From SAR92 clade bacterium H921 (GTDB lineage: Bacteria; Pseudomonadota; Gammaproteobacteria; Pseudomonadales; Porticoccaceae): a DNA stretch of 64,000 nucleotides. The position numbers and the translations under genes are program-made. Below are positions 1 through 64,000 of the stretch, one piece after another (position 1 is the first letter of the stretch; the number at the start of each line of letters is the position of its first letter). Below the pieces are notes generated by a model. That model did no database searches and was not told where the DNA came from. It saw only the letters and a program-made list of their open reading frames with translations. Where the stretch lies: contig JAOALD010000001.1 in assembly GCA_025153755.1 (NCBI GenBank), positions 930,001 through 994,000 on the forward strand. The letters are read 5' to 3'.

Positions 1-1
1 T

Positions 2-1372
2 ACGCCAGCGCGGCGTAAATTTTTACGAACTGAGAACACCGAATACAATCGCATCGACGACAGTATTAAAAAGTTGGCTTTAAGCCGCATGGATATTGCC
101 TTTAGTCTTCGTCATAACCAGCGCGCTCAGCTAAGTTTAAGGCCTGCGACTAGCCAGGCAGAGCAGGAAAAACGGGTGGCGGATATCTGTGGCCCGGCGT
201 TCATGAAAGAAGCCTTGTATGTCGATAATAATCGCACAGGAATTCGACTTTGGGGTTGGATGGGGTTACCAACTTTTTCCCGCAGTCAGACTGATTTACA
301 GCACTTTTTTGTGAATGGACGGGCAATTCGTGACAAGGTGGTTTCCCACGCCGTGCGTCAGGCCTATCAGGATGTGTTGTACCATGGCCGTCACCCAGCC
401 TTTGTGCTATTTCTAGAAATTGAGCCTGCAGATGTGGATGTCAATGTGCATCCGACCAAACATGAGGTGCGCTTTCGGGACAGCCGGTCTATTCACGGGT
501 TTGTCTACAGCACATTGCATCGAGCTCTTTCTCAGGATCGGCCTCAGGATCATTTGCAGGCTTCTGATCTGGCAGCTAATAGCAACCAAGATGCGGAGCA
601 ACAGGCAGGTCAGTCAACAATTCAATTCCCTTTTGCGCCTCTAACTAAATCGGACGGCGCGCCTTTGCAAGAAGCCTATGCGCAGAGATCTGACTATAGG
701 GCGCGGGCCCAGAGTTTTGGCGTTAATACACCCATATCGGCTTATCAGAGTCTCTACGCAACGGAAATGCCAGCAGAAGAGGGTGATATTCCGCCTATGG
801 GCTTTGCTATTGCCCAACTCAAAGGTATTTATATTCTGGCTGAAAATATGCAGGGTTTAATTGTTGTAGATATGCACGCGGCCCATGAACGCATTATCTA
901 CGAGCGTATGAAAACTGCATTCGATGATCAGGGCTTGGTCTCGCAGCCGCTATTGGTGCCAGAGAGTCTGTCTGTTAGTCAGCGAGAAGCAGATATGGCC
1001 GAGCAGAGTGCTGAGGTTTTTAACCAGCTTGGTTTTGTGGTTGAGCGGGCGGCTACAGAAAGTATTATTGTACGAGAAATTCCAGCTATTTTAAGGGGTT
1101 CTGAAGTTGAGGCTCTGCTGCGTGATGTAATTTCCGATCTTATTGCGCATGGTACGTCAGAGCGTATTAGGCATCATATCAATGAAATTTTATCGACTAT
1201 GGCCTGTCATGGTTCAGTGCGTGCCAACCGCAGGCTCAGTGTGCCAGAGATGAACGCACTCCTGCGAGATATGGAGGCAACTGAGCGCAGCGGCCAGTGT
1301 AACCACGGTCGTCCTACCTGGTCTCAAATGACCCTCGATGAGTTAGATAAGCTCTTTTTGCGGGGCCGTTAG
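2..1372 (+). CDS. mutL: DNA mismatch repair protein MutL (5' end outside window)
   Basis: MutL couples MutS mismatch recognition to downstream nicking and excision. The frame is open from base 2, and its first residues ([11 protein letters not shown]) match the end of the GHKL ATPase domain, so the gene starts upstream of the window. A TTG at base 74 is not the real start. A transducer domain follows ([14 protein letters not shown], about bases 438-480), then a variable linker and the C-terminal dimerisation domain. The C-terminal domain has [12 protein letters not shown] (about base 869), the form of the endonuclease-type metal motif seen in pseudomonads, and CHGSVRANR near the end. miaA follows after 4 bases, the usual gammaproteobacterial order. 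Confidence 0.95.
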
Positions 1373-1376
1373 AGGC

Positions 1377-2345
1377 GTGGCTATACCAGCTTTACCCCCC
1401 GCCATCTTTGTGATGGGTCCAACTGCTAGCGGCAAGACCGACCTGGCTATCGCACTGCGCCAACAACTGCCAGTTGAGCTGATTAATGTGGATTCAGCGC
1501 AGGTTTATCGCCAACTGGATATTGGTAGTGCCAAACCCGATGCTCAGACACTGGCTATCGCACCTCATCGCCTGATTGATATTCGTGACCCTGTCGACGT
1601 ATACAGCGCGGCGGACTTTCTTGCTGATGCACGTCGTGAAATGGCTGATATAACCGCTGCGGGACGCATTCCACTGCTTGTGGGTGGCAGCATGATGTAC
1701 TTTAAGCTGTTAATTGAAGGTCTGTCTAAAATGCCTAAGGCAGATCAGCATATTCGTCAAAAAATTGAGCAGCGAGCCTCCGAATCTGGTTGGCCGAGCC
1801 TCTATGAGGAGTTGCGGCAAGTCGACCCGCAGACCGCTAGCCGTCTGCACCCTAATCACTCCCAGAGAATTCAGCGGGCACTCGAGGTATATATGATAAC
1901 GGGGACACCGATGTCTGCTTTGCAGGCTGAGCCCCCTCTAGGCGGGCTACAGCAAGATTACCACATTCAACAGTTGGCGCTGATGCCAGAAAATCGTGAG
2001 TTATTGCATCAACGTATAGAGCACCGATTCAACAATATGATGGCACTAGGTTTTGCCGATGAGGTCAGCAAGCTTTATCAGCGCGGCGATTTACATGTCG
2101 ATCTGCCTGCCATTCGTTGCGTAGGGTACAGACAGCTGTGGGACCATTTCAGCGGCTACTGTAGTTTGGACGAAGCGATCGAAAAGGGCATTATTGCCAC
2201 CCGTCAACTGGCTAAGCGGCAAATAACTTGGCTGCGCAACTGGCCCGATGCAATGGTTGTGACAGTAGACAACGGTCAAGATTACTGTAGTGCAGAATAT
2301 ATTTTTGAGCAGTGCTTGAAAAAGCTTAAACATGTGCCCATATAA
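1377..2345 (+). CDS. miaA: tRNA dimethylallyltransferase MiaA
   Basis: MiaA adds a dimethylallyl group to N6 of A37 in tRNAs that read codons beginning with U. The protein has 322 residues, normal for the family. The P-loop GPTASGKT lies at about residues 13-20, followed by the substrate-binding stretch [18 protein letters not shown]. The conserved [14 protein letters not shown] and the tRNA-contacting CVGYRQLW and [16 protein letters not shown] segments are present. The start is a GTG five bases after the mutL stop; the following ATG (codon 13) would remove part of the strand before the P-loop. It sits in the mutL-miaA-hfq-hflX cluster. Confidence 0.95.
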
Positions 2346-2458
2346 TAGAACAAGGGCGAGAGGTAAAATTTGGCCCACGGTGACATGCAATCCCACCGGA
2401 CACTTTTGCTGCGATTATTGCGGCACCCATTGATTTTTCAATAAAAAGGAGTAGTACC

Positions 2459-2752
2459 ATGTCAAAAGGGCATAATCTACAAGACCCTTTTCTTAATGTT
2501 CTAAGAAAAGAAAGAATCCCAGTGTCTATATTTCTGGTAAACGGTATCAAGCTCCAAGGGCAGATTGAGTCTTTCGATCAGTTCGTTGTGTTGCTAAAAA
2601 ATACTGTTAGCCAGATGGTCTATAAGCACGCAATATCGACAGTTGTTCCATCGCGCGCTGTGCGCCTGCCCGCTGGTAATGCCGGCGATGGCGGATCATC
2701 GGATCAGAGATTTGACGATGATGCTGGCAATTACAGCGATGACAACTTCTAA
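2459..2752 (+). CDS. hfq: RNA chaperone Hfq
   Basis: Hfq is a hexameric Sm-like ring protein that pairs small RNAs with mRNAs. The 97-residue protein has the Sm1 motif ([22 protein letters not shown]) split over about residues 25-46 and the Sm2 motif [12 protein letters not shown] at about residues 55-66. The C-terminal tail is short and acidic ([16 protein letters not shown]), as in many gammaproteobacteria. A strong AAAAAGGAG ribosome site lies about 8 bases before the ATG. The 113-base gap after miaA probably carries its own promoter, as in relatives, but I did not identify it. hflX begins 3 bases after the stop. Confidence 0.97.
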
Positions 2753-2755
2753 GCA

Positions 2756-4051
2756 GTGTCGTTGTTTTTTGAGCGACCGGATTCTGGCGAGCGCGCTGTT
2801 CTTGTTCATATAAAATTGAATAGTGAGTCAGAACCCGAAGATCCTAGGGAATTTGAGGAATTAGTGATCTCTGCAGGTGGTGATCCGGTTGAGTTTCTGA
2901 CTGGATCACGACCATCGCCAAGCGCGAAATTTTTTGTCGGTTCTGGAAAGCTCGAGGAAATTGGTGCGGTAGTTAAACATTCTGATGCCGAACTTGTTAT
3001 CTTCAATCATAATTTATCGCCTAGTCAGGAGCGCAATATTGAAGCTGAGCTAAAATGTCGGGTGCTTGATAGGACAGGATTGATTCTCGATATCTTTGCT
3101 CAGCGGGCGCGAACTCATGAAGGTAAGTTACAGGTCGAATTGGCGCAGTTACAGCACCTGTCATCAAGGCTGGTACGCGGGTGGACCCACCTTGATCGAG
3201 AGAAAGGTGGTATCGGTATGCGCGGGCCCGGTGAGACCCAGCTTGAATCTGATCGGCGAATGGTTAGAGACCGTATTAAAGCTATTAAGCAGCGGCTTGA
3301 AAAAGTTAGAAAACAGCGTGACCAGGGGCGTCGATCACGGACTAAGTCAGAGATACCGACCGTTTCCCTAGTGGGCTACACCAACGCTGGAAAATCGACT
3401 TTATTTAATAAGGTGACCAGTGCCGAGGTATATGTAGCTGATCAGTTGTTCGCGACCTTGGATCCGACTATGCGGCGTCTGGATGTGGCAGAATTAGGGC
3501 CAGTAGTATTTGCCGATACGGTAGGATTTATCAGCCATTTGCCCCATCGACTAGTCGATGCGTTTAGGGCCACCTTGGAAGAGGCTGCGTCCTCTAATCT
3601 TCTGCTACATGTCGTCGATGCTTCGGCAGAGGATCGAGGAATTAACATAGATCGGGTCAATGATGTTCTAAAAGAGATTGACGCACATAACTTGCCATCA
3701 TTGACGATATACAACAAGATTGACTTGCTTGAGAACATGGAGCCTCACATAGAGCGTGATGAGCAGGGTGTTCCTGTTGGGGTTTGGGTATCTGCGTTGG
3801 CCGGAAAGGGCATGGATCTTCTGCTTGAGGCCATTGTTGAACGTTTGCCCAACAAAACGGTGCATGAGCATATCCAGCTGTTGCCCAGTCAGGGGGCCTT
3901 TAGAGCCGCGCTTTATAGTCACAAAGCGGTCATTTCTGAGCAATCAGCGGACTCCGGTGCTATTAATTTGGAGATTAAGCTGGCAGAGAGCGACTTTTTA
4001 CGCCTGCTGAAGAATTCGGGGTTGAGATTACAAGATTTGGTCAGGTTGTGA
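2756..4051 (+). CDS. hflX: Ribosome-associated GTPase HflX
   Basis: HflX is a GTPase that binds the 50S subunit and splits stalled or stressed ribosomes. The 431-residue protein has the N-terminal HflX domain (GSGKLEEI, then RTGLILDIFAQRARTHEGK), the glycine-rich GGIGMRGPGETQLE linker and a G domain. The G domain has G1 GYTNAGKST at about residues 207-215, G3 DTVG at about 254 and G4 NKID at about 320. The start is a GTG three bases after the hfq stop, so translation is probably coupled to hfq. The order hfq-hflX-hflK-hflC is the classical one. Confidence 0.95.
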   Translation: MSLFFERPDSGERAVLVHIKLNSESEPEDPREFEELVISAGGDPVEFLTGSRPSPSAKFFVGSGKLEEIGAVVKHSDAELVIFNHNLSPSQERNIEAELKCRVLDRTGLILDIFAQRARTHEGKLQVELAQLQHLSSRLVRGWTHLDREKGGIGMRGPGETQLESDRRMVRDRIKAIKQRLEKVRKQRDQGRRSRTKSEIPTVSLVGYTNAGKSTLFNKVTSAEVYVADQLFATLDPTMRRLDVAELGPVVFADTVGFISHLPHRLVDAFRATLEEAASSNLLLHVVDASAEDRGINIDRVNDVLKEIDAHNLPSLTIYNKIDLLENMEPHIERDEQGVPVGVWVSALAGKGMDLLLEAIVERLPNKTVHEHIQLLPSQGAFRAALYSHKAVISEQSADSGAINLEIKLAESDFLRLLKNSGLRLQDLVRL

Positions 4052-4115
4052 CTTTCTTGTGAGACTAACCTATTCATACCCACAATAGATTAACTTTTAA
4101 AATATGGAGAACATT

Positions 4116-5246
4116 ATGGCCTGGAATGAACCGGGTGGCGGCAAAGATCCTTGGGGTGGTAATCGAGGAAATGACGGTCCACCAGATATTGATGAAGCGC
4201 TTAATAAACTCAAAGAGAAATTTGCCAGTTTTGGCGGTGGATCTGGGGGTGGATCGGGCGCGAGTAAGGGGTTGTTACCCGTCGCACTTCTTGCGCTGGT
4301 GGTTATTTGGGGCTTGCTGGGCTTCTATCAGGTCGATGAGAAAGAGCAGGCTGTAGTGTTGCGTCTTGGTAAATATAGCAACACTGTGGGATCTGGCTTG
4401 CATTGGAATCCTCCGGCGATTGACTCCGTGACCACCGTTCGTGTAACCGAGGAACGTCAGTATTCAGCTCGGGGTCTAATGTTGACTCAAGACGAGAATA
4501 TCGTAGAAATTTCATTGACGGTGCAGTACAACATCGCCAATGCCAAAGACTTTGTTCTCAGTATCAAGGATCCAGAGACCAGCCTCAAGCAAGCAACAGA
4601 CAGTGCGCTACGCCATGTTGTTGGGAGCACAGGTCTAGATGGCGTAATTTCTACAGGTCGTGAACAGGTTGCAGTCAGTACCGCTGAAAAGCTACAGGAT
4701 CTGCTAAATGTCTACAGTAGCGGTATCAATGTAGTTAAAATCAACATTGAGGAAGCGCGTCCGCCCACTGAAGTAAAGGCAGCCTATGATGATGTCATCA
4801 AAGCACGGGAAGACTTAGAGCGACTGGTCAACGAAGCCCAGGCCTACTCTAATGGAATTATCCCAGAAGCCCGAGGTGAGGCTCAGCGACTGCGTGAAGA
4901 AGCTGAGGGTTATCTGTCACAGGTGGTCTCCAAGTCTCAGGGTGAAGCTAAACGTTTTACCACCTTGTTAGCTGAGTACAAAAAGGCACCAGAGGTGACT
5001 CGTGAACGTCTTTATATTGATGCCATCGAGCAGGTCATGAGCAGCAGTACTAAGATTCTGATGGATACTGAAGGCGGTAATAATATGCTTTACCTACCCC
5101 TAGACAAACTGGTTCAGCAGGGCAACACCGCTAACCTATCTAGAGGATCCGCAAGTGATTCTCAAATGGTTGACCGGATTGCTAATGAAGTGATTGAGAA
5201 ACTTCAGCGCAACAGCAATCAAATTCAATCGGAGAGACGACGATGA
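4116..5246 (+). CDS. hflK: FtsH protease modulator HflK
   Basis: HflK is a membrane-anchored SPFH-domain protein. With HflC it forms a large cage around the FtsH protease and tunes its activity. The start chosen gives MAWNEPGGGKDPWGG, which matches the family N-terminus and has GGAG seven bases upstream; an ATG 12 bases earlier is less likely. A Gly-rich cytoplasmic N-terminus precedes one membrane segment (LLPVALLALVVIWGLLGFY, about residues 53-71). The SPFH domain follows, then a charged coiled coil rich in EAQ and REEAEG. The stop overlaps the hflC start by 4 bases, so the two are translationally coupled. Confidence 0.95.
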   Translation: MAWNEPGGGKDPWGGNRGNDGPPDIDEALNKLKEKFASFGGGSGGGSGASKGLLPVALLALVVIWGLLGFYQVDEKEQAVVLRLGKYSNTVGSGLHWNPPAIDSVTTVRVTEERQYSARGLMLTQDENIVEISLTVQYNIANAKDFVLSIKDPETSLKQATDSALRHVVGSTGLDGVISTGREQVAVSTAEKLQDLLNVYSSGINVVKINIEEARPPTEVKAAYDDVIKAREDLERLVNEAQAYSNGIIPEARGEAQRLREEAEGYLSQVVSKSQGEAKRFTTLLAEYKKAPEVTRERLYIDAIEQVMSSSTKILMDTEGGNNMLYLPLDKLVQQGNTANLSRGSASDSQMVDRIANEVIEKLQRNSNQIQSERRR

Positions 5247-6112
5247 ATAATTTAACCAAGACGGCCATCGTACTACTTCTGCTACTGGTTGGCGCTAACA
5301 GCACCCTGTACGTAGTTAGTGAATTTGAACGAGGCGTAAAGTTGCAGTTTGGTAAGTTAGTTGAAGCAGATATTCAACCGGGTTTGCATGTGAAAATCCC
5401 GTTTGTTGATAATGTGCGTATTTTCGATGCACGAATTCTCACAGTAGATGCACAGCCAGCGAGCTTCTTTACTGTTGAAAAGAAGCGCCTAATTGTAGAT
5501 TCCTATGCTAAGTGGCGTATCGCTAACGTAGAGACATACTACAAAGCGACCGGTGGGGTTGAGTCTGTTGCTCACAACCGGTTGGCTAATCGCGTTAATA
5601 ATGGTCTTAGAAACCAATTCGGTACCCGCACTCTGCATGAGGTAGTGTCCGGCGAACGCGATCTGCTGATGAAAAACATCACTGACGAGCTCAATGCCTC
5701 AGTATTGGACAGTCTGGGCATTGAAGTTGTTGATGTTCGCGTCAAGCGTATTGATCTTCCTCAGGAAGTCAGCAGCCAAGTATTCCGTCGAATGACAGCC
5801 GAGCGGGATAAAGAGGCTCGCGAGCTGCGCTCCACGGGTAAGGAAAAAGCTGAGAAAATTCGCGCATCTGCTGACCGAGAGCGTACCATTGAGGTTGCTA
5901 ACGCATACCGTGACGCAGAAGAATTACGCGGTGAAGGTGATGCCAAGGCAGCAGCGGTCTATGCTGCAGCCTATCAGCAAGACCCAGAGTTTTACGCCTT
6001 TATGCGAAGCCTCAATGCCTATAAATCGGCTTTTGCTAATAAAGGCGACATTATGTTGGTGGAGCCAGATAGTGACTTTTTCAAGTATCTGAATCAACAG
6101 CGAGGCGAGTAA
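5243..6112 (+). CDS. hflC: FtsH protease modulator HflC
   Basis: HflC partners HflK in the FtsH regulatory complex at the inner membrane. The 289-residue protein has an N-terminal signal anchor (TAIVLLLLLVGANSTLYVV, about residues 6-24) and an SPFH domain starting at EFERGVKLQFGKL. A long C-terminal helix runs through ERDKEARELRSTGKEKAEKI and is followed by the conserved PEFYAFMRSLNAYKSAF. It overlaps hflK by 4 bases (ATGA) and has a GGAGAGACG ribosome site inside hflK. A hairpin with a run of T about 90 bases downstream probably ends the transcript. Confidence 0.95.
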   Translation: MNNLTKTAIVLLLLLVGANSTLYVVSEFERGVKLQFGKLVEADIQPGLHVKIPFVDNVRIFDARILTVDAQPASFFTVEKKRLIVDSYAKWRIANVETYYKATGGVESVAHNRLANRVNNGLRNQFGTRTLHEVVSGERDLLMKNITDELNASVLDSLGIEVVDVRVKRIDLPQEVSSQVFRRMTAERDKEARELRSTGKEKAEKIRASADRERTIEVANAYRDAEELRGEGDAKAAAVYAAAYQQDPEFYAFMRSLNAYKSAFANKGDIMLVEPDSDFFKYLNQQRGE

Positions 6113-6198
6113 AGGAGACATAGGGGTGGCTGAATCGATTAAAGCGTTTAATTGGTTCAAAAACCCCTGCCACATTGATGGCTATTTTGTTAGAATTC

Positions 6199-6225
6199 TA
6201 AAACCGGGGCAACTCGGTTTTTTTA
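6199..6225 (+). terminator. Probable rho-independent terminator after hflC
   Basis: The stem AAACCG/CGGTTT encloses an 8-base loop and is followed directly by a run of T. It lies between hflC and the small DUF2065 gene, whose GTG start is about 25 bases beyond. It may therefore end the hfq-hflC transcript or only reduce read-through. Confidence 0.55.
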
Positions 6226-6248
6226 TGCCGGTTGTGGGGTATTTTTAA

Positions 6249-6428
6249 GTGCTAGAAGATATAGGCAGGGCAATTGGCTTGATGCTGATATTTGAGGGCA
6301 TTATGCCGTTTTTAGCCCCGAGTCGATGGCGCAATATGGCCCAGGTTTTGGCCACTGTCGATGATCGCTCGATGCGAACAATTGGTCTACTGAGTATGCT
6401 TGGTGGCCTCGTGCTATTAGGTTGGTAG
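6249..6428 (+). CDS. DUF2065 (YjeT-like) small membrane protein
   Basis: This 59-residue protein is shorter than most ORF cut-offs. It reads VLEDIGRAIGLMLIFEGIMP at its N-terminus and ends LLSMLGGLVLLGW. The pattern of two hydrophobic segments joined by a charged loop (SRWRNMAQVLATVDDRSMR) matches the YjeT/DUF2065 family, which lies beside hflC in many gammaproteobacteria. The start is GTG and no strong ribosome site is visible. The function is unknown. Neighbour position and length both support it as a real gene. Confidence 0.75.
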   Translation: MLEDIGRAIGLMLIFEGIMPFLAPSRWRNMAQVLATVDDRSMRTIGLLSMLGGLVLLGW

Positions 6429-6453
6429 TGCAAGACTTTAAAATGGGAATCCT

Positions 6454-7632
6454 GTGAAAAATGTAGATCGCTGGTTACTGCCGGATGGTGTCGATGAAGT
6501 GCTTCCTGAACAGGCGCAGGTTGTTGAGCACCTGCGACGCCAGCTACTCGATCTTTATCACAACTGGGGCTACGATCTAGTGATCCCCCCCATGGTAGAG
6601 TTTACCGAGTCACTGCTTAGCGGCTCTGGCTCTGACCTCGATTTAATGACCTTTCGTGTGACTGATCAAATCAGTGGCCGCATGATGGGTATCCGCGCTG
6701 ATATAACCCCTCAGACCGCAAGAATGGATGCGCACAGCCTTCGTCGTAACGGGCCTAGCCGTCTGTGCTATGCGGGTACTGTCTTACACACGCGACCTCG
6801 CGGGCCGCTGGAATCGCGAACACCTATCTCACTTGGCGTTGAACTTTTTGGTGAGGCGACACTGAGCGCCGATATCGAAGTCATTGAGCTGTTTTTACAA
6901 ACTCTTGAGACCAGTGGGGTCAACAACGTCCACCTAGATCTTGGTCATGTTGATATTTGTCGTGGTTTGCTAGCTATAGCGAATCTGGATAACCATCAAG
7001 AAAGCCAATTGTTTGAGTTGTTGCAACGCAAGGCTAGCGGCGAGCTAGCGCAATGGATTGGCGAAAATGTTAAGGACAGCAAATTGGCCGGCTGGCTCAA
7101 TGTACTGCCAACTCTTGCGGGTAATGCCGAGGTGTTAGAGTCTGCTAAGCGAGCTCTGGCCGGCGCGCCAGACGCTGTGCTTGCTGCAATAGAACAGCTG
7201 GAGCAGGTGGTCGCGGCTATTCCTAAAGACCGAGCAACAATCTACCTAGACCTAGGAGAATTACCTGGGTATCACTATCACACAGGAATTGTTTTTGCTG
7301 GTTACGTGCAGGGTTTTGGCAAGGCGTTGGGCAATGGTGGTCGCTACGACCACGTTGGTGAAGCTTTTGGTCGGGCTCGACCGGCCACAGGGTTTGCTTT
7401 TAATCTCAAGTCTTTGGTCACTCAAGGCAATACTGGCTTTGGCGCACAGTCGGGTATATTTGTACCCTTTACCACTGATACCAAGGTTCTCCAGCAGATT
7501 GCCCTATTGAGGGGTGAAGGCAACCGAGTTGTGCAGGGTTTTGCAGGTCAGACAGTAAAGCATGACGAAATGAAATGTGACCGCGAGCTGGTATTAAAAG
7601 ATGGTCAATATGTGATTCAAAAGTTGTCCTGA
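6454..7632 (+). CDS. hisZ: ATP phosphoribosyltransferase regulatory subunit HisZ
   Basis: HisZ is a catalytically dead relative of histidyl-tRNA synthetase. It forms a hetero-octamer with the short form of HisG and is needed for the first step of histidine synthesis. The 392-residue protein has class II synthetase-like motifs: WGYDLVIPPMVEFTESLL, MGIRADITPQTARMDA and GNGGRYDHVGEAFGRARPATG. It lacks the tRNA-binding C-terminal domain of HisS. The start is GTG. hisG is not in this window; hisZ between hflC and purA is a common arrangement in pseudomonad-like bacteria. A short-form HisG must be encoded elsewhere. Confidence 0.93.
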   Translation: MKNVDRWLLPDGVDEVLPEQAQVVEHLRRQLLDLYHNWGYDLVIPPMVEFTESLLSGSGSDLDLMTFRVTDQISGRMMGIRADITPQTARMDAHSLRRNGPSRLCYAGTVLHTRPRGPLESRTPISLGVELFGEATLSADIEVIELFLQTLETSGVNNVHLDLGHVDICRGLLAIANLDNHQESQLFELLQRKASGELAQWIGENVKDSKLAGWLNVLPTLAGNAEVLESAKRALAGAPDAVLAAIEQLEQVVAAIPKDRATIYLDLGELPGYHYHTGIVFAGYVQGFGKALGNGGRYDHVGEAFGRARPATGFAFNLKSLVTQGNTGFGAQSGIFVPFTTDTKVLQQIALLRGEGNRVVQGFAGQTVKHDEMKCDRELVLKDGQYVIQKLS

Positions 7633-7653
7633 TTGAAACGTCAGGTGGTGTAA

Positions 7654-8967
<1,314 letters not shown>

Positions 8968-8987
8968 AAATCCAGATAATAGTAAGT

Positions 8988-9028
8988 TTAAAAAGCCAGT
9001 TTCCTGTAAAGAGGATGCTGGTTTTTTT
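8988..9028 (+). terminator. Rho-independent terminator after purA
   Basis: Arms CCAG/CTGG with an inner CCT/AGG pairing precede a run of seven T. It closes the hisZ-purA transcript. Confidence 0.65.
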
Positions 9029-9524
9029 ATGTCATAAATTCTATGAGTTACAATAATTGAGCATCTATTTGTGCACTGTTTTTAAATTTCGAGATTTAAT
9101 TTCAAATTCATAGTAAAAAAGAGACTTCAGGTAAAAAAATAAGCGCCGATTTTGCTGCCGGCTGATCGCAAGCGAAGCCGCTTAAATACTGTATTCTGGA
9201 CTAGGTAAAAATGAGATTTGTAGATCGGCAATCGGCATAACATAATTTTTACTATTTATAGGTCTTGCGAAATCAAAATAACCCCTGTACCTTTGTTCAC
9301 GTAGCACTGAATAAAAACAAACGGTTTTCACGCCAGTTGCGTTTTATACAGGCGATAGAATTCCGATACGTTTGGGGTATTTATGCCACAAAAGATGCAT
9401 AGGAAAATTATTCGTTTAGGCCACGCCCGCCACCGATCCAAGGTGGTAAGAAATTCTTTTATCTGTATTTTTATCTATTTATCTGATCCCTTTCGGTATT
9501 TTTATCTGACTGGAAGGGGGGGCG
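9029..9524. other. Long intergenic region upstream of nuoA
   Basis: About 500 bases without a convincing gene on either strand. It is AT-rich near purA. Close to nuoA it contains the small inverted repeat CCACC/GGTGG (about 9430-9447) and repeated TTTATCT motifs. TATTTTTATCT occurs at 9466-9476 and again at 9498-9508, 32 bases apart, with two shorter copies between and before them. This is the only place from which the nuo operon can be driven, so the promoter and any redox-regulator sites should lie here. I could not assign a promoter with confidence. Confidence 0.5.
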
Positions 9525-9962
9525 ATGGTTAATCAGTACGCCAATGAAATCTGGCCTCTAGCCGTTTACTTTTTTATGGTGATCCTGCTTGTTATCACCA
9601 TGTTAGTGCTATCTTGGCTACTTGGTCAGCGGCGCCGAGAGGCGGCGACCAATGACCCATTTGAATCCGGTATCGTATCTGTTGGCGACTCCCAAATTCG
9701 TATTTCAGTAGAATTTTATTTAGTCGCTATTTTTTTTGTAATCTTTGATTTAGAAACTGTTTTTATCTTTGCTTGGGCTATCGCGTTTTTCGAACTGGGG
9801 TGGCAGGGCTATTTATCGATGTTGGTATTTATTGCGATACTAGTGCTAGCGCTAATTTACGAATGGCGGTCTGGTGCACTGGACTGGGGTAATAAAATGC
9901 GTATTGGCCTGCCGGCTGCTCGCAGAACTCAGCAACGAGGGGCCGTTGAGGGTAAACAATGA
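9525..9962 (+). CDS. nuoA: NADH-quinone oxidoreductase subunit NuoA
   Basis: NuoA is a small membrane subunit of complex I that helps form the quinone cavity between the peripheral and membrane arms. The 145-residue protein has three hydrophobic segments. The conserved [21 protein letters not shown] loop (written here in two parts: [12 protein letters not shown] and SQIRISVEF) lies at about residues 45-65, with the acidic [15 protein letters not shown] helix after it. The ribosome site is an unusually G-rich AAGGGGGGG. Its stop overlaps the nuoB start (ATGA). Confidence 0.95.
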
Positions 9963-10597
9963 AGTGGAGTTTAACGCGCCCGGAAGAGGGCAACCTATTA
10001 GATCAAACTGATCGATTTATTGAAGAGCAAGTCAAGCGCAATGTTGCCTTTGCCAAGTTGGAAGACTTAATAGCTTGGGGGCGATCCCATTCGTTGTGGC
10101 CGTTTAATTTTGGTCTCTCTTGCTGCTATGTGGAGATGGCTACTTCCTTTACCAGCCGTCATGATATTGCACGGTTTGGGTCTGAGGTTATACGTGCGAC
10201 CCCTAGGCAGGCAGATCTAATGGTAATTTCTGGTACCTGCTTTTTAAAAATGGCGCCTGTGATTCAGCGCTTGTACGAGCAATTACTTGAGCCACGCTGG
10301 ATTATTTCTATGGGCTCCTGCGCAAACTCTGGCGGTATGTATGATATTTATTCAGTCGTGCAGGGAGTCGATAAGTTTATTCCGGTAGATGTCTATGTTC
10401 CCGGATGCCCGCCGCGCCCAGAGGCATTGATGCAGGGTTTGATAATGCTACAAGAGTCTATTGGCAAGGAGCGGCGACCCATCACCTGGGCCGCTGGAGA
10501 TCAGAGGATCATAAAGCCGAATAAAATTAGCCAACGAGACGAACTTACCGCTCAGCGAATCAAAGCTACGGAGTTAAGGGAACCAAAAGACGTGTAG
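9959..10597 (+). CDS. nuoB: NADH-quinone oxidoreductase subunit NuoB
   Basis: NuoB carries iron-sulfur cluster N2, the last in the chain, which passes electrons to quinone. The four cluster cysteines are visible in [21 protein letters not shown] and [20 protein letters not shown], also conserved, lies between them. The 212 residues include a charged C-terminal extension (about 170-212) a little longer than in E. coli. The start overlaps the nuoA stop by 4 bases. Confidence 0.96.
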
Positions 10598-10622
10598 ATC
10601 GAATAAAAATTAAGGGGTTTTA

Positions 10623-12374
10623 ATGCAGATGGCTGAATCGAGGGTTCATAGCCAGGTTGAAGAGAACCTGTACCATGTGTTTGGGCAGGCGCTTTTTACA
10701 GCTCAGCCTTGCGCCGACTCAGTGCTCACTCTTTGGGTGCATCGAGATCGCCTGTTTGAAGTTCTGCAATATCTCAAACCCAAATTTTCGATGCTCTATG
10801 ATTTATTTGCTATCGATGAGCGCACACGTGTTTATCGCGAAGGTCAGCCAGCCTCAGACTTCACTGTGACCTATCATTTACTATCTCTTGATCGCAACGA
10901 TGATATGCGAATCAAAGTCGCGCTGACAGAATCGAGCCTTAATCTGCCAACGATTACTTCACTATGGCCCAATGCAAATTGGTATGAGCGTGAAGTCTGG
11001 GACATGTTCGGCATATTATTTGCTGGTCATCCCAACCTCTATCGTATCTTGTTACCTCCGACCTGGGAGGGCCATGCTCTGCGCAAAGACCATCCTGCTC
11101 GGGCTACAGAAATGGCTGAGTTCGAAATGGGCCCGGAACGAGTTGCCAAAGAACAGGAAGCGCTGCGATTTCGTCCCGAACAATGGGGCATGAAAAAAGC
11201 CAGTGATGACAGCGAATATATGTTTTTAAATCTGGGACCTAATCACCCGAGTGTGCATGGAGTTTTTCGTGTGGCGTTGCAGCTAGACGGCGAAGTGATT
11301 GTTGATTCTGTTCCCGACATTGGCTACCACCATCGCGGTGCTGAAAAGATGGGCGAGCGCCAAACCTGGCATACGTTTATCCCCTATACCGATCGTATAG
11401 ATTATCTAGGCGGGGTAATGAATAACCTCGCCTATATTCAATCAGTCGAAATGCTGGCCGGAATTCAGGTGCCAGAACGGGCTAAGATTATTCGTATTAT
11501 GCTCGCTGAGCTTTTTCGAATTTCTAGTCATCTGGTGTTTTACGGTACCTTCGTCCAAGACGTGGGTCAGATGTCCCCCGTATTTTATATGTTTGCCGAC
11601 CGTGAAAAACTATTTGGCATTGTTGAGGCTATTACTGGCGGCCGTATGCATCCGGCTTGGTTTCGCATTGGCGGCGTAGCTCAGGACTTACCCAATGGTT
11701 GGGAGCAAATAATTCGAGATTTTATCGATTATCTTCCTGCGCGGCTGGATCATTACGACAAAATGGCGATGCAAAATAAAATGCTCAAAGAGCGCACCGT
11801 TGGCATTGGCGTATATACCCAGCAAGAGGCGCTGGACTGGGGTATTACCGGCCCTGGTTTGCGAGCTACGGGCATCGACTGGGATGTGCGTAAAAAGCGT
11901 CCCTATGGGGGATATGATCAGTTTGAATTCGATGTGCCAACATCTAATAACGGTGACTGCTATGACCGAGCTCAATTACGCATCGAAGAGATGCGTCAGA
12001 GTTTGCGCATTATTCGCCAGTGCTTAGATAATATGCCCGGTGGTGCCTATAAGAGTGACCACCCGCAAACGACCCCGCCGCCGAAAGAGCGCACAATGAA
12101 GGATATTGAAACCCTTATTCATCACTTTTTAAATGTTAGTTGGGGCCCAGTTATTCCTCAGGGTGAAGCCTCAGTTATGATTGAAGCGACCAAGGGTATT
12201 AATAGTTACCACCTGATAAGTGATGGTGGCACCAACTCCTACCGCACACGAATTCGCACACCTTCTTTCCCTCACTTGCAGCAGATTCCTCTGATTAGTA
12301 AAGGTCTTATGATCCCGGATCTGATTGCGATTATTGCCAGTATCGACTTTGTTATGGCGGATGTAGACCGATGA
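10623..12374 (+). CDS. nuoC: NADH-quinone oxidoreductase fused subunit NuoCD
   Basis: This is a single 583-residue protein in which the 30-kDa NuoC domain (about residues 1-185) and the 49-kDa NuoD domain are fused, as in Enterobacteria and pseudomonads. The NuoC part holds the conserved [20 protein letters not shown] segment. The NuoD part starts near [22 protein letters not shown] (here in two parts: [11 protein letters not shown] and [11 protein letters not shown]). It has [17 protein letters not shown], near the quinone site, and ends with the conserved C-terminal [18 protein letters not shown] lies about seven bases before the ATG. The stop overlaps nuoE by 4 bases. Confidence 0.96.
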
Positions 12375-12895
12375 ATGATGCGCAGATGATACACACCGAT
12401 TTGGACTCAGTGCTCAGTGCTGAAGAATTGACTGCCATAGATAGGGAGCTTTCGCATGTACCCTATAAGTCTGGTGCCGCTATAGATGCTTTAAAAATAG
12501 TACAGGCCAAGCGTGGTTGGATATCTGATCAAAGCCTTCAAGCTATCGCCAAATACTTGGAAATGTCTGCAGAGGAGCTTGAGGGCATAGCGACTTTTTA
12601 TAATTTAATTTATCGCCGACCTGTAGGCAAAAAAGTTATTTTATTCTGCGATAGCGTGAGTTGCTGGATCTGTGGTTGTGATGGAATAAAACAAAAAATA
12701 ACCGATGTACTCGGTATTAATTATGGAGAAACTACTGAGGATAAGGAGTACAGCCTCATTCCGGTACCCTGCTTAGGGGCATGTGATAAAGCGCCCGTGA
12801 TGATGGTGGGCGATGATCTAGTGACCCATTTGGATGATGCAAAAATTGATGAGTTGTTTACTGATAAGGCTAAATATTCAGGAGGCAACACATAA
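12371..12895 (+). CDS. nuoE: NADH-quinone oxidoreductase subunit NuoE
   Basis: NuoE is the 24-kDa peripheral subunit with the [2Fe-2S] cluster N1a. The thioredoxin-like fold carries cysteines in FCDSVSC and [10 protein letters not shown]. Two extra cysteines lie just after the first pair (WICGC), which many homologues lack. The length of 174 residues is usual. It overlaps nuoCD by 4 bases and shares one base with nuoF (TAATG), so translation of the peripheral arm genes is tightly linked. Confidence 0.95.
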
Positions 12896-14190
12896 TGGAA
12901 AAAGTGCTAACTCGCAATATTGGTGCCGACCTTAAACCGACCGATCTCAAAGCCTACGAGGCCAATGGTGGCTATCGAGGGTTGCGTAAGGCTCTAGCTG
13001 GTTTGTCGCCCAAGGACTGTCAGGATGTTATCAGTGCTTCAAATTTACGAGGACGGGGTGGAGCAGGTTTTCCGACAGGGATGAAATGGAGTTTTGTGCC
13101 CATGGACGACAGATGCACGCCCGGACATAAGTATCTGGTCTGTAACGCTGACGAGATGGAACCCGGTGCATTTAAGGATCGTCTACTAATGGAATGTGAT
13201 CCCCATCAGTTAATTGAGGGGATGATTTTAAGCGCCTACACTATCGGTGCCGATATCTCCTACATTTTTATTCGCGGTGAATATGTAGCGGCCATCCAAC
13301 GTCTGCGCGATGCGCTCGCCGAATGCTACAACGCCGGCTATCTAGGTGACAATATTCTGGGTAGTACTTTTAGTCTCAACATGTATGTTCATCCCAGTGC
13401 GGGACGCTACATTTGTGGTGAGGAAACAGCGCTTATCAATGCCCTAGAAGGCAAGCGCGCCAACCCAAGAGCTAAGCCGCCATTCCCTCAGGTAAGTGGT
13501 CTTTGGGGTCGTCCAACGATCGTTAATAATGTAGAAACCCTGTGCAATATCTCTCATATCATTGATCGCGGTGCCGACTGGTTTAACACCCTAGGCGTTG
13601 GCGAAGATAGCGGTACCAAGATGTTTGGTGTCAGCGGCAGAGTTAACAATCCTGGTTGTTGGGAGCTACCCATGGGTACGCCGATCCGGGAAATCATTGA
13701 ACATCATGCTGGTGGTATGCAACAGGGTTTGCAGCTCAAGGGGTTTTTACCAGGGGGTGGATCAACAGATTTTCTAACCGATAAACATCTCGATCTCGCC
13801 ATGGACTACAACGTGATAGGCAAAGCCGGCAGTCGCATGGGCACGGGGACAATAATCATTCTTGATGATCAGACCTGTCCAGTGGGTATGGTGCTTAATC
13901 TTATTCGTTTCTTTGCGCATGAGTCCTGCGGATTTTGTACTCCATGTCGTGATGGTTTGCCCTGGTCGCGGCAGGTACTCGAAGATATCGAATCTGGTCG
14001 CGGTCATGCCGAAGATCTGGATACCCTGGCCTATCAGGTTGGCTACATTGGGACTATTGGCAATACTCATTGTGCGCTGGCACCTGGTGCTATGGAGCCC
14101 CTGCAGAGCGCATTAAAATATTTTCGCGATGACTTTGAGCGCCATATTTATGGTGGTTGCTGTCCCTATAATACGGCTCGGAGAGCATAG
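12895..14190 (+). CDS. nuoF: NADH-quinone oxidoreductase subunit NuoF (NADH- and FMN-binding)
   Basis: NuoF oxidises NADH, holds FMN and carries [4Fe-4S] cluster N3. The glycine-rich NADH/FMN motifs are GRGGAGFPTGMKW (about residues 49-61) and the CGEETALINALEGKRANPR region (here CGEETALINALEG). The N3 cysteines lie in ESCGFCTPCRDG and, further on, in NTHCALAPGAM. The 431 residues are close to the E. coli protein. The C-terminus ends with GGCCPYNTARRA, giving two extra cysteines near the end. Confidence 0.96.
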   Translation: MEKVLTRNIGADLKPTDLKAYEANGGYRGLRKALAGLSPKDCQDVISASNLRGRGGAGFPTGMKWSFVPMDDRCTPGHKYLVCNADEMEPGAFKDRLLMECDPHQLIEGMILSAYTIGADISYIFIRGEYVAAIQRLRDALAECYNAGYLGDNILGSTFSLNMYVHPSAGRYICGEETALINALEGKRANPRAKPPFPQVSGLWGRPTIVNNVETLCNISHIIDRGADWFNTLGVGEDSGTKMFGVSGRVNNPGCWELPMGTPIREIIEHHAGGMQQGLQLKGFLPGGGSTDFLTDKHLDLAMDYNVIGKAGSRMGTGTIIILDDQTCPVGMVLNLIRFFAHESCGFCTPCRDGLPWSRQVLEDIESGRGHAEDLDTLAYQVGYIGTIGNTHCALAPGAMEPLQSALKYFRDDFERHIYGGCCPYNTARRA

Positions 14191-14193
14191 ATT

Positions 14194-16944
14194 ATGCCGA
14201 CAATTTATGTAGATGATCAGGCCCTTGAAGTAGCTCAGGGTGAGAATATTCTTGAAGCCTGCCTCAATGCTGGCCTGGACCTACCATATTTTTGTTGGCA
14301 TCCAGCTATGGGTTCTATTGGTTCTTGTCGCCAGTGCGCTGTGGTGCAATATCAAAATGAAGAGGACACCAAAGGTCGTATAGTGATGGGATGTATGACC
14401 CCAGTAACAGAAGGTGCGCGCTTCTCTTTAAATACCGACAATGCGAGTAAATTTCGTGAAGCAGTGGTTGAGTCGCTAATGCTCAATCATCCTCATGATT
14501 GCCCGGTTTGTGGCGAGGGTGGTGAATGTCACTTGCAGGATATGACTGTCATGGTAGGCCACCGGGATCGCCGTTATACCGGCAAGAAAAATACTCACCG
14601 CAACCAGTATTTGGGTCCGCTTATCCACCATGAGATGAATCGCTGTATTACCTGTTATCGCTGTGAGCGGTATTATCGCGATTACGCCGGTGGCAACGAC
14701 TTGGCCGCTCAGGCCTCCCATGACCATGTATATTTTGGTCGTCATGAAGAGGGTGTGTTGCAGAGTGAATTTTCAGGAAACTTGGTTGAAGTTTGCCCCA
14801 CTGGAGTATTTACCGACAAACCATTTCTAAAACATTACAGCCGCAAGTGGGATTTGCAGTCTGCGCCCTCAATCTGCAGTGGCTGTGCCGTGGGCTGTAA
14901 TATCGCGCCCGCTGAGCGCTATGGAAAATTAAAACGGGTCCACAACCGTTATAACCATGAGGTTAATGGATATTTCCTATGCGACCGCGGTCGGTTTGGT
15001 AGTGGTTACATCAATAGCGATTCCCGTCTGGATTATGCCGGTATTAAAAAGCCCGATGGTAGCTTTATGGCGGTTCATCAGCAGCAGGCTATAGACACAG
15101 CTGTGGAATGGGTCAAAAACAAAAAGGTCGCAGGTATCGGCTCGCCGAGGGGCTCAATTGAAGCCAACTACCTGCTACGTGAGCTGGTCGGTGCCGCTAA
15201 TTTTGTCCCAGGATTTTCCGATAGAGAGGCGGGGATACTTAAGGCGATTGTGCGTATCCTAAAGACCACCACAGCCATAAACCCATCGATTAAGCAGATG
15301 GAAACGGCAGATGCTATTTTAATTCTCGGAGAAGATGTGACTAATACCGCTCCCCGAGTGGCCCTAGGTCTTCGCCAGGCAGTGCGTAACAAAGCATTTG
15401 AATTGGCCGCCCAAATGGGCCTGCCCCAGTGGCAGGATGCTGCTGTGCGCAATCTGGCGCAGGACCAGCGCTCCCCAATGATTATTGTCTCAGCTACGGA
15501 TACTCGCTTGGACGACGTAGCTAGCCAATGTATCTCCCTGTCGCCTGATGATATTGCAGCCTTTGGCTATGGGGTTGCTGAGGCCTTGTCTGGGAGAAAG
15601 TCTCAAGATGAAATGGTTAATCAGGTCGCTGCTGTTCTTGCTGGCGCCAATAACCCTCTTGTTATTAGCGGTGCCAGCATGCTTCATGAGGGTATTGTTA
15701 ACAGTGCAGTGGCAGTAGCGGAGCAACTCCATAGCTGTGATAAGCCAAGTATGCTGAGTCTCTGTGTGGCCGAGTCAAATAGTCTGGGCTTGGCATTACT
15801 TGTGGATGACCCTAATTCTGATGCCAATATGTCAATTGCAAATTTGACCAAACAGGCGAGTGACTTTGATGTGGTTATTGTTCTGGAAAATTCACTAGAG
15901 CGCCGTGGCCTAAGTGAACAAATTGACAGTTTATACAAGGCTAATACTAAAGTTATTAGTATGGATATCTTGGAAAATACCACCTTGGCAAATTCCGATC
16001 TCGTTTTACCCGCTGCCTCCTACGCTGAGTCTCAGGGTACAGTAGTCAACAGTGAAGGTCGCGCACAGCGATACTTCCCAGTTTACCAGCCCAGCACCGA
16101 GCGGTTACCTAGTTGGCAATGGTTGTTAAAACTTGCGGTGGGTTGCGAACATGGGGGTCTTGCAAATCTAGAATATTTTGATCAGGTAGTAGCTGCCTGC
16201 GCTAATAGTCAGGCTGCATTCGGGCGATTAGTCGATGTGGCTCCCATGCGTGATTATCGCAATCAGGGTTTAAAAGTCCCCCGACAGACGCATAGATATA
16301 GTGGTCGCACCGCTATGCATGCGGGAGTTTCGGTTCATGAACCACAGCAACCCCAAGACAGCCAAAGTCCGCTGACATTTAGTATGGAAGGTTTAAATCG
16401 CGAGAGTCCAGCGGCGTTAATGCCCTATGTATGGTCTCCTGGTTGGAACTCCAACCAGTCGTTGCAGAAATTCCAGGCGGAGGTTGATGGGCCCCTAAAA
16501 GGTGGCACAGCTGGGGTCCATTTAATCAGTTCAGATGCCTCAGGTGCTGTTGAGCCTGCGGTGCCTATTACCCCAACGTTGAAACCTCACCATTGGCGTC
16601 TGGTGCCTGTGCACCAGGTCCATGGTAGTGATGAAATGTCGGTTAATACCGATGAGATTGCCCAATTAGCGGGTAGGGCATTTATTGCTGTAGGTGCAAA
16701 ATTAGCTGAGAAACTCGGGGTAACCGAGGGCGATGGCCTGATCGTCGCTCCGCATAATACTGAGCTTTCACTGCAAGTAAAAATACTCTCAAGAGTAGCC
16801 AAGAACTGTGTTGGCTTTAGCGCTGGATACCTTGAAACATTAGATTTACAACCCGGCGATCTGGTAACCCTGAGCAAAGATGAAGCCTGGGTGCAGCCTA
16901 CCTCAACTGTCATTGCGACAGACAGAGGGCCCGCCCATGTCTGA
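14194..16944 (+). CDS. nuoG: NADH-quinone oxidoreductase subunit NuoG
   Basis: NuoG is the large peripheral subunit, here 916 residues. The N-terminus has the [2Fe-2S] N1b motif (CWHPAMGSIGSCRQC and GCMTP) and the N5-type motif HPHDCPVCGEGGECHLQD. N4-type cysteines lie in RCITCYRCERYY, with the next at EVCPTGVF. The CSGCAVGCNI site with a later FLCDRGRFG matches cluster N7, present in E. coli-type enzymes. The rest is a molybdopterin-oxidoreductase-like fold that probably has no cofactor. nuoH starts inside its last codons. Confidence 0.96.
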   Translation: MPTIYVDDQALEVAQGENILEACLNAGLDLPYFCWHPAMGSIGSCRQCAVVQYQNEEDTKGRIVMGCMTPVTEGARFSLNTDNASKFREAVVESLMLNHPHDCPVCGEGGECHLQDMTVMVGHRDRRYTGKKNTHRNQYLGPLIHHEMNRCITCYRCERYYRDYAGGNDLAAQASHDHVYFGRHEEGVLQSEFSGNLVEVCPTGVFTDKPFLKHYSRKWDLQSAPSICSGCAVGCNIAPAERYGKLKRVHNRYNHEVNGYFLCDRGRFGSGYINSDSRLDYAGIKKPDGSFMAVHQQQAIDTAVEWVKNKKVAGIGSPRGSIEANYLLRELVGAANFVPGFSDREAGILKAIVRILKTTTAINPSIKQMETADAILILGEDVTNTAPRVALGLRQAVRNKAFELAAQMGLPQWQDAAVRNLAQDQRSPMIIVSATDTRLDDVASQCISLSPDDIAAFGYGVAEALSGRKSQDEMVNQVAAVLAGANNPLVISGASMLHEGIVNSAVAVAEQLHSCDKPSMLSLCVAESNSLGLALLVDDPNSDANMSIANLTKQASDFDVVIVLENSLERRGLSEQIDSLYKANTKVISMDILENTTLANSDLVLPAASYAESQGTVVNSEGRAQRYFPVYQPSTERLPSWQWLLKLAVGCEHGGLANLEYFDQVVAACANSQAAFGRLVDVAPMRDYRNQGLKVPRQTHRYSGRTAMHAGVSVHEPQQPQDSQSPLTFSMEGLNRESPAALMPYVWSPGWNSNQSLQKFQAEVDGPLKGGTAGVHLISSDASGAVEPAVPITPTLKPHHWRLVPVHQVHGSDEMSVNTDEIAQLAGRAFIAVGAKLAEKLGVTEGDGLIVAPHNTELSLQVKILSRVAKNCVGFSAGYLETLDLQPGDLVTLSKDEAWVQPTSTVIATDRGPAHV

Positions 16945-17911
16945 GCTAATACCGGTGCTCCTAGCACTGATTATTTTGATTGGTGGCGTCATCGTTGCAG
17001 CTGTTTTGACCTGGTTTGAACGTCGCCTTCTGGGTGTATGGCAAGACCGTTATGGACCTAATCGGTTGGGGCCACTAGGCATAGGTCAGGTTTTAGCAGA
17101 TATGATTAAGCTCCTATTCAAGGATGACTGGGTTCCGCCGTTTGCCGATAAAGTAGTTTTCATTTTTGCTCCTACCGCAATTGTTGTAGCCATGATGATG
17201 GGCTTTGCTGTGGTGCCTTTTGCTCCTGGCATGATGATTATCGATGTCAATATTGGCTTGCTCTTTTTTCTAGGCATGACTTCCCTGGCCGTATACAGCG
17301 TATTGCTTGGTGGCCTCGCTTCGAATAATAAGTATGCTCTGTTGGGTGGTCTGCGCTCAGCAGCACAGATGGTAAGTTATGAAGTGTTTATGGGACTGTC
17401 TCTAATGGGCGTCGTCATGATGAGCGGTAGTTTTAGTTTAGTGGCTATTGTTGAGGCGCAAACAGATCTGTGGTTTTGTTTTTCCCAGATACTTGGGCTA
17501 ATTGTTTTTGTCATTGCGGGTATCGCCGAGAGTCATCGTTTGCCATTTGACTTACCTGAGGCAGAGCATGAGTTAACCGCTGGATTTCACACCGAGTATG
17601 GCGGCATGAAATTTGCCATGTTTATGCTTGGCGAATACCTAGGTCTCATGCTTATTTCGTGCATGATTGTTACATTATTTTTTGGTGGTTGGCACGGGCC
17701 CGCACTTATCGGACACTGGCTGCCACCGCTATTTTGGTTTGGTTTTAAAGTCTTTTTTGTAATTTGTTTCTTTGTACTTTTACGTGCAGCTATTCCCCGA
17801 CCTCGCTATGACCAGCTTATGTCTTTGGGGTGGAAAGTGATGTTGCCGATTACACTGATCAACCTGGTGATCACAGGAGCAGTGTTGTTATGGATGGAGG
17901 GAGCGGGATAA
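16937..17911 (+). CDS. nuoH: NADH-quinone oxidoreductase subunit NuoH
   Basis: NuoH is the membrane subunit that forms much of the quinone tunnel. The start chosen ([17 protein letters not shown]) overlaps the nuoG stop by 8 bases and gives 324 residues, the usual length. Earlier in-frame starts lie inside nuoG and would add an unnatural polar extension. Conserved loops [38 protein letters not shown] and [13 protein letters not shown] are present with about eight hydrophobic helices. The stop shares a base with the nuoI start. Confidence 0.95.
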
Positions 17912-18426
17912 TGCTAAGTGAACTGCGAACCATGTGGGAGGTACTCAAGCACACCTTTACCAAGGCCGAGACGGTACAGTACCCAGAGGAGATGCCATAT
18001 CTGTCGCCGAGGTATCGAGGGCGAATAGTTCTCACCCGAGATCCAGATGGAGAGGAGCGTTGCGTCGCTTGTAATCTCTGCGCTGCGGTCTGTCCAGTAG
18101 ACTGTATAGCGTTACAAAAAGAGACTCGGGCGGACGGCACATGGTATCCAGAATTTTTCCGCATTAATTTTTCGCGCTGCATTATGTGTGGTATGTGCGA
18201 AGAAGCCTGTCCAACCTATGCGATTCAGTTAACACCTGATTTTGAAATGTGTGAATACGATCGGCAGAACATGGTTTATGAAAAAGAAAATTTATTAATT
18301 AATGGCGTGGGTAAATACCCGGATTACAATTTTTACCGAGTCTCAGGTATGCAAACGGCTACCAAGGATAAGGGCGAGGCAAAAAATGAGGCTGCACCCA
18401 TAGATCCCAAGAGTCTTTTGCCATGA
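17911..18426 (+). CDS. nuoI: NADH-quinone oxidoreductase subunit NuoI
   Basis: NuoI carries two [4Fe-4S] clusters (N6a, N6b) that lead to NuoB. Two ferredoxin motifs are clear: [15 protein letters not shown] and [15 protein letters not shown]. The start used gives 171 residues beginning [16 protein letters not shown] and shares one base with the nuoH stop. A longer frame exists but runs into nuoH. The last 25 residues are a charged tail beyond the conserved core. A 63-base gap follows before nuoJ. Confidence 0.95.
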
Positions 18427-18489
18427 AGGCGCACATAGTTTTTGATAGTAATTTCCGGGCTATGGGTCCCTTAGTGTCTAGGAGTTTGT

Positions 18490-19014
18490 ATGCTTGAGAT
18501 AACGCTTTTTTATGTCGCAGCGACCATTGCATTAGTGGCTACTGTAATGGCAATGACTAGGACCAATGCAATTCATGCGTTGATATATCTCATTGTGTCG
18601 CTCCTCGCGGTAGCGGTTATTTTCTTTTTAATTGGTGCACCTTTTGCCGCAGCTTTAGAAATTGTGATTTATGCTGGTGCGATTATGGTGTTATTTGTCT
18701 TCGTAATTATGATGCTCAATTTAGGCGAGCGAGGAGACCAACAGGAACGTCAGTGGTTGCAACCAAAAATATGGATAGGGCCGGCGCTACTGTCCATGCT
18801 TTTATTTGTTGAGCTACTGTATGTGATCTCTGCGCTTGAAGGCCCGGTTTCAGCTACAGCGGTGTCAGCCAAAGAGGTTGGCCTTTCTCTTTTTGGCCCC
18901 TATGTATTGGCTGTAGAGATTGCCTCAATGTTATTGCTCGCTGGACTGGTTGGATCCTTTCATTTGGGACGCCGGTATCTTGATCGAGGCGATCTCGAAA
19001 AGGAGGGAGAATAA
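18490..19014 (+). CDS. nuoJ: NADH-quinone oxidoreductase subunit NuoJ
   Basis: NuoJ is a membrane subunit of the proton-pumping arm. The 174-residue protein has five hydrophobic segments, including the conserved [20 protein letters not shown] region (about residues 57-76), whose pi-bulge helix is tied to coupling. AGGAG lies about six bases before the ATG. It ends two bases before nuoK. Confidence 0.94.
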
Positions 19015-19016
19015 TA

Positions 19017-19331
19017 ATGGAAGGACTCAATGTTCCACTCAATCATATCTTGCTGGTGTCATCATTACTGTTTGCCATAGGCATGTTGGGGCTGATGATT
19101 AGGCGCAATATTATTTTTATTCTAATGTCGTTAGAAGTCATGCTCAATTCAGCGGCTCTGGCTTTTGTCGCTGCTGGAGCCCATTGGGGGCAGCCAGATG
19201 GCCAGGTGGTATTTATGCTGATTCTCACTGTTGCCGCTGCAGAGGTGGCAGTGGGATTAGGTTTAGTATTACAGGTGCAAAAACGCTTCAAAACCTTGGA
19301 TATGGACTATGCCAATAGGATGAGGGGTTAA
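19017..19331 (+). CDS. nuoK: NADH-quinone oxidoreductase subunit NuoK
   Basis: NuoK is a 104-residue, three-helix subunit of complex I. The conserved glutamates of the hydrophilic axis lie in [18 protein letters not shown] and [23 protein letters not shown]-like site precedes the ATG, and the stop shares one base with the nuoL start. Length and composition fit the family exactly. Confidence 0.95.
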
Positions 19332-21181
19332 TGATGTTTGAGCTCGTTTGGCTAATACCGTTTATTCCACTGTGTAGTTCTGTATTACTAATGCTCACAG
19401 CTGGCAACTTACCAAGATTATTAATTGGTTCTCTAGGGGTTGGCTCAGTGGGTATTGCTGCTTTATTGACTCTGATCACGGGCATATATTTTATGGCTGA
19501 GCCAGTGCCATTTGAGTTGACATTATGGAGCTGGATGCAGGTCGGCAACTTTGCTCCCAGCGTGGCCTTTTATTTTGATGGCCTGACGCTGGTAATGATG
19601 TCTGTGATTACTGGAGTGGGCTTTTTAATCCACCTTTTTTCCACAGAATTTATGGATCAAGACCATAGCTATGCTCGTTACTTTGCCTATTTAAATATGT
19701 TTGTCGCGGCCATGCTGATATTGGTGATGGCCGATAATTTACTGCTACTTTATCTGGGCTGGGAGGGTGTGGGGGTATGCAGCTATCTTTTGGTCGGGTT
19801 CTGGTATAAAAATAGTGCTAATGGCCAGGCCGCGCGCAAGGCCTTTATAGTCACACGTATTGGTGACACTGCCATGGCATTGGGTTTATTTTTACTGTTT
19901 ACCGAGCTGGGCACTTTGGATATTCAGGCCATGACTACTGTAGCCAAAGAAACCTGGCAGGTGGGCGACAATATGCCTTTAATTGCTTGCCTTCTTTTAC
20001 TTGGCGGGGCTGTGGGCAAGTCTGCCCAGTTACCACTGCACACTTGGTTGCCCGACGCGATGGCGGGGCCAACCCCAGTGAGCGCATTGATTCACGCAGC
20101 GACTATGGTGACTGCAGGTGTATACTTAATTGCCCGCACTAATGGTCTGTTTTTACTGGCTCCCACAGCGATGATGGCTGTTGCAATTATTGGTATAGCC
20201 ACCTCGCTTATGGCGGCCTTCACCGCTTTGATGCAGTCGGATATCAAACGTATTTTGGCCTATTCCACTATTAGCCAAATTGGCTATATGTTCTTGGCAC
20301 TGGGGGTCGGAGCCTGGACTGCAGGTATTTTCCATCTCATGACTCACGCCTTCTTTAAGGCTCTACTATTTCTTGGTTCAGGAGCCATTATTCACTGCCT
20401 ACATCATGAGCATAATATATTCAAAATGGGTGGTCTGCGAAGCAGGATGCCAGTGACTTTTTGGAGTTTTATGATTGGTTCTGCGGCCCTGGCTGCCCTG
20501 CCCATGACCAGCGGTTTCTTCAGCAAAGATCAGATTTTATTACAGGCCTATCTACTCCCCGGCATGGGTCCTTATTTTTGGATAGCTGGGCTTGTCGGCG
20601 CGTTACTGACGGCAATGTACAGCTTCCGCCTGGTATTTATCGTGTTTTTCGGTAAGCTCAATATCGAACCAGACAGAGATACCGGCTGGCGTATGGCGAT
20701 TCCTCTAACAGTGCTCTGTGGGCTGTCATTGATTGGTGGCTACTTTGTTATTCCGGTGCAGGCTGTTTTTCCCCCGCTCTCCGATGAACATCCTGCGCTG
20801 TGGGTAGAATATATTTCTATCTTGGTTCCGGTGATTGGTTTGCTGCTGGCCTATCTGATCTTTCACAGTCGCCAGCTCAGGGTTGACGGTATAGTTGATT
20901 CTAAGATCGGTCAGTTATTGCATCGATTTTGGTTCAGTGGTTGGGGTATTGATTGGCTTTATGATCAGCTATTTGTACGCCCCTATTATGGCTTGTCTAC
21001 TATGCTCAAATCAGAACCCGTAGACGCTATGTACAGTTTAATTGTGGCGATTAACCAAACCTTTAATCAATTGCTCAGTGAGGCACAGTCGGGCCGTATG
21101 CGCTGGTACATTGTCAGTATGGTATTTGGTCTATTAGTGCTTATTTCCCTAGCCCTTCAGATTTCACCGGAGGTGCTCTGA
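19331..21181 (+). CDS. nuoL: NADH-quinone oxidoreductase subunit NuoL
   Basis: NuoL is the distal antiporter-like proton pump subunit, here 616 residues with many hydrophobic helices. Conserved parts include YLGWEGVGVCSYLLVGFWY, the lysine/histidine helices KSAQLPLHTWLPDAMAGPTP and SALIHAATMVTAGVY, and the MTHAFFKALLFLGSGAIIH segment. The long lateral helix follows in the C-terminal 100 residues. It starts on the last base of nuoK and shares one base with nuoM. Confidence 0.95.
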   Translation: MMFELVWLIPFIPLCSSVLLMLTAGNLPRLLIGSLGVGSVGIAALLTLITGIYFMAEPVPFELTLWSWMQVGNFAPSVAFYFDGLTLVMMSVITGVGFLIHLFSTEFMDQDHSYARYFAYLNMFVAAMLILVMADNLLLLYLGWEGVGVCSYLLVGFWYKNSANGQAARKAFIVTRIGDTAMALGLFLLFTELGTLDIQAMTTVAKETWQVGDNMPLIACLLLLGGAVGKSAQLPLHTWLPDAMAGPTPVSALIHAATMVTAGVYLIARTNGLFLLAPTAMMAVAIIGIATSLMAAFTALMQSDIKRILAYSTISQIGYMFLALGVGAWTAGIFHLMTHAFFKALLFLGSGAIIHCLHHEHNIFKMGGLRSRMPVTFWSFMIGSAALAALPMTSGFFSKDQILLQAYLLPGMGPYFWIAGLVGALLTAMYSFRLVFIVFFGKLNIEPDRDTGWRMAIPLTVLCGLSLIGGYFVIPVQAVFPPLSDEHPALWVEYISILVPVIGLLLAYLIFHSRQLRVDGIVDSKIGQLLHRFWFSGWGIDWLYDQLFVRPYYGLSTMLKSEPVDAMYSLIVAINQTFNQLLSEAQSGRMRWYIVSMVFGLLVLISLALQISPEVL

Positions 21182-22683
21182 TGGTGATGGTTAATCTGAT
21201 ACTGATACTGCTGGTGGGCGGTGTGCTGGCGTTGCTGTCAGAGCGAATAAATGAAAATATGCCCCGTAAAATAGCCCTGGGGATAGTGGTTATTGATTTG
21301 CTATATTTTTTGAATCACCTGCTGGCAATGCCTGAATTTAATCAGTTACAGACTCCCCTAGTAGCTGATCCCAGTACCTGGATAATGCACTTTAAGGCGG
21401 ACTGGATTCCCGCCTTTGGAATTAGTATTGAGTTGGCGCTTGATGGGATTAGCTTATTAATGGTGTTGTTAACGCTGGTTCTTGGTGCAGTTGCTGTGAG
21501 TGCATCCTGGACTGATGTGATTGTGCGGCGAGGTTTTTTTGAGGCCAATCTACTCTGGACCTTAGCCGGAGTGCTGGGTGTGTTTATGGCCCTAGATTTG
21601 TTTCTATTTTTCTTATTTTGGGAGGTTATGCTAATCCCCATGTACTTCATGATTGCTATTTGGGGCCATGAAAATCGTGGCTATGCGGCCATGAAGTTCT
21701 TTATCTTTACCCAGGCCAGTGGTCTATTAATGCTAGTCTCCATTTTAGCTTTGGTGGCGGTTAATCACAGTGCCACGGGGCAATGGACCTTCAGCTATTT
21801 CGCCTTACTCAACACGCCGATGGCGGAAGCCACAAGTCACTGGTTAATGCTCGGGTTCTTTTTTGCCTTTGTGGTTAAGTTACCGGTTTTCCCCTTTCAT
21901 ACCTGGCTACCTGATGCCCATACTCAGGCGCCCACTGCAGGCAGTGTTATTTTGGCGGGAATTCTACTTAAAACCGGTGCCTACGGGCTTATTCGCTATG
22001 CAGTACCGCTATTTCCAGATGCCGCTATGGAGTTTTCCTATGTGGCCATGGCTCTAGGTGCTGCTGGAGTGGTCTATGGTGCGGTTGTAGCCTTTGCGCA
22101 AACCGATTTCAAGCGACTGATTGCTTACAGCAGTGTCAGTCATATGGGCTTTGTGTTACTCGGTGTCTATGCCTGGAACGAGCTTGCGTTACAGGGAGCG
22201 GTAATGCAGATGGTTGCTCATGGTTTTAGTACTGCGGCTCTGTTTATGATCGCAGGGTCATTACAGGAGCGTCTGCACACCAGAGATATGCGTGAGATGG
22301 GTGGCCTTTGGCACTTCATGCCACGTATGGGTGCGGTGGCAATGTTCTTTGTGGTTGCCTCACTGGGACTGCCTGGCTTAGGTAACTTTGTCGCCGAGTT
22401 TTTAGTGCTGCTAGGTCTTTTTAAGGTTGATCCCTGGATGGCGGTTATCGCAGCCCTTGGTCTAATTACGGGAGCCGCCTATTCATTATTACTCATGCAG
22501 CGCTCTTTCCAAGGTGACCTGAATCCTAAACTCGCCGATCATGGGCTAGTCGATTTTGGTGGTCGAGAGATGCTGACCATGGCAGTAATGATGGTAGCTT
22601 TGGTTGGTTTAGGTATTTACCCTCAGCCTGTTTTGGACTTTGCTGAACCAGTGTTGCAAAGCCTGCTGGAGACGACACCATGA
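21181..22683 (+). CDS. nuoM: NADH-quinone oxidoreductase subunit NuoM
   Basis: NuoM is the second antiporter-like subunit, with 500 residues. LFWEVMLIPMYFMIAIWGHE carries the conserved glutamate of helix 5. KLPVFPFHTWLPDAHTQAPT and the KRLIAYSSVSHMGFVLLG region match the family. The stop overlaps the nuoN start by 4 bases (ATGA). No frame damage is seen. Confidence 0.95.
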   Translation: MVMVNLILILLVGGVLALLSERINENMPRKIALGIVVIDLLYFLNHLLAMPEFNQLQTPLVADPSTWIMHFKADWIPAFGISIELALDGISLLMVLLTLVLGAVAVSASWTDVIVRRGFFEANLLWTLAGVLGVFMALDLFLFFLFWEVMLIPMYFMIAIWGHENRGYAAMKFFIFTQASGLLMLVSILALVAVNHSATGQWTFSYFALLNTPMAEATSHWLMLGFFFAFVVKLPVFPFHTWLPDAHTQAPTAGSVILAGILLKTGAYGLIRYAVPLFPDAAMEFSYVAMALGAAGVVYGAVVAFAQTDFKRLIAYSSVSHMGFVLLGVYAWNELALQGAVMQMVAHGFSTAALFMIAGSLQERLHTRDMREMGGLWHFMPRMGAVAMFFVVASLGLPGLGNFVAEFLVLLGLFKVDPWMAVIAALGLITGAAYSLLLMQRSFQGDLNPKLADHGLVDFGGREMLTMAVMMVALVGLGIYPQPVLDFAEPVLQSLLETTP

Positions 22684-24119
22684 CTGTAAATTTATTGATG
22701 GCACTAATGCCAATTTTAATGCTCTCACTAACGGCAGTGGTATTGATGGTACAGGCCTCGATAAAACGGGATCAGTTGGTTGCCTGGTTTATTACCGCCC
22801 TTGGTCTGCTCCTAACGCTGTGGGGTGCAGGCTACGCTAGAGATTTTACCCAGCCAGTAACCGCGCTGTTAATTGTAGATGACTGGGGGCTTTTTTTTAC
22901 TACGCTCATTGTAACAGCCGCGCTGATAACTTTGATTTTATCCCGTGACACCTTCTCTACTGAAGGCGAGCGCAAAGAGGAATTTTATCTATTGCTCGTG
23001 TTGTCGGTACTAGGGGCGGTGGTACTGATTCAGTCTAGTCATATGGTGTCATTACTATTGGGAATGGAGCTAATGGGTGTTGCGCTCTATGCCATGATAG
23101 CCTTCCCAGAGAAAGGCCAGCTATCCCTTGAGGCGGCGATCAAATATTTGGTGCTATCAGCCTGCGCATCGGCCATGTTGCTGTATGGCTTTGCATTGCT
23201 GTACGCAACGACAGGGGATCTTAGCTATGGGGGTATAGGTCTTAAGGCTATACTGGCCTATCAGCAAAACCCCCTGATACTGATGTCGGGAACAGCGATG
23301 GTGGTAGCTGGTATAGGTTTTAAATTGTCGGTCGTACCATTTCATATGTGGACACCAGATGTCTATGAAGGGGCTCCCACGCCGGTGACTGGCTTTTTAG
23401 CTACAATCTCTAAAGGAGCTGTATTCGTTGCGTTAACCCGTTTTTTTGTCGAGGGCCAGCTGTATGAATACCATTCATTAATGACTGCTCTAGCGGCCGT
23501 TGCCATTGCCTCGATGCTAGTGGGTAACTGGCTGGCCCTTAAACAGGAAAATATTAAACGCCTATTAGCTTATTCATCTATTGCTCATTTTGGTTATCTG
23601 CTGGTGGTATTGATCGCCCTAGCTCACGAGAGCGCAGAGGCGACCTTAATTCGGCAGGCAATTACATTCTATTTAACCGCATATATACTTACGACTTTAG
23701 CTGCTTTTGCGGTTATTGCCTGTATAGCTGGTGAAGATGAAAGTAAAAATCAAATAGCAGCCTTTGACGGGTTGTTCTGGCGTAGGGGTATCCAAGCATC
23801 GAGTCTTACAGTTGCGATGTTATCTTTTGCCGGTATACCTCTTACGGCAGGATTTTTCGGTAAATTCTATATCATCAGTGTAGGTATCCAGTCGCAGCTA
23901 TGGTGGTTACTCGGATCCTTAATAATTGGTAGTGCAATCGCCATTTACTATTATCTGCGTATTGTTTTTGCCATGACTATGTCTGCTGGTACAGCGACAA
24001 AAGGTCAATGTAGTGCATCGTCAGTCGCCCAAGATGTGTTGGCGATACTCCTATTAATATTGGTACTATTGCTTGGCAGCTGGCCACAACCATTTATCGA
24101 ATTTGCGGGTCAGCTCTAA
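22680..24119 (+). CDS. nuoN: NADH-quinone oxidoreductase subunit NuoN
   Basis: NuoN is the third antiporter-like subunit and the last gene of the operon, with 479 residues. It has SHMVSLLLGMELMGVALYAM with the conserved glutamate, KLSVVPFHMWTPDVYEGAPT, and KRLLAYSSIAHFGYLLV. The C-terminal half keeps GIPLTAGFFGKFYI. The gene set nuoA to nuoN is therefore complete and intact. Confidence 0.95.
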   Translation: MTVNLLMALMPILMLSLTAVVLMVQASIKRDQLVAWFITALGLLLTLWGAGYARDFTQPVTALLIVDDWGLFFTTLIVTAALITLILSRDTFSTEGERKEEFYLLLVLSVLGAVVLIQSSHMVSLLLGMELMGVALYAMIAFPEKGQLSLEAAIKYLVLSACASAMLLYGFALLYATTGDLSYGGIGLKAILAYQQNPLILMSGTAMVVAGIGFKLSVVPFHMWTPDVYEGAPTPVTGFLATISKGAVFVALTRFFVEGQLYEYHSLMTALAAVAIASMLVGNWLALKQENIKRLLAYSSIAHFGYLLVVLIALAHESAEATLIRQAITFYLTAYILTTLAAFAVIACIAGEDESKNQIAAFDGLFWRRGIQASSLTVAMLSFAGIPLTAGFFGKFYIISVGIQSQLWWLLGSLIIGSAIAIYYYLRIVFAMTMSAGTATKGQCSASSVAQDVLAILLLILVLLLGSWPQPFIEFAGQL

Positions 24120-24162
24120 TGGTAGAAAAAGTTTCTAACCCAAATAAGAGCAGGAGTAGCCT

Positions 24163-24582
24163 ATGTTACGTTCAGTTGATCTGAGTGATTATATGCTTCA
24201 CGATCCAGTTAAAATCTTACTAGATGAAGATGTGTTTGCAGCCATTGAGCTTATTCACAAGCACAAAGTTTCCGGTATCTGCGTCGTGGATGGGAGTGGG
24301 CTTCTAGTAGGTGTGCTGTCAGAGCTCGATTGCCTGCGGGCAATTCTTGGCGCCACCTATAATGACAATGGCGATGTGGGTAAGGTAAGGGAATATATGT
24401 CGGTGGATGTAGATTATTGCGATATTCATGCAGACCTAGTCGATGTGGCAACCGATATGCTGGGTAAGGGACATCGCCGTCGCCCTGTTCTTGATCATGG
24501 TAGGTTAGTTGGACAGATAACCTGCCGCCAGTTATTGCGGGTGGTTAGCCACTTTAATGAGAGCGCTCCGCAGGCTCAATAA
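24163..24582 (+). CDS. CBS-domain protein
   Basis: This 139-residue protein consists almost only of a CBS pair (Bateman module), which usually binds adenine nucleotides and senses energy state. The first CBS covers about residues 10-65 (HKHKVSGICVVDGSGLLVGV), the second about residues 75-130 (DMLGKGHRRRPVLDHGRLVG). It lies 43 bases after nuoN with an AGGAG site, so it may be read through from the nuo operon. No catalytic domain is present. Its end overlaps the convergent kinase gene by 29 bases. A role beside complex I is only inferred from position. Confidence 0.85.
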   Translation: MLRSVDLSDYMLHDPVKILLDEDVFAAIELIHKHKVSGICVVDGSGLLVGVLSELDCLRAILGATYNDNGDVGKVREYMSVDVDYCDIHADLVDVATDMLGKGHRRRPVLDHGRLVGQITCRQLLRVVSHFNESAPQAQ

Positions 24583-25420
24583 TCTGCCGATGTTCATCTA
24601 GTTGAAAGAGGTAGTCAACACGGCTAGGCAGTTCCTCTAAGCAGTGCTCAGTAATGCGCTGGTAGTGCTGGATGAATGCTAATATTTCAGCTTCATTCAT
24701 TAATGGCCTAGCCATTTTACTCTCCTGCTCAAGTCGCCATTGATAAATGGTATCGAAAGATGGAGCACGCAACATGCATAAGGTGTCAGCCAAATTAAAC
24801 AGTTTCTGATAGTCTCCAGCCAGAGCCCTGTTGACATAGTTGCGCCACACTGCATTTTTATCACTACTCTTTTCTAGCTGATTAATTGGAGTGCTCAATG
24901 CAGTCTTATTTTGAGCGCGAGCGCCCATGCACCAGCCTTCCAGAACTATCAAACCCAAGGGCCCGCTGACTGTTTGACAGTGTTTTGCGGGCATTCTGTC
25001 ATCAATACTTTTATCGAACCTTGTGACTAGGGTTGGAGATTCTGCCGCCACCAAACTCTTGATGGTATCTATAGCGAGATCTATATCATGAGTTCCTGGA
25101 ACACCTCGAGTTGCCAGCAATGGGTGCACATCCAAGGCTAGTTTAAGTCGCTCAGTTTTAGTAAGATAAAAATCATCCAAAGAAAGGGCTAGGGTCGATA
25201 TATTGTGCCGTTCGGAAATTACTGTGCACAGATAGTCGGCCAGGGTTGACTTTCCGGACCCCTGAGAGCCATTAATGGCAATAATGCGAGTTGTTGAAGA
25301 TCCCCTATGGTGTTGCTCGGAAAAATTTTTCAGTAGAGACTTATATTTTTTTTGCGCCTGCTCAAGATAGCTTTCGGTTAGCTGATTGCGTTGTAAAAAT
25401 TCGAACTGTGCAGTGGACAT
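24554..25420 (-). CDS. P-loop kinase, D-glycerate 3-kinase-like
   Basis: The 288-residue protein has a Walker A motif INGSQGSGKSTLADYL (about residues 48-63), the conserved LALSLDDFYLTKTERLKLA stretch, HPLLATRGVPGTHD and a later VLEGWCMGA. This set matches the family of plant-type D-glycerate 3-kinase and its bacterial YggC-like relatives, members of the phosphoribulokinase/uridine kinase fold. If correct, it makes 3-phosphoglycerate from glycerate and could feed serine and one-carbon metabolism. The substrate is not certain. It is convergent with the CBS gene and divergent from the alkaline phosphatase gene. Confidence 0.75.
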   Translation of the reverse strand: MSTAQFEFLQRNQLTESYLEQAQKKYKSLLKNFSEQHHRGSSTTRIIAINGSQGSGKSTLADYLCTVISERHNISTLALSLDDFYLTKTERLKLALDVHPLLATRGVPGTHDIDLAIDTIKSLVAAESPTLVTRFDKSIDDRMPAKHCQTVSGPLGLIVLEGWCMGARAQNKTALSTPINQLEKSSDKNAVWRNYVNRALAGDYQKLFNLADTLCMLRAPSFDTIYQWRLEQESKMARPLMNEAEILAFIQHYQRITEHCLEELPSRVDYLFQLDEHRQIIEPAERSH

Positions 25421-25539
25421 AGATGGGAAATGATCAATTCTTGAAGAGTATTTGCTTCAGATTAGCACAACTGGACAAAGGTAAAAACGCTTAATAGGCT
25501 AAAAAAGAGTTACTGGGTAATATGCTCAATCTAGTAACG

Positions 25540-25588
25540 GTGGTTGCAACCACAAAAGTTTGGGTTCTTTCCATATAAAGAACCTTTT
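25540..25588 (+). promoter_or_regulatory. Palindrome and terminator-like hairpin upstream of the alkaline phosphatase gene
   Basis: A perfect 14-base palindrome GTGGTTGCAACCAC lies at 25540-25553. Ten bases on, GGTTCTTT and AAAGAACC form an 8-bp stem with a 6-base loop (25563-25584), followed by TTTT. No plus-strand gene ends here. The hairpin therefore sits in the leader of the phosphatase mRNA or overlaps its promoter. It could be an attenuator or a regulator site. I saw no clear Pho box. Confidence 0.4.
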
Positions 25589-25622
25589 AATGAAACAATG
25601 ACCGGCGAACCGATCGCATGCA

Positions 25623-27008
25623 ATGAAAAATTTCAGATTAAAAATGTCGAAAACATTAGCTCTGCTAATTGCCCTGTCTATTACAGCCCCGGTATTTGCT
25701 GGCAATGTTGTTTTGATTATTGGCGATGGTATGGATGATCAACAGATTAGCATCGCGCGCAATTATTTAGTGGGCACCAGAGGCATGCTCAGTGTTGATA
25801 AACTGCCTGTGAGAAGTAATGTTCAGGTGCTCACTGTTTCTGATAAAGATCCTAGTCAGCCTGTCTATGTGGCGGATTCGGCGAATAGTGCAACATCAAT
25901 GGCCTCGGGAGTCGTGACCAGTAGGGGGCGCATTGGCACCACTGCAGGCACTGATGAGGATGTGGTTAATATCATTGAACTAGCGCAACAGCATGATATT
26001 AGAACCGGGCTTGTCACTACCGCTAGTATCACCGATGCCACACCAGCTGCATTTTATGCGCATACCAATAGTCGCGGCTGCCAGAACCCAGAGATGATGG
26101 TCAACGCTGAGTTTTATCCTAGGTTTTTTGTCGATTGTTCAGCGGATCTTAAAAGTAATGGCGGCAAAGGTTCGATTGCGGAGCAGCTAGTTACCTCAGG
26201 GGTAGATCTGATGCTGGGGGGTGGTTTAAAGCATTTTACCCTGGCTTCTGAAGGCGGCGGTGATGAGGTTATTTCCCTGGCGGAGCAAGCTGGCTATCAA
26301 CTGGCCCTGGATCTAGAACAGCTCAATAGCATTGAGCAGGGCAAGCTCTTGGGGCTCTTTTCATCCAGTACCATGCCGGTCATATGGCGTGGTGAAGACG
26401 ACCGTGCAGCTGAGCAATCTGAGATGACATGGCCCGGTTTAATTCACTGGGCTCTGGGGGAAGCAATTGACCCCGAGCCTATGCGCTGTGAAGATAATCC
26501 AGAATTTGCCGGCCAGCCAACGCTACAGCAGATGACTGAAAAAGCATTGTCGATACTGGATTCAGATGATGGTGATTTTTTTCTTATGGTTGAATCTGCA
26601 TCAATCGATAAGCAGGCTCACTATCGTAAAACCTGTGGTAGCATTGGCGAGTTACAACAATTGAACGATGCGCTAGACAGCGCAAGTAATTATGCTCAGA
26701 AACACCCAGACACCTTAATTCTGGTGACTGCTGACCATGGCCATGCTGCACAGATAGTACCTGACGCTTCTTTGTTTGCTTCGAGTCCATATCCTATTTA
26801 TCGGCCGGGGCGTCTATCTCGAATCATTACACCCCAGGGCAATATCATGGCAGTGAACTATGGGACCTCAGACTTTTTTACCGAGGAACATACTGGTGTA
26901 TCTGTGCCGCTAATGGCCAATAAAGTCGCTTTAGGCCGATTGCCATCAATGATTTCTCAGCCACAGGTTTTTAATATTGTAAGGGACTATTTGATCGAGG
27001 AAGACTGA
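25623..27008 (+). CDS. Exported PhoA-type alkaline phosphatase
   Basis: This enzyme would hydrolyse phosphate monoesters in the periplasm. The N-terminal signal peptide is MSKTLALLIALSITAPVFAG (starting at the second Met, base 25644). The mature part has metal and nucleophile motifs IIGDGMDDQQI, VADSANSATSMASG (nucleophile Ser), MVESASIDKQAHY and LVTADHGHAAQIV, in the order of E. coli PhoA. The 461 residues are full length. No good ribosome site is seen before either ATG, so the start is uncertain; the second Met gives the more typical signal peptide. It suggests scavenging of organic phosphate. Confidence 0.9.
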   Translation: MKNFRLKMSKTLALLIALSITAPVFAGNVVLIIGDGMDDQQISIARNYLVGTRGMLSVDKLPVRSNVQVLTVSDKDPSQPVYVADSANSATSMASGVVTSRGRIGTTAGTDEDVVNIIELAQQHDIRTGLVTTASITDATPAAFYAHTNSRGCQNPEMMVNAEFYPRFFVDCSADLKSNGGKGSIAEQLVTSGVDLMLGGGLKHFTLASEGGGDEVISLAEQAGYQLALDLEQLNSIEQGKLLGLFSSSTMPVIWRGEDDRAAEQSEMTWPGLIHWALGEAIDPEPMRCEDNPEFAGQPTLQQMTEKALSILDSDDGDFFLMVESASIDKQAHYRKTCGSIGELQQLNDALDSASNYAQKHPDTLILVTADHGHAAQIVPDASLFASSPYPIYRPGRLSRIITPQGNIMAVNYGTSDFFTEEHTGVSVPLMANKVALGRLPSMISQPQVFNIVRDYLIEED

Positions 27009-27069
27009 GTTCTACGTTTATATCTTAGGTCGCCAGAGGCCATAGTAACAATCAAAATAACAGGACATT

Positions 27070-27711
27070 ATGCCCATGCTAACTGTTCATCATTTGAATA
27101 ACTCTCGCTCTCAGCGCATTCTTTGGCTTCTGGAAGAACTCAATGCTGAGTATCAGATTAAATGTTATCAGCGCGATACTCAGACTAATCTGGCGCCACC
27201 AGAGTTGGAAGCTATTCATGTGTTGGGTAAGTCACCAGTGATCACACAAGGTAGTCAAACCATTATCGAGTCAGGCGCCATTATCGATTTTATTTTGCGT
27301 CACTATGATGCTGATCGTACCCTTATACCTGAGGCTGGAACAGAGCAGCACGAGCAATATTTACAATGGTTACACTATGCAGAGGGGAGTGCCGCCCTGC
27401 CGTTAATGCTCAAACTGTATACCTCAAGATTAGCCGATGGCGGCGCTGAGCTTAAAGTGAGAATTAATGACGAAATGCAGAGGCATCTGGGTTATCTAGA
27501 TCAAGCACTGGACGGGGTAGATTGGTTGGTGGACAATAAAATCTCCGGTGCGGATATCCAGATTTCCTTTATCGCCGAAATTGCCCCCTTATTATACTCC
27601 CCAGAGGCCTTGCCTAATCTAGCTAGTTTCCGTGACCGCTGTCATGCTCGGCCTGCCTACAGGCGTGCTTTGGAACTCGGTGGTGTCTATGCCTATGGCC
27701 CCAGAGACTAA
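27070..27711 (+). CDS. Glutathione S-transferase family protein
   Basis: The 213-residue protein has the thioredoxin-like N-terminal domain (MPMLTVHHLNNSRSQRILWL, with LGKSPVI and the glutathione-contacting ESGAIIDFIL) and an all-helical C-terminal domain. The NSRSQR stretch near the N-terminus is where the catalytic Ser or Tyr would lie. The substrate is unknown. It lies 61 bases after the phosphatase gene, with a weak AACAGGAC ribosome site. Confidence 0.88.
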   Translation: MPMLTVHHLNNSRSQRILWLLEELNAEYQIKCYQRDTQTNLAPPELEAIHVLGKSPVITQGSQTIIESGAIIDFILRHYDADRTLIPEAGTEQHEQYLQWLHYAEGSAALPLMLKLYTSRLADGGAELKVRINDEMQRHLGYLDQALDGVDWLVDNKISGADIQISFIAEIAPLLYSPEALPNLASFRDRCHARPAYRRALELGGVYAYGPRD

Positions 27712-27805
27712 TACGCGCAACGGCGCTCGTTCAAATCAGGGACAGGGTTAAACGTTTATGGGTATGCTCCCCAGCGATAACCCACTGAGATATTCTATGC
27801 AAAGT

Positions 27806-28705
27806 CTATGCGAGCTGGTAGGTCTTAATTGTGAAATGTATCTCTGTTTGTAGCATCTTTAACTCTTTCATTTGACTCTGTTGCTCTGCTCGCGCATGCC
27901 AGTAATAGGGGGTCATTTTTAGTAAATCGAGAATATCGGTTCCCTCAACTGAGATTGTATCTGCGATCTCTAGCTGGTCTTTCAGTTTAAAAAGTTCAAG
28001 GTTGTTGTCAATGTTATTGCCCCGATGGGGTATGTTTTGTGAATAGATCTGTGCGGTTAGTCCCGCCAGATGTCGTGCGCCAGGTCCTACCATTATCAGT
28101 TGCCCACCCGAACGCAATACTCGTGCAGTTTCAGTAACACTGATGGGCGAAAAAACAGAAATTGCAGTGTCTATACTGTCGCTGTGAAGTGGCAGATTAA
28201 AGGTGCTGTCCACGGCAAGTTGTGCGCCCATTTTTCGTTTGGCGGTTAGACGCACCGCGGTTTTAGAAATATCAATCCCGCACAGTGCCAGCTTGCTAGA
28301 TGCCTGACGTAGCTGTTGTAAATAGTAGCCTTCACCACAGCCCATATCCAGGACCTGTTGATCATCGCCAGTTTGGAGCACCTGGCTGACAACAGTATCA
28401 GCCAATGGTTGGTAATAACCAGCGTTTAAAAAGCGCTGACGACTGCGAATCATCTCATCGCTATCCCCTGGCTTTCGACTGCGCCTATGTTGTGCCAGTA
28501 GTAGATTTAAATAGCCGTCTTTGGCCATATCAAAACTATGCTTGCTAGCGCAACCGAAGGTCTTGTTGGGTTCTATGCTATTTAGCGATAGCGTGGCGTT
28601 GCAGCTGGGACACTTAAATATACTGACCGAGTCCGATGCTAGGTGATCGGCGTGATAGTCGTTTTTTTCAAGCTCAGCAACGGGGTCGCTATGGGGCTTC
28701 GGCAC
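27806..28705 (-). CDS. RlmA-like 23S rRNA (guanine-N1) methyltransferase
   Basis: The 299-residue protein has an N-terminal zinc knuckle (FKCPSCNATL and FGCASKHSFDMAKDGYLNLL) followed by a class I SAM-binding fold (QVLDMGCGEGYYLQQL, about residues 116-131). This is the layout of RlmA, which methylates a guanine in helix 35 of 23S rRNA. The motif IDISKTAVRLTAKRK fits the same family. It reads in the same direction as fhs but is separated from it by a strong hairpin. RlmA is my best call; a close paralogue with another rRNA target is possible. Confidence 0.82.
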   Translation of the reverse strand: MPKPHSDPVAELEKNDYHADHLASDSVSIFKCPSCNATLSLNSIEPNKTFGCASKHSFDMAKDGYLNLLLAQHRRSRKPGDSDEMIRSRQRFLNAGYYQPLADTVVSQVLQTGDDQQVLDMGCGEGYYLQQLRQASSKLALCGIDISKTAVRLTAKRKMGAQLAVDSTFNLPLHSDSIDTAISVFSPISVTETARVLRSGGQLIMVGPGARHLAGLTAQIYSQNIPHRGNNIDNNLELFKLKDQLEIADTISVEGTDILDLLKMTPYYWHARAEQQSQMKELKMLQTEIHFTIKTYQLA

Positions 28706-28714
28706 AATGGACTC

Positions 28715-28749
28715 ACAAAATCTGTAAGCGGTTAGCTTACAGATTTTGT
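28715..28749 (-). terminator. 15-bp perfect hairpin between fhs and the rlmA-like gene
   Basis: Arms ACAAAATCTGTAAGC and GCTTACAGATTTTGT pair perfectly around a 5-base loop. Read on the minus strand it lies 8 bases after the fhs stop and ends in TTTTGT. It is a likely terminator for fhs and it precedes the rlmA-like start by only 10 bases, so that gene probably relies on read-through or an internal promoter. Confidence 0.65.
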
Positions 28750-28756
28750 ACGCTTT

Positions 28757-30424
28757 TTAAAACAGCCCTACGATTTCGCGATTGGCATTTATATCGATAT
28801 TGTTAGCCGCGGGAACACGCGGTAGTCCAGGCATAGTCATAATGTCGCCACAGACCACGACGATAAAGCCTGCGCCGGCAGACAAATGGACCTCTCTAAT
28901 GGCAACCATATGATTGGAGGGGGCGCCCTTAAGATTGGGATCTGTAGAGAAGCTGTACTGCGTTTTAGCGATGCAAACAGGGAAATGCCCATATCCATTA
29001 TCTTGCAGGTTGCTTATTTGATCGCGGATTTTCTGATCGGCGATAATATCATCCGCACGATAAAGTTTTGTGGCAACCGTTTTTATCTTCTCCCAAATAG
29101 GCATGCTGTCTGGATAAAGTGGTGTGAAATTGGCACTTCCAGCATCCACAAGCGCTACCACTTCATGAGCCAGCTCCTCTGTGCCAGCGCCACCATCGGC
29201 CCAGTGGGTGCAGTCCACCGCCTTGACACCATTTGCCAATGCTATTTCTTTGATCAGTGCTACTTCAGCATCTGTATCTGACGAAAAGCGGTTGATACCA
29301 ACCACTACCGGAACGCCAAAGGCCTTTACATTTTCAATATGACGAACAAGATTACAGCAGCCTAATTCCAGCGCGACTAAGTCCTCTTGGTCTAAATCTT
29401 CTTTGTTCACGCCGCCGTGCATCTTAAGTGCTCGGGTGGTTGCCACTATGACTGTCGCATCGGGCTTTAAATCCGCAGCGCGACACTTGATGTCAAAGAA
29501 TTTTTCGGCACCGAGGTCGGCGCCAAAGCCCGCTTCTGTAACCACATAATCGGCCATTTTTAGGCCGGCCTTGGTTGCTATTACTGAGTTACAGCCGTGG
29601 GCTATATTGGCAAAAGGGCCGCCATGAATAATGGCTGGATTGTTCTCTAGGGTCTGCACCAGGTTTGGAGCCAGAGCATCCTTAAGCAGAACGGTCATGG
29701 CACCGGTTCCAAGAATATCGCTGGCGTGAACCGGTTTGAGGTCCCGAGTATAGCCTATGACAATTTTATTAAGTCGCGCCTTTAAATCGTCTAGATCTGT
29801 TGCCAGGCAGAATATAGCCATCACTTCCGAGGCGACAGTAATATCATAGCCCTCTTGACGAGGGAAGCCATTGCCTGGGCCACCGAGTCCGCAGTTAATA
29901 CTTCGCAAGGCGCGGTCATTCATATCCACCACACGCTTCCAAGTTATACGTCGAGCATCAATTTCAAGGCTATTGCCCCAGTGAATATGGTTGTCGATCA
30001 ATGCTGATAGCAGATTGTGGGCCGCACCAATGGCATGAAAGTCGCCAGTAAAGTGTAGATTGATATCGTCCATCGGCACTACCTGAGCATAGCCACCCCC
30101 AGCGGCGCCGCCTTTCATACCAAAACAGGGCCCCAGGCTTGGTTCACGCAGGCAAACCAAAGCATTTTTGCCAATGCGATTAAGACCATCAGTAAGGCCT
30201 ACAGAGGTCGTAGTTTTGCCCTCACCTGCTGGAGTGGGGGTAATGGCAGTTACTAAAATCAACTTGCCATCGGGTTTGTCGTTCAATGAGGCAAGATGGT
30301 CTGCATCGATTTTAGCTTTGGTTCTCCCGTAGGGAATCACTGCCGCTTCCGGAATGTTAAGTTTTGCAGCAATGTCTGTAATCGGCTGAGTACTAGCACT
30401 GCGCGCTATTTCAATATCACTCAT
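28757..30424 (-). CDS. fhs: Formate-tetrahydrofolate ligase
   Basis: Fhs joins formate and tetrahydrofolate with ATP to give 10-formyl-THF, and it can run in reverse to release formate and make ATP. The 555-residue protein has the P-loop [18 protein letters not shown] (about residues 63-80), [20 protein letters not shown] and the folate-site region near the C-terminus ([19 protein letters not shown]). AGGAG lies before the ATG. It is divergent from the dimethylglycine-dehydrogenase-like gene and faces the methylated-amine operons. Its probable job is to handle the C1 units these release. Confidence 0.95.
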
Positions 30425-30697
30425 GGAGAGGAGCTCCTTTGTTGGGAAAACTACCGATAGTTAAGATACTTCTAATGATCGGAATTTGAATCCCGATATC
30501 TTCGTTAAATGACTATAAAATTGGGTGTCTGAGACCGGCTTATGCTGTTCTAAAAACGACTCTAGGCCACGTTATACATGGGATTGCGGCAATGGCGCTA
30601 GATGATATGCGGCTGTCGTAATTGCGTCTTAGCCGTTCAGAATTGGCGGTTACACTGCCGCTAGTAAACACTCAAGACTAGGCACTGAGAGATAGGT
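30425..30697. promoter_or_regulatory. Divergent promoter region between fhs and the demethylating flavoprotein gene
   Basis: The 273-base gap must carry the start signals for both genes. It contains the short inverted repeats AACTA/TAGTT (about 30449-30462) near fhs and GCGG/CCGC (about 30645-30661) about 40 bases before the flavoprotein start. Either could be an operator. I could not identify promoter elements with confidence. Confidence 0.4.
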
Positions 30698-33211
30698 ATG
30701 AAAACAACTGCAAAAGTAGTGGTAGTAGGCGGTGGCGTGGTTGGAGTTAGTACCCTCTACCATCTTGCTAAAAAAGGCTGGACAGACGTGGTTTTAGTGG
30801 AACGCAAAGAGTTGACCTCGGGATCCACATGGCACGCTGCAGGGCTTTTGCCGCTGTTCAACATGAGTTACTCAGTGGGAAAATTGCACCAGTATTCAGT
30901 GAATTTTTACCATGAACTTGAAGCTGAGACTGAACAAAATGTTGGCTTTAGTGTGGTTTCGAATATCCGTCTCGCGGCTAATCAGGATCGCATGGACGAA
31001 TATAAGTACTACTCCGGTGTCGCTCAGACCGTTGGGGTCGATGTTAAGTTTTTAACGCCAGAGCAAGTGTTAGAAGCCTGGCCCATGGCTAATATTGAAG
31101 GCATTATTGGTGCCATACAGCATCCTGACGATGGTTATATTCAGCCCGCCGATCTTACTCAGGCGCTGGCAAAGGGCGCTCGTGGGCGAGGCGCAGAAAT
31201 TTATCGCAATACAACAGTTTTAGATATTGAACAGCAGCCAGATGAAAGCTGGATTGTTAAGACCGATAAAGGTGACATTCACTGTGAACATGTGGTTTCC
31301 TGCACCGGTAATTTCGCTCGCAAAACAGGTGCAATGGTCGGCTTAGATCTTCCGGTTATTCCAGTTGAGCATCAGTATATTGTGACTGACCCGCACCCAG
31401 ATGTTATTGCTCGCAAGGCTGCGGGGCTGCCAGAGCAGGCCGTACTGCGAGAGTCAGATGCAGGGTATTACCTGCGTGAGGAAGCTGGTGGCTTTATTCT
31501 TGGGCCCTACGAAGAAAATGCGCCCTGCTGCTATGTGGATGGTCCCAGCGATCAGTCAGAATACGAGCTATTTAACGGTGATCTCGATCGTTTGATGCCT
31601 CATATCGAAGCCTGTATCAACAGGGTGCCTGCTTTTGCTGAGGTGGGCGTAAAGACGGTTTACAACGGTGCTATTGCCTACACACCAGATGGGAACCCAA
31701 TTGTTGGTCCAGCTTGGGGTTTGAAAAACTTCTGGCTCAATGAGGGTCATAGTTTTGGAATCACCGCTGCCGGTGGCGCTGGTTGGCAGCTAGCGGAATG
31801 GATTGTTGATGGAGAGCCTACAGTAGACATGATGGGCGTCGATCCAAGGCGCTTTGGGCCCTATGCTACGCGCGGTTATCTGCGTAGCAAAAACGAGGAA
31901 GCCTACGATCATGTGTTTAAGAACCATTATCCCGATGAGGAGCGAGGCGCAGCCCGGCCGTTAAAGACCGCCCCTTGCTACGACCGCATGAAAGATTTAG
32001 GTGCCGTTTTTGGTTCTGTCTATGGTTGGGAGCGGCCTAACTGGTTTGCTCCTCCAGGATATTCTCTATCTGAAGATGATCTCGACAAGCCAGATACCCT
32101 GTGGAATAAAAACCACTCTAAGGCTTTGGATGATGGCCGTATTGTTGAAAAGAACTCTTTTCGGCGCTCTAACTATTTTGAGTTTGTAGGGCAGGAGTGC
32201 CGCCATGTCAATGAGCATGTTGGAGTTCTGGATATGTCGGCATTTTCAAAATGCACGGTGACTGGTCATGGGTCAGAAGCCTGGTTAAACAGTATCGTAG
32301 CCAATAATGTACCCAAGACTGTGGGGCGCATTGGCCTGTGCCATATGCTTTCGAAAAATGGTGGCGTGCGGGCAGAATTTACGATTTATAAGCGCGCTAG
32401 AAATAGCTATTACCTTGTATTTGCCGGCGCTCAAGAGCGTCACGACTGGGATTACCTGACCAAACTTGCACCTACCGATGGCTCCGTTAACCTGCAAAAG
32501 ATCACTACGCAGATGGGAGTGCTGGTGCTCGCAGGGCCGAGGTCTCGCGATGTACTCCAAAAGCTCACAGATACCGATCTATCTAATGATAGTTTCAAAT
32601 GGCTGACAGGCAAATCTATCAATGTAGGCTATGCCCAGGCAGAGGCGCTGCGAGTTAACTTTGTCGGTGAGCTTGGGTGGGAATTGCATCATCCCATTGA
32701 GATGCAAAATTATATCTTTGACGAGCTGATGAAGGCTGGCGCTGAATTTGACATTAAGCCTTTTGGCATTCGCGCGATGGATAGCATGCGCATTGAAAAA
32801 TCCTATCGTTTGATCCCGCGTGAGATGTCCATTGAGTACTCGGCGCTCGAATCTGGACTAGATCGTTTCGTAAAGCTTGATAAAGAAAGTGGCTTTGTTG
32901 GTCAAAAAGCGCTAATTGCTTGGCAACAAAGAGGCTTCGATAATTGTTTTGCCACTATGGAAGTGCACGGTGTAATCGATGCAGATGCCCGTGGATCTGA
33001 AGGCCTCTATAAGGACGGCGAGTTGGTGGGTCGAGCTACCTCCGGTGGTTTCGGTTTCCGCACTAACAAGTCCTTGGCACTGGGTCTAGTGAAAACTGCC
33101 TATGGAGCCGTAGGCACAGAATTAGAAATAGAAATTCTCGGTGATCGCTACCGAGCCACAGTGATCGAAGAATCACCGTTTGATGCTGACAATAGTTGTT
33201 TAAGAGCCTAG
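30698..33211 (+). CDS. Dimethylglycine/sarcosine dehydrogenase-like flavoprotein (FAD + GcvT domains)
   Basis: Family members oxidatively demethylate dimethylglycine, sarcosine or similar N-methyl compounds and pass the methyl to tetrahydrofolate as methylene-THF. The 837-residue protein has an N-terminal FAD fold (VVVGGGVVGVSTLYHLAKKG, about residues 8-27). SGSTWHAAG at about 42-50 carries the His that holds FAD covalently in the mammalian enzymes. The second half (about residues 430-830) is a GcvT-like folate-binding domain (LNFVGELGWELHHP-type motif, seen here as NFVGELGWELHHP). The substrate cannot be fixed from sequence. The flanking fhs and corrinoid operon support betaine breakdown. 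Electrons would go to an ETF encoded elsewhere. Confidence 0.85.
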   Translation: MKTTAKVVVVGGGVVGVSTLYHLAKKGWTDVVLVERKELTSGSTWHAAGLLPLFNMSYSVGKLHQYSVNFYHELEAETEQNVGFSVVSNIRLAANQDRMDEYKYYSGVAQTVGVDVKFLTPEQVLEAWPMANIEGIIGAIQHPDDGYIQPADLTQALAKGARGRGAEIYRNTTVLDIEQQPDESWIVKTDKGDIHCEHVVSCTGNFARKTGAMVGLDLPVIPVEHQYIVTDPHPDVIARKAAGLPEQAVLRESDAGYYLREEAGGFILGPYEENAPCCYVDGPSDQSEYELFNGDLDRLMPHIEACINRVPAFAEVGVKTVYNGAIAYTPDGNPIVGPAWGLKNFWLNEGHSFGITAAGGAGWQLAEWIVDGEPTVDMMGVDPRRFGPYATRGYLRSKNEEAYDHVFKNHYPDEERGAARPLKTAPCYDRMKDLGAVFGSVYGWERPNWFAPPGYSLSEDDLDKPDTLWNKNHSKALDDGRIVEKNSFRRSNYFEFVGQECRHVNEHVGVLDMSAFSKCTVTGHGSEAWLNSIVANNVPKTVGRIGLCHMLSKNGGVRAEFTIYKRARNSYYLVFAGAQERHDWDYLTKLAPTDGSVNLQKITTQMGVLVLAGPRSRDVLQKLTDTDLSNDSFKWLTGKSINVGYAQAEALRVNFVGELGWELHHPIEMQNYIFDELMKAGAEFDIKPFGIRAMDSMRIEKSYRLIPREMSIEYSALESGLDRFVKLDKESGFVGQKALIAWQQRGFDNCFATMEVHGVIDADARGSEGLYKDGELVGRATSGGFGFRTNKSLALGLVKTAYGAVGTELEIEILGDRYRATVIEESPFDADNSCLRA

Positions 33212-33342
33212 GTTTTGGGAGCGGCGTAGACTGGTACCCTGGAGTCGTTACGTTAAATGCGTTTTAGGCAAAAGGGTAACAAAATCGCGCGTAGTTGATG
33301 TGAGTATAACGAGGCCTGAGGGCTCTCAACTGGAAGAAGAAT

Positions 33343-34896
33343 ATGACTGAAGTAACGAAGCGAAGAAGAGCGGGGCGAGAGGCTGGTGGCCGCGAAGGGC
33401 GTCGAGCAGCGCGGCAAAATAACGTGCAGAAATCTGTGCCATTTATCGAGCGTAAGATTCCCTATTTCGAGTATTTGAGCGAAGAAAGCCTACAGATAAT
33501 AGAGGCCAATGCTGATATTCTGCTGGAGGAAATTGGTATCGACTTTCTCGATGACCCAGAAGCGCTTCAAATGTGGAGTGACGCCGGTGCAGATGTACAG
33601 GGTACTAGAGTGCGTTTCCCTCAGGGCTTATGTCGATCACTTATTCAGGCGACCGCCCCCAAAGAATTTGTTCAGCATGCACGCAATCCAGAGCGCAATG
33701 TAATAATTGGCGGCAAGCGCACCGTTTTAGTACCTGCCTATGGCTCACCCTTTGTCCATGATATTGATCAGGGACGCCGCTACGCAACTATTGAAGACTT
33801 TCAGAATTTTGTAAAACTAGCCTATATGGCCCCAGGTCTGCACCATTCTGGCGGAACCATCTGTGAGCCGGTGGATCTACCGGTCAATAAGCGCCATTTC
33901 GATATGGTCTATAGCCACTTTAAATACAGCGATAAGCCGCTGATGGGGTCTGTCACTCACCATGAGCGTGCCCAGGATACCGTTGATATGGCCAAGCTGG
34001 TGTTTGGCGATGATTTTGTAGACCAAAACTGCGTACTTACTAGTTTGATTAATGTGAATTCGCCCATGACCTACGATGGCACTATGCTGGGGTCATTAAA
34101 GGTTTATGCACGCAATAATCAGGCTACGGTAATTTCACCATTTATTCTTGCTGGGGCTATGTCGCCGGTGACTCCTGCCGGCACTGTGACACAGATTTTG
34201 GCAGAAGCTATGGCAGGCATAGCCTTTACGCAGCTTTGCCGTCCAGGGGCTCCAGTTATCTTTGGGACCTTCGCCGCGGCCGTATCAATGGCGACAGGTG
34301 CACCAACCTTTGGTACCCCAGAGCCCAGCCAGATTATCTACGTGGCGGCGGCTTTGGCGCGCCGGTTAGGCGTGCCCTTTAGAAGTGGTGGCGGGCTTAC
34401 AGGTTCTAAGTTACCAGATGCTCAGGCGGCCTATGAAGCGGCCAACACCTTGCAAACCAGCGCATTGGCAGGAGTAAACTTTATGCTCCACACCGCTGGA
34501 TGGTTAGAGGGTGGTCTGGCTATGGGTTACGAGAAGTTTATTATGGATTGTGATCAGTCAAGCATGATTGAAGTACTGCTCACCGGAATGGATATGTCAG
34601 AAAATAGTCAGGCGCTGGATGCAGTGCGCGAAGTGGGCCCAGGTAAACATTACCTGGGCTCTGCTCATACTTTGAAAAACTTTGAGACCGCATTTTACCG
34701 CTCTACAGTCGCTGATAATAATAGCTATGAGCAGTGGCAAGTGGACGGCTCATTGGATTGCGCCCAGCGAGCTAATGGGCTGTGGAAAAAGATGCTTAAC
34801 GAGTATCAGGCTCCCGCTATTGATCCATCGATTGATGAGGCATTGCTAGATTTTATGGCTCGTCGTAAAGGCTCATTTGAAGATAGAGATTACTAA
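33343..34896 (+). CDS. MttB-family corrinoid methyltransferase (non-pyrrolysine type)
   Basis: MttB-family enzymes move a methyl group from a quaternary or tertiary amine to a corrinoid protein. The 517-residue frame is uninterrupted and ends in TAA. It therefore belongs to the branch without an in-frame amber (pyrrolysine) codon, whose studied members act on glycine betaine and similar quaternary amines. It has the (beta/alpha)8-type features HHSGGTICEPVDLPVNKRHF region (seen as SGGTICEPVDLPVN) and FGTPEPSQIIYVAAALARRL. The N-terminus is strikingly Arg-rich (RRRAGREAGGREGRRAAR). A GGAAG site precedes the ATG. It opens an eight-gene, tightly packed operon. Glycine betaine is my inferred substrate. 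Confidence 0.85.
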   Translation: MTEVTKRRRAGREAGGREGRRAARQNNVQKSVPFIERKIPYFEYLSEESLQIIEANADILLEEIGIDFLDDPEALQMWSDAGADVQGTRVRFPQGLCRSLIQATAPKEFVQHARNPERNVIIGGKRTVLVPAYGSPFVHDIDQGRRYATIEDFQNFVKLAYMAPGLHHSGGTICEPVDLPVNKRHFDMVYSHFKYSDKPLMGSVTHHERAQDTVDMAKLVFGDDFVDQNCVLTSLINVNSPMTYDGTMLGSLKVYARNNQATVISPFILAGAMSPVTPAGTVTQILAEAMAGIAFTQLCRPGAPVIFGTFAAAVSMATGAPTFGTPEPSQIIYVAAALARRLGVPFRSGGGLTGSKLPDAQAAYEAANTLQTSALAGVNFMLHTAGWLEGGLAMGYEKFIMDCDQSSMIEVLLTGMDMSENSQALDAVREVGPGKHYLGSAHTLKNFETAFYRSTVADNNSYEQWQVDGSLDCAQRANGLWKKMLNEYQAPAIDPSIDEALLDFMARRKGSFEDRDY

Positions 34897-34923
34897 GTTA
34901 CACCTACTTGAGGGCTACATCCC

Positions 34924-35622
34924 ATGTCTGATGAAGACGATATTGTACTAGCGGAATTATCTGATGATGAGCTAGTTCTGCAAATGCATGATGATCTGTA
35001 TGACGGTTTAAAAGAAGAGATCGAGCAGGGTACGCAGATACTTCTCGATCGTGGCTGGACTGCCGAGAAGGTTCTCTCCGTTGCACTAGTTGATGGAATG
35101 ACCGTTGTCGGAATCGACTTTCGAGATGGTATCCTGTTTGTGCCGGAGGTGCTGTTAGCGGCAAACGCAATGAAAGGTGGCATGGCCATCTTAAAGCCGC
35201 TACTGGCCGAGACTGGAGCTAAGCCTGTGGGTACCATGGTTATAGGCACGGTGAAAGGAGATATCCACGATATAGGCAAAAATCTTGTGGCTATGATGAT
35301 GGAAGGTGCTGGCTTTGAGGTTCACGATATGGGTATCAATAACTCAGTTGAAGACTACATAGCGACGTTGGAACGTCACCAGCCAGATATTCTTGGTATG
35401 TCTGCGCTACTGACTACTACCATGCCTTATATGAAAGTGGTGATTGATGCGCTTAAGGATCAGGGCCTTCGGGATAAGTATATTGTCATGGTTGGTGGCG
35501 CGCCGCTGAACCAAGAGTTTGGTGATGCCGTAGGTGCTGATGCCTATTGCCGTGATGCTGCGGATGCAGCAACCACGGCTATTCGATTAGTATCTGAGCG
35601 AAGATTGCTAGAGACGGCCTGA
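34924..35622 (+). CDS. Corrinoid (B12-binding) methyl carrier protein
   Basis: This protein would carry the methylcobamide between the MttB-like and MtrH-like enzymes. The 232 residues comprise an N-terminal helical cap domain (about residues 1-95, with LVDGMTVVGIDFRDGILFVPEV) and a Rossmann B12-binding domain. The B12-binding domain has the base-off/His-on signature GDIHDIGKNLVAMMMEGAGF (His at about residue 117) and later GMSALLTTTMPYM and VGGAPLN. The family includes MtmC, MtbC, MttC and the MetH cobalamin domain. GAGGG precedes the ATG. Its stop overlaps the next start (TGATG). Confidence 0.9.
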   Translation: MSDEDDIVLAELSDDELVLQMHDDLYDGLKEEIEQGTQILLDRGWTAEKVLSVALVDGMTVVGIDFRDGILFVPEVLLAANAMKGGMAILKPLLAETGAKPVGTMVIGTVKGDIHDIGKNLVAMMMEGAGFEVHDMGINNSVEDYIATLERHQPDILGMSALLTTTMPYMKVVIDALKDQGLRDKYIVMVGGAPLNQEFGDAVGADAYCRDAADAATTAIRLVSERRLLETA

Positions 35623-36254
35623 TGTTAAAAACAGCGCCCCAAGCAAAATTATTAGTGATTGCTTGCGGTGCGTTGGCCCATGAGATTGTTTGGTTGCAAA
35701 AACAAAGTGGCTGGGGCCAGATAGAAGTACAATGTCTGGATGCCGAATTGCATAACAGACCGAAACTGATTCCGCAGAAGTTACGCGCAACACTAGAAAA
35801 AAATCGCGGTCAGTATCAACATGTTTTTATCGGTTATGGTGACTGTGGTACTGGTGGTGAGATCGATCGAATTATTGAGCAGGAGTGGCAAGCCGGTAAT
35901 AAAAAAATCGAACGATTACCCGGTGCTCACTGTTACTCGTTTTATGCAGGAGAGCAGAGGTTTAATGATCTCGCCAATCAAGAGTTGGGGACTTTTTACC
36001 TCACAGACTTTTTAGTTGAGCACTTTGAGCGGCTAGTAGTAAGAGGCTTAAAACTCGATAAATTTCCAGAGTTGAGAGAACAGTATTTCGCTAATTATAA
36101 ATTAGTGGTTTATCTATCTCAGCGAGTGGATTCTGAATTAGTACCCAAGGCTAAAGCAGTTGCAAAATTTTTGGGCCTTGGCTTTCGCCATGAGTACAGC
36201 GGCTATGGCGATTTAGAAACTACCCTAAAACAGCAAGTTTTAAAATTGAGATAG
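35622..36254 (+). CDS. DUF1638 protein of the corrinoid operon
   Basis: The 210-residue soluble protein matches the DUF1638 pattern: LLVIACGALAHEI at the N-terminus, VFIGYGDCGTGGEID at about residues 67-81, and GAHCYSFYAG at about 100-110. Cys and His residues in these conserved stretches could bind a metal or a cofactor. No function is established to my knowledge. It shares bases with the corrinoid protein stop, so the two are made together. It may help load, repair or reduce the corrinoid, but that is inference only. Confidence 0.75.
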   Translation: MLKTAPQAKLLVIACGALAHEIVWLQKQSGWGQIEVQCLDAELHNRPKLIPQKLRATLEKNRGQYQHVFIGYGDCGTGGEIDRIIEQEWQAGNKKIERLPGAHCYSFYAGEQRFNDLANQELGTFYLTDFLVEHFERLVVRGLKLDKFPELREQYFANYKLVVYLSQRVDSELVPKAKAVAKFLGLGFRHEYSGYGDLETTLKQQVLKLR

Positions 36255-36265
36255 GTGGTAATCCT

Positions 36266-36598
36266 ATGCAAAAAATTGAAGTTTTTTGGCGCGATATTCC
36301 GGCACAGGTGCTGGTCAAAAGTGGTCGCGTGCGCGGCAAGACCATGCTTAGCCATCGCTTTCAGGCAGCTATTGACCGTGCGGCTATGCGTGCAGGAAAA
36401 GGCGGCAGTGATGAATATCTTGAGGACTGGCGTCGTATCACCACAACAATTGAAGTTACGCCTAACGGTAAGAGCGATAGCGAGCTAACGCCGCAGGATC
36501 TTGCTCAGCAATTTGCCGATGCTATCGAGGCCTCCTATTCCAATGCGGATATTGCTGCACTTATTGCCAGCAAAGGCATTGCGGCGCAGTCACCGTGA
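36266..36598 (+). CDS. Small 'virulence factor' family protein
   Basis: The 110-residue protein begins MQKIEVFWRDIPAQVLVKSG and continues with a charged helical part (RFQAAIDRAAMRAGKGGSDE). It matches a small family named 'virulence factor' in domain databases, a label that says little about what it does. No catalytic motif, signal peptide or membrane segment is seen. AGGTGG lies seven bases before the ATG. It overlaps the MetV-like start by 4 bases. Position points to a role in the corrinoid-to-folate methyl path. Confidence 0.7.
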   Translation: MQKIEVFWRDIPAQVLVKSGRVRGKTMLSHRFQAAIDRAAMRAGKGGSDEYLEDWRRITTTIEVTPNGKSDSELTPQDLAQQFADAIEASYSNADIAALIASKGIAAQSP

Positions 36599-37053
36599 AA
36601 ATCGTGCGTTATTGGTCGGTCAATAATGCCCGCTGGTTGAGCTGGCTCTATAGGGGCTTAGAAACCTGTCTGGCAACCTTGTATCCGCTGTTGAAACCTC
36701 TGGGGTACCAACGCTTAGATCGCGGATTCGCTGGAGTCGAATCGCTGGTGAAGGGGTTTTTGTTTGACTCAAAATCCTGTGGCCAGTGCACTTTGGGAGA
36801 GACAGGAATGGCCTGTCCTATGAACTGCCCCAAGACTCTACGCAATGGTCCCTGTGGAGGCGTTAGAGCTAATGGCCACTGTGAGGTGGATCCGAGTATG
36901 GTATGTGTTTGGGTGACGTCATGGGAAGGTAGCAAACGTATGGGCAATCCTGAATCTACTATCCAGATTATTCAGGCTCCAGTCGATGTCAGACTTAAGG
37001 GGACCAGCGCCTGGTTACGCGCGGTGCGAAAAAGACTGGGAGTGGATAAATGA
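36595..37053 (+). CDS. MetV-like Cys-rich partner of methylenetetrahydrofolate reductase
   Basis: The 152-residue protein has a basic N-terminal half and a Cys-rich block: CGQC, ACPMNC, NGPCGG, NGHC and MVCVW (about residues 60-104). This is the MTHFR C-terminal domain family (MetV in acetogens). There it pairs with MetF and binds iron-sulfur or zinc centres that connect MetF to electron carriers. The start is GTG, overlapping the previous stop. The end overlaps the metF start (ATGA). A MetVF pair in place of the lone NADH-dependent MetF suggests a dedicated enzyme for oxidising methyl-THF. Confidence 0.8.
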   Translation: MKIVRYWSVNNARWLSWLYRGLETCLATLYPLLKPLGYQRLDRGFAGVESLVKGFLFDSKSCGQCTLGETGMACPMNCPKTLRNGPCGGVRANGHCEVDPSMVCVWVTSWEGSKRMGNPESTIQIIQAPVDVRLKGTSAWLRAVRKRLGVDK

Positions 37054-38036
37054 TCTTTGATGATGAGCCCGCAATAGGAGAGAACCTGCCCATATTACCC
37101 GGCCATTCCTCGCCCGGCCGCTTTGAGCGCGTGTTGCGGGCTGGACAGTTTGCTGTGACAGCTGAAATAGCACCCCCAGATTCTGCCGACCCTCAGGAAG
37201 TCTATGCAAGAGCTGCTCTTTTTGATGGCTATGTGGATGCCATTAATGCCACTGATGGCTCGGGCGCTAACTGTCATATGTCCAGTGTAGGTATGTGCGC
37301 ACTTCTGACGCGATGTGGCTATTCAATGATTATGCAAATCTCCGCCCGGGATAGAAACCGCATAGCGATGCAGGGTGATGTGCTTGGTGCCTCTGCCATG
37401 GGCGTGTCCAATATTCTCTGTTTAACTGGCGATGGTGTGCAGGGCGGAGACCATCCGGAAGCCAAGCCAGTTTTTGATATGGACTGCATGACGAGTCTGC
37501 AGATGTTGCGTGGTATGCGCGATGATAGTCAGTTTCTCAGTGGTCGCAAAATCAGTTCGCCACCGCAAATATTTTTAGGGGCGGCAGCTAATCCTTTTGC
37601 ACCGCCGTTTGATTATCGGCCCCTTCGATTAGCGAAAAAAGTCGCCGCCGGTGCTCAGTTTGTGCAGACCCAATACTGTTTTGATATTGAGATGTTGAAA
37701 GACTATATGTCAAAAGTGCGCGATATGGGTTTGCATGAGAAAGTATTTATTTTACCTGGAGTTGGTCCACTGGCTTCGGCTAAATCTGCACAGTGGATTC
37801 GTAATAATGTGGCGGGGGTGCATATTCCTGATGCCATTATTAAGCGTTTAGCGGGTGCGCAGGATCAGAAGCAGGAAGGCGTTAATATCTGCATCGACAT
37901 GGTAAATGAAATTCGTGAAATAGAAGGGGCCAGCGGAGTGCATATTATGGCCTATCGCCAGGAAGAGCGAATCGCGGAAATAGTAGAAAAAACAAAGGTG
38001 CTGGGCGATAGAACTCCCTGGCATCCGACTCGTTAA
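37050..38036 (+). CDS. metF: Methylenetetrahydrofolate reductase (MetF family)
   Basis: MetF interconverts methylene-THF and methyl-THF on an FAD-containing (beta/alpha)8 barrel. The 328 residues include FAVTAEIAPPDSADPQEVY, the ATDGSGANCHMSS strand, ISARDRNRIAMQGDVLGA (flavin side) and VAAGAQFVQTQYCFD, all typical of the family. The preceding gene supplies the MetV-like subunit and overlaps it by 4 bases. In this operon it would run in the oxidising direction, from methyl-THF to methylene-THF. A separate biosynthetic MetF may exist elsewhere in the genome. Confidence 0.9.
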   Translation: MIFDDEPAIGENLPILPGHSSPGRFERVLRAGQFAVTAEIAPPDSADPQEVYARAALFDGYVDAINATDGSGANCHMSSVGMCALLTRCGYSMIMQISARDRNRIAMQGDVLGASAMGVSNILCLTGDGVQGGDHPEAKPVFDMDCMTSLQMLRGMRDDSQFLSGRKISSPPQIFLGAAANPFAPPFDYRPLRLAKKVAAGAQFVQTQYCFDIEMLKDYMSKVRDMGLHEKVFILPGVGPLASAKSAQWIRNNVAGVHIPDAIIKRLAGAQDQKQEGVNICIDMVNEIREIEGASGVHIMAYRQEERIAEIVEKTKVLGDRTPWHPTR

Positions 38037-38051
38037 ATTCTGGAGAACAGC

Positions 38052-38945
38052 ATGACCATCACAACTATTAGCTCCGCCACCAAAGAAGTCAAAATAGGCT
38101 TTGACCAGCCCTTTGTTATTATTGGTGAGCGCATTAACCCTACAGGCCGTAAAATTCTGGCCGAAGAGATGAAGGTGGGGGACTACAGCCGTGTTGAGGC
38201 CGATGCCCTAGCGCAGGTTGCTGCTGGCGCCCAGATGCTGGATGTTAATGCCGGGATTCCTCTAGCCGACGAACCACGTATTCTCGCCGAGGCCATTACC
38301 CTAGTGCAGTCAATAACAGATGCTCCCCTGAGCATTGACTCTTCAATTATTGAAGCACTTGAGGCAGGTTTATCTGTTTATCAGGGCAAGGCTTTGGTCA
38401 ACTCTGTGACCGGCGAGGACGAAGTGCTGGAGCGAGTGCTCCCCTTGGTAGCCAAGTACGGTGCCTCGGTTGTTGCAATCTCTAATGATGAGACAGGTAT
38501 TTCAGAAGATCCGAATGAGCGTTTTGCAGTCGCTAAAAAGATCGTCGAGCGGGCCGCAGATTATGGTATTCACTACAGCGATGTCATTGTGGATCCTCTG
38601 GTAATGCCTATAGGAGCCATTAACACAGCTGGGCTTCAGGTGATGCATGTGGTGCGCCGCCTGCGAGAAGAGCTAAAAGTTAATACCACCTGTGGCGCTT
38701 CCAATGTGAGCTTTGGTCTACCCAATCGCAATGGTATTAATAGCGCATTTTTAACCATGGCCATGGGCGCTGGAATGACCTCTGCTATTACGAGCCCGCT
38801 CCACGCAGAGGTGATGGCAGCGGTTAGAGGCGGAGATGTAATGATGGGCCATGACCCCGATTGTAGCAACTGGATAAAAGCCTATCGTGAGCCTGTTGCT
38901 GAAGGCGAGGGGCGCGCTCGCGGTGGCCGTAGAAGGCGAGGCTAG
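38052..38945 (+). CDS. MtrH/AcsE-like methyltetrahydrofolate:corrinoid methyltransferase
   Basis: This pterin-binding TIM-barrel enzyme would move the methyl from the corrinoid protein to THF (or back). The 297 residues have IIGERINPTGRKILAEEM (about residues 22-39), AGAQMLDVNAGIPL, PLSIDSSIIEAL, VISNDE-type strands and TTCGASNVSFGLPNRNGIN. These match the dihydropteroate-synthase-like family that includes AcsE, MtgA and the MetH folate domain. The C-terminus is Arg-rich (GRARGGRRRRG). GGAG lies before the ATG, 15 bases after metF. Confidence 0.88.
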   Translation: MTITTISSATKEVKIGFDQPFVIIGERINPTGRKILAEEMKVGDYSRVEADALAQVAAGAQMLDVNAGIPLADEPRILAEAITLVQSITDAPLSIDSSIIEALEAGLSVYQGKALVNSVTGEDEVLERVLPLVAKYGASVVAISNDETGISEDPNERFAVAKKIVERAADYGIHYSDVIVDPLVMPIGAINTAGLQVMHVVRRLREELKVNTTCGASNVSFGLPNRNGINSAFLTMAMGAGMTSAITSPLHAEVMAAVRGGDVMMGHDPDCSNWIKAYREPVAEGEGRARGGRRRRG

Positions 38946-38960
38946 TAGACTTTGCAAGAT

Positions 38961-40961
38961 ATGGTCAAAGTAGTCTTTACCCCCTCTGGTCGGCGTGGCA
39001 GTTTTCCGGTCAATACTCCCCTGTTGCATGCGGCGCGGGTGCTGGGTGTAGATATTGACTCAGTCTGCGGTGGTCGCGGCCTGTGTGGCCGATGTCAGAT
39101 AGTCTGCGCTGAAGGTTCCTTTGCCAAACATCAGATTGACTCACATAGTAGCCATCTATCCGAGGTGTGTGCCACCGAAATTAAATATGGCGAACGCAAA
39201 GCTCCATTAGCTAATGGTCGACGACTCAGTTGCCATACCCTGCTGCTCGACGATGTGGTTATAGATGTACCGCCAGAGAGCCAGGTGCATCGACAGATCG
39301 TGCGCAAAGATGCCGAGTATAAAGATATCAGCCTAGATCCTTCGACCAGACTGTATTATGTGCAGGTAGAAGAAGCTGATATGCATGTGCCCAAGGGAGA
39401 TTTGCAGCGGCTAATGGATGGGTTAGAGCAGGAATGGCAGTTGTCCAATTTAACCTGTAACAATAATTTACTCAAAACTCTGCAGCCAGTCTTAGCCGAG
39501 GGCAAACGCTGTATTACCGTAGCTGTGCATAAAAACCAGCGTATTATAGCCCATTGGCCAGGTTTTAGAGATAAGGCCTATGGGGTCGCAATTGATGTGG
39601 GTTCAACCACTATTGCCGCTCATCTTTGTGACCTATCCACGGGCGAAGTAATATCCACAGCCAGTCAGATGAATCCCCAAATTCGCTTTGGTGAGGATTT
39701 AATGAGTCGTGTCTCCTACGTTATGATGCATCCGGAAGGATCCGAAGAGATGACGCTGGTGATCCGCGAGGCGCTAAATAGCTTGTTTGTGGAAGTAACA
39801 GCAGCAGTTGACGCAAACGTTGAGGATATTCTTGAAGTGTCCTTAGTAGCAAATCCAATTATGCACCATATTTTGTTGGGTATCAGCCCGGTAGAACTAG
39901 GTGGTGCGCCCTTTGCGCTGACCACAGATGCGGCAGTGGAAATGCCAGCCGCTGAGTTAGATCTGAACATCAATGAGGGTGGCTTAATTTATATACTGCC
40001 TTGCATTGCTGGTCATGTAGGGGCAGATACTGCAGGTATGATTCTATCTGAGGAACCGCAGAATCAGGACAAAATGACATTGCTAGTAGATGTGGGTACT
40101 AATGCAGAAATTGTACTAGGTAATCGCGACCGGTTGTTGGCGTGCTCGAGTCCTACCGGCCCAGCTTTTGAGGGCGCACAAATTAGTTGTGGTCAGCGCG
40201 CTGCTGCTGGAGCAATCGAGCGGGTGCGTATTTGCCCCGATACCTTGGAACCGCGCTTTAAAGTAATTGGCTGCGATCTTTGGTCGGATGAAGAGGGCTT
40301 TGATAGAGCTGTTCAAAGCCATGGCGTGACTGGTATATGTGGTTCTGGAATCATCGAAGTAGTTGCCGAGATGTATCTGGCGGGCTTAGTAACCGTTGAC
40401 GGTGTTGTCGATGGTGACCTAGTGACACGCACTCCAAGAATCTTGCAAAATGATCGTACCTGGTCTTATATCTTGCATACCCCTAGCAGTGATGAGGCGC
40501 CAATTGCGGTTACGCAAAATGATATTCGTCAAATTCAGTTAGCTAAAGCCGCTCTCTATGCTGGTGTAAAGTTACTGATGGATCATATGGGCACACAAAA
40601 AGTCGAGCGTATTCGATTGGCGGGTGCTTTTGGTAGCCATATCAATGTGCAGCATGCCATGGTCTTGGGTTTGATTCCCGACTGTGTTTTGGAGGAAGTT
40701 TCATCAGCGGGCAATGCCGCTGGTACAGGCGCTCGTATTGCTTTATTAAATAATCAGTCGCGCGATGTTATTGAAACTCTGGTAAAAAATATCGAGAAAA
40801 TTGAAACTGCTTTAGAGCCCAGATTTCAAGATTATTTTGTTGATGCCATGGCCTTTCCAAATAAAAAGGACTGTTTCCCAAATTTGTTTTCTGTTGTCAC
40901 AAGACCTGCCTTCAAAAAGTTGGCAGATCCTAGTAATGGTAAAAGACGTCGACGACGTTAA
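38961..40961 (+). CDS. RACo-like corrinoid reductive activase (2Fe-2S + ASKHA/DUF4445)
   Basis: Corrinoid proteins in the Co(I) state are sometimes oxidised by accident. RACo-type proteins rescue them by ATP-dependent reduction. The roughly 666-residue protein has an N-terminal plant-type [2Fe-2S] ferredoxin domain (CGGRGLCGRC at about residues 31-40, and SCHTLL). The larger ASKHA ATPase-fold domain has AIDVGSTTIAAHLCDLSTGE, LLVDVGTNAEIVLGN, GITGICGSGIIE-like GVTGICGSGIIE and LAGAFGSHI. It ends with GKRRRRR. The start may be this ATG or a TTG nine bases upstream; neither has a strong ribosome site. It is the last gene of the operon. Confidence 0.87.
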   Translation: MVKVVFTPSGRRGSFPVNTPLLHAARVLGVDIDSVCGGRGLCGRCQIVCAEGSFAKHQIDSHSSHLSEVCATEIKYGERKAPLANGRRLSCHTLLLDDVVIDVPPESQVHRQIVRKDAEYKDISLDPSTRLYYVQVEEADMHVPKGDLQRLMDGLEQEWQLSNLTCNNNLLKTLQPVLAEGKRCITVAVHKNQRIIAHWPGFRDKAYGVAIDVGSTTIAAHLCDLSTGEVISTASQMNPQIRFGEDLMSRVSYVMMHPEGSEEMTLVIREALNSLFVEVTAAVDANVEDILEVSLVANPIMHHILLGISPVELGGAPFALTTDAAVEMPAAELDLNINEGGLIYILPCIAGHVGADTAGMILSEEPQNQDKMTLLVDVGTNAEIVLGNRDRLLACSSPTGPAFEGAQISCGQRAAAGAIERVRICPDTLEPRFKVIGCDLWSDEEGFDRAVQSHGVTGICGSGIIEVVAEMYLAGLVTVDGVVDGDLVTRTPRILQNDRTWSYILHTPSSDEAPIAVTQNDIRQIQLAKAALYAGVKLLMDHMGTQKVERIRLAGAFGSHINVQHAMVLGLIPDCVLEEVSSAGNAAGTGARIALLNNQSRDVIETLVKNIEKIETALEPRFQDYFVDAMAFPNKKDCFPNLFSVVTRPAFKKLADPSNGKRRRRR

Positions 40962-41065
40962 CTCTTGCATTGATGATTAAAAAAGGCTTCTAAAAAATAA
41001 GTCTACTGATCTATACTTTTAATAAGACACTCAATAAGAGTGCTGTGAAAAAGAGGTATTCTAAA

Positions 41066-42049
41066 ATGTCAGATGAAATCACTAAAGATTCATTGGATCC
41101 CATAGCAGTAATTCATGTGGGGTTTTTACTCATGCCTGAATATACCCTGAGCACCTTCTCCAACGCGGTAGGTATGCTACGTATGGCAAATCGTCTGAGT
41201 GAAAGAGATCTTTATCGTTGGTCAATTTACAGTGTTGATGGTGAACCTGTAGTGTCCAGTGCAGGCCTAGAAATAAAGATTGATAGCGCCCTGAACCAGG
41301 CCGAAGCAGTCAACATGGTCTTAGTCTGTGGTGGTTACAATATCAAAAATTATTGCACTAAATTAGTACTCGAATACCTACGTAGTTTTGCCAATATAAA
41401 GACTGCGCTCGGCGGACTTTGCACTGGTAGCTATGTGCTCGCCTGTGCCGGTTTGTTGGATGGATATCGCTGTACCATTCACTGGGAAAATCTTGCAAGC
41501 ATGCGCGAAGAATTTCCTAAATTACAACTATCCTCTAGCCTCTTCGCTATTGATCGAGATCGTTATACCTGCTCTGGCGGTATTAGTTCAATTGATCTGA
41601 TGTTGAATTTAATAGCCAGTATTCATGGTCATCAGTTAGTTCAACAGATATCTGAACAATTCGCCTGTGATCGAGTACGTACGGAGAAAGATGCTCAGCG
41701 AGCGCCTCTTCATTACCTTATTGGTGCCAGTCAGCCGCGGCTCGTGGATGCGGTGACATTAATGGAAAGCAACATTGAAGAGCCGCTTACTCTAGATGAG
41801 GTGGCCAACTACGTAGGTATCTCAAGGCGTCAGTTAGAGCGTCTATTTAATCGATATTTACACTGTGCACCGTCTAGATATTATTTAGAATTACGTCTCT
41901 CCCGAGCGCGCTTATTATTGTTGCAGACTTCTATTCCAGTAATTGATGTGGCCATTAGCTGTGGCTTTTCTACGGCGCCGCATTTCAGTAAATGTTACAG
42001 CGACCTATATGGTAAGCCACCGAGTAATGAGCGCCGAGCGGTGCGGTAA
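41066..42049 (+). CDS. GlxA-family AraC-type transcriptional regulator (first)
   Basis: The 327-residue protein has an N-terminal DJ-1/PfpI-like domain (VGFLLMPEYTLSTFSNAVGM; GGLCTGSYVLACAGLLDGY with the conserved Cys) and a C-terminal AraC HTH pair (LDEVANYVGISRRQLERLF). This layout matches regulators of carnitine, betaine and dimethylglycine breakdown such as GbdR, so it may sense one of these. The start used has AGAGGT eight bases upstream; a GTG 21 bases earlier is possible. It lies about 100 bases after the activase gene and converges with a second regulator of the same family. Confidence 0.88.
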   Translation: MSDEITKDSLDPIAVIHVGFLLMPEYTLSTFSNAVGMLRMANRLSERDLYRWSIYSVDGEPVVSSAGLEIKIDSALNQAEAVNMVLVCGGYNIKNYCTKLVLEYLRSFANIKTALGGLCTGSYVLACAGLLDGYRCTIHWENLASMREEFPKLQLSSSLFAIDRDRYTCSGGISSIDLMLNLIASIHGHQLVQQISEQFACDRVRTEKDAQRAPLHYLIGASQPRLVDAVTLMESNIEEPLTLDEVANYVGISRRQLERLFNRYLHCAPSRYYLELRLSRARLLLLQTSIPVIDVAISCGFSTAPHFSKCYSDLYGKPPSNERRAVR

Positions 42050-42072
42050 AAAAAAGGGCGTTGGCTAGCTGG

Positions 42073-43110
42073 TTAGGCACGGTATTCGGTGGGTTTTTTT
42101 TTGAAGGCGGCACGGAATGCACGGGAGAAATGGGCGGTGTCAGCAAAGCCAGTTTCCTGGGCTATATCGGTAATCATGCGCTCAGTATTTTGCAGTAACC
42201 AGAGTCCGTAATTTAAACGAATTTTACGGTAAAACTTTTGTAAGCTATCGCCAGTTTCACTGATAAATAATCGCTCGAGTTGACGCTTAGAGATACTGAG
42301 ACGATTAGCAATTTCATCGGTTGACAGGGGCCGACTTAAATTTTGTTCGAGTAATAACAGCGCTCGTATAACCCACTTGTTGTTTACCTGGTAATCAGAC
42401 GCTGGTTGAGGTTGAGGGGCATTAGCCGGTCGCGGGCTATCCATCACCAAAATACGCAGGCTCTTACGTGCCCAGCTCTGTCCCAAATGGCGCTCAATAA
42501 TGTATGCCGCGAGATCTGCAGCCACTGCGCCACCAGCACAGGTAATACGGTCACCATCATCAACAAATAGCTGTTCGGCTACGGGGATAACATCAGCGTA
42601 GCGGTCAGCGAGGTCTCGGTAGTGAAACCAGCTCACACAGCAACGCCGCTGATGCATAAGGCCCGCTCTAATCATTGCAAAGGATCCTGTGCAAAGGCCT
42701 ACAATCGGCACATGGGCTCTATCTGCCTGTTGTAGGTAATTAATCACATGCTGGCTACCGTGCAATGTTTCTGTAAGTAGTCCACCGACCACTACAATAT
42801 AGTCAAACTGTTGTGGATCTCGATAGGTTTCCCAGGGTTTTACCTGCACGCCAGAGCTGGATGAAACGGGCGCTAGGTTTGGTCCCATTACCGTCCACTG
42901 GCAATTTATCTGTTGGCTTTGATCTCCCTCATCTGCGGCCAGTCGCAGCGCGTCAACAAAGGCCGAAAAAGGCAGTAGCGTAAAACTTGGCATCAGCACA
43001 AACCCCACTGATAAATTGGCTGATATTTTGTTGTTACTGGCTTTTTTAGGCATCTTGACGGCCAATGGTTGAGTACGAAGTCTGATCCGCCAGTGTAGAT
43101 TTGACGGCAT
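42073..43110 (-). CDS. GlxA-family AraC-type transcriptional regulator (second)
   Basis: This second regulator of the same layout has 345 residues. The DJ-1-like domain shows [20 protein letters not shown] and [20 protein letters not shown]. The AraC HTH shows [19 protein letters not shown] and a second helix pair ending [10 protein letters not shown]. It is divergent from soxB and tail to tail with the first regulator, 23 bases apart. It may control the sarcosine oxidase operon. The start is uncertain: a Met 19 codons in (base 43053) begins the conserved part more closely, and neither has a clear ribosome site. Confidence 0.87.
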
Positions 43111-43277
43111 TTTTATACAACAAATACACCCATTATCTTGAATTTAACTGCCATATTGATGAATTTTCGAGCATTTGTCGCTTTTTAATGCTCAGATTGT
43201 CAGTTTTATTCTATCGATGTTACGAGTCAAATTGGTCAAATAGTGCCCTGACACCGCGATTGAGTAGAGTGACGACA

Positions 43278-44528
43278 ATGAAAAAATATTCCGCCTTCAG
43301 CCTGCTAAAAAATGCACTGAGTTACCATGAAAATTGGCAAAAAGTGTGGCGTAGCCCGGTTCCCAAAAAGGACTACGATGTGATCATTGTAGGTGGTGGT
43401 GGTCATGGTCTGGCAACAGCCTATTATCTGGCTAAAGTGCATGGAATTACCAATATTGCAGTTATTGAAAAAGGTTATCTGGGCGGTGGTAATACAGCTC
43501 GTAATACTACAATTATCCGCTCTAACTACCTGTGGGACGAAGCAGCGCAACTCTATGACCTATCGCTCAAATTATGGGAGGGGCTTAGCCAGGAGTTAAA
43601 CTACAACGTCATGTTTAGTCAGCGGGGCGTGCTTAATTTGGGGCACAACTTGCAAGATATGCGGGATATTGAACGCCGGGTGAATGCCAATCGTCTAAAT
43701 GGTATTGACGGCGAAGTGGTAAGCCCTGAGAGGATTAAACAGATAGCTCCATTAATTAATATTTCTCGGCAGAGCCGCTATCCAATTCTTGGCGCTTCGT
43801 GGCAACCTCGGGGTGGTACAGCACGTCATGATGCTGTTGCATGGGGTTATGCGCGGGGCGCAGATGCATTGGGTGTCGATCTTATTCAGCAGACTGAGGT
43901 GATCGGTATTCGTCGTAAAAATGGCGCTGTTGTCGGCGTTGAAACTAGCAATGGGTTTATAGGTGCGTCCAAGGTCGCCTGTGTAACAGCGGGTAACTCT
44001 GGAGTGCTCGCAGCAATGGCGGGCCTACGATTGCCCGTAGAGTCGCGGCCTCTGCAAGCACTGGTTTCTGAGCCGGTAAAACCCTGCTTAGACACGGTGG
44101 TTATGTCTAACGCGGTGCATGGTTACATTAGCCAGTCTGACAAAGGTGATTTGGTTATTGGTGCTGGTGTAGACAGTTATAACGGCTATGGTCAGCGAGG
44201 TTCTTTCAACGTGGTAGAACATACCGTCCAGGCTATTTGCGAATTATTTCCGGCGTTCAGCCGTGTCAGAATGAACCGCCAATGGGGTGGAGTTGTAGAC
44301 ACCTGTCCAGATGCCTGTCCCATCATCAGCAAGACTTCAGTTCAGGGGCTGTTCTTTAACTGCGGCTGGGGAACAGGCGGCTTCAAGGCTACGCCAGGTT
44401 CCGGTTATGTGTTTGCAGATACGGTTGCCAATGATCGACCCCATCCATTAGCCGCCGCTTTTACCGTTGATCGATTTAATACTGGCGCACTCATTGATGA
44501 ACACGGCGCTGCCGGTGTAGCCCACTAG
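43278..44528 (+). CDS. soxB: Sarcosine oxidase beta subunit
   Basis: SoxB holds FAD (non-covalent) and covalent FMN in the heterotetrameric enzyme that converts sarcosine, O2 and THF to glycine, H2O2 and methylene-THF. The chosen start gives 416 residues beginning [20 protein letters not shown], as in the family. An upstream in-frame ATG at 43101 lies in the intergenic region and is unlikely. The dinucleotide motif [17 protein letters not shown] lies at about residues 35-51. The FMN-linking His is probably in [31 protein letters not shown] marks the C-terminal FAD contact. It opens soxBDAG. Confidence 0.93.
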
Positions 44529-44542
44529 AGACGAGCACAAAT

Positions 44543-44833
44543 ATGTTATTAATCTATTGTCCCCATTGCCTTGAGCACCGTGAAGAGGAAGAGTTTAGCT
44601 ACGGTGGAGAAGCTCATATCGTGCGACCCTTAGAGCCTGAAGCTTTAAATGATAAGGAGTGGGGCGACTACTTGTTTTTCCGAACTAATCCGCGCGGTAT
44701 TCATCATGAGATGTGGTATCACGCCTTGGGCTGTCGCCGTTATTTCAATGTCACACGTAACACCCTGAGCTATGAAATTTTGGAAACCTATAAAACCGGT
44801 ACCCAGCCAACGATCACCGGAGATAATCCATGA
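44543..44833 (+). CDS. soxD: Sarcosine oxidase delta subunit
   Basis: SoxD is the small zinc-binding subunit. The 96 residues open with LLIYCPHCLEHREEEEFSYG and have a second metal-site part, MWYHALGCRRYFNVTRNT, in keeping with a Cys/His zinc site. The length is typical. It lies 14 bases after soxB and overlaps the soxA start by 4 bases. Confidence 0.93.
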   Translation: MLLIYCPHCLEHREEEEFSYGGEAHIVRPLEPEALNDKEWGDYLFFRTNPRGIHHEMWYHALGCRRYFNVTRNTLSYEILETYKTGTQPTITGDNP

Positions 44834-47832
44834 GCCAGAATAGATTAGACACTCATAACGGTGTAGCAATTGACTTTAGCTTCAACGGAAAGGGCTATAA
44901 AGGGCTAGCTACTGATACATTGGCGTCTGCGCTTTTGGCTAACGGAGTTGATGTTGTAGGCCGTAGTTTTAAATATGCCCGCCCCAGGGGCATATTTGGT
45001 CATGGAGCCGAAGAACCCAACGGGATTATTCAGTTGGGCTCAGGCTCTGGGACAGTCCCCAATCTTAAAGCCACCCAGGTAGAACTCTATCAGGGGCTGG
45101 AGGCATACAGTGTCAATGGTTGGCCTAGTGTTAACTTCGATCTGATGGGGCTGATAGGCGCGTTTGGCCGTTTGATGCCGCCTGGGTTTTATTACAAAAC
45201 ATTTATGTATCCGCAAAAACTATGGATGACTTATGAGCACTTTATCCGTAAGGCCGCGGGTTTGGGTGCAACCCCTGTTGAGGCAGATCCAGATAGTTAT
45301 GACAAGCTAAATCAGCACTGTGATGTGTTAGTGGTTGGAGCCGGACCTGCAGGGCTAGTTGCAGCTAGAGAAGCTGCGCGCACGGGTGCAAGAGTTATTA
45401 TAGCCGATGAACAGTCACAGTTTGGTGGTAGCCTGTTAGCGTCTACACAGCAGTTGGACGGCCTAACTGCGCCTCTTTGGATTGCCAGTCTAGTGTCGGA
45501 GCTTAAGGCTTTTAGCAATGTTCAGATGTTGCCACGCAGCACGGTATTTGGCTATTACGACCACAATTTTTTAGCCATTTTAGAACGTCGTACAGACCAT
45601 CTGGGGCTCACGGCTGCCAACGGGGTGCGCCAGCGGTTACACAGAGTGCGAGCGGCCCAAGTGGTGCTGGCAACAGGAGCCCTTGAGCGACCCTTGGTAT
45701 TTGCCCACAATGATATTCCCGGTGTGATGTTGGCCTCCTCAGTCTCTACCTATGTCAATCGTTATGGCGTTGCACCAGGTAATAAGATGGTGGTTTTCAC
45801 CACCAATGACAACGCCTATCAGACTGCCCTAGACTGGCATCAGACTGGGCGTGAGATAGTAGCCTTGGTAGATACTCGTAGTAATCCCAGCGGAGATATT
45901 GTAGATGCAGTAAAAGCGTTGGGTATAGAGGTAATCGCCGGTCATGGGGTCATTGAAGCCCATGGCAGAACGCGAGTGAAGCGCGCACTGATTGCACCAA
46001 TCAATGAAGCTGGCACCCAGGTAACCGGTGCAGTTCGACGATTGACCTGTGATCTGATTGCCTGTTCAGGAGGCTGGAGCCCTGCAGTTCACCTAAGTTC
46101 ACACACAGGTGCTAAGCCACAATGGGATGAGGATATTGTAGGTTTTAGGCCTGGAAATTCTAAACAGCAGGAGCGCTCTGCAGGTGCCTGTAGAGGAACC
46201 TTTAACTTAATCGGTTGCTTATCGGAGGGTGCCAGTGCAGGTGCCCAAGCGGCCATGTTGAGCGGTCACGGAGATGGTAGCCTGCAGTTCCCAGCCACTG
46301 CAGTTGATGAATACGCGGAGCAGCCGCAGCAAGCTTTATTTTTGGTGCCGCATACTAAAACTACCAGCCGCGCTCCCAGTCAATTTGTAGATTTCCAGTT
46401 AGATGTTAGTGCCAGTGGTATCGAACTGGCCGTGCGTGAGGGATTTGAGTCTGTTGAGCATGTAAAGCGTTACACGGCACTGGGTTTTGGTACTGATCAG
46501 GGTAAGTTGGGTAATATTAATGGCATGGCAATTTTGGCTAATGCCCTGAATCAAAGTATTGCCGAGACTGGGACCACTATTTTTAGGCCCTCTTATACCC
46601 CGACTACTTTCGGTGCTATTGCTGGCCGCGATGTGAATAACCTATTTGATCCCGAGCGTTATACGGCCGTGCATCGTTGGCATCAAGAACAGGGCGCTAA
46701 GTTTGAAGATGTTGGTCAGTGGAAGCGACCCTGGTATTTCCCCCAGCAGGGTGAAACCATGCAACAGGCGGTCGATCGTGAGGGTTTAGCCGTGCGAAAT
46801 AGTGTGGGTATTTTAGATGCCAGCACACTGGGTAAAATTGATATTCAGGGCCCTGATGCCGCCGAGTTTATCACGCGCATGTATACCAATTCATACCTTA
46901 AGTTAGCCCCAGGGAAATGTCGTTATGGCGTGATGCTAAAAGAGGATGGAATGATTTTTGATGATGGTGTCTGCGCCTGTTTGGGAGATAACCACTATCT
47001 TATGTTCACCACTACTGGCGGCGCAGCCGGGGTTTTGGCATGGCTGGAACTTTGGCAGCAAACCGAATGGCCAGAGTTGCAAGTGTACTTCTCATCGGTA
47101 ACTGATCACTGGACCACCGCAACGGTTACAGGCCCCAATGCCCGCAAGGTTATTGCTAAGGTTTGTAATGATATTGATCTGTCTAAAGAAGCCTTCCCAT
47201 TCATGGATTGGCGCAATGGCACAGTTGCTGGCGTTAGGGCCCGAGTATTCCGTATCAGCTTTACTGGAGAACTCTCCTACGAAGTAAATGTGCCCGCCCA
47301 CTATGGTCGGCATGTATGGGAGGCTCTTGTCGCTGCGGGGGAAGAATTTAATATCACTCCCTATGGTACTGAAACAATGCACGTCCTGCGAGCTGAAAAG
47401 GGCTTTATCATAGTCGGTCAAGACACCGATGGTTCAATGACACCGGCTGATATGAATATGGACTGGGTGGTAGGTAAAAACAAGGCCTTTAGTTTCATAG
47501 GCAAACGATCTTTACAGCGCAGTGATACTATTCGGGCTGATCGCAAGCAACTAGTTGGCTTAAAGCCCCTAAACAAAACGGACATCCTGCCAGAGGGCGC
47601 TCAGATTGTATTTGACCCTAAACAGAAGATACCTATGTCTATGCAGGGCCATGTCACCTCAAGTTATTACAGTGCCAATCTGGGATATTCCATAGCCCTT
47701 GCAGTGATCAAAGGCGGCCATGACAGAATAGGAAACCTAGTTTATTGCCCCTTGGCCGATGGCAGTATCATTACGTCAGAAATTGTCAGTTCCGTCTTTT
47801 ATGACCCGACAGGAGAGCGTCACCATGTCTAA
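44830..47832 (+). CDS. soxA: Sarcosine oxidase alpha subunit
   Basis: SoxA is the large subunit with NAD+ and the folate-binding domain. The 1000 residues comprise an N-terminal ferredoxin-like fold without cluster cysteines (about 1-100, GRSFKYARPRGIFGHGAEEP). An NAD/FAD-type dinucleotide fold follows (VVGAGPAGLVAAREAARTGA, about residues 165-184). A C-terminal GcvT-like domain carries KPWYFPQQGE-type (RPWYFPQQGE) and FTGELSYEVNVP motifs. CGGerich sites are not seen. A GGAG ribosome site lies inside soxD. The end overlaps soxG by 8 bases. Confidence 0.94.
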   Translation: MSQNRLDTHNGVAIDFSFNGKGYKGLATDTLASALLANGVDVVGRSFKYARPRGIFGHGAEEPNGIIQLGSGSGTVPNLKATQVELYQGLEAYSVNGWPSVNFDLMGLIGAFGRLMPPGFYYKTFMYPQKLWMTYEHFIRKAAGLGATPVEADPDSYDKLNQHCDVLVVGAGPAGLVAAREAARTGARVIIADEQSQFGGSLLASTQQLDGLTAPLWIASLVSELKAFSNVQMLPRSTVFGYYDHNFLAILERRTDHLGLTAANGVRQRLHRVRAAQVVLATGALERPLVFAHNDIPGVMLASSVSTYVNRYGVAPGNKMVVFTTNDNAYQTALDWHQTGREIVALVDTRSNPSGDIVDAVKALGIEVIAGHGVIEAHGRTRVKRALIAPINEAGTQVTGAVRRLTCDLIACSGGWSPAVHLSSHTGAKPQWDEDIVGFRPGNSKQQERSAGACRGTFNLIGCLSEGASAGAQAAMLSGHGDGSLQFPATAVDEYAEQPQQALFLVPHTKTTSRAPSQFVDFQLDVSASGIELAVREGFESVEHVKRYTALGFGTDQGKLGNINGMAILANALNQSIAETGTTIFRPSYTPTTFGAIAGRDVNNLFDPERYTAVHRWHQEQGAKFEDVGQWKRPWYFPQQGETMQQAVDREGLAVRNSVGILDASTLGKIDIQGPDAAEFITRMYTNSYLKLAPGKCRYGVMLKEDGMIFDDGVCACLGDNHYLMFTTTGGAAGVLAWLELWQQTEWPELQVYFSSVTDHWTTATVTGPNARKVIAKVCNDIDLSKEAFPFMDWRNGTVAGVRARVFRISFTGELSYEVNVPAHYGRHVWEALVAAGEEFNITPYGTETMHVLRAEKGFIIVGQDTDGSMTPADMNMDWVVGKNKAFSFIGKRSLQRSDTIRADRKQLVGLKPLNKTDILPEGAQIVFDPKQKIPMSMQGHVTSSYYSANLGYSIALAVIKGGHDRIGNLVYCPLADGSIITSEIVSSVFYDPTGERHHV

Positions 47833-48460
47833 TGAGATTAAGCAAGAAACACCGCTGTGGCATTTTTTGTCCTCATTTAACAAAGGCCTCAGCAATGGAG
47901 GACTATTAAATGCCGAGACTGAATGTGGTGTGGTGGTGAAAGAAGCACCTCTAAGTGCCCACCTTATCTTGCGCGGTGATAGTAGGGATGCCGTGTTTTG
48001 TAGCGCCGTCTCCGATACGCTAGGTGTTGAATTACCGCTAAAGGTATGTACCTACCATCAACAGAACAATATCAGTATTTATTGGCTCGGCCCCGATGAA
48101 TGGATGATTATAGAGGTTGGTGGTCAGTCTCACATAATAGAGTTAGCTTTACGCAAAGCCCTTAAAGGACATATGGCTATCGTTGATGTAAGTGGGGGCC
48201 AGACCTGTATTAACTTACGCGGAACCGGTGTCGCAACTGTGCTTAAAAAATCAACTGTCTATGATCTTGAGGCCTGGGATGCGGCTACCTCAAATGCTGG
48301 CCGAGTAGTTCAAACTTCCTTTGCCAAGTCCTCTGCAATTATAAGTAATAGGTTCGACGGTTCCTATGATCTGATTATAAGGCGCAGTTTTGCAGACTAT
48401 ATAGCGCAGTGGTTATTGGATGCCGGTGAGGAATTTGGCTGCCGAATCGAACAGGGGTGA
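47825..48460 (+). CDS. soxG: Sarcosine oxidase gamma subunit
   Basis: SoxG is the 211-residue accessory subunit, related to the GcvT fold. It keeps YWLGPDEWMIIE (about residues 82-93) and a later TSFAKSSAIISNRFDGSYDL, both usual in the family. The start used begins MSNEIKQETPLWHF and is preceded by AGGAGAGCG; an upstream in-frame start lies inside soxA. It ends the operon. A stable hairpin starts 11 bases after the stop. Confidence 0.9.
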   Translation: MSNEIKQETPLWHFLSSFNKGLSNGGLLNAETECGVVVKEAPLSAHLILRGDSRDAVFCSAVSDTLGVELPLKVCTYHQQNNISIYWLGPDEWMIIEVGGQSHIIELALRKALKGHMAIVDVSGGQTCINLRGTGVATVLKKSTVYDLEAWDAATSNAGRVVQTSFAKSSAIISNRFDGSYDLIIRRSFADYIAQWLLDAGEEFGCRIEQG

Positions 48461-48471
48461 GGAAAAAAAGC

Positions 48472-48516
48472 GGTGCTAAGGCGTTTGAAATTACCGCTAC
48501 TTAACGCCCCAGCACC
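48472..48516 (+). other. Long interrupted hairpin after soxG
   Basis: GGTGCT pairs with AGCACC and GGCGTT with AACGCC, separated by an AA/CC internal loop, around a 17-base loop. There is no T-run after it, so it is not a standard intrinsic terminator. It may protect the 3' end of the soxBDAG mRNA or mark a processing site. Confidence 0.5.
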
Positions 48517-49460
48517 AAAGGACCACAGGTTATGGTTGTGTAAATCGAAATCGTTAACTTCCGTTTATAGTATTTTTCTTGAATTAAAGCGGAACCCTAG
48601 ACTGGCCTGATACGTACTCACGGCATAGATCACAGACGGTACGTTTGAAACAGACAATGCAAAGTGGCTCGGCACTAGTCGTCTTAGCTCACTGGACTAT
48701 GCTAAAAGAGATACGAGCGGACAAATAAATAGGTTTTTGTTTGTTGGCTATGCAAGCAGAGTGTTGCAATCAAATAGTTAATAGTCACCCTAATGTTCTC
48801 CTTGGTGGAAGGTTTTTTCAGCCAAACTAGGCGCCCCTGATAGAGGCTAATATGCCAGCCTTGTCGCCAAGGGTCAAGATGAAAATGATTAATAACCGAG
48901 GTATTGGTAAAATTTAGAGTTAATTTATGACTTTTTAAAATTATTATAGTCAACTGTCTACCTGTAGAAATTCTTGCTATTGTCAGTCAGCGACGTCTTT
49001 TTGCTGACTAATGTCTGTTGTCAAAACTCTAAGAGCCGCTACTGCTATGGAGCGTAGCGCCATGCGGCGGTTTATAGCTACTCCCAGTATTTAAATTTCT
49101 GTGTACCTTCAAGTCTAGATATATACAAAATCACCCACGCTGGCGGCTTAAAATATATTTTTAAATATCTAACTTACATGCTGTTTCTTAAAAAGAATTA
49201 TAAAAATTTATCCACATTTAAATGATATATATCAACAAAATAATATTGCATATTGATGAAATTTTCTCACCTAGAGCATTACTGCACGATTCTCTGTGGC
49301 TTAATGGAAGCCTAGAAACATAGTTTAGAGGTTGTATTGTCAATCTAGGGAAGGATCTTATTTATATAAGTTAGCAATCTGCGCCAAGCCAGACGTGTCG
49401 GATAAAAAATGAATATGACAACCTTCGTGATAAATCTTCGATAGGGTAATTAACGATATC
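48517..49460. other. AT-rich intergenic region before the XRE-type gene
   Basis: About 940 bases with no convincing gene. An 83-codon minus-strand frame at 48702-48953 has only a TTG start and no ribosome site, so I do not annotate it. Near 49034-49073 an imperfect inverted repeat (GCCGCTAC and GCGGCGG-type arms) is seen. From about 49080 on the DNA becomes strongly AT-rich, which is compatible with promoter DNA for the following regulator. Confidence 0.45.
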
Positions 49461-49712
49461 ATGCAACGGCCAAATCCAGATTCAATTTATTATGAGGAAT
49501 TTATCGAGCTGCAAAAAAAGCTTCGAGATAAAATTTTTCTGTTGCGGAAAAATCGAGATTTTGTGCAAGAAGATATGGCTGACTATGAACTCTCTGTTCG
49601 CCAGTATCAACGTATGGAACAGGACCCAACCGCCATTAGCTCACTTTGGCAGTTATTTAAAATTGCTAAGGCTCATAATTTGAATGTTAGCCAACTACTT
49701 GAAATAGAGTAA
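49461..49712 (+). CDS. Small XRE-type helix-turn-helix protein
   Basis: The 83-residue protein is little more than one HTH domain: LRKNRDFVQEDMADYELSVR followed by QYQRMEQDPTAISSLWQLFK and NVSQLLEIE. The family binds DNA as dimers and often controls a neighbouring gene. It lies alone between two noncoding stretches, with the unknown membrane protein about 270 bases downstream. No partner toxin gene is adjacent. No strong ribosome site is seen. Confidence 0.75.
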   Translation: MQRPNPDSIYYEEFIELQKKLRDKIFLLRKNRDFVQEDMADYELSVRQYQRMEQDPTAISSLWQLFKIAKAHNLNVSQLLEIE

Positions 49713-49979
49713 GACTTAAAGCTCAGTTAGATAGCCCTAGGCGTAGTTCGTATCAATGATATTGGCTAGTTAGAGGAGCATAGTTGCCAGACTAATATTG
49801 CTCAGGATATCCGTTTGGGTGAGTATGCTCAGCTTGCAGCCATTAGTTAAAGCCGAGCCCCGAGTAATCCAATTCTGTATTTTGGCAGATGATTTTTGCA
49901 TTTTGCTAGAGTATGCTTGACTGTATTGATAGTTTAAACAGTGCATAAATGGGTGCTAAAGAGCTTGAAGGTAAAAGGT

Positions 49980-50456
49980 ATGAGCGAGAGAGGTGAAGTT
50001 TCTGAAGAGGAGATGAGGGCCTTGTTTCCTTATCGAGAGGTTTCTGTGACCCACTTGGAGAGCATTCGTTCTAAAATTCTTATCAGATGTATCCTTATTA
50101 TTGTGCTTTGGGCTGTTAGGACCCTGATCATAACTAGGTTTCCTGAGTTCCATATGGTCTCCCATTTAAATGAGAAATTACTGAGTGGAGATGTGATAGG
50201 CGATCTCTTAAAAGTTAGATGGGCTATGGTGATTTTTGGAAGCTCCATTTATATGTTGTCGTTTTATATGAATATGTACTTTAGATCTGTAAACGTCGTT
50301 GCATTGGTGTTGGTGTGTTGTTTGATATGGGGCGATCTCGAACTTTATTTATTTTCATCAATGAGTATTTTAAACTATCCATCCTTAGCCATGATTATTT
50401 TTAGGCTGATCCCCCTAGTTCTACTGATTCAGAATTACAGAGATATTCGCAGATAG
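49980..50456 (+). CDS. Unknown four-helix membrane protein
   Basis: I do not recognise this 158-residue protein. It has a short charged N-terminus (MSERGEVSEEEMRALFPYRE) and about four hydrophobic segments near residues 34-50 (ILIRCILIIVLWAVRTLII), 78-95 (WAMVIFGSSIYMLSFYMNMY), 100-118 and 125-145. It ends with a basic tail (NYRDIRR). The start used has AAGGTAAAAGG just upstream; a GTG 39 bases earlier is also open. Base composition is AT-richer than the sox genes. It converges on the CotH-type gene. Confidence 0.55.
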   Translation: MSERGEVSEEEMRALFPYREVSVTHLESIRSKILIRCILIIVLWAVRTLIITRFPEFHMVSHLNEKLLSGDVIGDLLKVRWAMVIFGSSIYMLSFYMNMYFRSVNVVALVLVCCLIWGDLELYLFSSMSILNYPSLAMIIFRLIPLVLLIQNYRDIRR

Positions 50457-50492
50457 TGATCGGCCGCGTCCTTTGGTCCATACCAGCCAGTC

Positions 50493-50528
50493 GCTTCTAG
50501 CCTGCAGTCTAAACTGCAGGCTAGAAGC
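50493..50528. terminator. 15-bp perfect hairpin between convergent genes
   Basis: GCTTCTAGCCTGCAG and CTGCAGGCTAGAAGC pair perfectly around TCTAAA. It lies 36 bases after the membrane protein stop and 3 bases after the CotH gene stop (minus strand). It may end both transcripts, although T-runs are lacking on both sides. Confidence 0.5.
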
Positions 50529-50531
50529 GCA

Positions 50532-52874
50532 TTAAAATCCATTGTCTTCCAACTCTTGAAAGAGAGTAGCGCTTCTAGCTTCGATAAATGCTTTGATCGA
50601 GACATCATTTTCATCACACAGCTCAGTCTCTGCTGATGCGTCTATGGCAGCGGGGTTATAAATCCATTTGCAGCCTTCGTTTAATCCTGCGTCCATTGAT
50701 TGTATAGCGGTTTTCACTAAACCATTTCTGAGGGATAATTTGTTATTCACCAGATCCCAGTTTACTACCTGATCGAGAAGTGATCGGATCTCAGTATAAA
50801 GAATGTCCTTATTTGCCTGGTCAGAAAATACGATGTCCCACAAAATAGGATCGACGGCACCAGCTACTCGGCCGGCCCAACTGACTTTTCCTAGAGATGG
50901 GAATGCGTAGCTCTCCATAATGTCCCTAAATGCTTCAAACCCTTCAATGGGTCCGTTGGTCATGTCATGGTTATCTCTAAAGACAAAATCAAAATCAGTT
51001 ACTATATAGGTCCAGCGCTCAGTGGTGGGATTTAGGTAAAGATAATAATTATTGCCCACACGCACATAGTGGTCGACTGCACCCATTACTATTTCGGCCG
51101 CCTGAGCTTTTATAAAGCCTGGAATATCGAATCGCTCAGACAGGTTAGAGGTGCTCGGGTTACTCTGAACAAACTGGATGAAATCCTGAAGTAACGCTCG
51201 CCCCTCTACGATGCTTTTTTTCTTGGTCTTCAAATCATAAATTGGTCTATAGGGGCGGAATTGAGAAACTTCCCCACCCATTTCATTGATATCAGAATTA
51301 ACAAATACTGGATTCAGATAATTATCTGTACCCAACCATTCCTCTCTAGAATCTGGATCAGATTTTTCGACCCCAATATTACAGAAACTTGGATTAATAT
51401 ATTGAATTGAATCTTCGTAGGCGATGCAATTTATATCGGCTTCTTCAGGACCTGCTAAGTCTCCCAATGCACCAACCTTGAATAAAAACCCATTTTTACC
51501 AAATAGTCGTTTAACAAATGGTTTGTCAATTTGTTCGACCATTTGAAAAACGCCCATATTATAGGTTTGGGGCAGTGGTCGTCCGTACAGATCCCCGACG
51601 CCTGTGATGACTAATTCAACATTGGCATGTGCAACTCTCGAAGTCGGGACACCAATACTATTTAGAACGTCATGGGCTAATAGTTCTCGCTGATAGGAGG
51701 GGTCGTCTCGATTAAATCTGAAATATAGTTTTTCAACATCCATAAACTCCCTGCCATCATTTTCTGGCACCTCTTCTAGGTCTTTACCTAATCGATATTG
51801 ACATGGATGACCGGCTACTGCAGCTGGTTGGCCGGAACCATCGATACAGGAGTACACACCTTCATCTTCGTCAAATTCTTCATCAAATTTTAAGCCGAAG
51901 CTAAAGCGCCTTGGTTTTACAGAGGCGGTCCCATCAGTCTGCATAAATCCATATTCTGGCCACTGACGGCTGGTGTTACCGCGCATTTTAAATCCAACAT
52001 TATTAAGGCTTTCAATCACCTGATCATTACTGTCGAGGTATTCAAAATCAACTTGCCTATAGACTTCACTGTGGGTCCAGGATGTCCACACAGAAATACG
52101 ATCGTTTGCATCCCCAACCTTATAGCTTGCCCTTTCGGTATCAAGCACAAATCGTTGCCATTCATTATGGTCCATGCTCAGTCGAATTTTATGCATCTTA
52201 TCCAAAGAAAATAGGGCGGCTGAAGCATCAGGTTGACAGTCAATCGAAATGATTTCATCAGCGTAACCCATTACTCCTTCGCTAGTTTCCAAGGTGCAAT
52301 CTTGGCGTCCCGCATCTCTTTCAATCTTAACTTCAAATTGGCTACCAGCTTCAATTCCCAGCGTCATATTTATAATTGAACTATCGTTAATTGTGACAGC
52401 TTCATCACTGATCGAACACGCCTGATCTGTGGCCGCCATAAAACAACTGGTAACCTCTAGTTCCATATCACGATACTGATCGAGATTAGAGACTTTAAAG
52501 GCAAGCAAGAAAATTGGTTTTACTACTGTGAGATCAAATGTCGTAGTGCTGGATAACTTTCCATCTGATACTGAAATTGTAATACTTGATACAGATCCCA
52601 GGTCAGACGATGTGGGCGATCCTGTTATAGCGCCTGTCTGTTTATCCAAGCTGAGCCAGCTGGGTTGACCCTGAATAGAGTAGGTCAAAGTATCACCATC
52701 TATATCTGTTGCCTGAGGCTTGAAGTTCAGTGATTCACCGACTCTTATGGTTGCTAGCGCCCCTGAAATTGACGGCGCATTGTTGTCAACCTGAGAGTTT
52801 GAGGAGCTTCCACCACCGCAACTCACAAGTAAAAATATAGACATTATGGGCAGGAAAAATTGGCTGATTCTCAT
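50532..52874 (-). CDS. CotH-kinase family lipoprotein with cadherin/Ig-like domain
   Basis: The 780-residue protein starts with a lipoprotein signal (LPIMSIFLLVSCGGGSSS; lipobox LVSC at about residues 16-19). A putative Ig/cadherin-like repeat follows (about residues 30-110, ISGALATIRVGESLNFKPQA then DIDGDTLTYSI). A CotH domain runs from about residue 230: HKIRLSMDHNEWQRF, FKMRGNTSRQWP, the basic KPRRFSFGLKFDEEF and TDFDFVFRDN, which resembles the metal-binding end of the kinase-like fold. CotH proteins in spore coats and secreted effectors are atypical protein kinases. The target here is unknown. It is probably exposed at the cell surface or in the periplasm. Confidence 0.8.
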   Translation of the reverse strand: MRISQFFLPIMSIFLLVSCGGGSSSNSQVDNNAPSISGALATIRVGESLNFKPQATDIDGDTLTYSIQGQPSWLSLDKQTGAITGSPTSSDLGSVSSITISVSDGKLSSTTTFDLTVVKPIFLLAFKVSNLDQYRDMELEVTSCFMAATDQACSISDEAVTINDSSIINMTLGIEAGSQFEVKIERDAGRQDCTLETSEGVMGYADEIISIDCQPDASAALFSLDKMHKIRLSMDHNEWQRFVLDTERASYKVGDANDRISVWTSWTHSEVYRQVDFEYLDSNDQVIESLNNVGFKMRGNTSRQWPEYGFMQTDGTASVKPRRFSFGLKFDEEFDEDEGVYSCIDGSGQPAAVAGHPCQYRLGKDLEEVPENDGREFMDVEKLYFRFNRDDPSYQRELLAHDVLNSIGVPTSRVAHANVELVITGVGDLYGRPLPQTYNMGVFQMVEQIDKPFVKRLFGKNGFLFKVGALGDLAGPEEADINCIAYEDSIQYINPSFCNIGVEKSDPDSREEWLGTDNYLNPVFVNSDINEMGGEVSQFRPYRPIYDLKTKKKSIVEGRALLQDFIQFVQSNPSTSNLSERFDIPGFIKAQAAEIVMGAVDHYVRVGNNYYLYLNPTTERWTYIVTDFDFVFRDNHDMTNGPIEGFEAFRDIMESYAFPSLGKVSWAGRVAGAVDPILWDIVFSDQANKDILYTEIRSLLDQVVNWDLVNNKLSLRNGLVKTAIQSMDAGLNEGCKWIYNPAAIDASAETELCDENDVSIKAFIEARSATLFQELEDNGF

Positions 52875-52970
52875 ATTTATGAACCTATTTTTATTCGTTA
52901 ATAAATATACCCATTAATGCTACCAATCTCAAATGACGAGTTTGAATGTATCCGCCTTTTAATGGATCAA

Positions 52971-52990
52971 AACCCTATTTTTTTAGGGTT
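52971..52990. other. Small hairpin upstream of the CotH-type gene
   Basis: AACCCTA and TAGGGTT pair around six T. It lies about 100 bases before the CotH-type start, in a 255-base noncoding stretch that otherwise shows nothing clear. Confidence 0.3.
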
Positions 52991-53129
52991 ATCTTTACCA
53001 GTACCTAGCAATGCTGCTATGTTTTTTAAAGCATGCCCTAGGTTATGCCTTAGACGTCTAATTAGTTGAAAGTAGTATGAGGATTTGGCTCAAAAAAACC
53101 ATCTGCATGGGTATGAGTGCTGTCACATT

Positions 53130-53546
53130 AGGTTAATGGCAGCGACTGACTAGATTTACTTATATCGAATGCTTTTCAAATCTGGGGTTTTAGTAGATAT
53201 TGGCATGAATATTTATATTAGCTCGACAACATGTTTTTGGCAAAAAGATCTACCGTGAGTGGTATTGTTTTTAGCAATGACAAAGGACATCCGTTAGCTT
53301 TTGTTTAACGCTGAGTGAATCTATAGGTCAACTTATGTCTAAGTAAGTTACTTTAAATTTAGCATGTGATTCAAATAAGCACTAATAAGGTCAAGTATGC
53401 CGATACTTAAATTGTGTTTTGAAGCCTTTGTACCTGAGGTATGAATACGTTTTCAAGGAAGGAGGTGGCCGTTGTTAGCCAGTGATTTGTAGTGCCAAAA
53501 ATGGTGGGCCCAGTAGGACTTGAACCTATGACCGATCGATTATGAG
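53130..53546. repeat. Left copy of 417-bp direct repeat flanking the arsenic cassette
   Basis: It matches 57173-56757 base for base at a constant offset of 3627, with four differences (53294, 53341, 53365 and 53529 against 56921, 56968, 56992 and 57156). The last 45 bases are the 3' part of the tRNA-Ile2 gene; the rest is the noncoding DNA that follows that tRNA. Outside these limits the two places are unrelated. Confidence 0.95.
53502..53546 (-). pseudogene. 3' fragment of tRNA-Ile2(CAU)
   Basis: Read on the minus strand, it runs from the anticodon loop (CTCATAA) through the T-arm to the encoded CCA. It equals the last 45 bases of the intact tRNA at 57129-57205 except for one change. The acceptor 5' strand and the D-arm are missing, so it cannot fold as a tRNA. 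It is the trace left by insertion or duplication at the tRNA gene. Confidence 0.9.
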
Positions 53547-53972
53547 GCGACGCCGTCATGATGGTAGGCCTGCAGTTCTTGCGGTTTGTCTGTAGGTTGT
53601 AACCAACGCCTTACCAGATTTCATACCACCGTGAATCTTTTCGGTAAGTGTTCCACCAAATCCACTCGTACCTCCTTTTAGTGGAGTTGGTGGACATAAA
53701 AACTAGAAGTGAGCTGGTACCAGCTGACGGTCATTAGCTTGGGTAGTTGGTCTTTATCCCGGAAGCAGTCACGCCTATGGGTAGTGACTTCGACAGCTTC
53801 GGGCACTTTGCGGGCATGGGCTCTTGGAGCGGAAGGGAGCTGGATGACTTCTGCTCCTGCGTCTTTAGCGGTCATCAGTGATCTCGCTTGATGAATTCGG
53901 ATATGCAAACCGGACTGTCAGAGATTTTTGATGTACTCCTTGGATTGATCGTAGGCTCCCTTGCTGAAAAGG
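53547..53972. other. Left arm of the cassette with possible gene remnants
   Basis: No complete gene is recognised in these 426 bases. On the minus strand a short frame follows from MNVSLFSKGAYDQSKEYIKN (about 53979-53917, ends at a stop), another reads SLMTAKDAGAEVIQLPSAPR within 53678-53908, and a third reads KIHGGMKSGKALVTTY before ending near 53559. They look protein-like but are broken. They could be remains of the element's own recombination or accessory genes. I cannot name a family. Confidence 0.35.
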
Positions 53973-54263
53973 CTAACATTCATTTACGCAGCATTCGTCC
54001 TGAAGAAAATCGATCAGGCTAACGAGTTCCTCATACTGCGGTACGCAATAAAGCGTTCGGCCTTCCCTGCGTTGTTTAACCAAGCCAACTGACACCAGGC
54101 GAGTAATATGGTGGGAGAGGGTGGAGCCCGGTACATTGAGTTCCGACTGAATTTCCCCGACGGGTAAACCCTGTCGCCCACCTTTTACGAGATAACGAAA
54201 GATTTTTAAGCGGGTTTCATGACCCAATTCAGCCAGGCATTTGGCGGCAATTTCTATCTGCAT
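53973..54263 (-). CDS. ArsR/SmtB-family metalloregulator
   Basis: The 96-residue winged-helix repressor begins MQIEIAAKCLAELGHETRLK and keeps the DNA-recognition helix VPGSTLSHHITRL. The C-terminus ends DECCVNEC, a cysteine cluster that could bind As(III) or Sb(III), similar in place to the C-terminal site of some ArsR proteins. The start is set by AAGGAG eight bases upstream; an upstream Met at 54320 would place the start in the operator. It is divergent from the permease gene, which it probably represses together with itself. Confidence 0.88.
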   Translation of the reverse strand: MQIEIAAKCLAELGHETRLKIFRYLVKGGRQGLPVGEIQSELNVPGSTLSHHITRLVSVGLVKQRREGRTLYCVPQYEELVSLIDFLQDECCVNEC

Positions 54264-54308
54264 CAGGGTAACTCCTTGAGCCAATATTTCGATATTACTA
54301 GAAATTTG

Positions 54309-54357
54309 TTGACAGCGCAAAGGGCTGTGGTCTAAAGTGTTTCTATGAATCTAGAAA
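54309..54357 (+). promoter_or_regulatory. Promoter and ArsR operator of the permease operon
   Basis: A TTGACA -35 box lies at 54309-54314 and a TAAAGT -10-like box at 54333-54338, 18 bases apart. Right after it the dyad TTTCTA-N6-TAGAAA (54340-54357) covers the expected transcription start. A similar half-site, CTAGAAAT, occurs at 54297-54304 towards arsR. Binding there by the ArsR-type repressor would block both directions. Confidence 0.6.
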
Positions 54358-54358
54358 T

Positions 54359-55444
54359 ATGGATATATTTATGTCAAACGAATTAATTTTAATGCTGAAA
54401 GAAGCAGCCAATATGTTTGCTTTTTTGGCCGTTGAGTTAACGGTTCTATTTTTGGTGGTGAGCTACCTAGTGGGTGTTTTGCAGGAGTACATTTCGCCTG
54501 AAAAAGTGCGCTCCATCCTGACTTCAAAAAACGGAAAGGGTTACTTAATTGCCTCTTTGCTGGGTGCGATCACACCATTTTGCTCCTGCTCGACCATCCC
54601 GTTTCTAAAGGGTCTGTTGCGGGCGCGTGCGAGTTTTGGACCGATGATGGTTTTCCTGTTCTCCAGCCCTTTACTTAACCCGATTGTGATTGGACTGCTT
54701 GTTGTCACCTTTGGGTTGGATGTCGCCGTTTTCTATTTCAGCATTGCGATGGTCGTTGCCATATCGGCGGGCTTTGTGCTGGAGAAGTTAGGCTTTGAGC
54801 GTTATGTGCGTGATGACGCCTACCGGGAAGCTGCCAGTGCTGGTTGCGGGAACAAGAGTGTTAGCGCAACAGCTTCAGCTGAAACTAAGGTTGAGCTTCC
54901 TAACATGGCAATGAGTGTTGGTCAGGGTGGTGCGGTATTAGCTACTGAGACCGTTTTGCCGATCTCTGGCTGTGCAACGAACACCTCCGGTGAAAGCTCT
55001 TGCGGTACAGCTACCGCGTCAAAACCGGTGGAACCGAACCGTTGGTTGCGTATCTGGCATTCAACCTGGAAGGACTTCAAGGGCACTCTGCCTTACCTGT
55101 TGCTGGGTATCACCGTCGGCGCCTTCATTTATGGCTTTGTGCCAACTGAGTTGATTACGGAATTTGCCGGTGAGAACAAATGGTACGCGATTCCGGTAGC
55201 GGCGGTGATTGGTATTCCCTTGTATATCCGTGCGTCGGCCGTCATCCCGTTGAGTGCCGGGTTGGTGCAAAAGGGTATGGCTATGGGCTCTGTGATGGCG
55301 CTCATCATCGGTAGCGCTGGCGGAAGTTTGACGGAAGTCATCCTGCTCAAGTCGATTTTTAAAATCCAGATGATTGCGGCTTTTCTGGTGGTTGTTTTAG
55401 GCATGGCGATTACCGCTGGCTATCTGTATTCGATCTTTTTTTAA
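54359..55444 (+). CDS. DUF318 permease, ArsP-like organoarsenical efflux candidate
   Basis: The 361-residue inner-membrane protein has about eight hydrophobic segments and the family signature TPFCSCSTIPFLKGLLRARA (about residues 76-95), with the paired Cys used in ArsP for trivalent methylarsenicals. A hydrophilic loop at about residues 160-225 is rich in Cys, Ala and Ser (SAGCGNKS, SGCATNTSGESSCG), which is longer than in the simplest members. The first ATG overlaps the operator edge and a second ATG (54371) is possible; neither has a good ribosome site, so a very short leader is likely. It is the first gene of the pair with the flavoprotein. Confidence 0.82.
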   Translation: MDIFMSNELILMLKEAANMFAFLAVELTVLFLVVSYLVGVLQEYISPEKVRSILTSKNGKGYLIASLLGAITPFCSCSTIPFLKGLLRARASFGPMMVFLFSSPLLNPIVIGLLVVTFGLDVAVFYFSIAMVVAISAGFVLEKLGFERYVRDDAYREAASAGCGNKSVSATASAETKVELPNMAMSVGQGGAVLATETVLPISGCATNTSGESSCGTATASKPVEPNRWLRIWHSTWKDFKGTLPYLLLGITVGAFIYGFVPTELITEFAGENKWYAIPVAAVIGIPLYIRASAVIPLSAGLVQKGMAMGSVMALIIGSAGGSLTEVILLKSIFKIQMIAAFLVVVLGMAITAGYLYSIFF

Positions 55445-55473
55445 TAAATTCTGAAGTATTGAGGTAACATAAG

Positions 55474-56733
55474 ATGAAACAAGTAAACGATGTAGTTGTG
55501 ATTGGTGCAGGCCCAGTTGGATTAGCCGCGGCGGCGCATTTATTAGCACAGGGCTTAAAGCCGCTAGTTCTTGAGAAAGGCGTTTCAGTGGGAAGCGCCA
55601 TGCTGGAGTGGGGACATGTGCGTGTCTTCACTCCCTGGTCCTACGTGATTGATGAAGCGGTGGCTGCCATTCTTGAAAAAAATGGTTGGAACCGCCCCGA
55701 TAACGATTATTTGCCCATTGGGCGAGAGATTGTTGAGCAGTATCTGGTTCCCGCTGCCCATACACCAGAGTTAGCGTCAGCTATCACCTACAACGCTGAA
55801 GTCATTGCGGTTTCCAAGGAAAATCACAGTAAACATACCTCTGCCGATCGCCAGGATGCTCGTTACACGGTGCATTACAAAGATAGCAGCGGCAGCACGC
55901 ATATTGTTTACGCTGACGCTGTCATCGATGTCTCGGGTACTTGGGCGACGCCTAACCCGATTGGTCTGGACGGCTTGCCAGTGCCCGGCGAAACGGAGAA
56001 TCAGGATGCTATTGCTTACGGTCTTCCCGATACGTTGAACGCGGACCGCCAGCACTATGAGGGCAAGAAAACATTGGTGATTGGTGCGGGCCACTCGGCG
56101 ATGAATATCGCCCTGAATCTATTGAAGCTTCAGGCGCGAAATGCAGAAACCAAAATTGTCTGGGGACTGCGTAACAACGATATCGAGAAACTGCTCGGTG
56201 GCGGTATTAACGACAAGGTGCCAGCCCGTCGCGAACTGGGCTTGGCGGCCAAACAGGCAATTGATACGGGTGCACTGGAGCTGCTGGCGCAGTTTAAAGT
56301 GGAGCGTATTGTTAAAAACGATAACGGCCTTGAAGTGCAGATTGTTAATGAAGGTCAGCGCAGCACGATTTATGTCGACCGCATCATTGTCGCGACGGGT
56401 TTCCGCCCTAACCTACAGATGCTGCGTGAAGTCCGTTTGGATATTGATCATGTGGCTGAAGCACCTTCCAATTTGGCACCGCTGATTGATCCCAATCTGC
56501 ACTTCTGTGGTTCGGTGCGGGCGCATGGCGTTGAAGAGTTATCTCACTTTGATGAGCACTTTTTTATCGCTGGCATGAAGTCCTATGGCCGAGCTCCAAC
56601 CTTCCTGATGTTGACCGGGTATGAGCAGGTGCGATCCATCGCCGCGGAACTGGCGGGTGAGCACGACGCTGCGCGTCATACAGCAATCAAGTTTCCCGGC
56701 AAAACTCTCAATAAAAGCGCGTGCTGCGGTTAA
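55474..56733 (+). CDS. Flavin-dependent monooxygenase-like protein (ArsO type)
   Basis: The 419-residue protein has an FAD motif VVIGAGPVGLAAAAHLLAQG (about residues 8-27) and an NAD(P) motif VIGAGHSAMNIALNLL (about residues 203-218). ATGFRPNL follows at about 310. It resembles the flavoprotein monooxygenases found in arsenic operons (ArsO-like), whose chemistry is poorly known. The C-terminus ends KSACCG, a vicinal Cys pair that could bind trivalent arsenic. It lies 29 bases after the permease gene. A role in changing the arsenical before or during export is inferred. Confidence 0.75.
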   Translation: MKQVNDVVVIGAGPVGLAAAAHLLAQGLKPLVLEKGVSVGSAMLEWGHVRVFTPWSYVIDEAVAAILEKNGWNRPDNDYLPIGREIVEQYLVPAAHTPELASAITYNAEVIAVSKENHSKHTSADRQDARYTVHYKDSSGSTHIVYADAVIDVSGTWATPNPIGLDGLPVPGETENQDAIAYGLPDTLNADRQHYEGKKTLVIGAGHSAMNIALNLLKLQARNAETKIVWGLRNNDIEKLLGGGINDKVPARRELGLAAKQAIDTGALELLAQFKVERIVKNDNGLEVQIVNEGQRSTIYVDRIIVATGFRPNLQMLREVRLDIDHVAEAPSNLAPLIDPNLHFCGSVRAHGVEELSHFDEHFFIAGMKSYGRAPTFLMLTGYEQVRSIAAELAGEHDAARHTAIKFPGKTLNKSACCG

Positions 56734-56756
56734 ATTGTATGCAGGGGCTGAGCTTA

Positions 56757-57173
56757 AGGTTAATGGCAGCGACTGACTAGATTTACTTATATCGAATGCT
56801 TTTCAAATCTGGGGTTTTAGTAGATATTGGCATGAATATTTATATTAGCTCGACAACATGTTTTTGGCAAAAAGATCTACCGTGAGTGGTATTGTTTTTA
56901 GCAATGACAAAGGACATCCGCTAGCTTTTGTTTAACGCTGAGTGAATCTATAGGTCAACTTATGTCTGAGTAAGTTACTTTAAATTTAGCAGGTGATTCA
57001 AATAAGCACTAATAAGGTCAAGTATGCCGATACTTAAATTGTGTTTTGAAGCCTTTGTACCTGAGGTATGAATACGTTTTCAAGGAAGGAGGTGGCCGTT
57101 GTTAGCCAGTGATTTGTAGTGCCAAAAATGGTGGGCCCAGTAGGACTTGAACCTACGACCGATCGATTATGAG
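56757..57173. repeat. Right copy of 417-bp direct repeat
   Basis: Pairs with 53130-53546 (413 of 417 positions identical). This copy is joined to the complete tRNA gene. Its first 372 bases are AT-rich noncoding DNA with no gene or RNA that I recognise. Confidence 0.95.
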
Positions 57174-57205
57174 TCGAGCGCTCTAACCAACTGAGCTATG
57201 GGCCC
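57129..57205 (-). tRNA. tRNA-Ile2 (anticodon CAU)
   Basis: Read on the minus strand it is a complete 77-base cloverleaf: acceptor GGGCCCA/TGGGCCC, D-arm GCTC/GAGC, anticodon loop CTCATAA, T-arm GTAGG/CCTAC around TTCAAGT, and encoded CCA. The anticodon CAT alone could mean Met or Ile2. The GACTCATAATC stem and GGTTCAAGTCC T-loop resemble E. coli ileX more than the elongator Met tRNA, so lysidine modification by TilS is expected. It follows rpoD by 78 bases and is the insertion point of the arsenic cassette. Confidence 0.85.
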
Positions 57206-57283
57206 TTAATTTTTAGCTTGAGAAGGATAGGGGATCATCAGATACCTTCTCCTCTCAAATCAACAGGGGTTAACCTGTTGTGT

Positions 57284-59131
57284 TTACTCGTCGATAAAGC
57301 TACGTAGATGATCCGAGCGAGTGGGGTGACGCAATTTACGCAGTGCTTTGGCTTCAATTTGACGAATCCGTTCGCGAGTTACATCAAACTGCTTGCCTAC
57401 CTCTTCTAGAGTGTGATCTGTATTCATATCGATACCAAAACGCATACGCAACACCTTGGCTTCTCGGGCTGTCAGACTACCTAGAACATCACGAGTTGAT
57501 TCGGTTAGGTTGTGTTTAGTGGCCTCATCAACCGGGAGCGCAATAGTTGTGTCTTCAATTAGATCACCAATGCTTGCATCTTCATCTTCGCCAATGGGTG
57601 TCTCCATAGAGATCGGTTCTTTGGCAATTTTCAGTACTTTACGAATTTTGTCTTCTGGCATCTCCATGCGCTCTGCCAACTCTTCGGGGCTGGGCTCACG
57701 GCCCATTTCCTGGAGCATCTGTCGAGAGATACGATTGAGTTTGTTGATTGTTTCAATCATATGCACAGGAATACGAATGGTGCGCGCCTGGTCGGCAATG
57801 GAGCGGGTAATTGCCTGACGAATCCACCAGGTAGCATAGGTGGAGAATTTATAGCCGCGGCGATATTCAAACTTGTCTACCGCCTTCATCAGACCTATGT
57901 TGCCCTCTTGAATAAGATCAAGGAACTGTAAGCCGCGGTTGGTATATTTTTTAGCAATAGAGATAACCAGGCGCAGGTTGGCTTCAACCATTTCTTTTTT
58001 GGCTCGGCGAGCCATGGCTTCACCGATCGTTAAGCGCCGATTAATATCTTTAATAAACACTATCGTAAGGCCACTATTTTCTTCAACCTTGGCAAGCTTG
58101 CGCTGGGCTCTTACAATTTCAGCTTCTTGGTTGGCAATGCCTTTTGACCAGTCCGCTTTTGCGTTAATAAGTGACCCAGTCCATTTCAGGTTTGATTCAT
58201 TCCCAGGAAAGGCCTTAATAAATTCTTTGCGCGGCATCTTTCCATAGCGGATACACAGACGCATAATATTGCGCTCTTCGCTGCGAATTTGCTCAACAGC
58301 GCTGCGAACCATGGCAATTAGCGGGTCAAACTGCCGAGGTGTCAGTTTTAGGAATTTAAACAGGTCGGCCAGTTCATCCATTTGCTTAATCGAGGCATCG
58401 GCCATACGACCATTGCGGGCGACAGATTTGTCTGCTTTGATCATCTGGGAGCGAATTTCTTCAAAACGCTCTGCGGCAAGTTCCGGGTCTAGACCGCCTT
58501 CATGCTCTTCTTCTTCTTCCTCTTCATCGATCTCTTCGCCGTTGGCAATCTTTTCTGCTTCTGCTGCTTCTGCCGCCTGTTGTTGCGCAAGAGCGGATGG
58601 AACATGTTCCATCGGGTTGAGGTACCCACTAATTATGTCAGTGAGTTTCTTGTCCCCGGCAATAACCTTGTCCCAGTCATCCATCACGGCTGCAACGGTA
58701 CCAGGCCAGTCAGAAACCGCAGACATTAACTCTCGCGTTCCCTCTTCGATGCGTTTAGCAATTTCAATTTCGCCTTCTCTAGTAAGCAGCTCAACAGAGC
58801 CCATTTCACGCATGTACATGCGCACTGGATCTGTGGTGCGGTGCTGTTCTGACTCTACAGAGGCTAGTGCGGCGGCTGCTTCGGCTGCTGCTGTTTCATC
58901 CGGAGTGTTATCTCCTGCCATCATCAACAACTGTTCGGCATCTGGCGCCGTTTCGAACACAGTGATGCCCATGTCATTGATCATCTGAATAATATCTTCG
59001 ACCTGTTCCGGATCAGCGATGTCTTCAGGCAGGTGATCGTTTACCTCGGCATAGGTGAGATATCCTTGCTCACGACCCTTCGCGATGAGGTCTTTAATTC
59101 CGGATTGTTGCTTTTGAATGTTTTCGGTCAT
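57284..59131 (-). CDS. rpoD: RNA polymerase sigma factor RpoD (sigma-70)
   Basis: The housekeeping sigma factor, 615 residues. Region 1.1 lies at the N-terminus and a long acidic insert ([15 protein letters not shown]) sits at about residues 195-215. Region 1.2 is [20 protein letters not shown]. Region 2 contains [20 protein letters not shown], and region 4.2 ends the protein with [20 protein letters not shown]. It is the last protein gene of the rpsU-yqeY-dnaG-rpoD series on the minus strand. Confidence 0.98.
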
Positions 59132-59243
59132 AGGACAATTTTACGTATTGGAAGGTCGAAAAATAGCGCGCAATTATAGCTAAAAAAATACCAGTTGTCC
59201 CAGACAATTTGGTGTTTATTTGGCCTACGTTATTTTTTAAGCT

Positions 59244-61211
59244 CTAGACCACAAGCCGTTGTTTTATTTTATCTTTTAGTTCATTTGATTGTGGGTCATC
59301 GGCCAATTGCATGCGGATTCTGTGTAACTGCTTGATTTCTCGCTCATTGAGGCTGTTTTGAGCTAGCAAATGCACAGCTCTTTCAGCGGCTGGAAGTGCC
59401 TCAAATGCGCTTCTTGTAACATGGCTGAGCGTGTCGCAAAACTCTTGATGGTCATCTCGTCCCGTCCCTTTGGGCGGGTGATACAGTTCGCTGGCGGCCA
59501 GCGCTTGTAACACCTTAGTTTCCTGAGCATTACCGTGAGTACCTAGCCAGTAGGCAAAGATATGCGAGGGTTTGTAACTAGGGTTGTCTTGAACCACCTT
59601 GAGCACTCGCAAAAACAAGACCATATCTGCATCTGGTGAGTTTTTCAAAAATTTAATATCCTCTACATGCTCGGCCAATGCAGGGTGATTGAGCAACAGT
59701 GCCGTGAGAAATTTAATCGGCGACAGGCGAATCTTTGTGCTTCTTTCAGCGCCAATATCTGGAAATTGATCATGTTCATTGCCCGGCTGATATTCCGGTG
59801 GCTGTTCATCGCGGCTGTAATCCTGGTAGTGCTCTGGCGGCGGGCTGAGCGGGGCCGAAACTCTCTCGGGGTTCTGTCCTTCAGGGGCTGCACTGCGCTG
59901 CTGTGGTGCTTTATGACTAGCCACATAGGCACGTAGGCTGTCTGCTGAGATACCAGTGCGCCTGGATAGCTCCTCCAGCATTAGCTGCCGAAAAACACCC
60001 TGAGGAATACGATTGATTTGTGGTGCGCAGACCTTGCTCAACCGGGCTTTACCGTCTGCGGTACTGGCATCGATACCATCGCTGAGCTGCTCAAATAGAA
60101 ATTCTGACAGGGGCTGAGCATTGGCGACTTGTTGCTCAAAGTCTTGGGTGCCGAGTTTGCGCACCATGCTATCTGGATCCTCGCCATCGGGCAAAAAGAG
60201 GAACTTCGCCGACACCCCATCTTTCATTTCTGGTAGAGCAATATCGAGCGAGCGAGCCGCAGCTCGGCGCCCAGCGTTGTCCCCATCAAAGCAAAAGACC
60301 AGCTCAGAGGTATAGCGAAATAACTTTTGCAGGTGGCTTTCGGTCAATGCGGTGCCCAGTGTCGCTACGGCATTGTGGATGCCATATTGGGCTAGGGCAA
60401 TAACGTCCATATAGCCTTCCACCATAATCAGGTGGGGAATCTCCTTAAGCGCCTGACGGGCCTCGTAGAGCCCATATAGCTCCCTACCTTTGTGGAATAC
60501 AGGCGTTTCCGGAGAGTTGAGATATTTAGGGGTGCTGTCATCGAGCACGCGACCACCAAAGCCAATAGTGCGTCCTCGCTGGTCGCGGATAGGAAACATG
60601 ATGCGATGGCGGAAACGATCATATTGTTTCTTTTCTTCCGGTTTGGTAATCACCATACCGGACTCATCGAGAAGTTTTAGTTTAGCAGGGTCTGTACCTG
60701 AGCTTTTAAGCAAATTATCCCAGCCTGGCGGTGCGTACCCTATGCCAAACTGTGCTGCTATTTTGCCACTTAGCCCTCGACCTTTGAGATAATCCACCGC
60801 TGAACCAGCGGCCTGATTAATCCTAAGTTGCTGGCGAAAGTATTGATCGGCTTCGGTGAGAATTGAGTAGAGGCTATCTTTTTGTCTGCTCACCGCTCTG
60901 TCTGGAGCGGCTTCCCTTGGTATTTCTAAGCCAGCATTTTTGGCCAGGATTTCCACCGCCGGCAAGAAGTCAAGGCGGTCAAATTCCATGACAAAGCTCA
61001 GAGCATTGCCGCCGGCTCCACAGCCAAAGCAATAGTAGAACTGTTTGTCTTGAGCAACGGTGAACGAAGGGCTTTTTTCTTCGTGAAATGGGCAGCAGGC
61101 TTTGTAGTTTTTGCCCGCTTTTTTGAGTTGTACTCGGCCATTGACCACATCAACAATATCGACGCGGTCGAGTAAGTCATCAATAAAAGTCTGTGGTATC
61201 AGTCCAGCCAT
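59244..61211 (-). CDS. dnaG: DNA primase DnaG
   Basis: DnaG makes RNA primers for replication. The 655-residue protein has the CHC2 zinc finger (CCPFHEEKSPSF and FYYCFGCGAGGN, about residues 39-68), the core motif FPIRDQRGRTIGFGGRVL, and the TOPRIM domain (MVEGYMDVIALAQYGI and FCFDGDNAGRRAAARSL). The C-terminal DnaB-binding part follows a proline- and glutamine-rich linker at about residues 435-490. Gene order with rpoD and rpsU is conserved. Confidence 0.97.
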   Translation of the reverse strand: MAGLIPQTFIDDLLDRVDIVDVVNGRVQLKKAGKNYKACCPFHEEKSPSFTVAQDKQFYYCFGCGAGGNALSFVMEFDRLDFLPAVEILAKNAGLEIPREAAPDRAVSRQKDSLYSILTEADQYFRQQLRINQAAGSAVDYLKGRGLSGKIAAQFGIGYAPPGWDNLLKSSGTDPAKLKLLDESGMVITKPEEKKQYDRFRHRIMFPIRDQRGRTIGFGGRVLDDSTPKYLNSPETPVFHKGRELYGLYEARQALKEIPHLIMVEGYMDVIALAQYGIHNAVATLGTALTESHLQKLFRYTSELVFCFDGDNAGRRAAARSLDIALPEMKDGVSAKFLFLPDGEDPDSMVRKLGTQDFEQQVANAQPLSEFLFEQLSDGIDASTADGKARLSKVCAPQINRIPQGVFRQLMLEELSRRTGISADSLRAYVASHKAPQQRSAAPEGQNPERVSAPLSPPPEHYQDYSRDEQPPEYQPGNEHDQFPDIGAERSTKIRLSPIKFLTALLLNHPALAEHVEDIKFLKNSPDADMVLFLRVLKVVQDNPSYKPSHIFAYWLGTHGNAQETKVLQALAASELYHPPKGTGRDDHQEFCDTLSHVTRSAFEALPAAERAVHLLAQNSLNEREIKQLHRIRMQLADDPQSNELKDKIKQRLVV

Positions 61212-61277
61212 GGGCGCTACGATTTGTTCGATTTATGTACCAGCAGTGTAACGCCTTCGGCGCGGAAATAAACGTGC

Positions 61278-61724
61278 TTAGCTGTTTAGCGCGGCTTTTA
61301 CTAGGCCACTGACGGCGCCTCCATCGGCGCGGCCCTGAATCTGTGGCTTGAGGATACCCATAACCTTGCCCATATCGGCCATGGAGGTAGCGCCACTGCT
61401 AGTCACAGCGGCTTCTACCATTGCCGCAATTTCAGCATCGCTGAGTGCGGCGGGCAGAAAGTCTTGAATTACACTAATCTCTTGGACTTCAACATCTGCG
61501 AGTTCTTGGCGTCCAGCTGCTTCGTACTGATTAATCGAGTCGCGGCGCTGTTTGACCATTTTATCAAGAATCGCCAGCACCCGTGTATCGTCAATCTCTA
61601 TGCGCTCATCAACTTCGATGCGTTTAATTTCTGCTTGGATTAAGCGTATCGCGCCCAGACGAGGCTTGTCTTTAGCCCGCATAGCCTCTTTCATGGCATC
61701 GTTAATCTGCTTTTTCATCGACAT
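61278..61724 (-). CDS. GatB/YqeY domain protein
   Basis: The 148-residue protein resembles the tail domain of GatB, which contacts tRNA in the amidotransferase. Its own role is not known. The chosen start (MSMKKQINDAMKEAMRAKDK) has GGAG seven bases upstream; an in-frame Met 24 codons earlier lies in the leader. Conserved parts are RLIQAEIKRIEVDERIE and the C-terminal GKVMGILKPQIQGRADGG. It sits between rpsU and dnaG, a common place for this family. Confidence 0.92.
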   Translation of the reverse strand: MSMKKQINDAMKEAMRAKDKPRLGAIRLIQAEIKRIEVDERIEIDDTRVLAILDKMVKQRRDSINQYEAAGRQELADVEVQEISVIQDFLPAALSDAEIAAMVEAAVTSSGATSMADMGKVMGILKPQIQGRADGGAVSGLVKAALNS

Positions 61725-61792
61725 GACAAATCTCCATTGGGATTGGCTTGTAAAGCCTACTAAATTGCAACTAGGCTTTTTGAATTCCAGAA

Positions 61793-61817
61793 ACACAAAA
61801 AGCGCCGGTTGGGCGCT
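61793..61817 (-). terminator. Terminator between rpsU and yqeY
   Basis: On the minus strand AGCGCC pairs with GGCGCT around five bases, followed by TTTTTGTG. It lies about 45 bases after the rpsU stop. A second small hairpin, GCTCTG/CAGAGC (61842-61857), comes first. As in E. coli it may lower downstream expression relative to rpsU. Confidence 0.65.
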
Positions 61818-61861
61818 CTTTGCTAAAACTCACTTACACGGGCTCTGCTTACAGAGCAGGC

Positions 61862-62077
61862 TTAGTAGAGTCGCGTAAACTTACGAGATTCGCGAGAAAC
61901 TTTTTTCTGGTTGCGCTTTACAGCGGCAGCTGCTTTGCGCTTGCGTTCCCAAGTGGGCTTCTCGTAAAACTCACAGCTGCGAACCTTGGCTAAAATTCCA
62001 GCCTTCTCGCATGAACGTTTAAAGCGACGTAGTGCTACGTCAAAGGGCTCGTTTTCTTTAATTCGAACGCTTGGCAT
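61862..62077 (-). CDS. rpsU: 30S ribosomal protein S21
   Basis: S21 is a small basic protein of the 30S platform needed for initiation. The 71 residues start [20 protein letters not shown] and end [13 protein letters not shown], as in E. coli. The start is set by the family; an open frame extends 33 codons upstream but has no support. It is divergent from tsaD across a 203-base gap and leads the macromolecular synthesis operon. Confidence 0.97.
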
Positions 62078-62280
62078 AAATGCATTATCCTGTAGTGAAA
62101 TAAACCGCCGATACAGCCTGTCTGTAGTCGACTTCTCAAGGCCGCGTAGTCTATACATATCATCTGATCGATGCAAAGGTTTTTACTGCTCTTTTAACGG
62201 CTTAAAACTACAGGTTCACACTGAGCCTCAGAGGGTTTAAAGTTGCACTCCTAAAATTTAGCAACCAAGGCATGTTTTAG

Positions 62281-63324
62281 ATGCTTGTACTAGGTATTGA
62301 AACCTCATGCGATGAAACTGGACTCGCTATTTTCGATAGCGATCACGGTTTATTGGCACACACGCTGTATTCTCAGGTAAAACTGCACGCCGAGTACGGC
62401 GGGGTGGTACCTGAGTTGGCGTCAAGAGATCATGTGCGCAAAATATTACCTATGCTTGGCAAGGTGCTGGCGAAGGCCAACATTGATAAGTCTCAACTCG
62501 ATGGTATTGCCTACACCGCGGGACCGGGTTTGATGGGAGCGCTCATGGTGGGAGGAGCTATGGGCACTGCTCTTGGCTTTGCTCTAGGCATTCCAGTTGT
62601 TGGTGTCCATCATATGGAAGGCCATCTGTTAGCCCCTATGCTAGAGGAAAAGCCGCCCCAGTTTCCGTTTGTGGCGCTATTGGTCTCAGGTGGTCATACT
62701 CAGCTGGTATCAGTCACAGGCATCGGTGAGTATGAGCTAATGGGTGAGTCAATTGATGATGCTGCCGGCGAAGCCTTTGACAAAACCGCTAAATTGCTTG
62801 ATTTAGACTATCCAGGCGGACCAGTGCTGGCCGAGATGGCTGATCGGGGTCAGATTGATCGGTTTAGTTTCCCGCGTCCAATGACTGACCGTCCAGGCTT
62901 AGATTTTAGCTTTTCTGGATTAAAGACCTTTACCCGAAATTTAATAGAGAAAAACCGAGGTGATGATCTACTGCCCGATGATCAGACCATATTGGATATA
63001 TGCGCGGGCTTTCAAGAGGCAGTAGTCGATACGCTAGTGATCAAATGCACTCGCGCCATGCGTCAAACACAGATTAAAACCCTGGTTATTGCCGGCGGTG
63101 TTTCGGCTAACAGCAGGCTGCGACATAAACTTGAGGTCGCACTTAAGAAAGAGGGTGTCGAGGTGTTTTATGCGCGCCATGAATTTTGTACGGATAATGG
63201 AGCCATGATTGCCTACGCAGGTTGTCAGCGGTTATTAGCTGGACAGGTGAACCCACTTATGATCAGTGCCACGCCCCGCTGGCCTCTAGATCAATTGACG
63301 AGTTTAGACGAGGAAGCAATCTAA
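62281..63324 (+). CDS. tsaD: tRNA N6-threonylcarbamoyladenosine synthase subunit TsaD
   Basis: TsaD transfers threonylcarbamoyl to A37 of ANN-decoding tRNAs, with TsaB and TsaE. The 347 residues start [19 protein letters not shown]. They have the metal-binding [12 protein letters not shown] (His at about residues 110 and 114), [12 protein letters not shown] and the ASKHA-fold [10 protein letters not shown]. The last Asp metal ligand lies in [12 protein letters not shown]. It shares a base with folB. Confidence 0.97.
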
Positions 63325-63680
63325 TGGATATTGTTTATATCAGAGACCTGCGTATTGAGACCATTATTGGAATCTATGACTGGGAACGAGAAGTAAAGCA
63401 AACAGTGAGTCTGGATCTAGAAATGGCTCATGATATTCGCAAGGCTGCGCGAACAGACGATATTCAGTATGCACTGAACTACAAGTCTATCGCCAAGCGG
63501 CTTATTGCGTTTATTGAGCAGGCAGAGTTTTTGCTCGTTGAACGGATGGCTGAAGAAGTGGCCGACATAGTTACCAAAGAGTTTTCAGTGCCCTGGCTGA
63601 AATTGCGCGTTAGTAAACCTGGCGCCCTAAGGGGGTCTTTAGATGTGGGTATTATTATTGAGCGAGGAGAACGACCCTAG
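63324..63680 (+). CDS. folB: Dihydroneopterin aldolase FolB
   Basis: FolB converts dihydroneopterin to hydroxymethyl-dihydropterin in folate synthesis. The 118 residues begin [20 protein letters not shown], have the NYKSIAKRLIAFIEQAEFLL helix with VERMAEEVADI, and end with KPGALRGSLDVGIIIERGER (catalytic Lys region). It starts on the last base of tsaD (TAATG) and overlaps folK by one base. Folate synthesis next to tsaD is common; here the cell also makes heavy use of THF in the amine pathway. Confidence 0.95.
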   Translation: MDIVYIRDLRIETIIGIYDWEREVKQTVSLDLEMAHDIRKAARTDDIQYALNYKSIAKRLIAFIEQAEFLLVERMAEEVADIVTKEFSVPWLKLRVSKPGALRGSLDVGIIIERGERP

Positions 63681-64000
63681 TGGCACTTATCTATCTTAGC
63701 CTTGGCAGCAATATTGAGCGTCAAAGACGCATCGGTGCGGCGCTTGATGCTTTGGCAGATTATTTTGGCGAACTAACTATTTCTTCTGTCTATGAAAGTG
63801 AGTCAGTAGGCTTTGAGGGCGATAGTTTCTATAATCTGGTGTTAGGTATAAACACGGCGTCTACGGTCGGTGTTGTGTCGAAAATACTCAAAGACATCGA
63901 AGACCAAAATGGCCGTGATCGCAGTGCACCAAAATTTGGTGCTAGAAGCCTAGATATAGATATTCTGACGTTTGAATCTATGGCTGCTGAAATCGATGGC
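63680..64000 (+). CDS. folK: Hydroxymethyl-dihydropterin pyrophosphokinase FolK (3' end outside window)
   Basis: FolK adds pyrophosphate to hydroxymethyl-dihydropterin. The first 107 codons are seen: VALIYLSLGSNIERQRRIGA at the N-terminus, SSVYESESVGFEG, FYNLVLGINT and RDRSAPKFGARSLDIDILTF with the Mg-binding DIDI motif. The start is a GTG that overlaps the folB stop (TAGTG). The frame runs open to the window end. Confidence 0.93.
   Translation, partial: MALIYLSLGSNIERQRRIGAALDALADYFGELTISSVYESESVGFEGDSFYNLVLGINTASTVGVVSKILKDIEDQNGRDRSAPKFGARSLDIDILTFESMAAEIDG

What the first reader, a model, noticed from the sequence alone, without database searches (positions are those of the whole stretch)
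30698..48460. A complete corrinoid-plus-flavoprotein route for stripping methyl groups from a quaternary amine in an O2-respiring bacterium
In the sequence: a non-pyrrolysine MttB-like enzyme, a corrinoid carrier, an MtrH-like enzyme, MetVF and a RACo-like activase in one operon. A dimethylglycine/sarcosine-dehydrogenase-like gene and soxBDAG flank it. From family knowledge: aerobes usually remove the first betaine methyl with GbcAB or betaine-homocysteine methyltransferase; neither is in this window. Inference: the corrinoid set does the first step, the flavoproteins do the next two, and all methyls end on THF. Such a full chain in a complex I-bearing aerobe is poorly described.
Basis: partly seen in the sequence, partly recalled or inferred. 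Interest (0 to 1): 0.8.

Follow-up and report, generated by a model that had tools for sequence, protein, structure and literature searches.

The report
Aerobic B12-dependent glycine betaine demethylation operon
A marine SAR92-type bacterium carries, in one stretch of DNA, the genes needed to strip the methyl groups off glycine betaine with a vitamin-B12 protein; this route was described in other marine bacteria in 2025, so the find is a new example with a few informative twists rather than a new kind of system.

Summary
The genes are real and where stated. 30698-48460 holds a dimethylglycine dehydrogenase, a non-pyrrolysine MttB-family enzyme (MtgB), corrinoid protein (MtgC), DUF1638, a small PF13769 protein, MetV, MetF, a methyl-THF:corrinoid methyltransferase (MtgD; AcsE-like, not MtrH), the reactivase RACo, two GbdR-like regulators and soxBDAG; formate-THF ligase lies just upstream. 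The genome (98% complete) has no GbcA over its model's cut-off, no stand-alone PF02574 (BhmT-type) gene and one MttB gene. But it is no longer poorly described: Mausz et al. (PNAS, Sept 2025, PMC12478193) showed this route genetically in Ruegeria pomeroyi and mapped such clusters in marine Alpha-, Gamma- and Deltaproteobacteria. Different here: a full MetH and an ordinary second MetF, no MtgE, so the cluster looks purely catabolic; two corrin-synthesis markers tested (CobN, CobI/CbiL) are missing or below cut-off, so B12 is probably imported. New lead: the misnamed 'virulence factor' PF13769 accompanies one clade of RACo (37 of 39 tree rows) and is fused to RACo in Terrarubrum. Substrate and PF13769 role are untested.

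The parts
28757..30424 (-). formate-tetrahydrofolate ligase (FTHFS), likely C1 exit: formyl-THF to formate plus ATP
   Evidence: NF010030 911.5 bits over cut-off 652; keeps this place in 4 of 4 Porticoccaceae/SAR92 loci L059, L060, L061, L077
30698..33211 (+). dimethylglycine dehydrogenase (DAO + FAO_M + GCV_T domains)
   Evidence: Pfam; best solved relatives are named dimethylglycine dehydrogenase, 609 bits, against 321 for N,N-dimethylglycine oxidase; motif WHAAG at residue 45; that this His carries FAD is recalled
33343..34896 (+). MtgB: glycine betaine:corrinoid methyltransferase (inferred substrate), MttB family, no pyrrolysine
   Evidence: PF06253 755 bits; PDB 4yyc 758 bits, 2qne 422, 9yce 'glycine betaine methyltransferase' 421, TMA methyltransferase 7xcl 121
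34924..35622 (+). MtgC: corrinoid-binding methyl carrier, DxHxxG at residue 113
   Evidence: PF02310 and PF02607; NF047996 MtgC 192 bits, below its cut-off of 370; motif
35622..36254 (+). DUF1638 protein, genetically linked elsewhere to corrinoid reactivation
   Evidence: PF07796 94 bits; invariant C15, H44, C75, H103, C104 in 34 sequences; phenotype in Phaeobacter from PMC5764234
36266..36598 (+). PF13769 'Virulence_fact' small protein; proposed partner of RACo
   Evidence: 59 bits over 25; in 36 of 41 core loci; fused to RACo in Terrarubrum
36595..37053 (+). MetV-like subunit (DUF5981), probably Fe-S/Zn
   Evidence: PF12225 90 bits; 7 invariant Cys (62, 65, 74, 78, 87, 96, 104) in 20 sequences
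37050..38036 (+). MetF-like methylene-THF reductase, probably run as methyl-THF oxidase
   Evidence: PF02219 127 bits; a second MTHFR elsewhere scores 261 bits
38052..38945 (+). MtgD: methyl-corrinoid:THF methyltransferase (AcsE/MeTr type, PF00809)
   Evidence: NF005719 362.5 bits over 259; PDB 4o0q, 1q7m, 2yci
38952..40961 (+). RACo/AcsV/RamA-type ATP-dependent corrinoid reductive activase
   Evidence: RACo_C_ter 309 bits, middle and linker regions, Fer2; NF040756 373 bits, below 800
41045..42049 (+). GbdR-like AraC regulator
   Evidence: NF052371 441.9 bits, cut-off 480
42073..43110 (-). second, more distant GbdR-like regulator
   Evidence: NF052371 182 bits, cut-off 480
43101..44528 (+). 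soxB, heterotetrameric sarcosine oxidase beta; true start probably downstream
   Evidence: TIGR01373 716 bits over 529
44543..44833 (+). soxD, delta subunit
   Evidence: TIGR01374 122 bits over 116.5
44830..47832 (+). soxA, alpha subunit
   Evidence: TIGR01372 1452 bits over 1164
47759..48460 (+). soxG, gamma subunit; true start probably downstream
   Evidence: TIGR01375 99.6 bits, below 143.95

Best explanation
This is an aerobic, B12-dependent glycine betaine catabolic cluster of a SAR92/Porticoccaceae-type gammaproteobacterium, of the MtgBCD kind. MtgB moves one methyl from glycine betaine to the Co(I) corrinoid of MtgC, leaving dimethylglycine. MtgD passes the methyl to tetrahydrofolate. 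MetVF oxidises methyl-THF to methylene-THF. DMGDH and SoxBDAG then take the other two methyls to methylene-THF, giving glycine. Methylene-THF is oxidised to formyl-THF and the formate-THF ligase next door releases formate and ATP; a formate dehydrogenase is elsewhere in the genome. RACo, with DUF1638 and probably the small PF13769 protein, re-reduces corrinoid that has been oxidised to Co(II). Because the genome has its own MetH and a second MetF and no MtgE, the cluster serves breakdown only, not methionine synthesis. Shown: gene identities, synteny, genome-wide search results. Inferred: substrate, direction of MtgD and MetVF, regulation by GbdR, role of PF13769.
For: Family assignments. MtgB is closer to glycine betaine methyltransferases (2qne, 9yce; 421-422 bits) than to trimethylamine methyltransferase 7xcl (121 bits); its best solved match is 4yyc, 758 bits, deposited as a putative trimethylamine methyltransferase. 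2QNE is named the glycine betaine methyltransferase MtgB in PMC9842639 (passage). Context suggests the substrate: GbdR-like regulator at 442 bits, DMGDH and sarcosine oxidase. No GbcA over cut-off, no stand-alone PF02574, one PF06253 in the genome. MetH 2139 bits over 1497; second MetF 261 bits; formate dehydrogenase 938 bits over 666; two ETF-QO matches; four full-length BCCT transporters. Order FTHFS-DMGDH-MtgB-MtgC-DUF1638-PF13769 kept in 4 of 4 Porticoccaceae/SAR92 loci L059, L060, L061, L077. An Azoarcus plasmid has MtgC-DUF1638-PF13769-MetV-MetF-MtgD-RACo next to glycine betaine ABC genes, ETF and a GlxA-type regulator. Knock-outs of mtgC and mtgD in R. pomeroyi do not grow on glycine betaine even with methionine (PMC12478193).
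Against: No substrate test. Relatives of MtgB in Eubacterium prefer proline betaine, butyrobetaine, carnitine or phosphocholine (PMC12478193 discussion), and sequence alone does not settle specificity. MtgC, RACo and the GbdR-like protein score below the curated cut-offs of the closest equivalog or exception models. In many relatives MtgB stands without the rest: 46 of 80 loci had MtgC nearby and 22 of 80 DMGDH or Sox at my thresholds (flanks end at 10 kb or contig ends), so the neighbourhood is not fixed. The nine Rieske oxygenases of unknown substrate could in principle include a divergent betaine oxygenase.
Confidence: 0.85

Rival explanations
1. The corrinoid set demethylates a different quaternary compound (carnitine, proline betaine, homarine, DMSP or similar), and DMGDH/Sox serve dimethylglycine and sarcosine from another source.
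For: The MttB superfamily is substrate-diverse (PMC12478193 discussion). Other genomes of the order carry up to seven PF06253 matches, so members probably differ in substrate.
Against: Here there is a single PF06253 gene, flanked by DMGDH, Sox and a GbdR-like regulator, and no other first-step enzyme was found.
Confidence: 0.1
2. The set is a split methionine synthase (MtgCDE type) that also demethylates betaine, as in Ruegeria and Phaeobacter.
For: Same modules MtgC and MtgD, RACo and DUF1638 (PMC12478193, PMC5764234).
Against: No MtgE: the only PF02574 place in the genome is the N-terminal part of a complete MetH of 1222 aa. The same-genus genome G159 also has one PF02574 match, in a 1238-aa frame.
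Confidence: 0.04
3. On one part of the system only: PF13769 is a neighbour with no role in corrinoid chemistry, kept by linkage. (Not exclusive of the best explanation.)
For: No PF13769 in the Paracoccus methylovorus plasmid cluster although its RACo lies in the PF13769 clade; 3 of 10 plasmid records with an MtgD of 58% identity or more have no PF13769 match. Price et al. name only the RamA-like protein and DUF1638 as reactivation genes in Phaeobacter (passages).
Against: Present in 10 core loci in which no MetV or MetF was found, and fused to RACo in a locus where no MetVF or MtgD is annotated.
Confidence: 0.3

Closest known systems
MtgBCD glycine betaine demethylation of Ruegeria pomeroyi and other marine bacteria (Mausz et al. 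2025, PMC12478193; read: first three of six parts, discussion, passages)
   Same: PF06253 MtgB, PF02310 MtgC, PF00809 MtgD, RamA-type activase, DUF1638, extra MetF, downstream DMG and sarcosine genes; co-location in Gammaproteobacteria is reported there, without mtgE nearby
   Different: Here metH and a second metF are present and MtgE was not found, so no dual role; all steps plus FTHFS in one 20-kb block; the paper's main text has no hit for MetV or 'virulence' and none for SAR92 (listing)
MtgABC of Desulfitobacterium hafniense (Ticak et al. 2014; known here through PMC12478193 and PMC9842639, itself not read)
   Same: Non-pyrrolysine MtgB, corrinoid MtgC, methyl transfer to THF
   Different: Anaerobe; its THF step is MtgA, described as lacking sequence identity with known structures (PMC7154762, abstract start), whereas here it is a PF00809 AcsE-type enzyme
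Split methionine synthase of Phaeobacter inhibens (Price et al. 2018, PMC5764234; passages read)
   Same: MtgC/MtgD modules, RamA-like protein, DUF1638
   Different: No homocysteine module here; MetH does that job
MetVF-type methylene-THF reductase of acetogens (PMC8760232; passages read)
   Same: MetF with a cysteine-rich MetV
   Different: Presumed oxidative direction in an O2-respiring cell; electron acceptor unknown

Membership tests
Aerobic MtgBCD glycine betaine demethylation system | PF06253 MtgB without pyrrolysine | tested here: met
   755 bits; open frame; Leu352 at the pyrrolysine position
Aerobic MtgBCD glycine betaine demethylation system | Separate PF02310 corrinoid protein MtgC and PF00809 MtgD | tested here: met
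Aerobic MtgBCD glycine betaine demethylation system | RamA/RACo activase and DUF1638 | tested here: met
Aerobic MtgBCD glycine betaine demethylation system | Genes for DMG and sarcosine demethylation and methyl-THF oxidation (often co-located) | tested here: met
Aerobic MtgBCD glycine betaine demethylation system | Coupling to methionine synthesis through MtgE (as in R. pomeroyi; not universal in the paper) | tested here: not met
   one PF02574 place, inside MetH; the paper notes 28 of 239 metH genomes also carry mtgBCD
Aerobic MtgBCD glycine betaine demethylation system | Activity on glycine betaine, or mutant unable to use it | not testable with these tools
   needs enzyme or genetics
GbcAB betaine monooxygenase route | GbcA over its model's cut-off in the genome | tested here: not met
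   best 130 of 670 bits among 9 Rieske alpha genes; G000 has no match at E 1e-60
Betaine-homocysteine methyltransferase route | Stand-alone PF02574 protein | tested here: not met
Pyrrolysine-dependent TMA methyltransferase | In-frame UAG read as pyrrolysine | tested here: not met
   CTT at 34396; Rfam PYLIS_3 match is read as sequence similarity only
MtrH family | Match over the family cut-off | tested here: not met
   26.5 bits against 287; PF00809 instead
MetVF type II MTHFR | Cysteine-rich MetV next to MetF, no RnfC2 or Hdr subunits adjacent | tested here: met
   neighbours
MetVF type II MTHFR | Bound flavin and Fe-S, ferredoxin-linked activity | not testable with these tools
   needs purified protein

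The most novel reading that the evidence does not exclude
PF13769, annotated as 'virulence factor', is a third component of corrinoid reactivation: a small protein without cysteines that works with one clade of RACo activases, perhaps docking RACo on MtgC or handling the Co(II) state under air. It would mark an O2-tolerant reactivation module (RACo + DUF1638 + PF13769) that lets aerobes run an 'anaerobic' methyltransferase.
Probability: 0.55. Interest if true: 0.55.

Novelty: new member of a known kind. Interest (0 to 1): 0.36.

Why it matters
[quoted passage not shown] The cluster places its B12-dependent demethylation in the SAR92/Porticoccaceae lineage, in a form separated from methionine synthesis and probably dependent on imported B12. 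It also points to two testable gaps in the published scheme: what accepts electrons from a MetVF-type reductase running backwards in an aerobe, and what the small PF13769 protein does for the corrinoid activase.

Tried and rejected
A pyrrolysine reading suggested by the Rfam PYLIS_3 match was rejected: the frame is open and the codon is CTT. MtrH was rejected for the PF00809 protein. GbcA: weak matches of nine Rieske proteins rejected, all at most 130 of 670 bits. Mutual exclusion of GbcA and PF06253 in the order was looked for and not shown: GbcA over cut-off in 1 of 16 genomes with PF06253 (G102) and 24 of 178 without. PF06253 itself is patchy, 16 of 194 genomes of the order.

Fold comparison led nowhere: the PF13769 model (mean pLDDT 89.6) has no PDB match better than E 0.25, and the DUF1638 model (92.8) none at E 0.001 or less, best 0.0045 with TM 0.24. 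The MetV profile found no solved chain at E 0.01. Electron partners for MetVF in the genome were not searched beyond ETF-QO. CobN was not found; the two CobI/CbiL matches were 64.6 and 55 bits against a cut-off of 163; other corrin genes and B12 transporters were not searched. MetE was not searched.

Dropped rows and limits: the RACo tree left out five of 44 locus proteins shorter than 500 aa (L110, L123, L130, L134, L135); four of these five have PF13769 nearby, L130 (9-kb contig) not. The PF13769 alignment A2 used 33 of 39 sequences available, DUF1638 A3 34 of 44, MetV A4 20 of 32. The MtgB tree used 25 of 80 named loci and 29 loci of the order plus the window, with several long branches. 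In one search 60 of 121 records were listed.
Full report
What is there. The window lies at G000:C1:930001-994000 of a 2.57-Mb, 98.2% complete genome. Its MtgB is 92% identical to two Porticoccaceae MAGs and 89% to SAR92 MED-G29, so it is a SAR92/Porticoccaceae-type gammaproteobacterium. From 28757 to 48460 the genes are: formate-THF ligase (minus strand), DMGDH, MtgB, MtgC, DUF1638, PF13769, MetV, MetF, MtgD, RACo, GbdR-like, GbdR-like (minus strand), soxB, soxD, soxA, soxG. Genes 33343-40961 are packed with gaps between -4 and 27 bases, and 131 bases separate DMGDH from MtgB. Complex I genes lie upstream, e.g. a NuoG-type protein 14194-16944 and an antiporter-like subunit 19331-21181.

First step enzyme. 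The MttB-family protein has no pyrrolysine: Leu352 (CTT, 34396) aligns with the X of MttB 7xcl. It scores 758 bits with 4yyc (deposited as putative trimethylamine methyltransferase; its source organism is not in the call), 422 with 2qne, 421 with 9yce (named glycine betaine methyltransferase) and 121 with trimethylamine methyltransferase 7xcl; 2QNE is MtgB according to PMC9842639 (passage). In a 55-row tree it sits with SAR92/Porticoccaceae rows. This supports a quaternary amine, most likely glycine betaine; specificity among betaines is not settled by sequence.

Alternatives in the genome. One PF06253 place. One PF02574 place, which is the start of a 1222-aa MetH, 2139 bits over a cut-off of 1497, so neither BhmT nor MtgE was found. 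Ten PF00848 matches in nine genes, best GbcA score 130 against 670. A second MTHFR elsewhere scores 261 bits with PF02219 against 126.5 for the one in the cluster, and is taken as the ordinary MetF. Formate dehydrogenase is over its cut-off, two ETF-QO matches are present, and there are four full-length BCCT transporters plus one partial match. CobN was not found and CobI/CbiL is below cut-off, which suggests imported B12; transporters for B12 were not searched.

How it most likely works. Shown: gene content and the search results above. Inferred from family knowledge: MtgB takes one methyl from glycine betaine to MtgC; MtgD moves it to THF; MetVF oxidises methyl-THF; DMGDH and SoxBDAG put the remaining methyls on THF as methylene; the ligase at 28757-30424 run in reverse gives formate and ATP; RACo keeps the corrinoid reduced. 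GbdR as a sensor of betaine and dimethylglycine is recalled from Pseudomonas work, not from a call.

What is already known. Mausz et al. 2025 (PMC12478193; I read the first three of six parts, the discussion and passages) show by proteomics and knock-outs in R. pomeroyi that MtgC and MtgD are needed for growth on glycine betaine and for methionine synthesis. They report mtgBCD, often near DMG and sarcosine genes, in marine Alpha-, Gamma- and Deltaproteobacteria, mtgE not nearby, and only 28 of 239 metH genomes with mtgBCD. Price et al. 2018 (PMC5764234, passages) linked a RamA-like protein and DUF1638 to B12 reactivation.

What differs. Full MetH, a second MetF and no MtgE make this look like a break-down-only version. 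The same-genus genome G159 also has one PF02574 match, in a 1238-aa frame. Among the 16 PF06253 genomes of the order, 9 have a PF02574 match in a frame of at least 1217 aa; 9 have one or more in frames of 273-441 aa; 4 of these have both kinds (G003, G047, G076, G107, the last with the short one beside its MtgB-family gene). G184 has a single match in a 368-aa frame near a contig end and is left open; G052 (75% complete) has none. Coexistence with MetH is thus common in this order, though not every PF06253 protein counted is an MtgB.

Neighbourhood. Of the 80 best loci, 41 hold MtgC (60% or more identical) and MtgD (55% or more) within reach. Of these 41: RACo 40, DUF1638 39, PF13769 36, MetV 29, MetF 29, DMGDH 8, SoxB 8, and the homocysteine (PF02574-like) domain 14. 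Thresholds are mine and flanks end at 10 kb or at contig ends. DUF1638 and PF13769 outlast MetVF: 10 core loci have PF13769 and no MetV or MetF match. L093 lacks RACo, DUF1638 and PF13769 together; three core loci (L093, L109, L112) have MetV without PF13769.

The PF13769 lead. In plasmid records PF13769 is found 8 times; in 7 of 8 an MtgD at least 58% identical lies within 2 kb (four are Sinorhizobium, three of these of nearly equal length and probably near-duplicates), and in the eighth, Terrarubrum flagellatum, PF13769 (residues 8-92) is fused to a complete RACo in a 760-aa protein next to MtgC and DUF1638. One deposited genome could hold a frame error, so the fusion needs a second case. 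In a 43-row RACo tree, one clade (100/100) has PF13769 nearby in 37 of 39 rows, the fusion counted by construction; the other clade (100/100, four rows) in 0 of 4, one of these on a 6.4-kb contig. A profile search found PF13769 in none of the loci counted as lacking it. Against the idea: Paracoccus methylovorus has the cluster and a RACo inside the PF13769 clade but no PF13769 on that plasmid (its chromosome was not searched); two further Paracoccus plasmids with MtgD also gave no PF13769 match, making 3 of 10 records with MtgD of 58% or more; L082 lacks it within 10 kb; and the Phaeobacter fitness study, in the passages read, names only two reactivation proteins. The protein has no invariant cysteine, so it is unlikely to carry electrons. 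Neither PMC12478193 nor PMC5764234 contains the word 'virulence' in its main text. A search for PF13769, pfam13769, Virulence_fact, 'conserved virulence factor C' or DUF1638 found 30 papers; the 15 listed hold neither PF13769 nor pfam13769, the other 15 were not seen.

MetVF. The cluster's MetV has seven invariant cysteines in 20 sequences. Purified acetogen type II MetVF does not use NAD(P)H (PMC8760232, passages). What accepts the electrons when such an enzyme runs as an oxidase in an aerobe is open; the Azoarcus cluster next to ETF genes hints at ETF, which may equally serve its neighbouring FAD-dependent oxidoreductase.

Verdict. Real, well supported in function class, substrate likely but untested; new member of a known kind. 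Interest is modest, with one lead (PF13769 and RACo) worth a bench test.

Noticed in passing
window 34396-34495: Rfam PYLIS_3 (pyrrolysine insertion element) reaches its gathering score (42 over 38) inside a gene whose frame holds no stop; it starts exactly at the codon aligned with pyrrolysine, so the family model can mislabel non-pyrrolysine mttB genes.
   Followed up: yes
L151:6989-9271 (NZ_CP091854.1): PF13769 domain fused to the N-terminus of a complete RACo in Terrarubrum flagellatum, after MtgC and DUF1638 genes; MetV, MetF and MtgD are not annotated there.
   Followed up: partly
L152 (Azoarcus sp. KH32C plasmid pAZKH): The corrinoid cluster lies on a plasmid typed as mobilizable, together with glycine betaine ABC transporter, ETF, purU and a GlxA-type regulator, but no MttB-family gene is annotated in the 18 kb shown.
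   Followed up: no
window 42073-44528: soxB and the second GbdR-like gene overlap as called (43101-43110); the real soxB start is probably near its family match at residue 62, leaving a divergent promoter region.
   Followed up: no
window 50532-52874: A 780-aa protein with CotH kinase and Ig-like domains beside a low-GC stretch (48001-52000, GC 0.41), with no evident tie to the cluster.
   Followed up: no
G000: Nine Rieske-type oxygenase alpha genes in a 2.57-Mb genome, none matching an NCBIfam equivalog over its cut-off: their substrates are unknown.
   Followed up: partly
G107:C56:65828-68454: In a genome of the same family a stand-alone PF02574 (MtgE-like) gene sits back to back with an MtgB-family gene although a MetH-length PF02574 frame is present too.
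   Followed up: no
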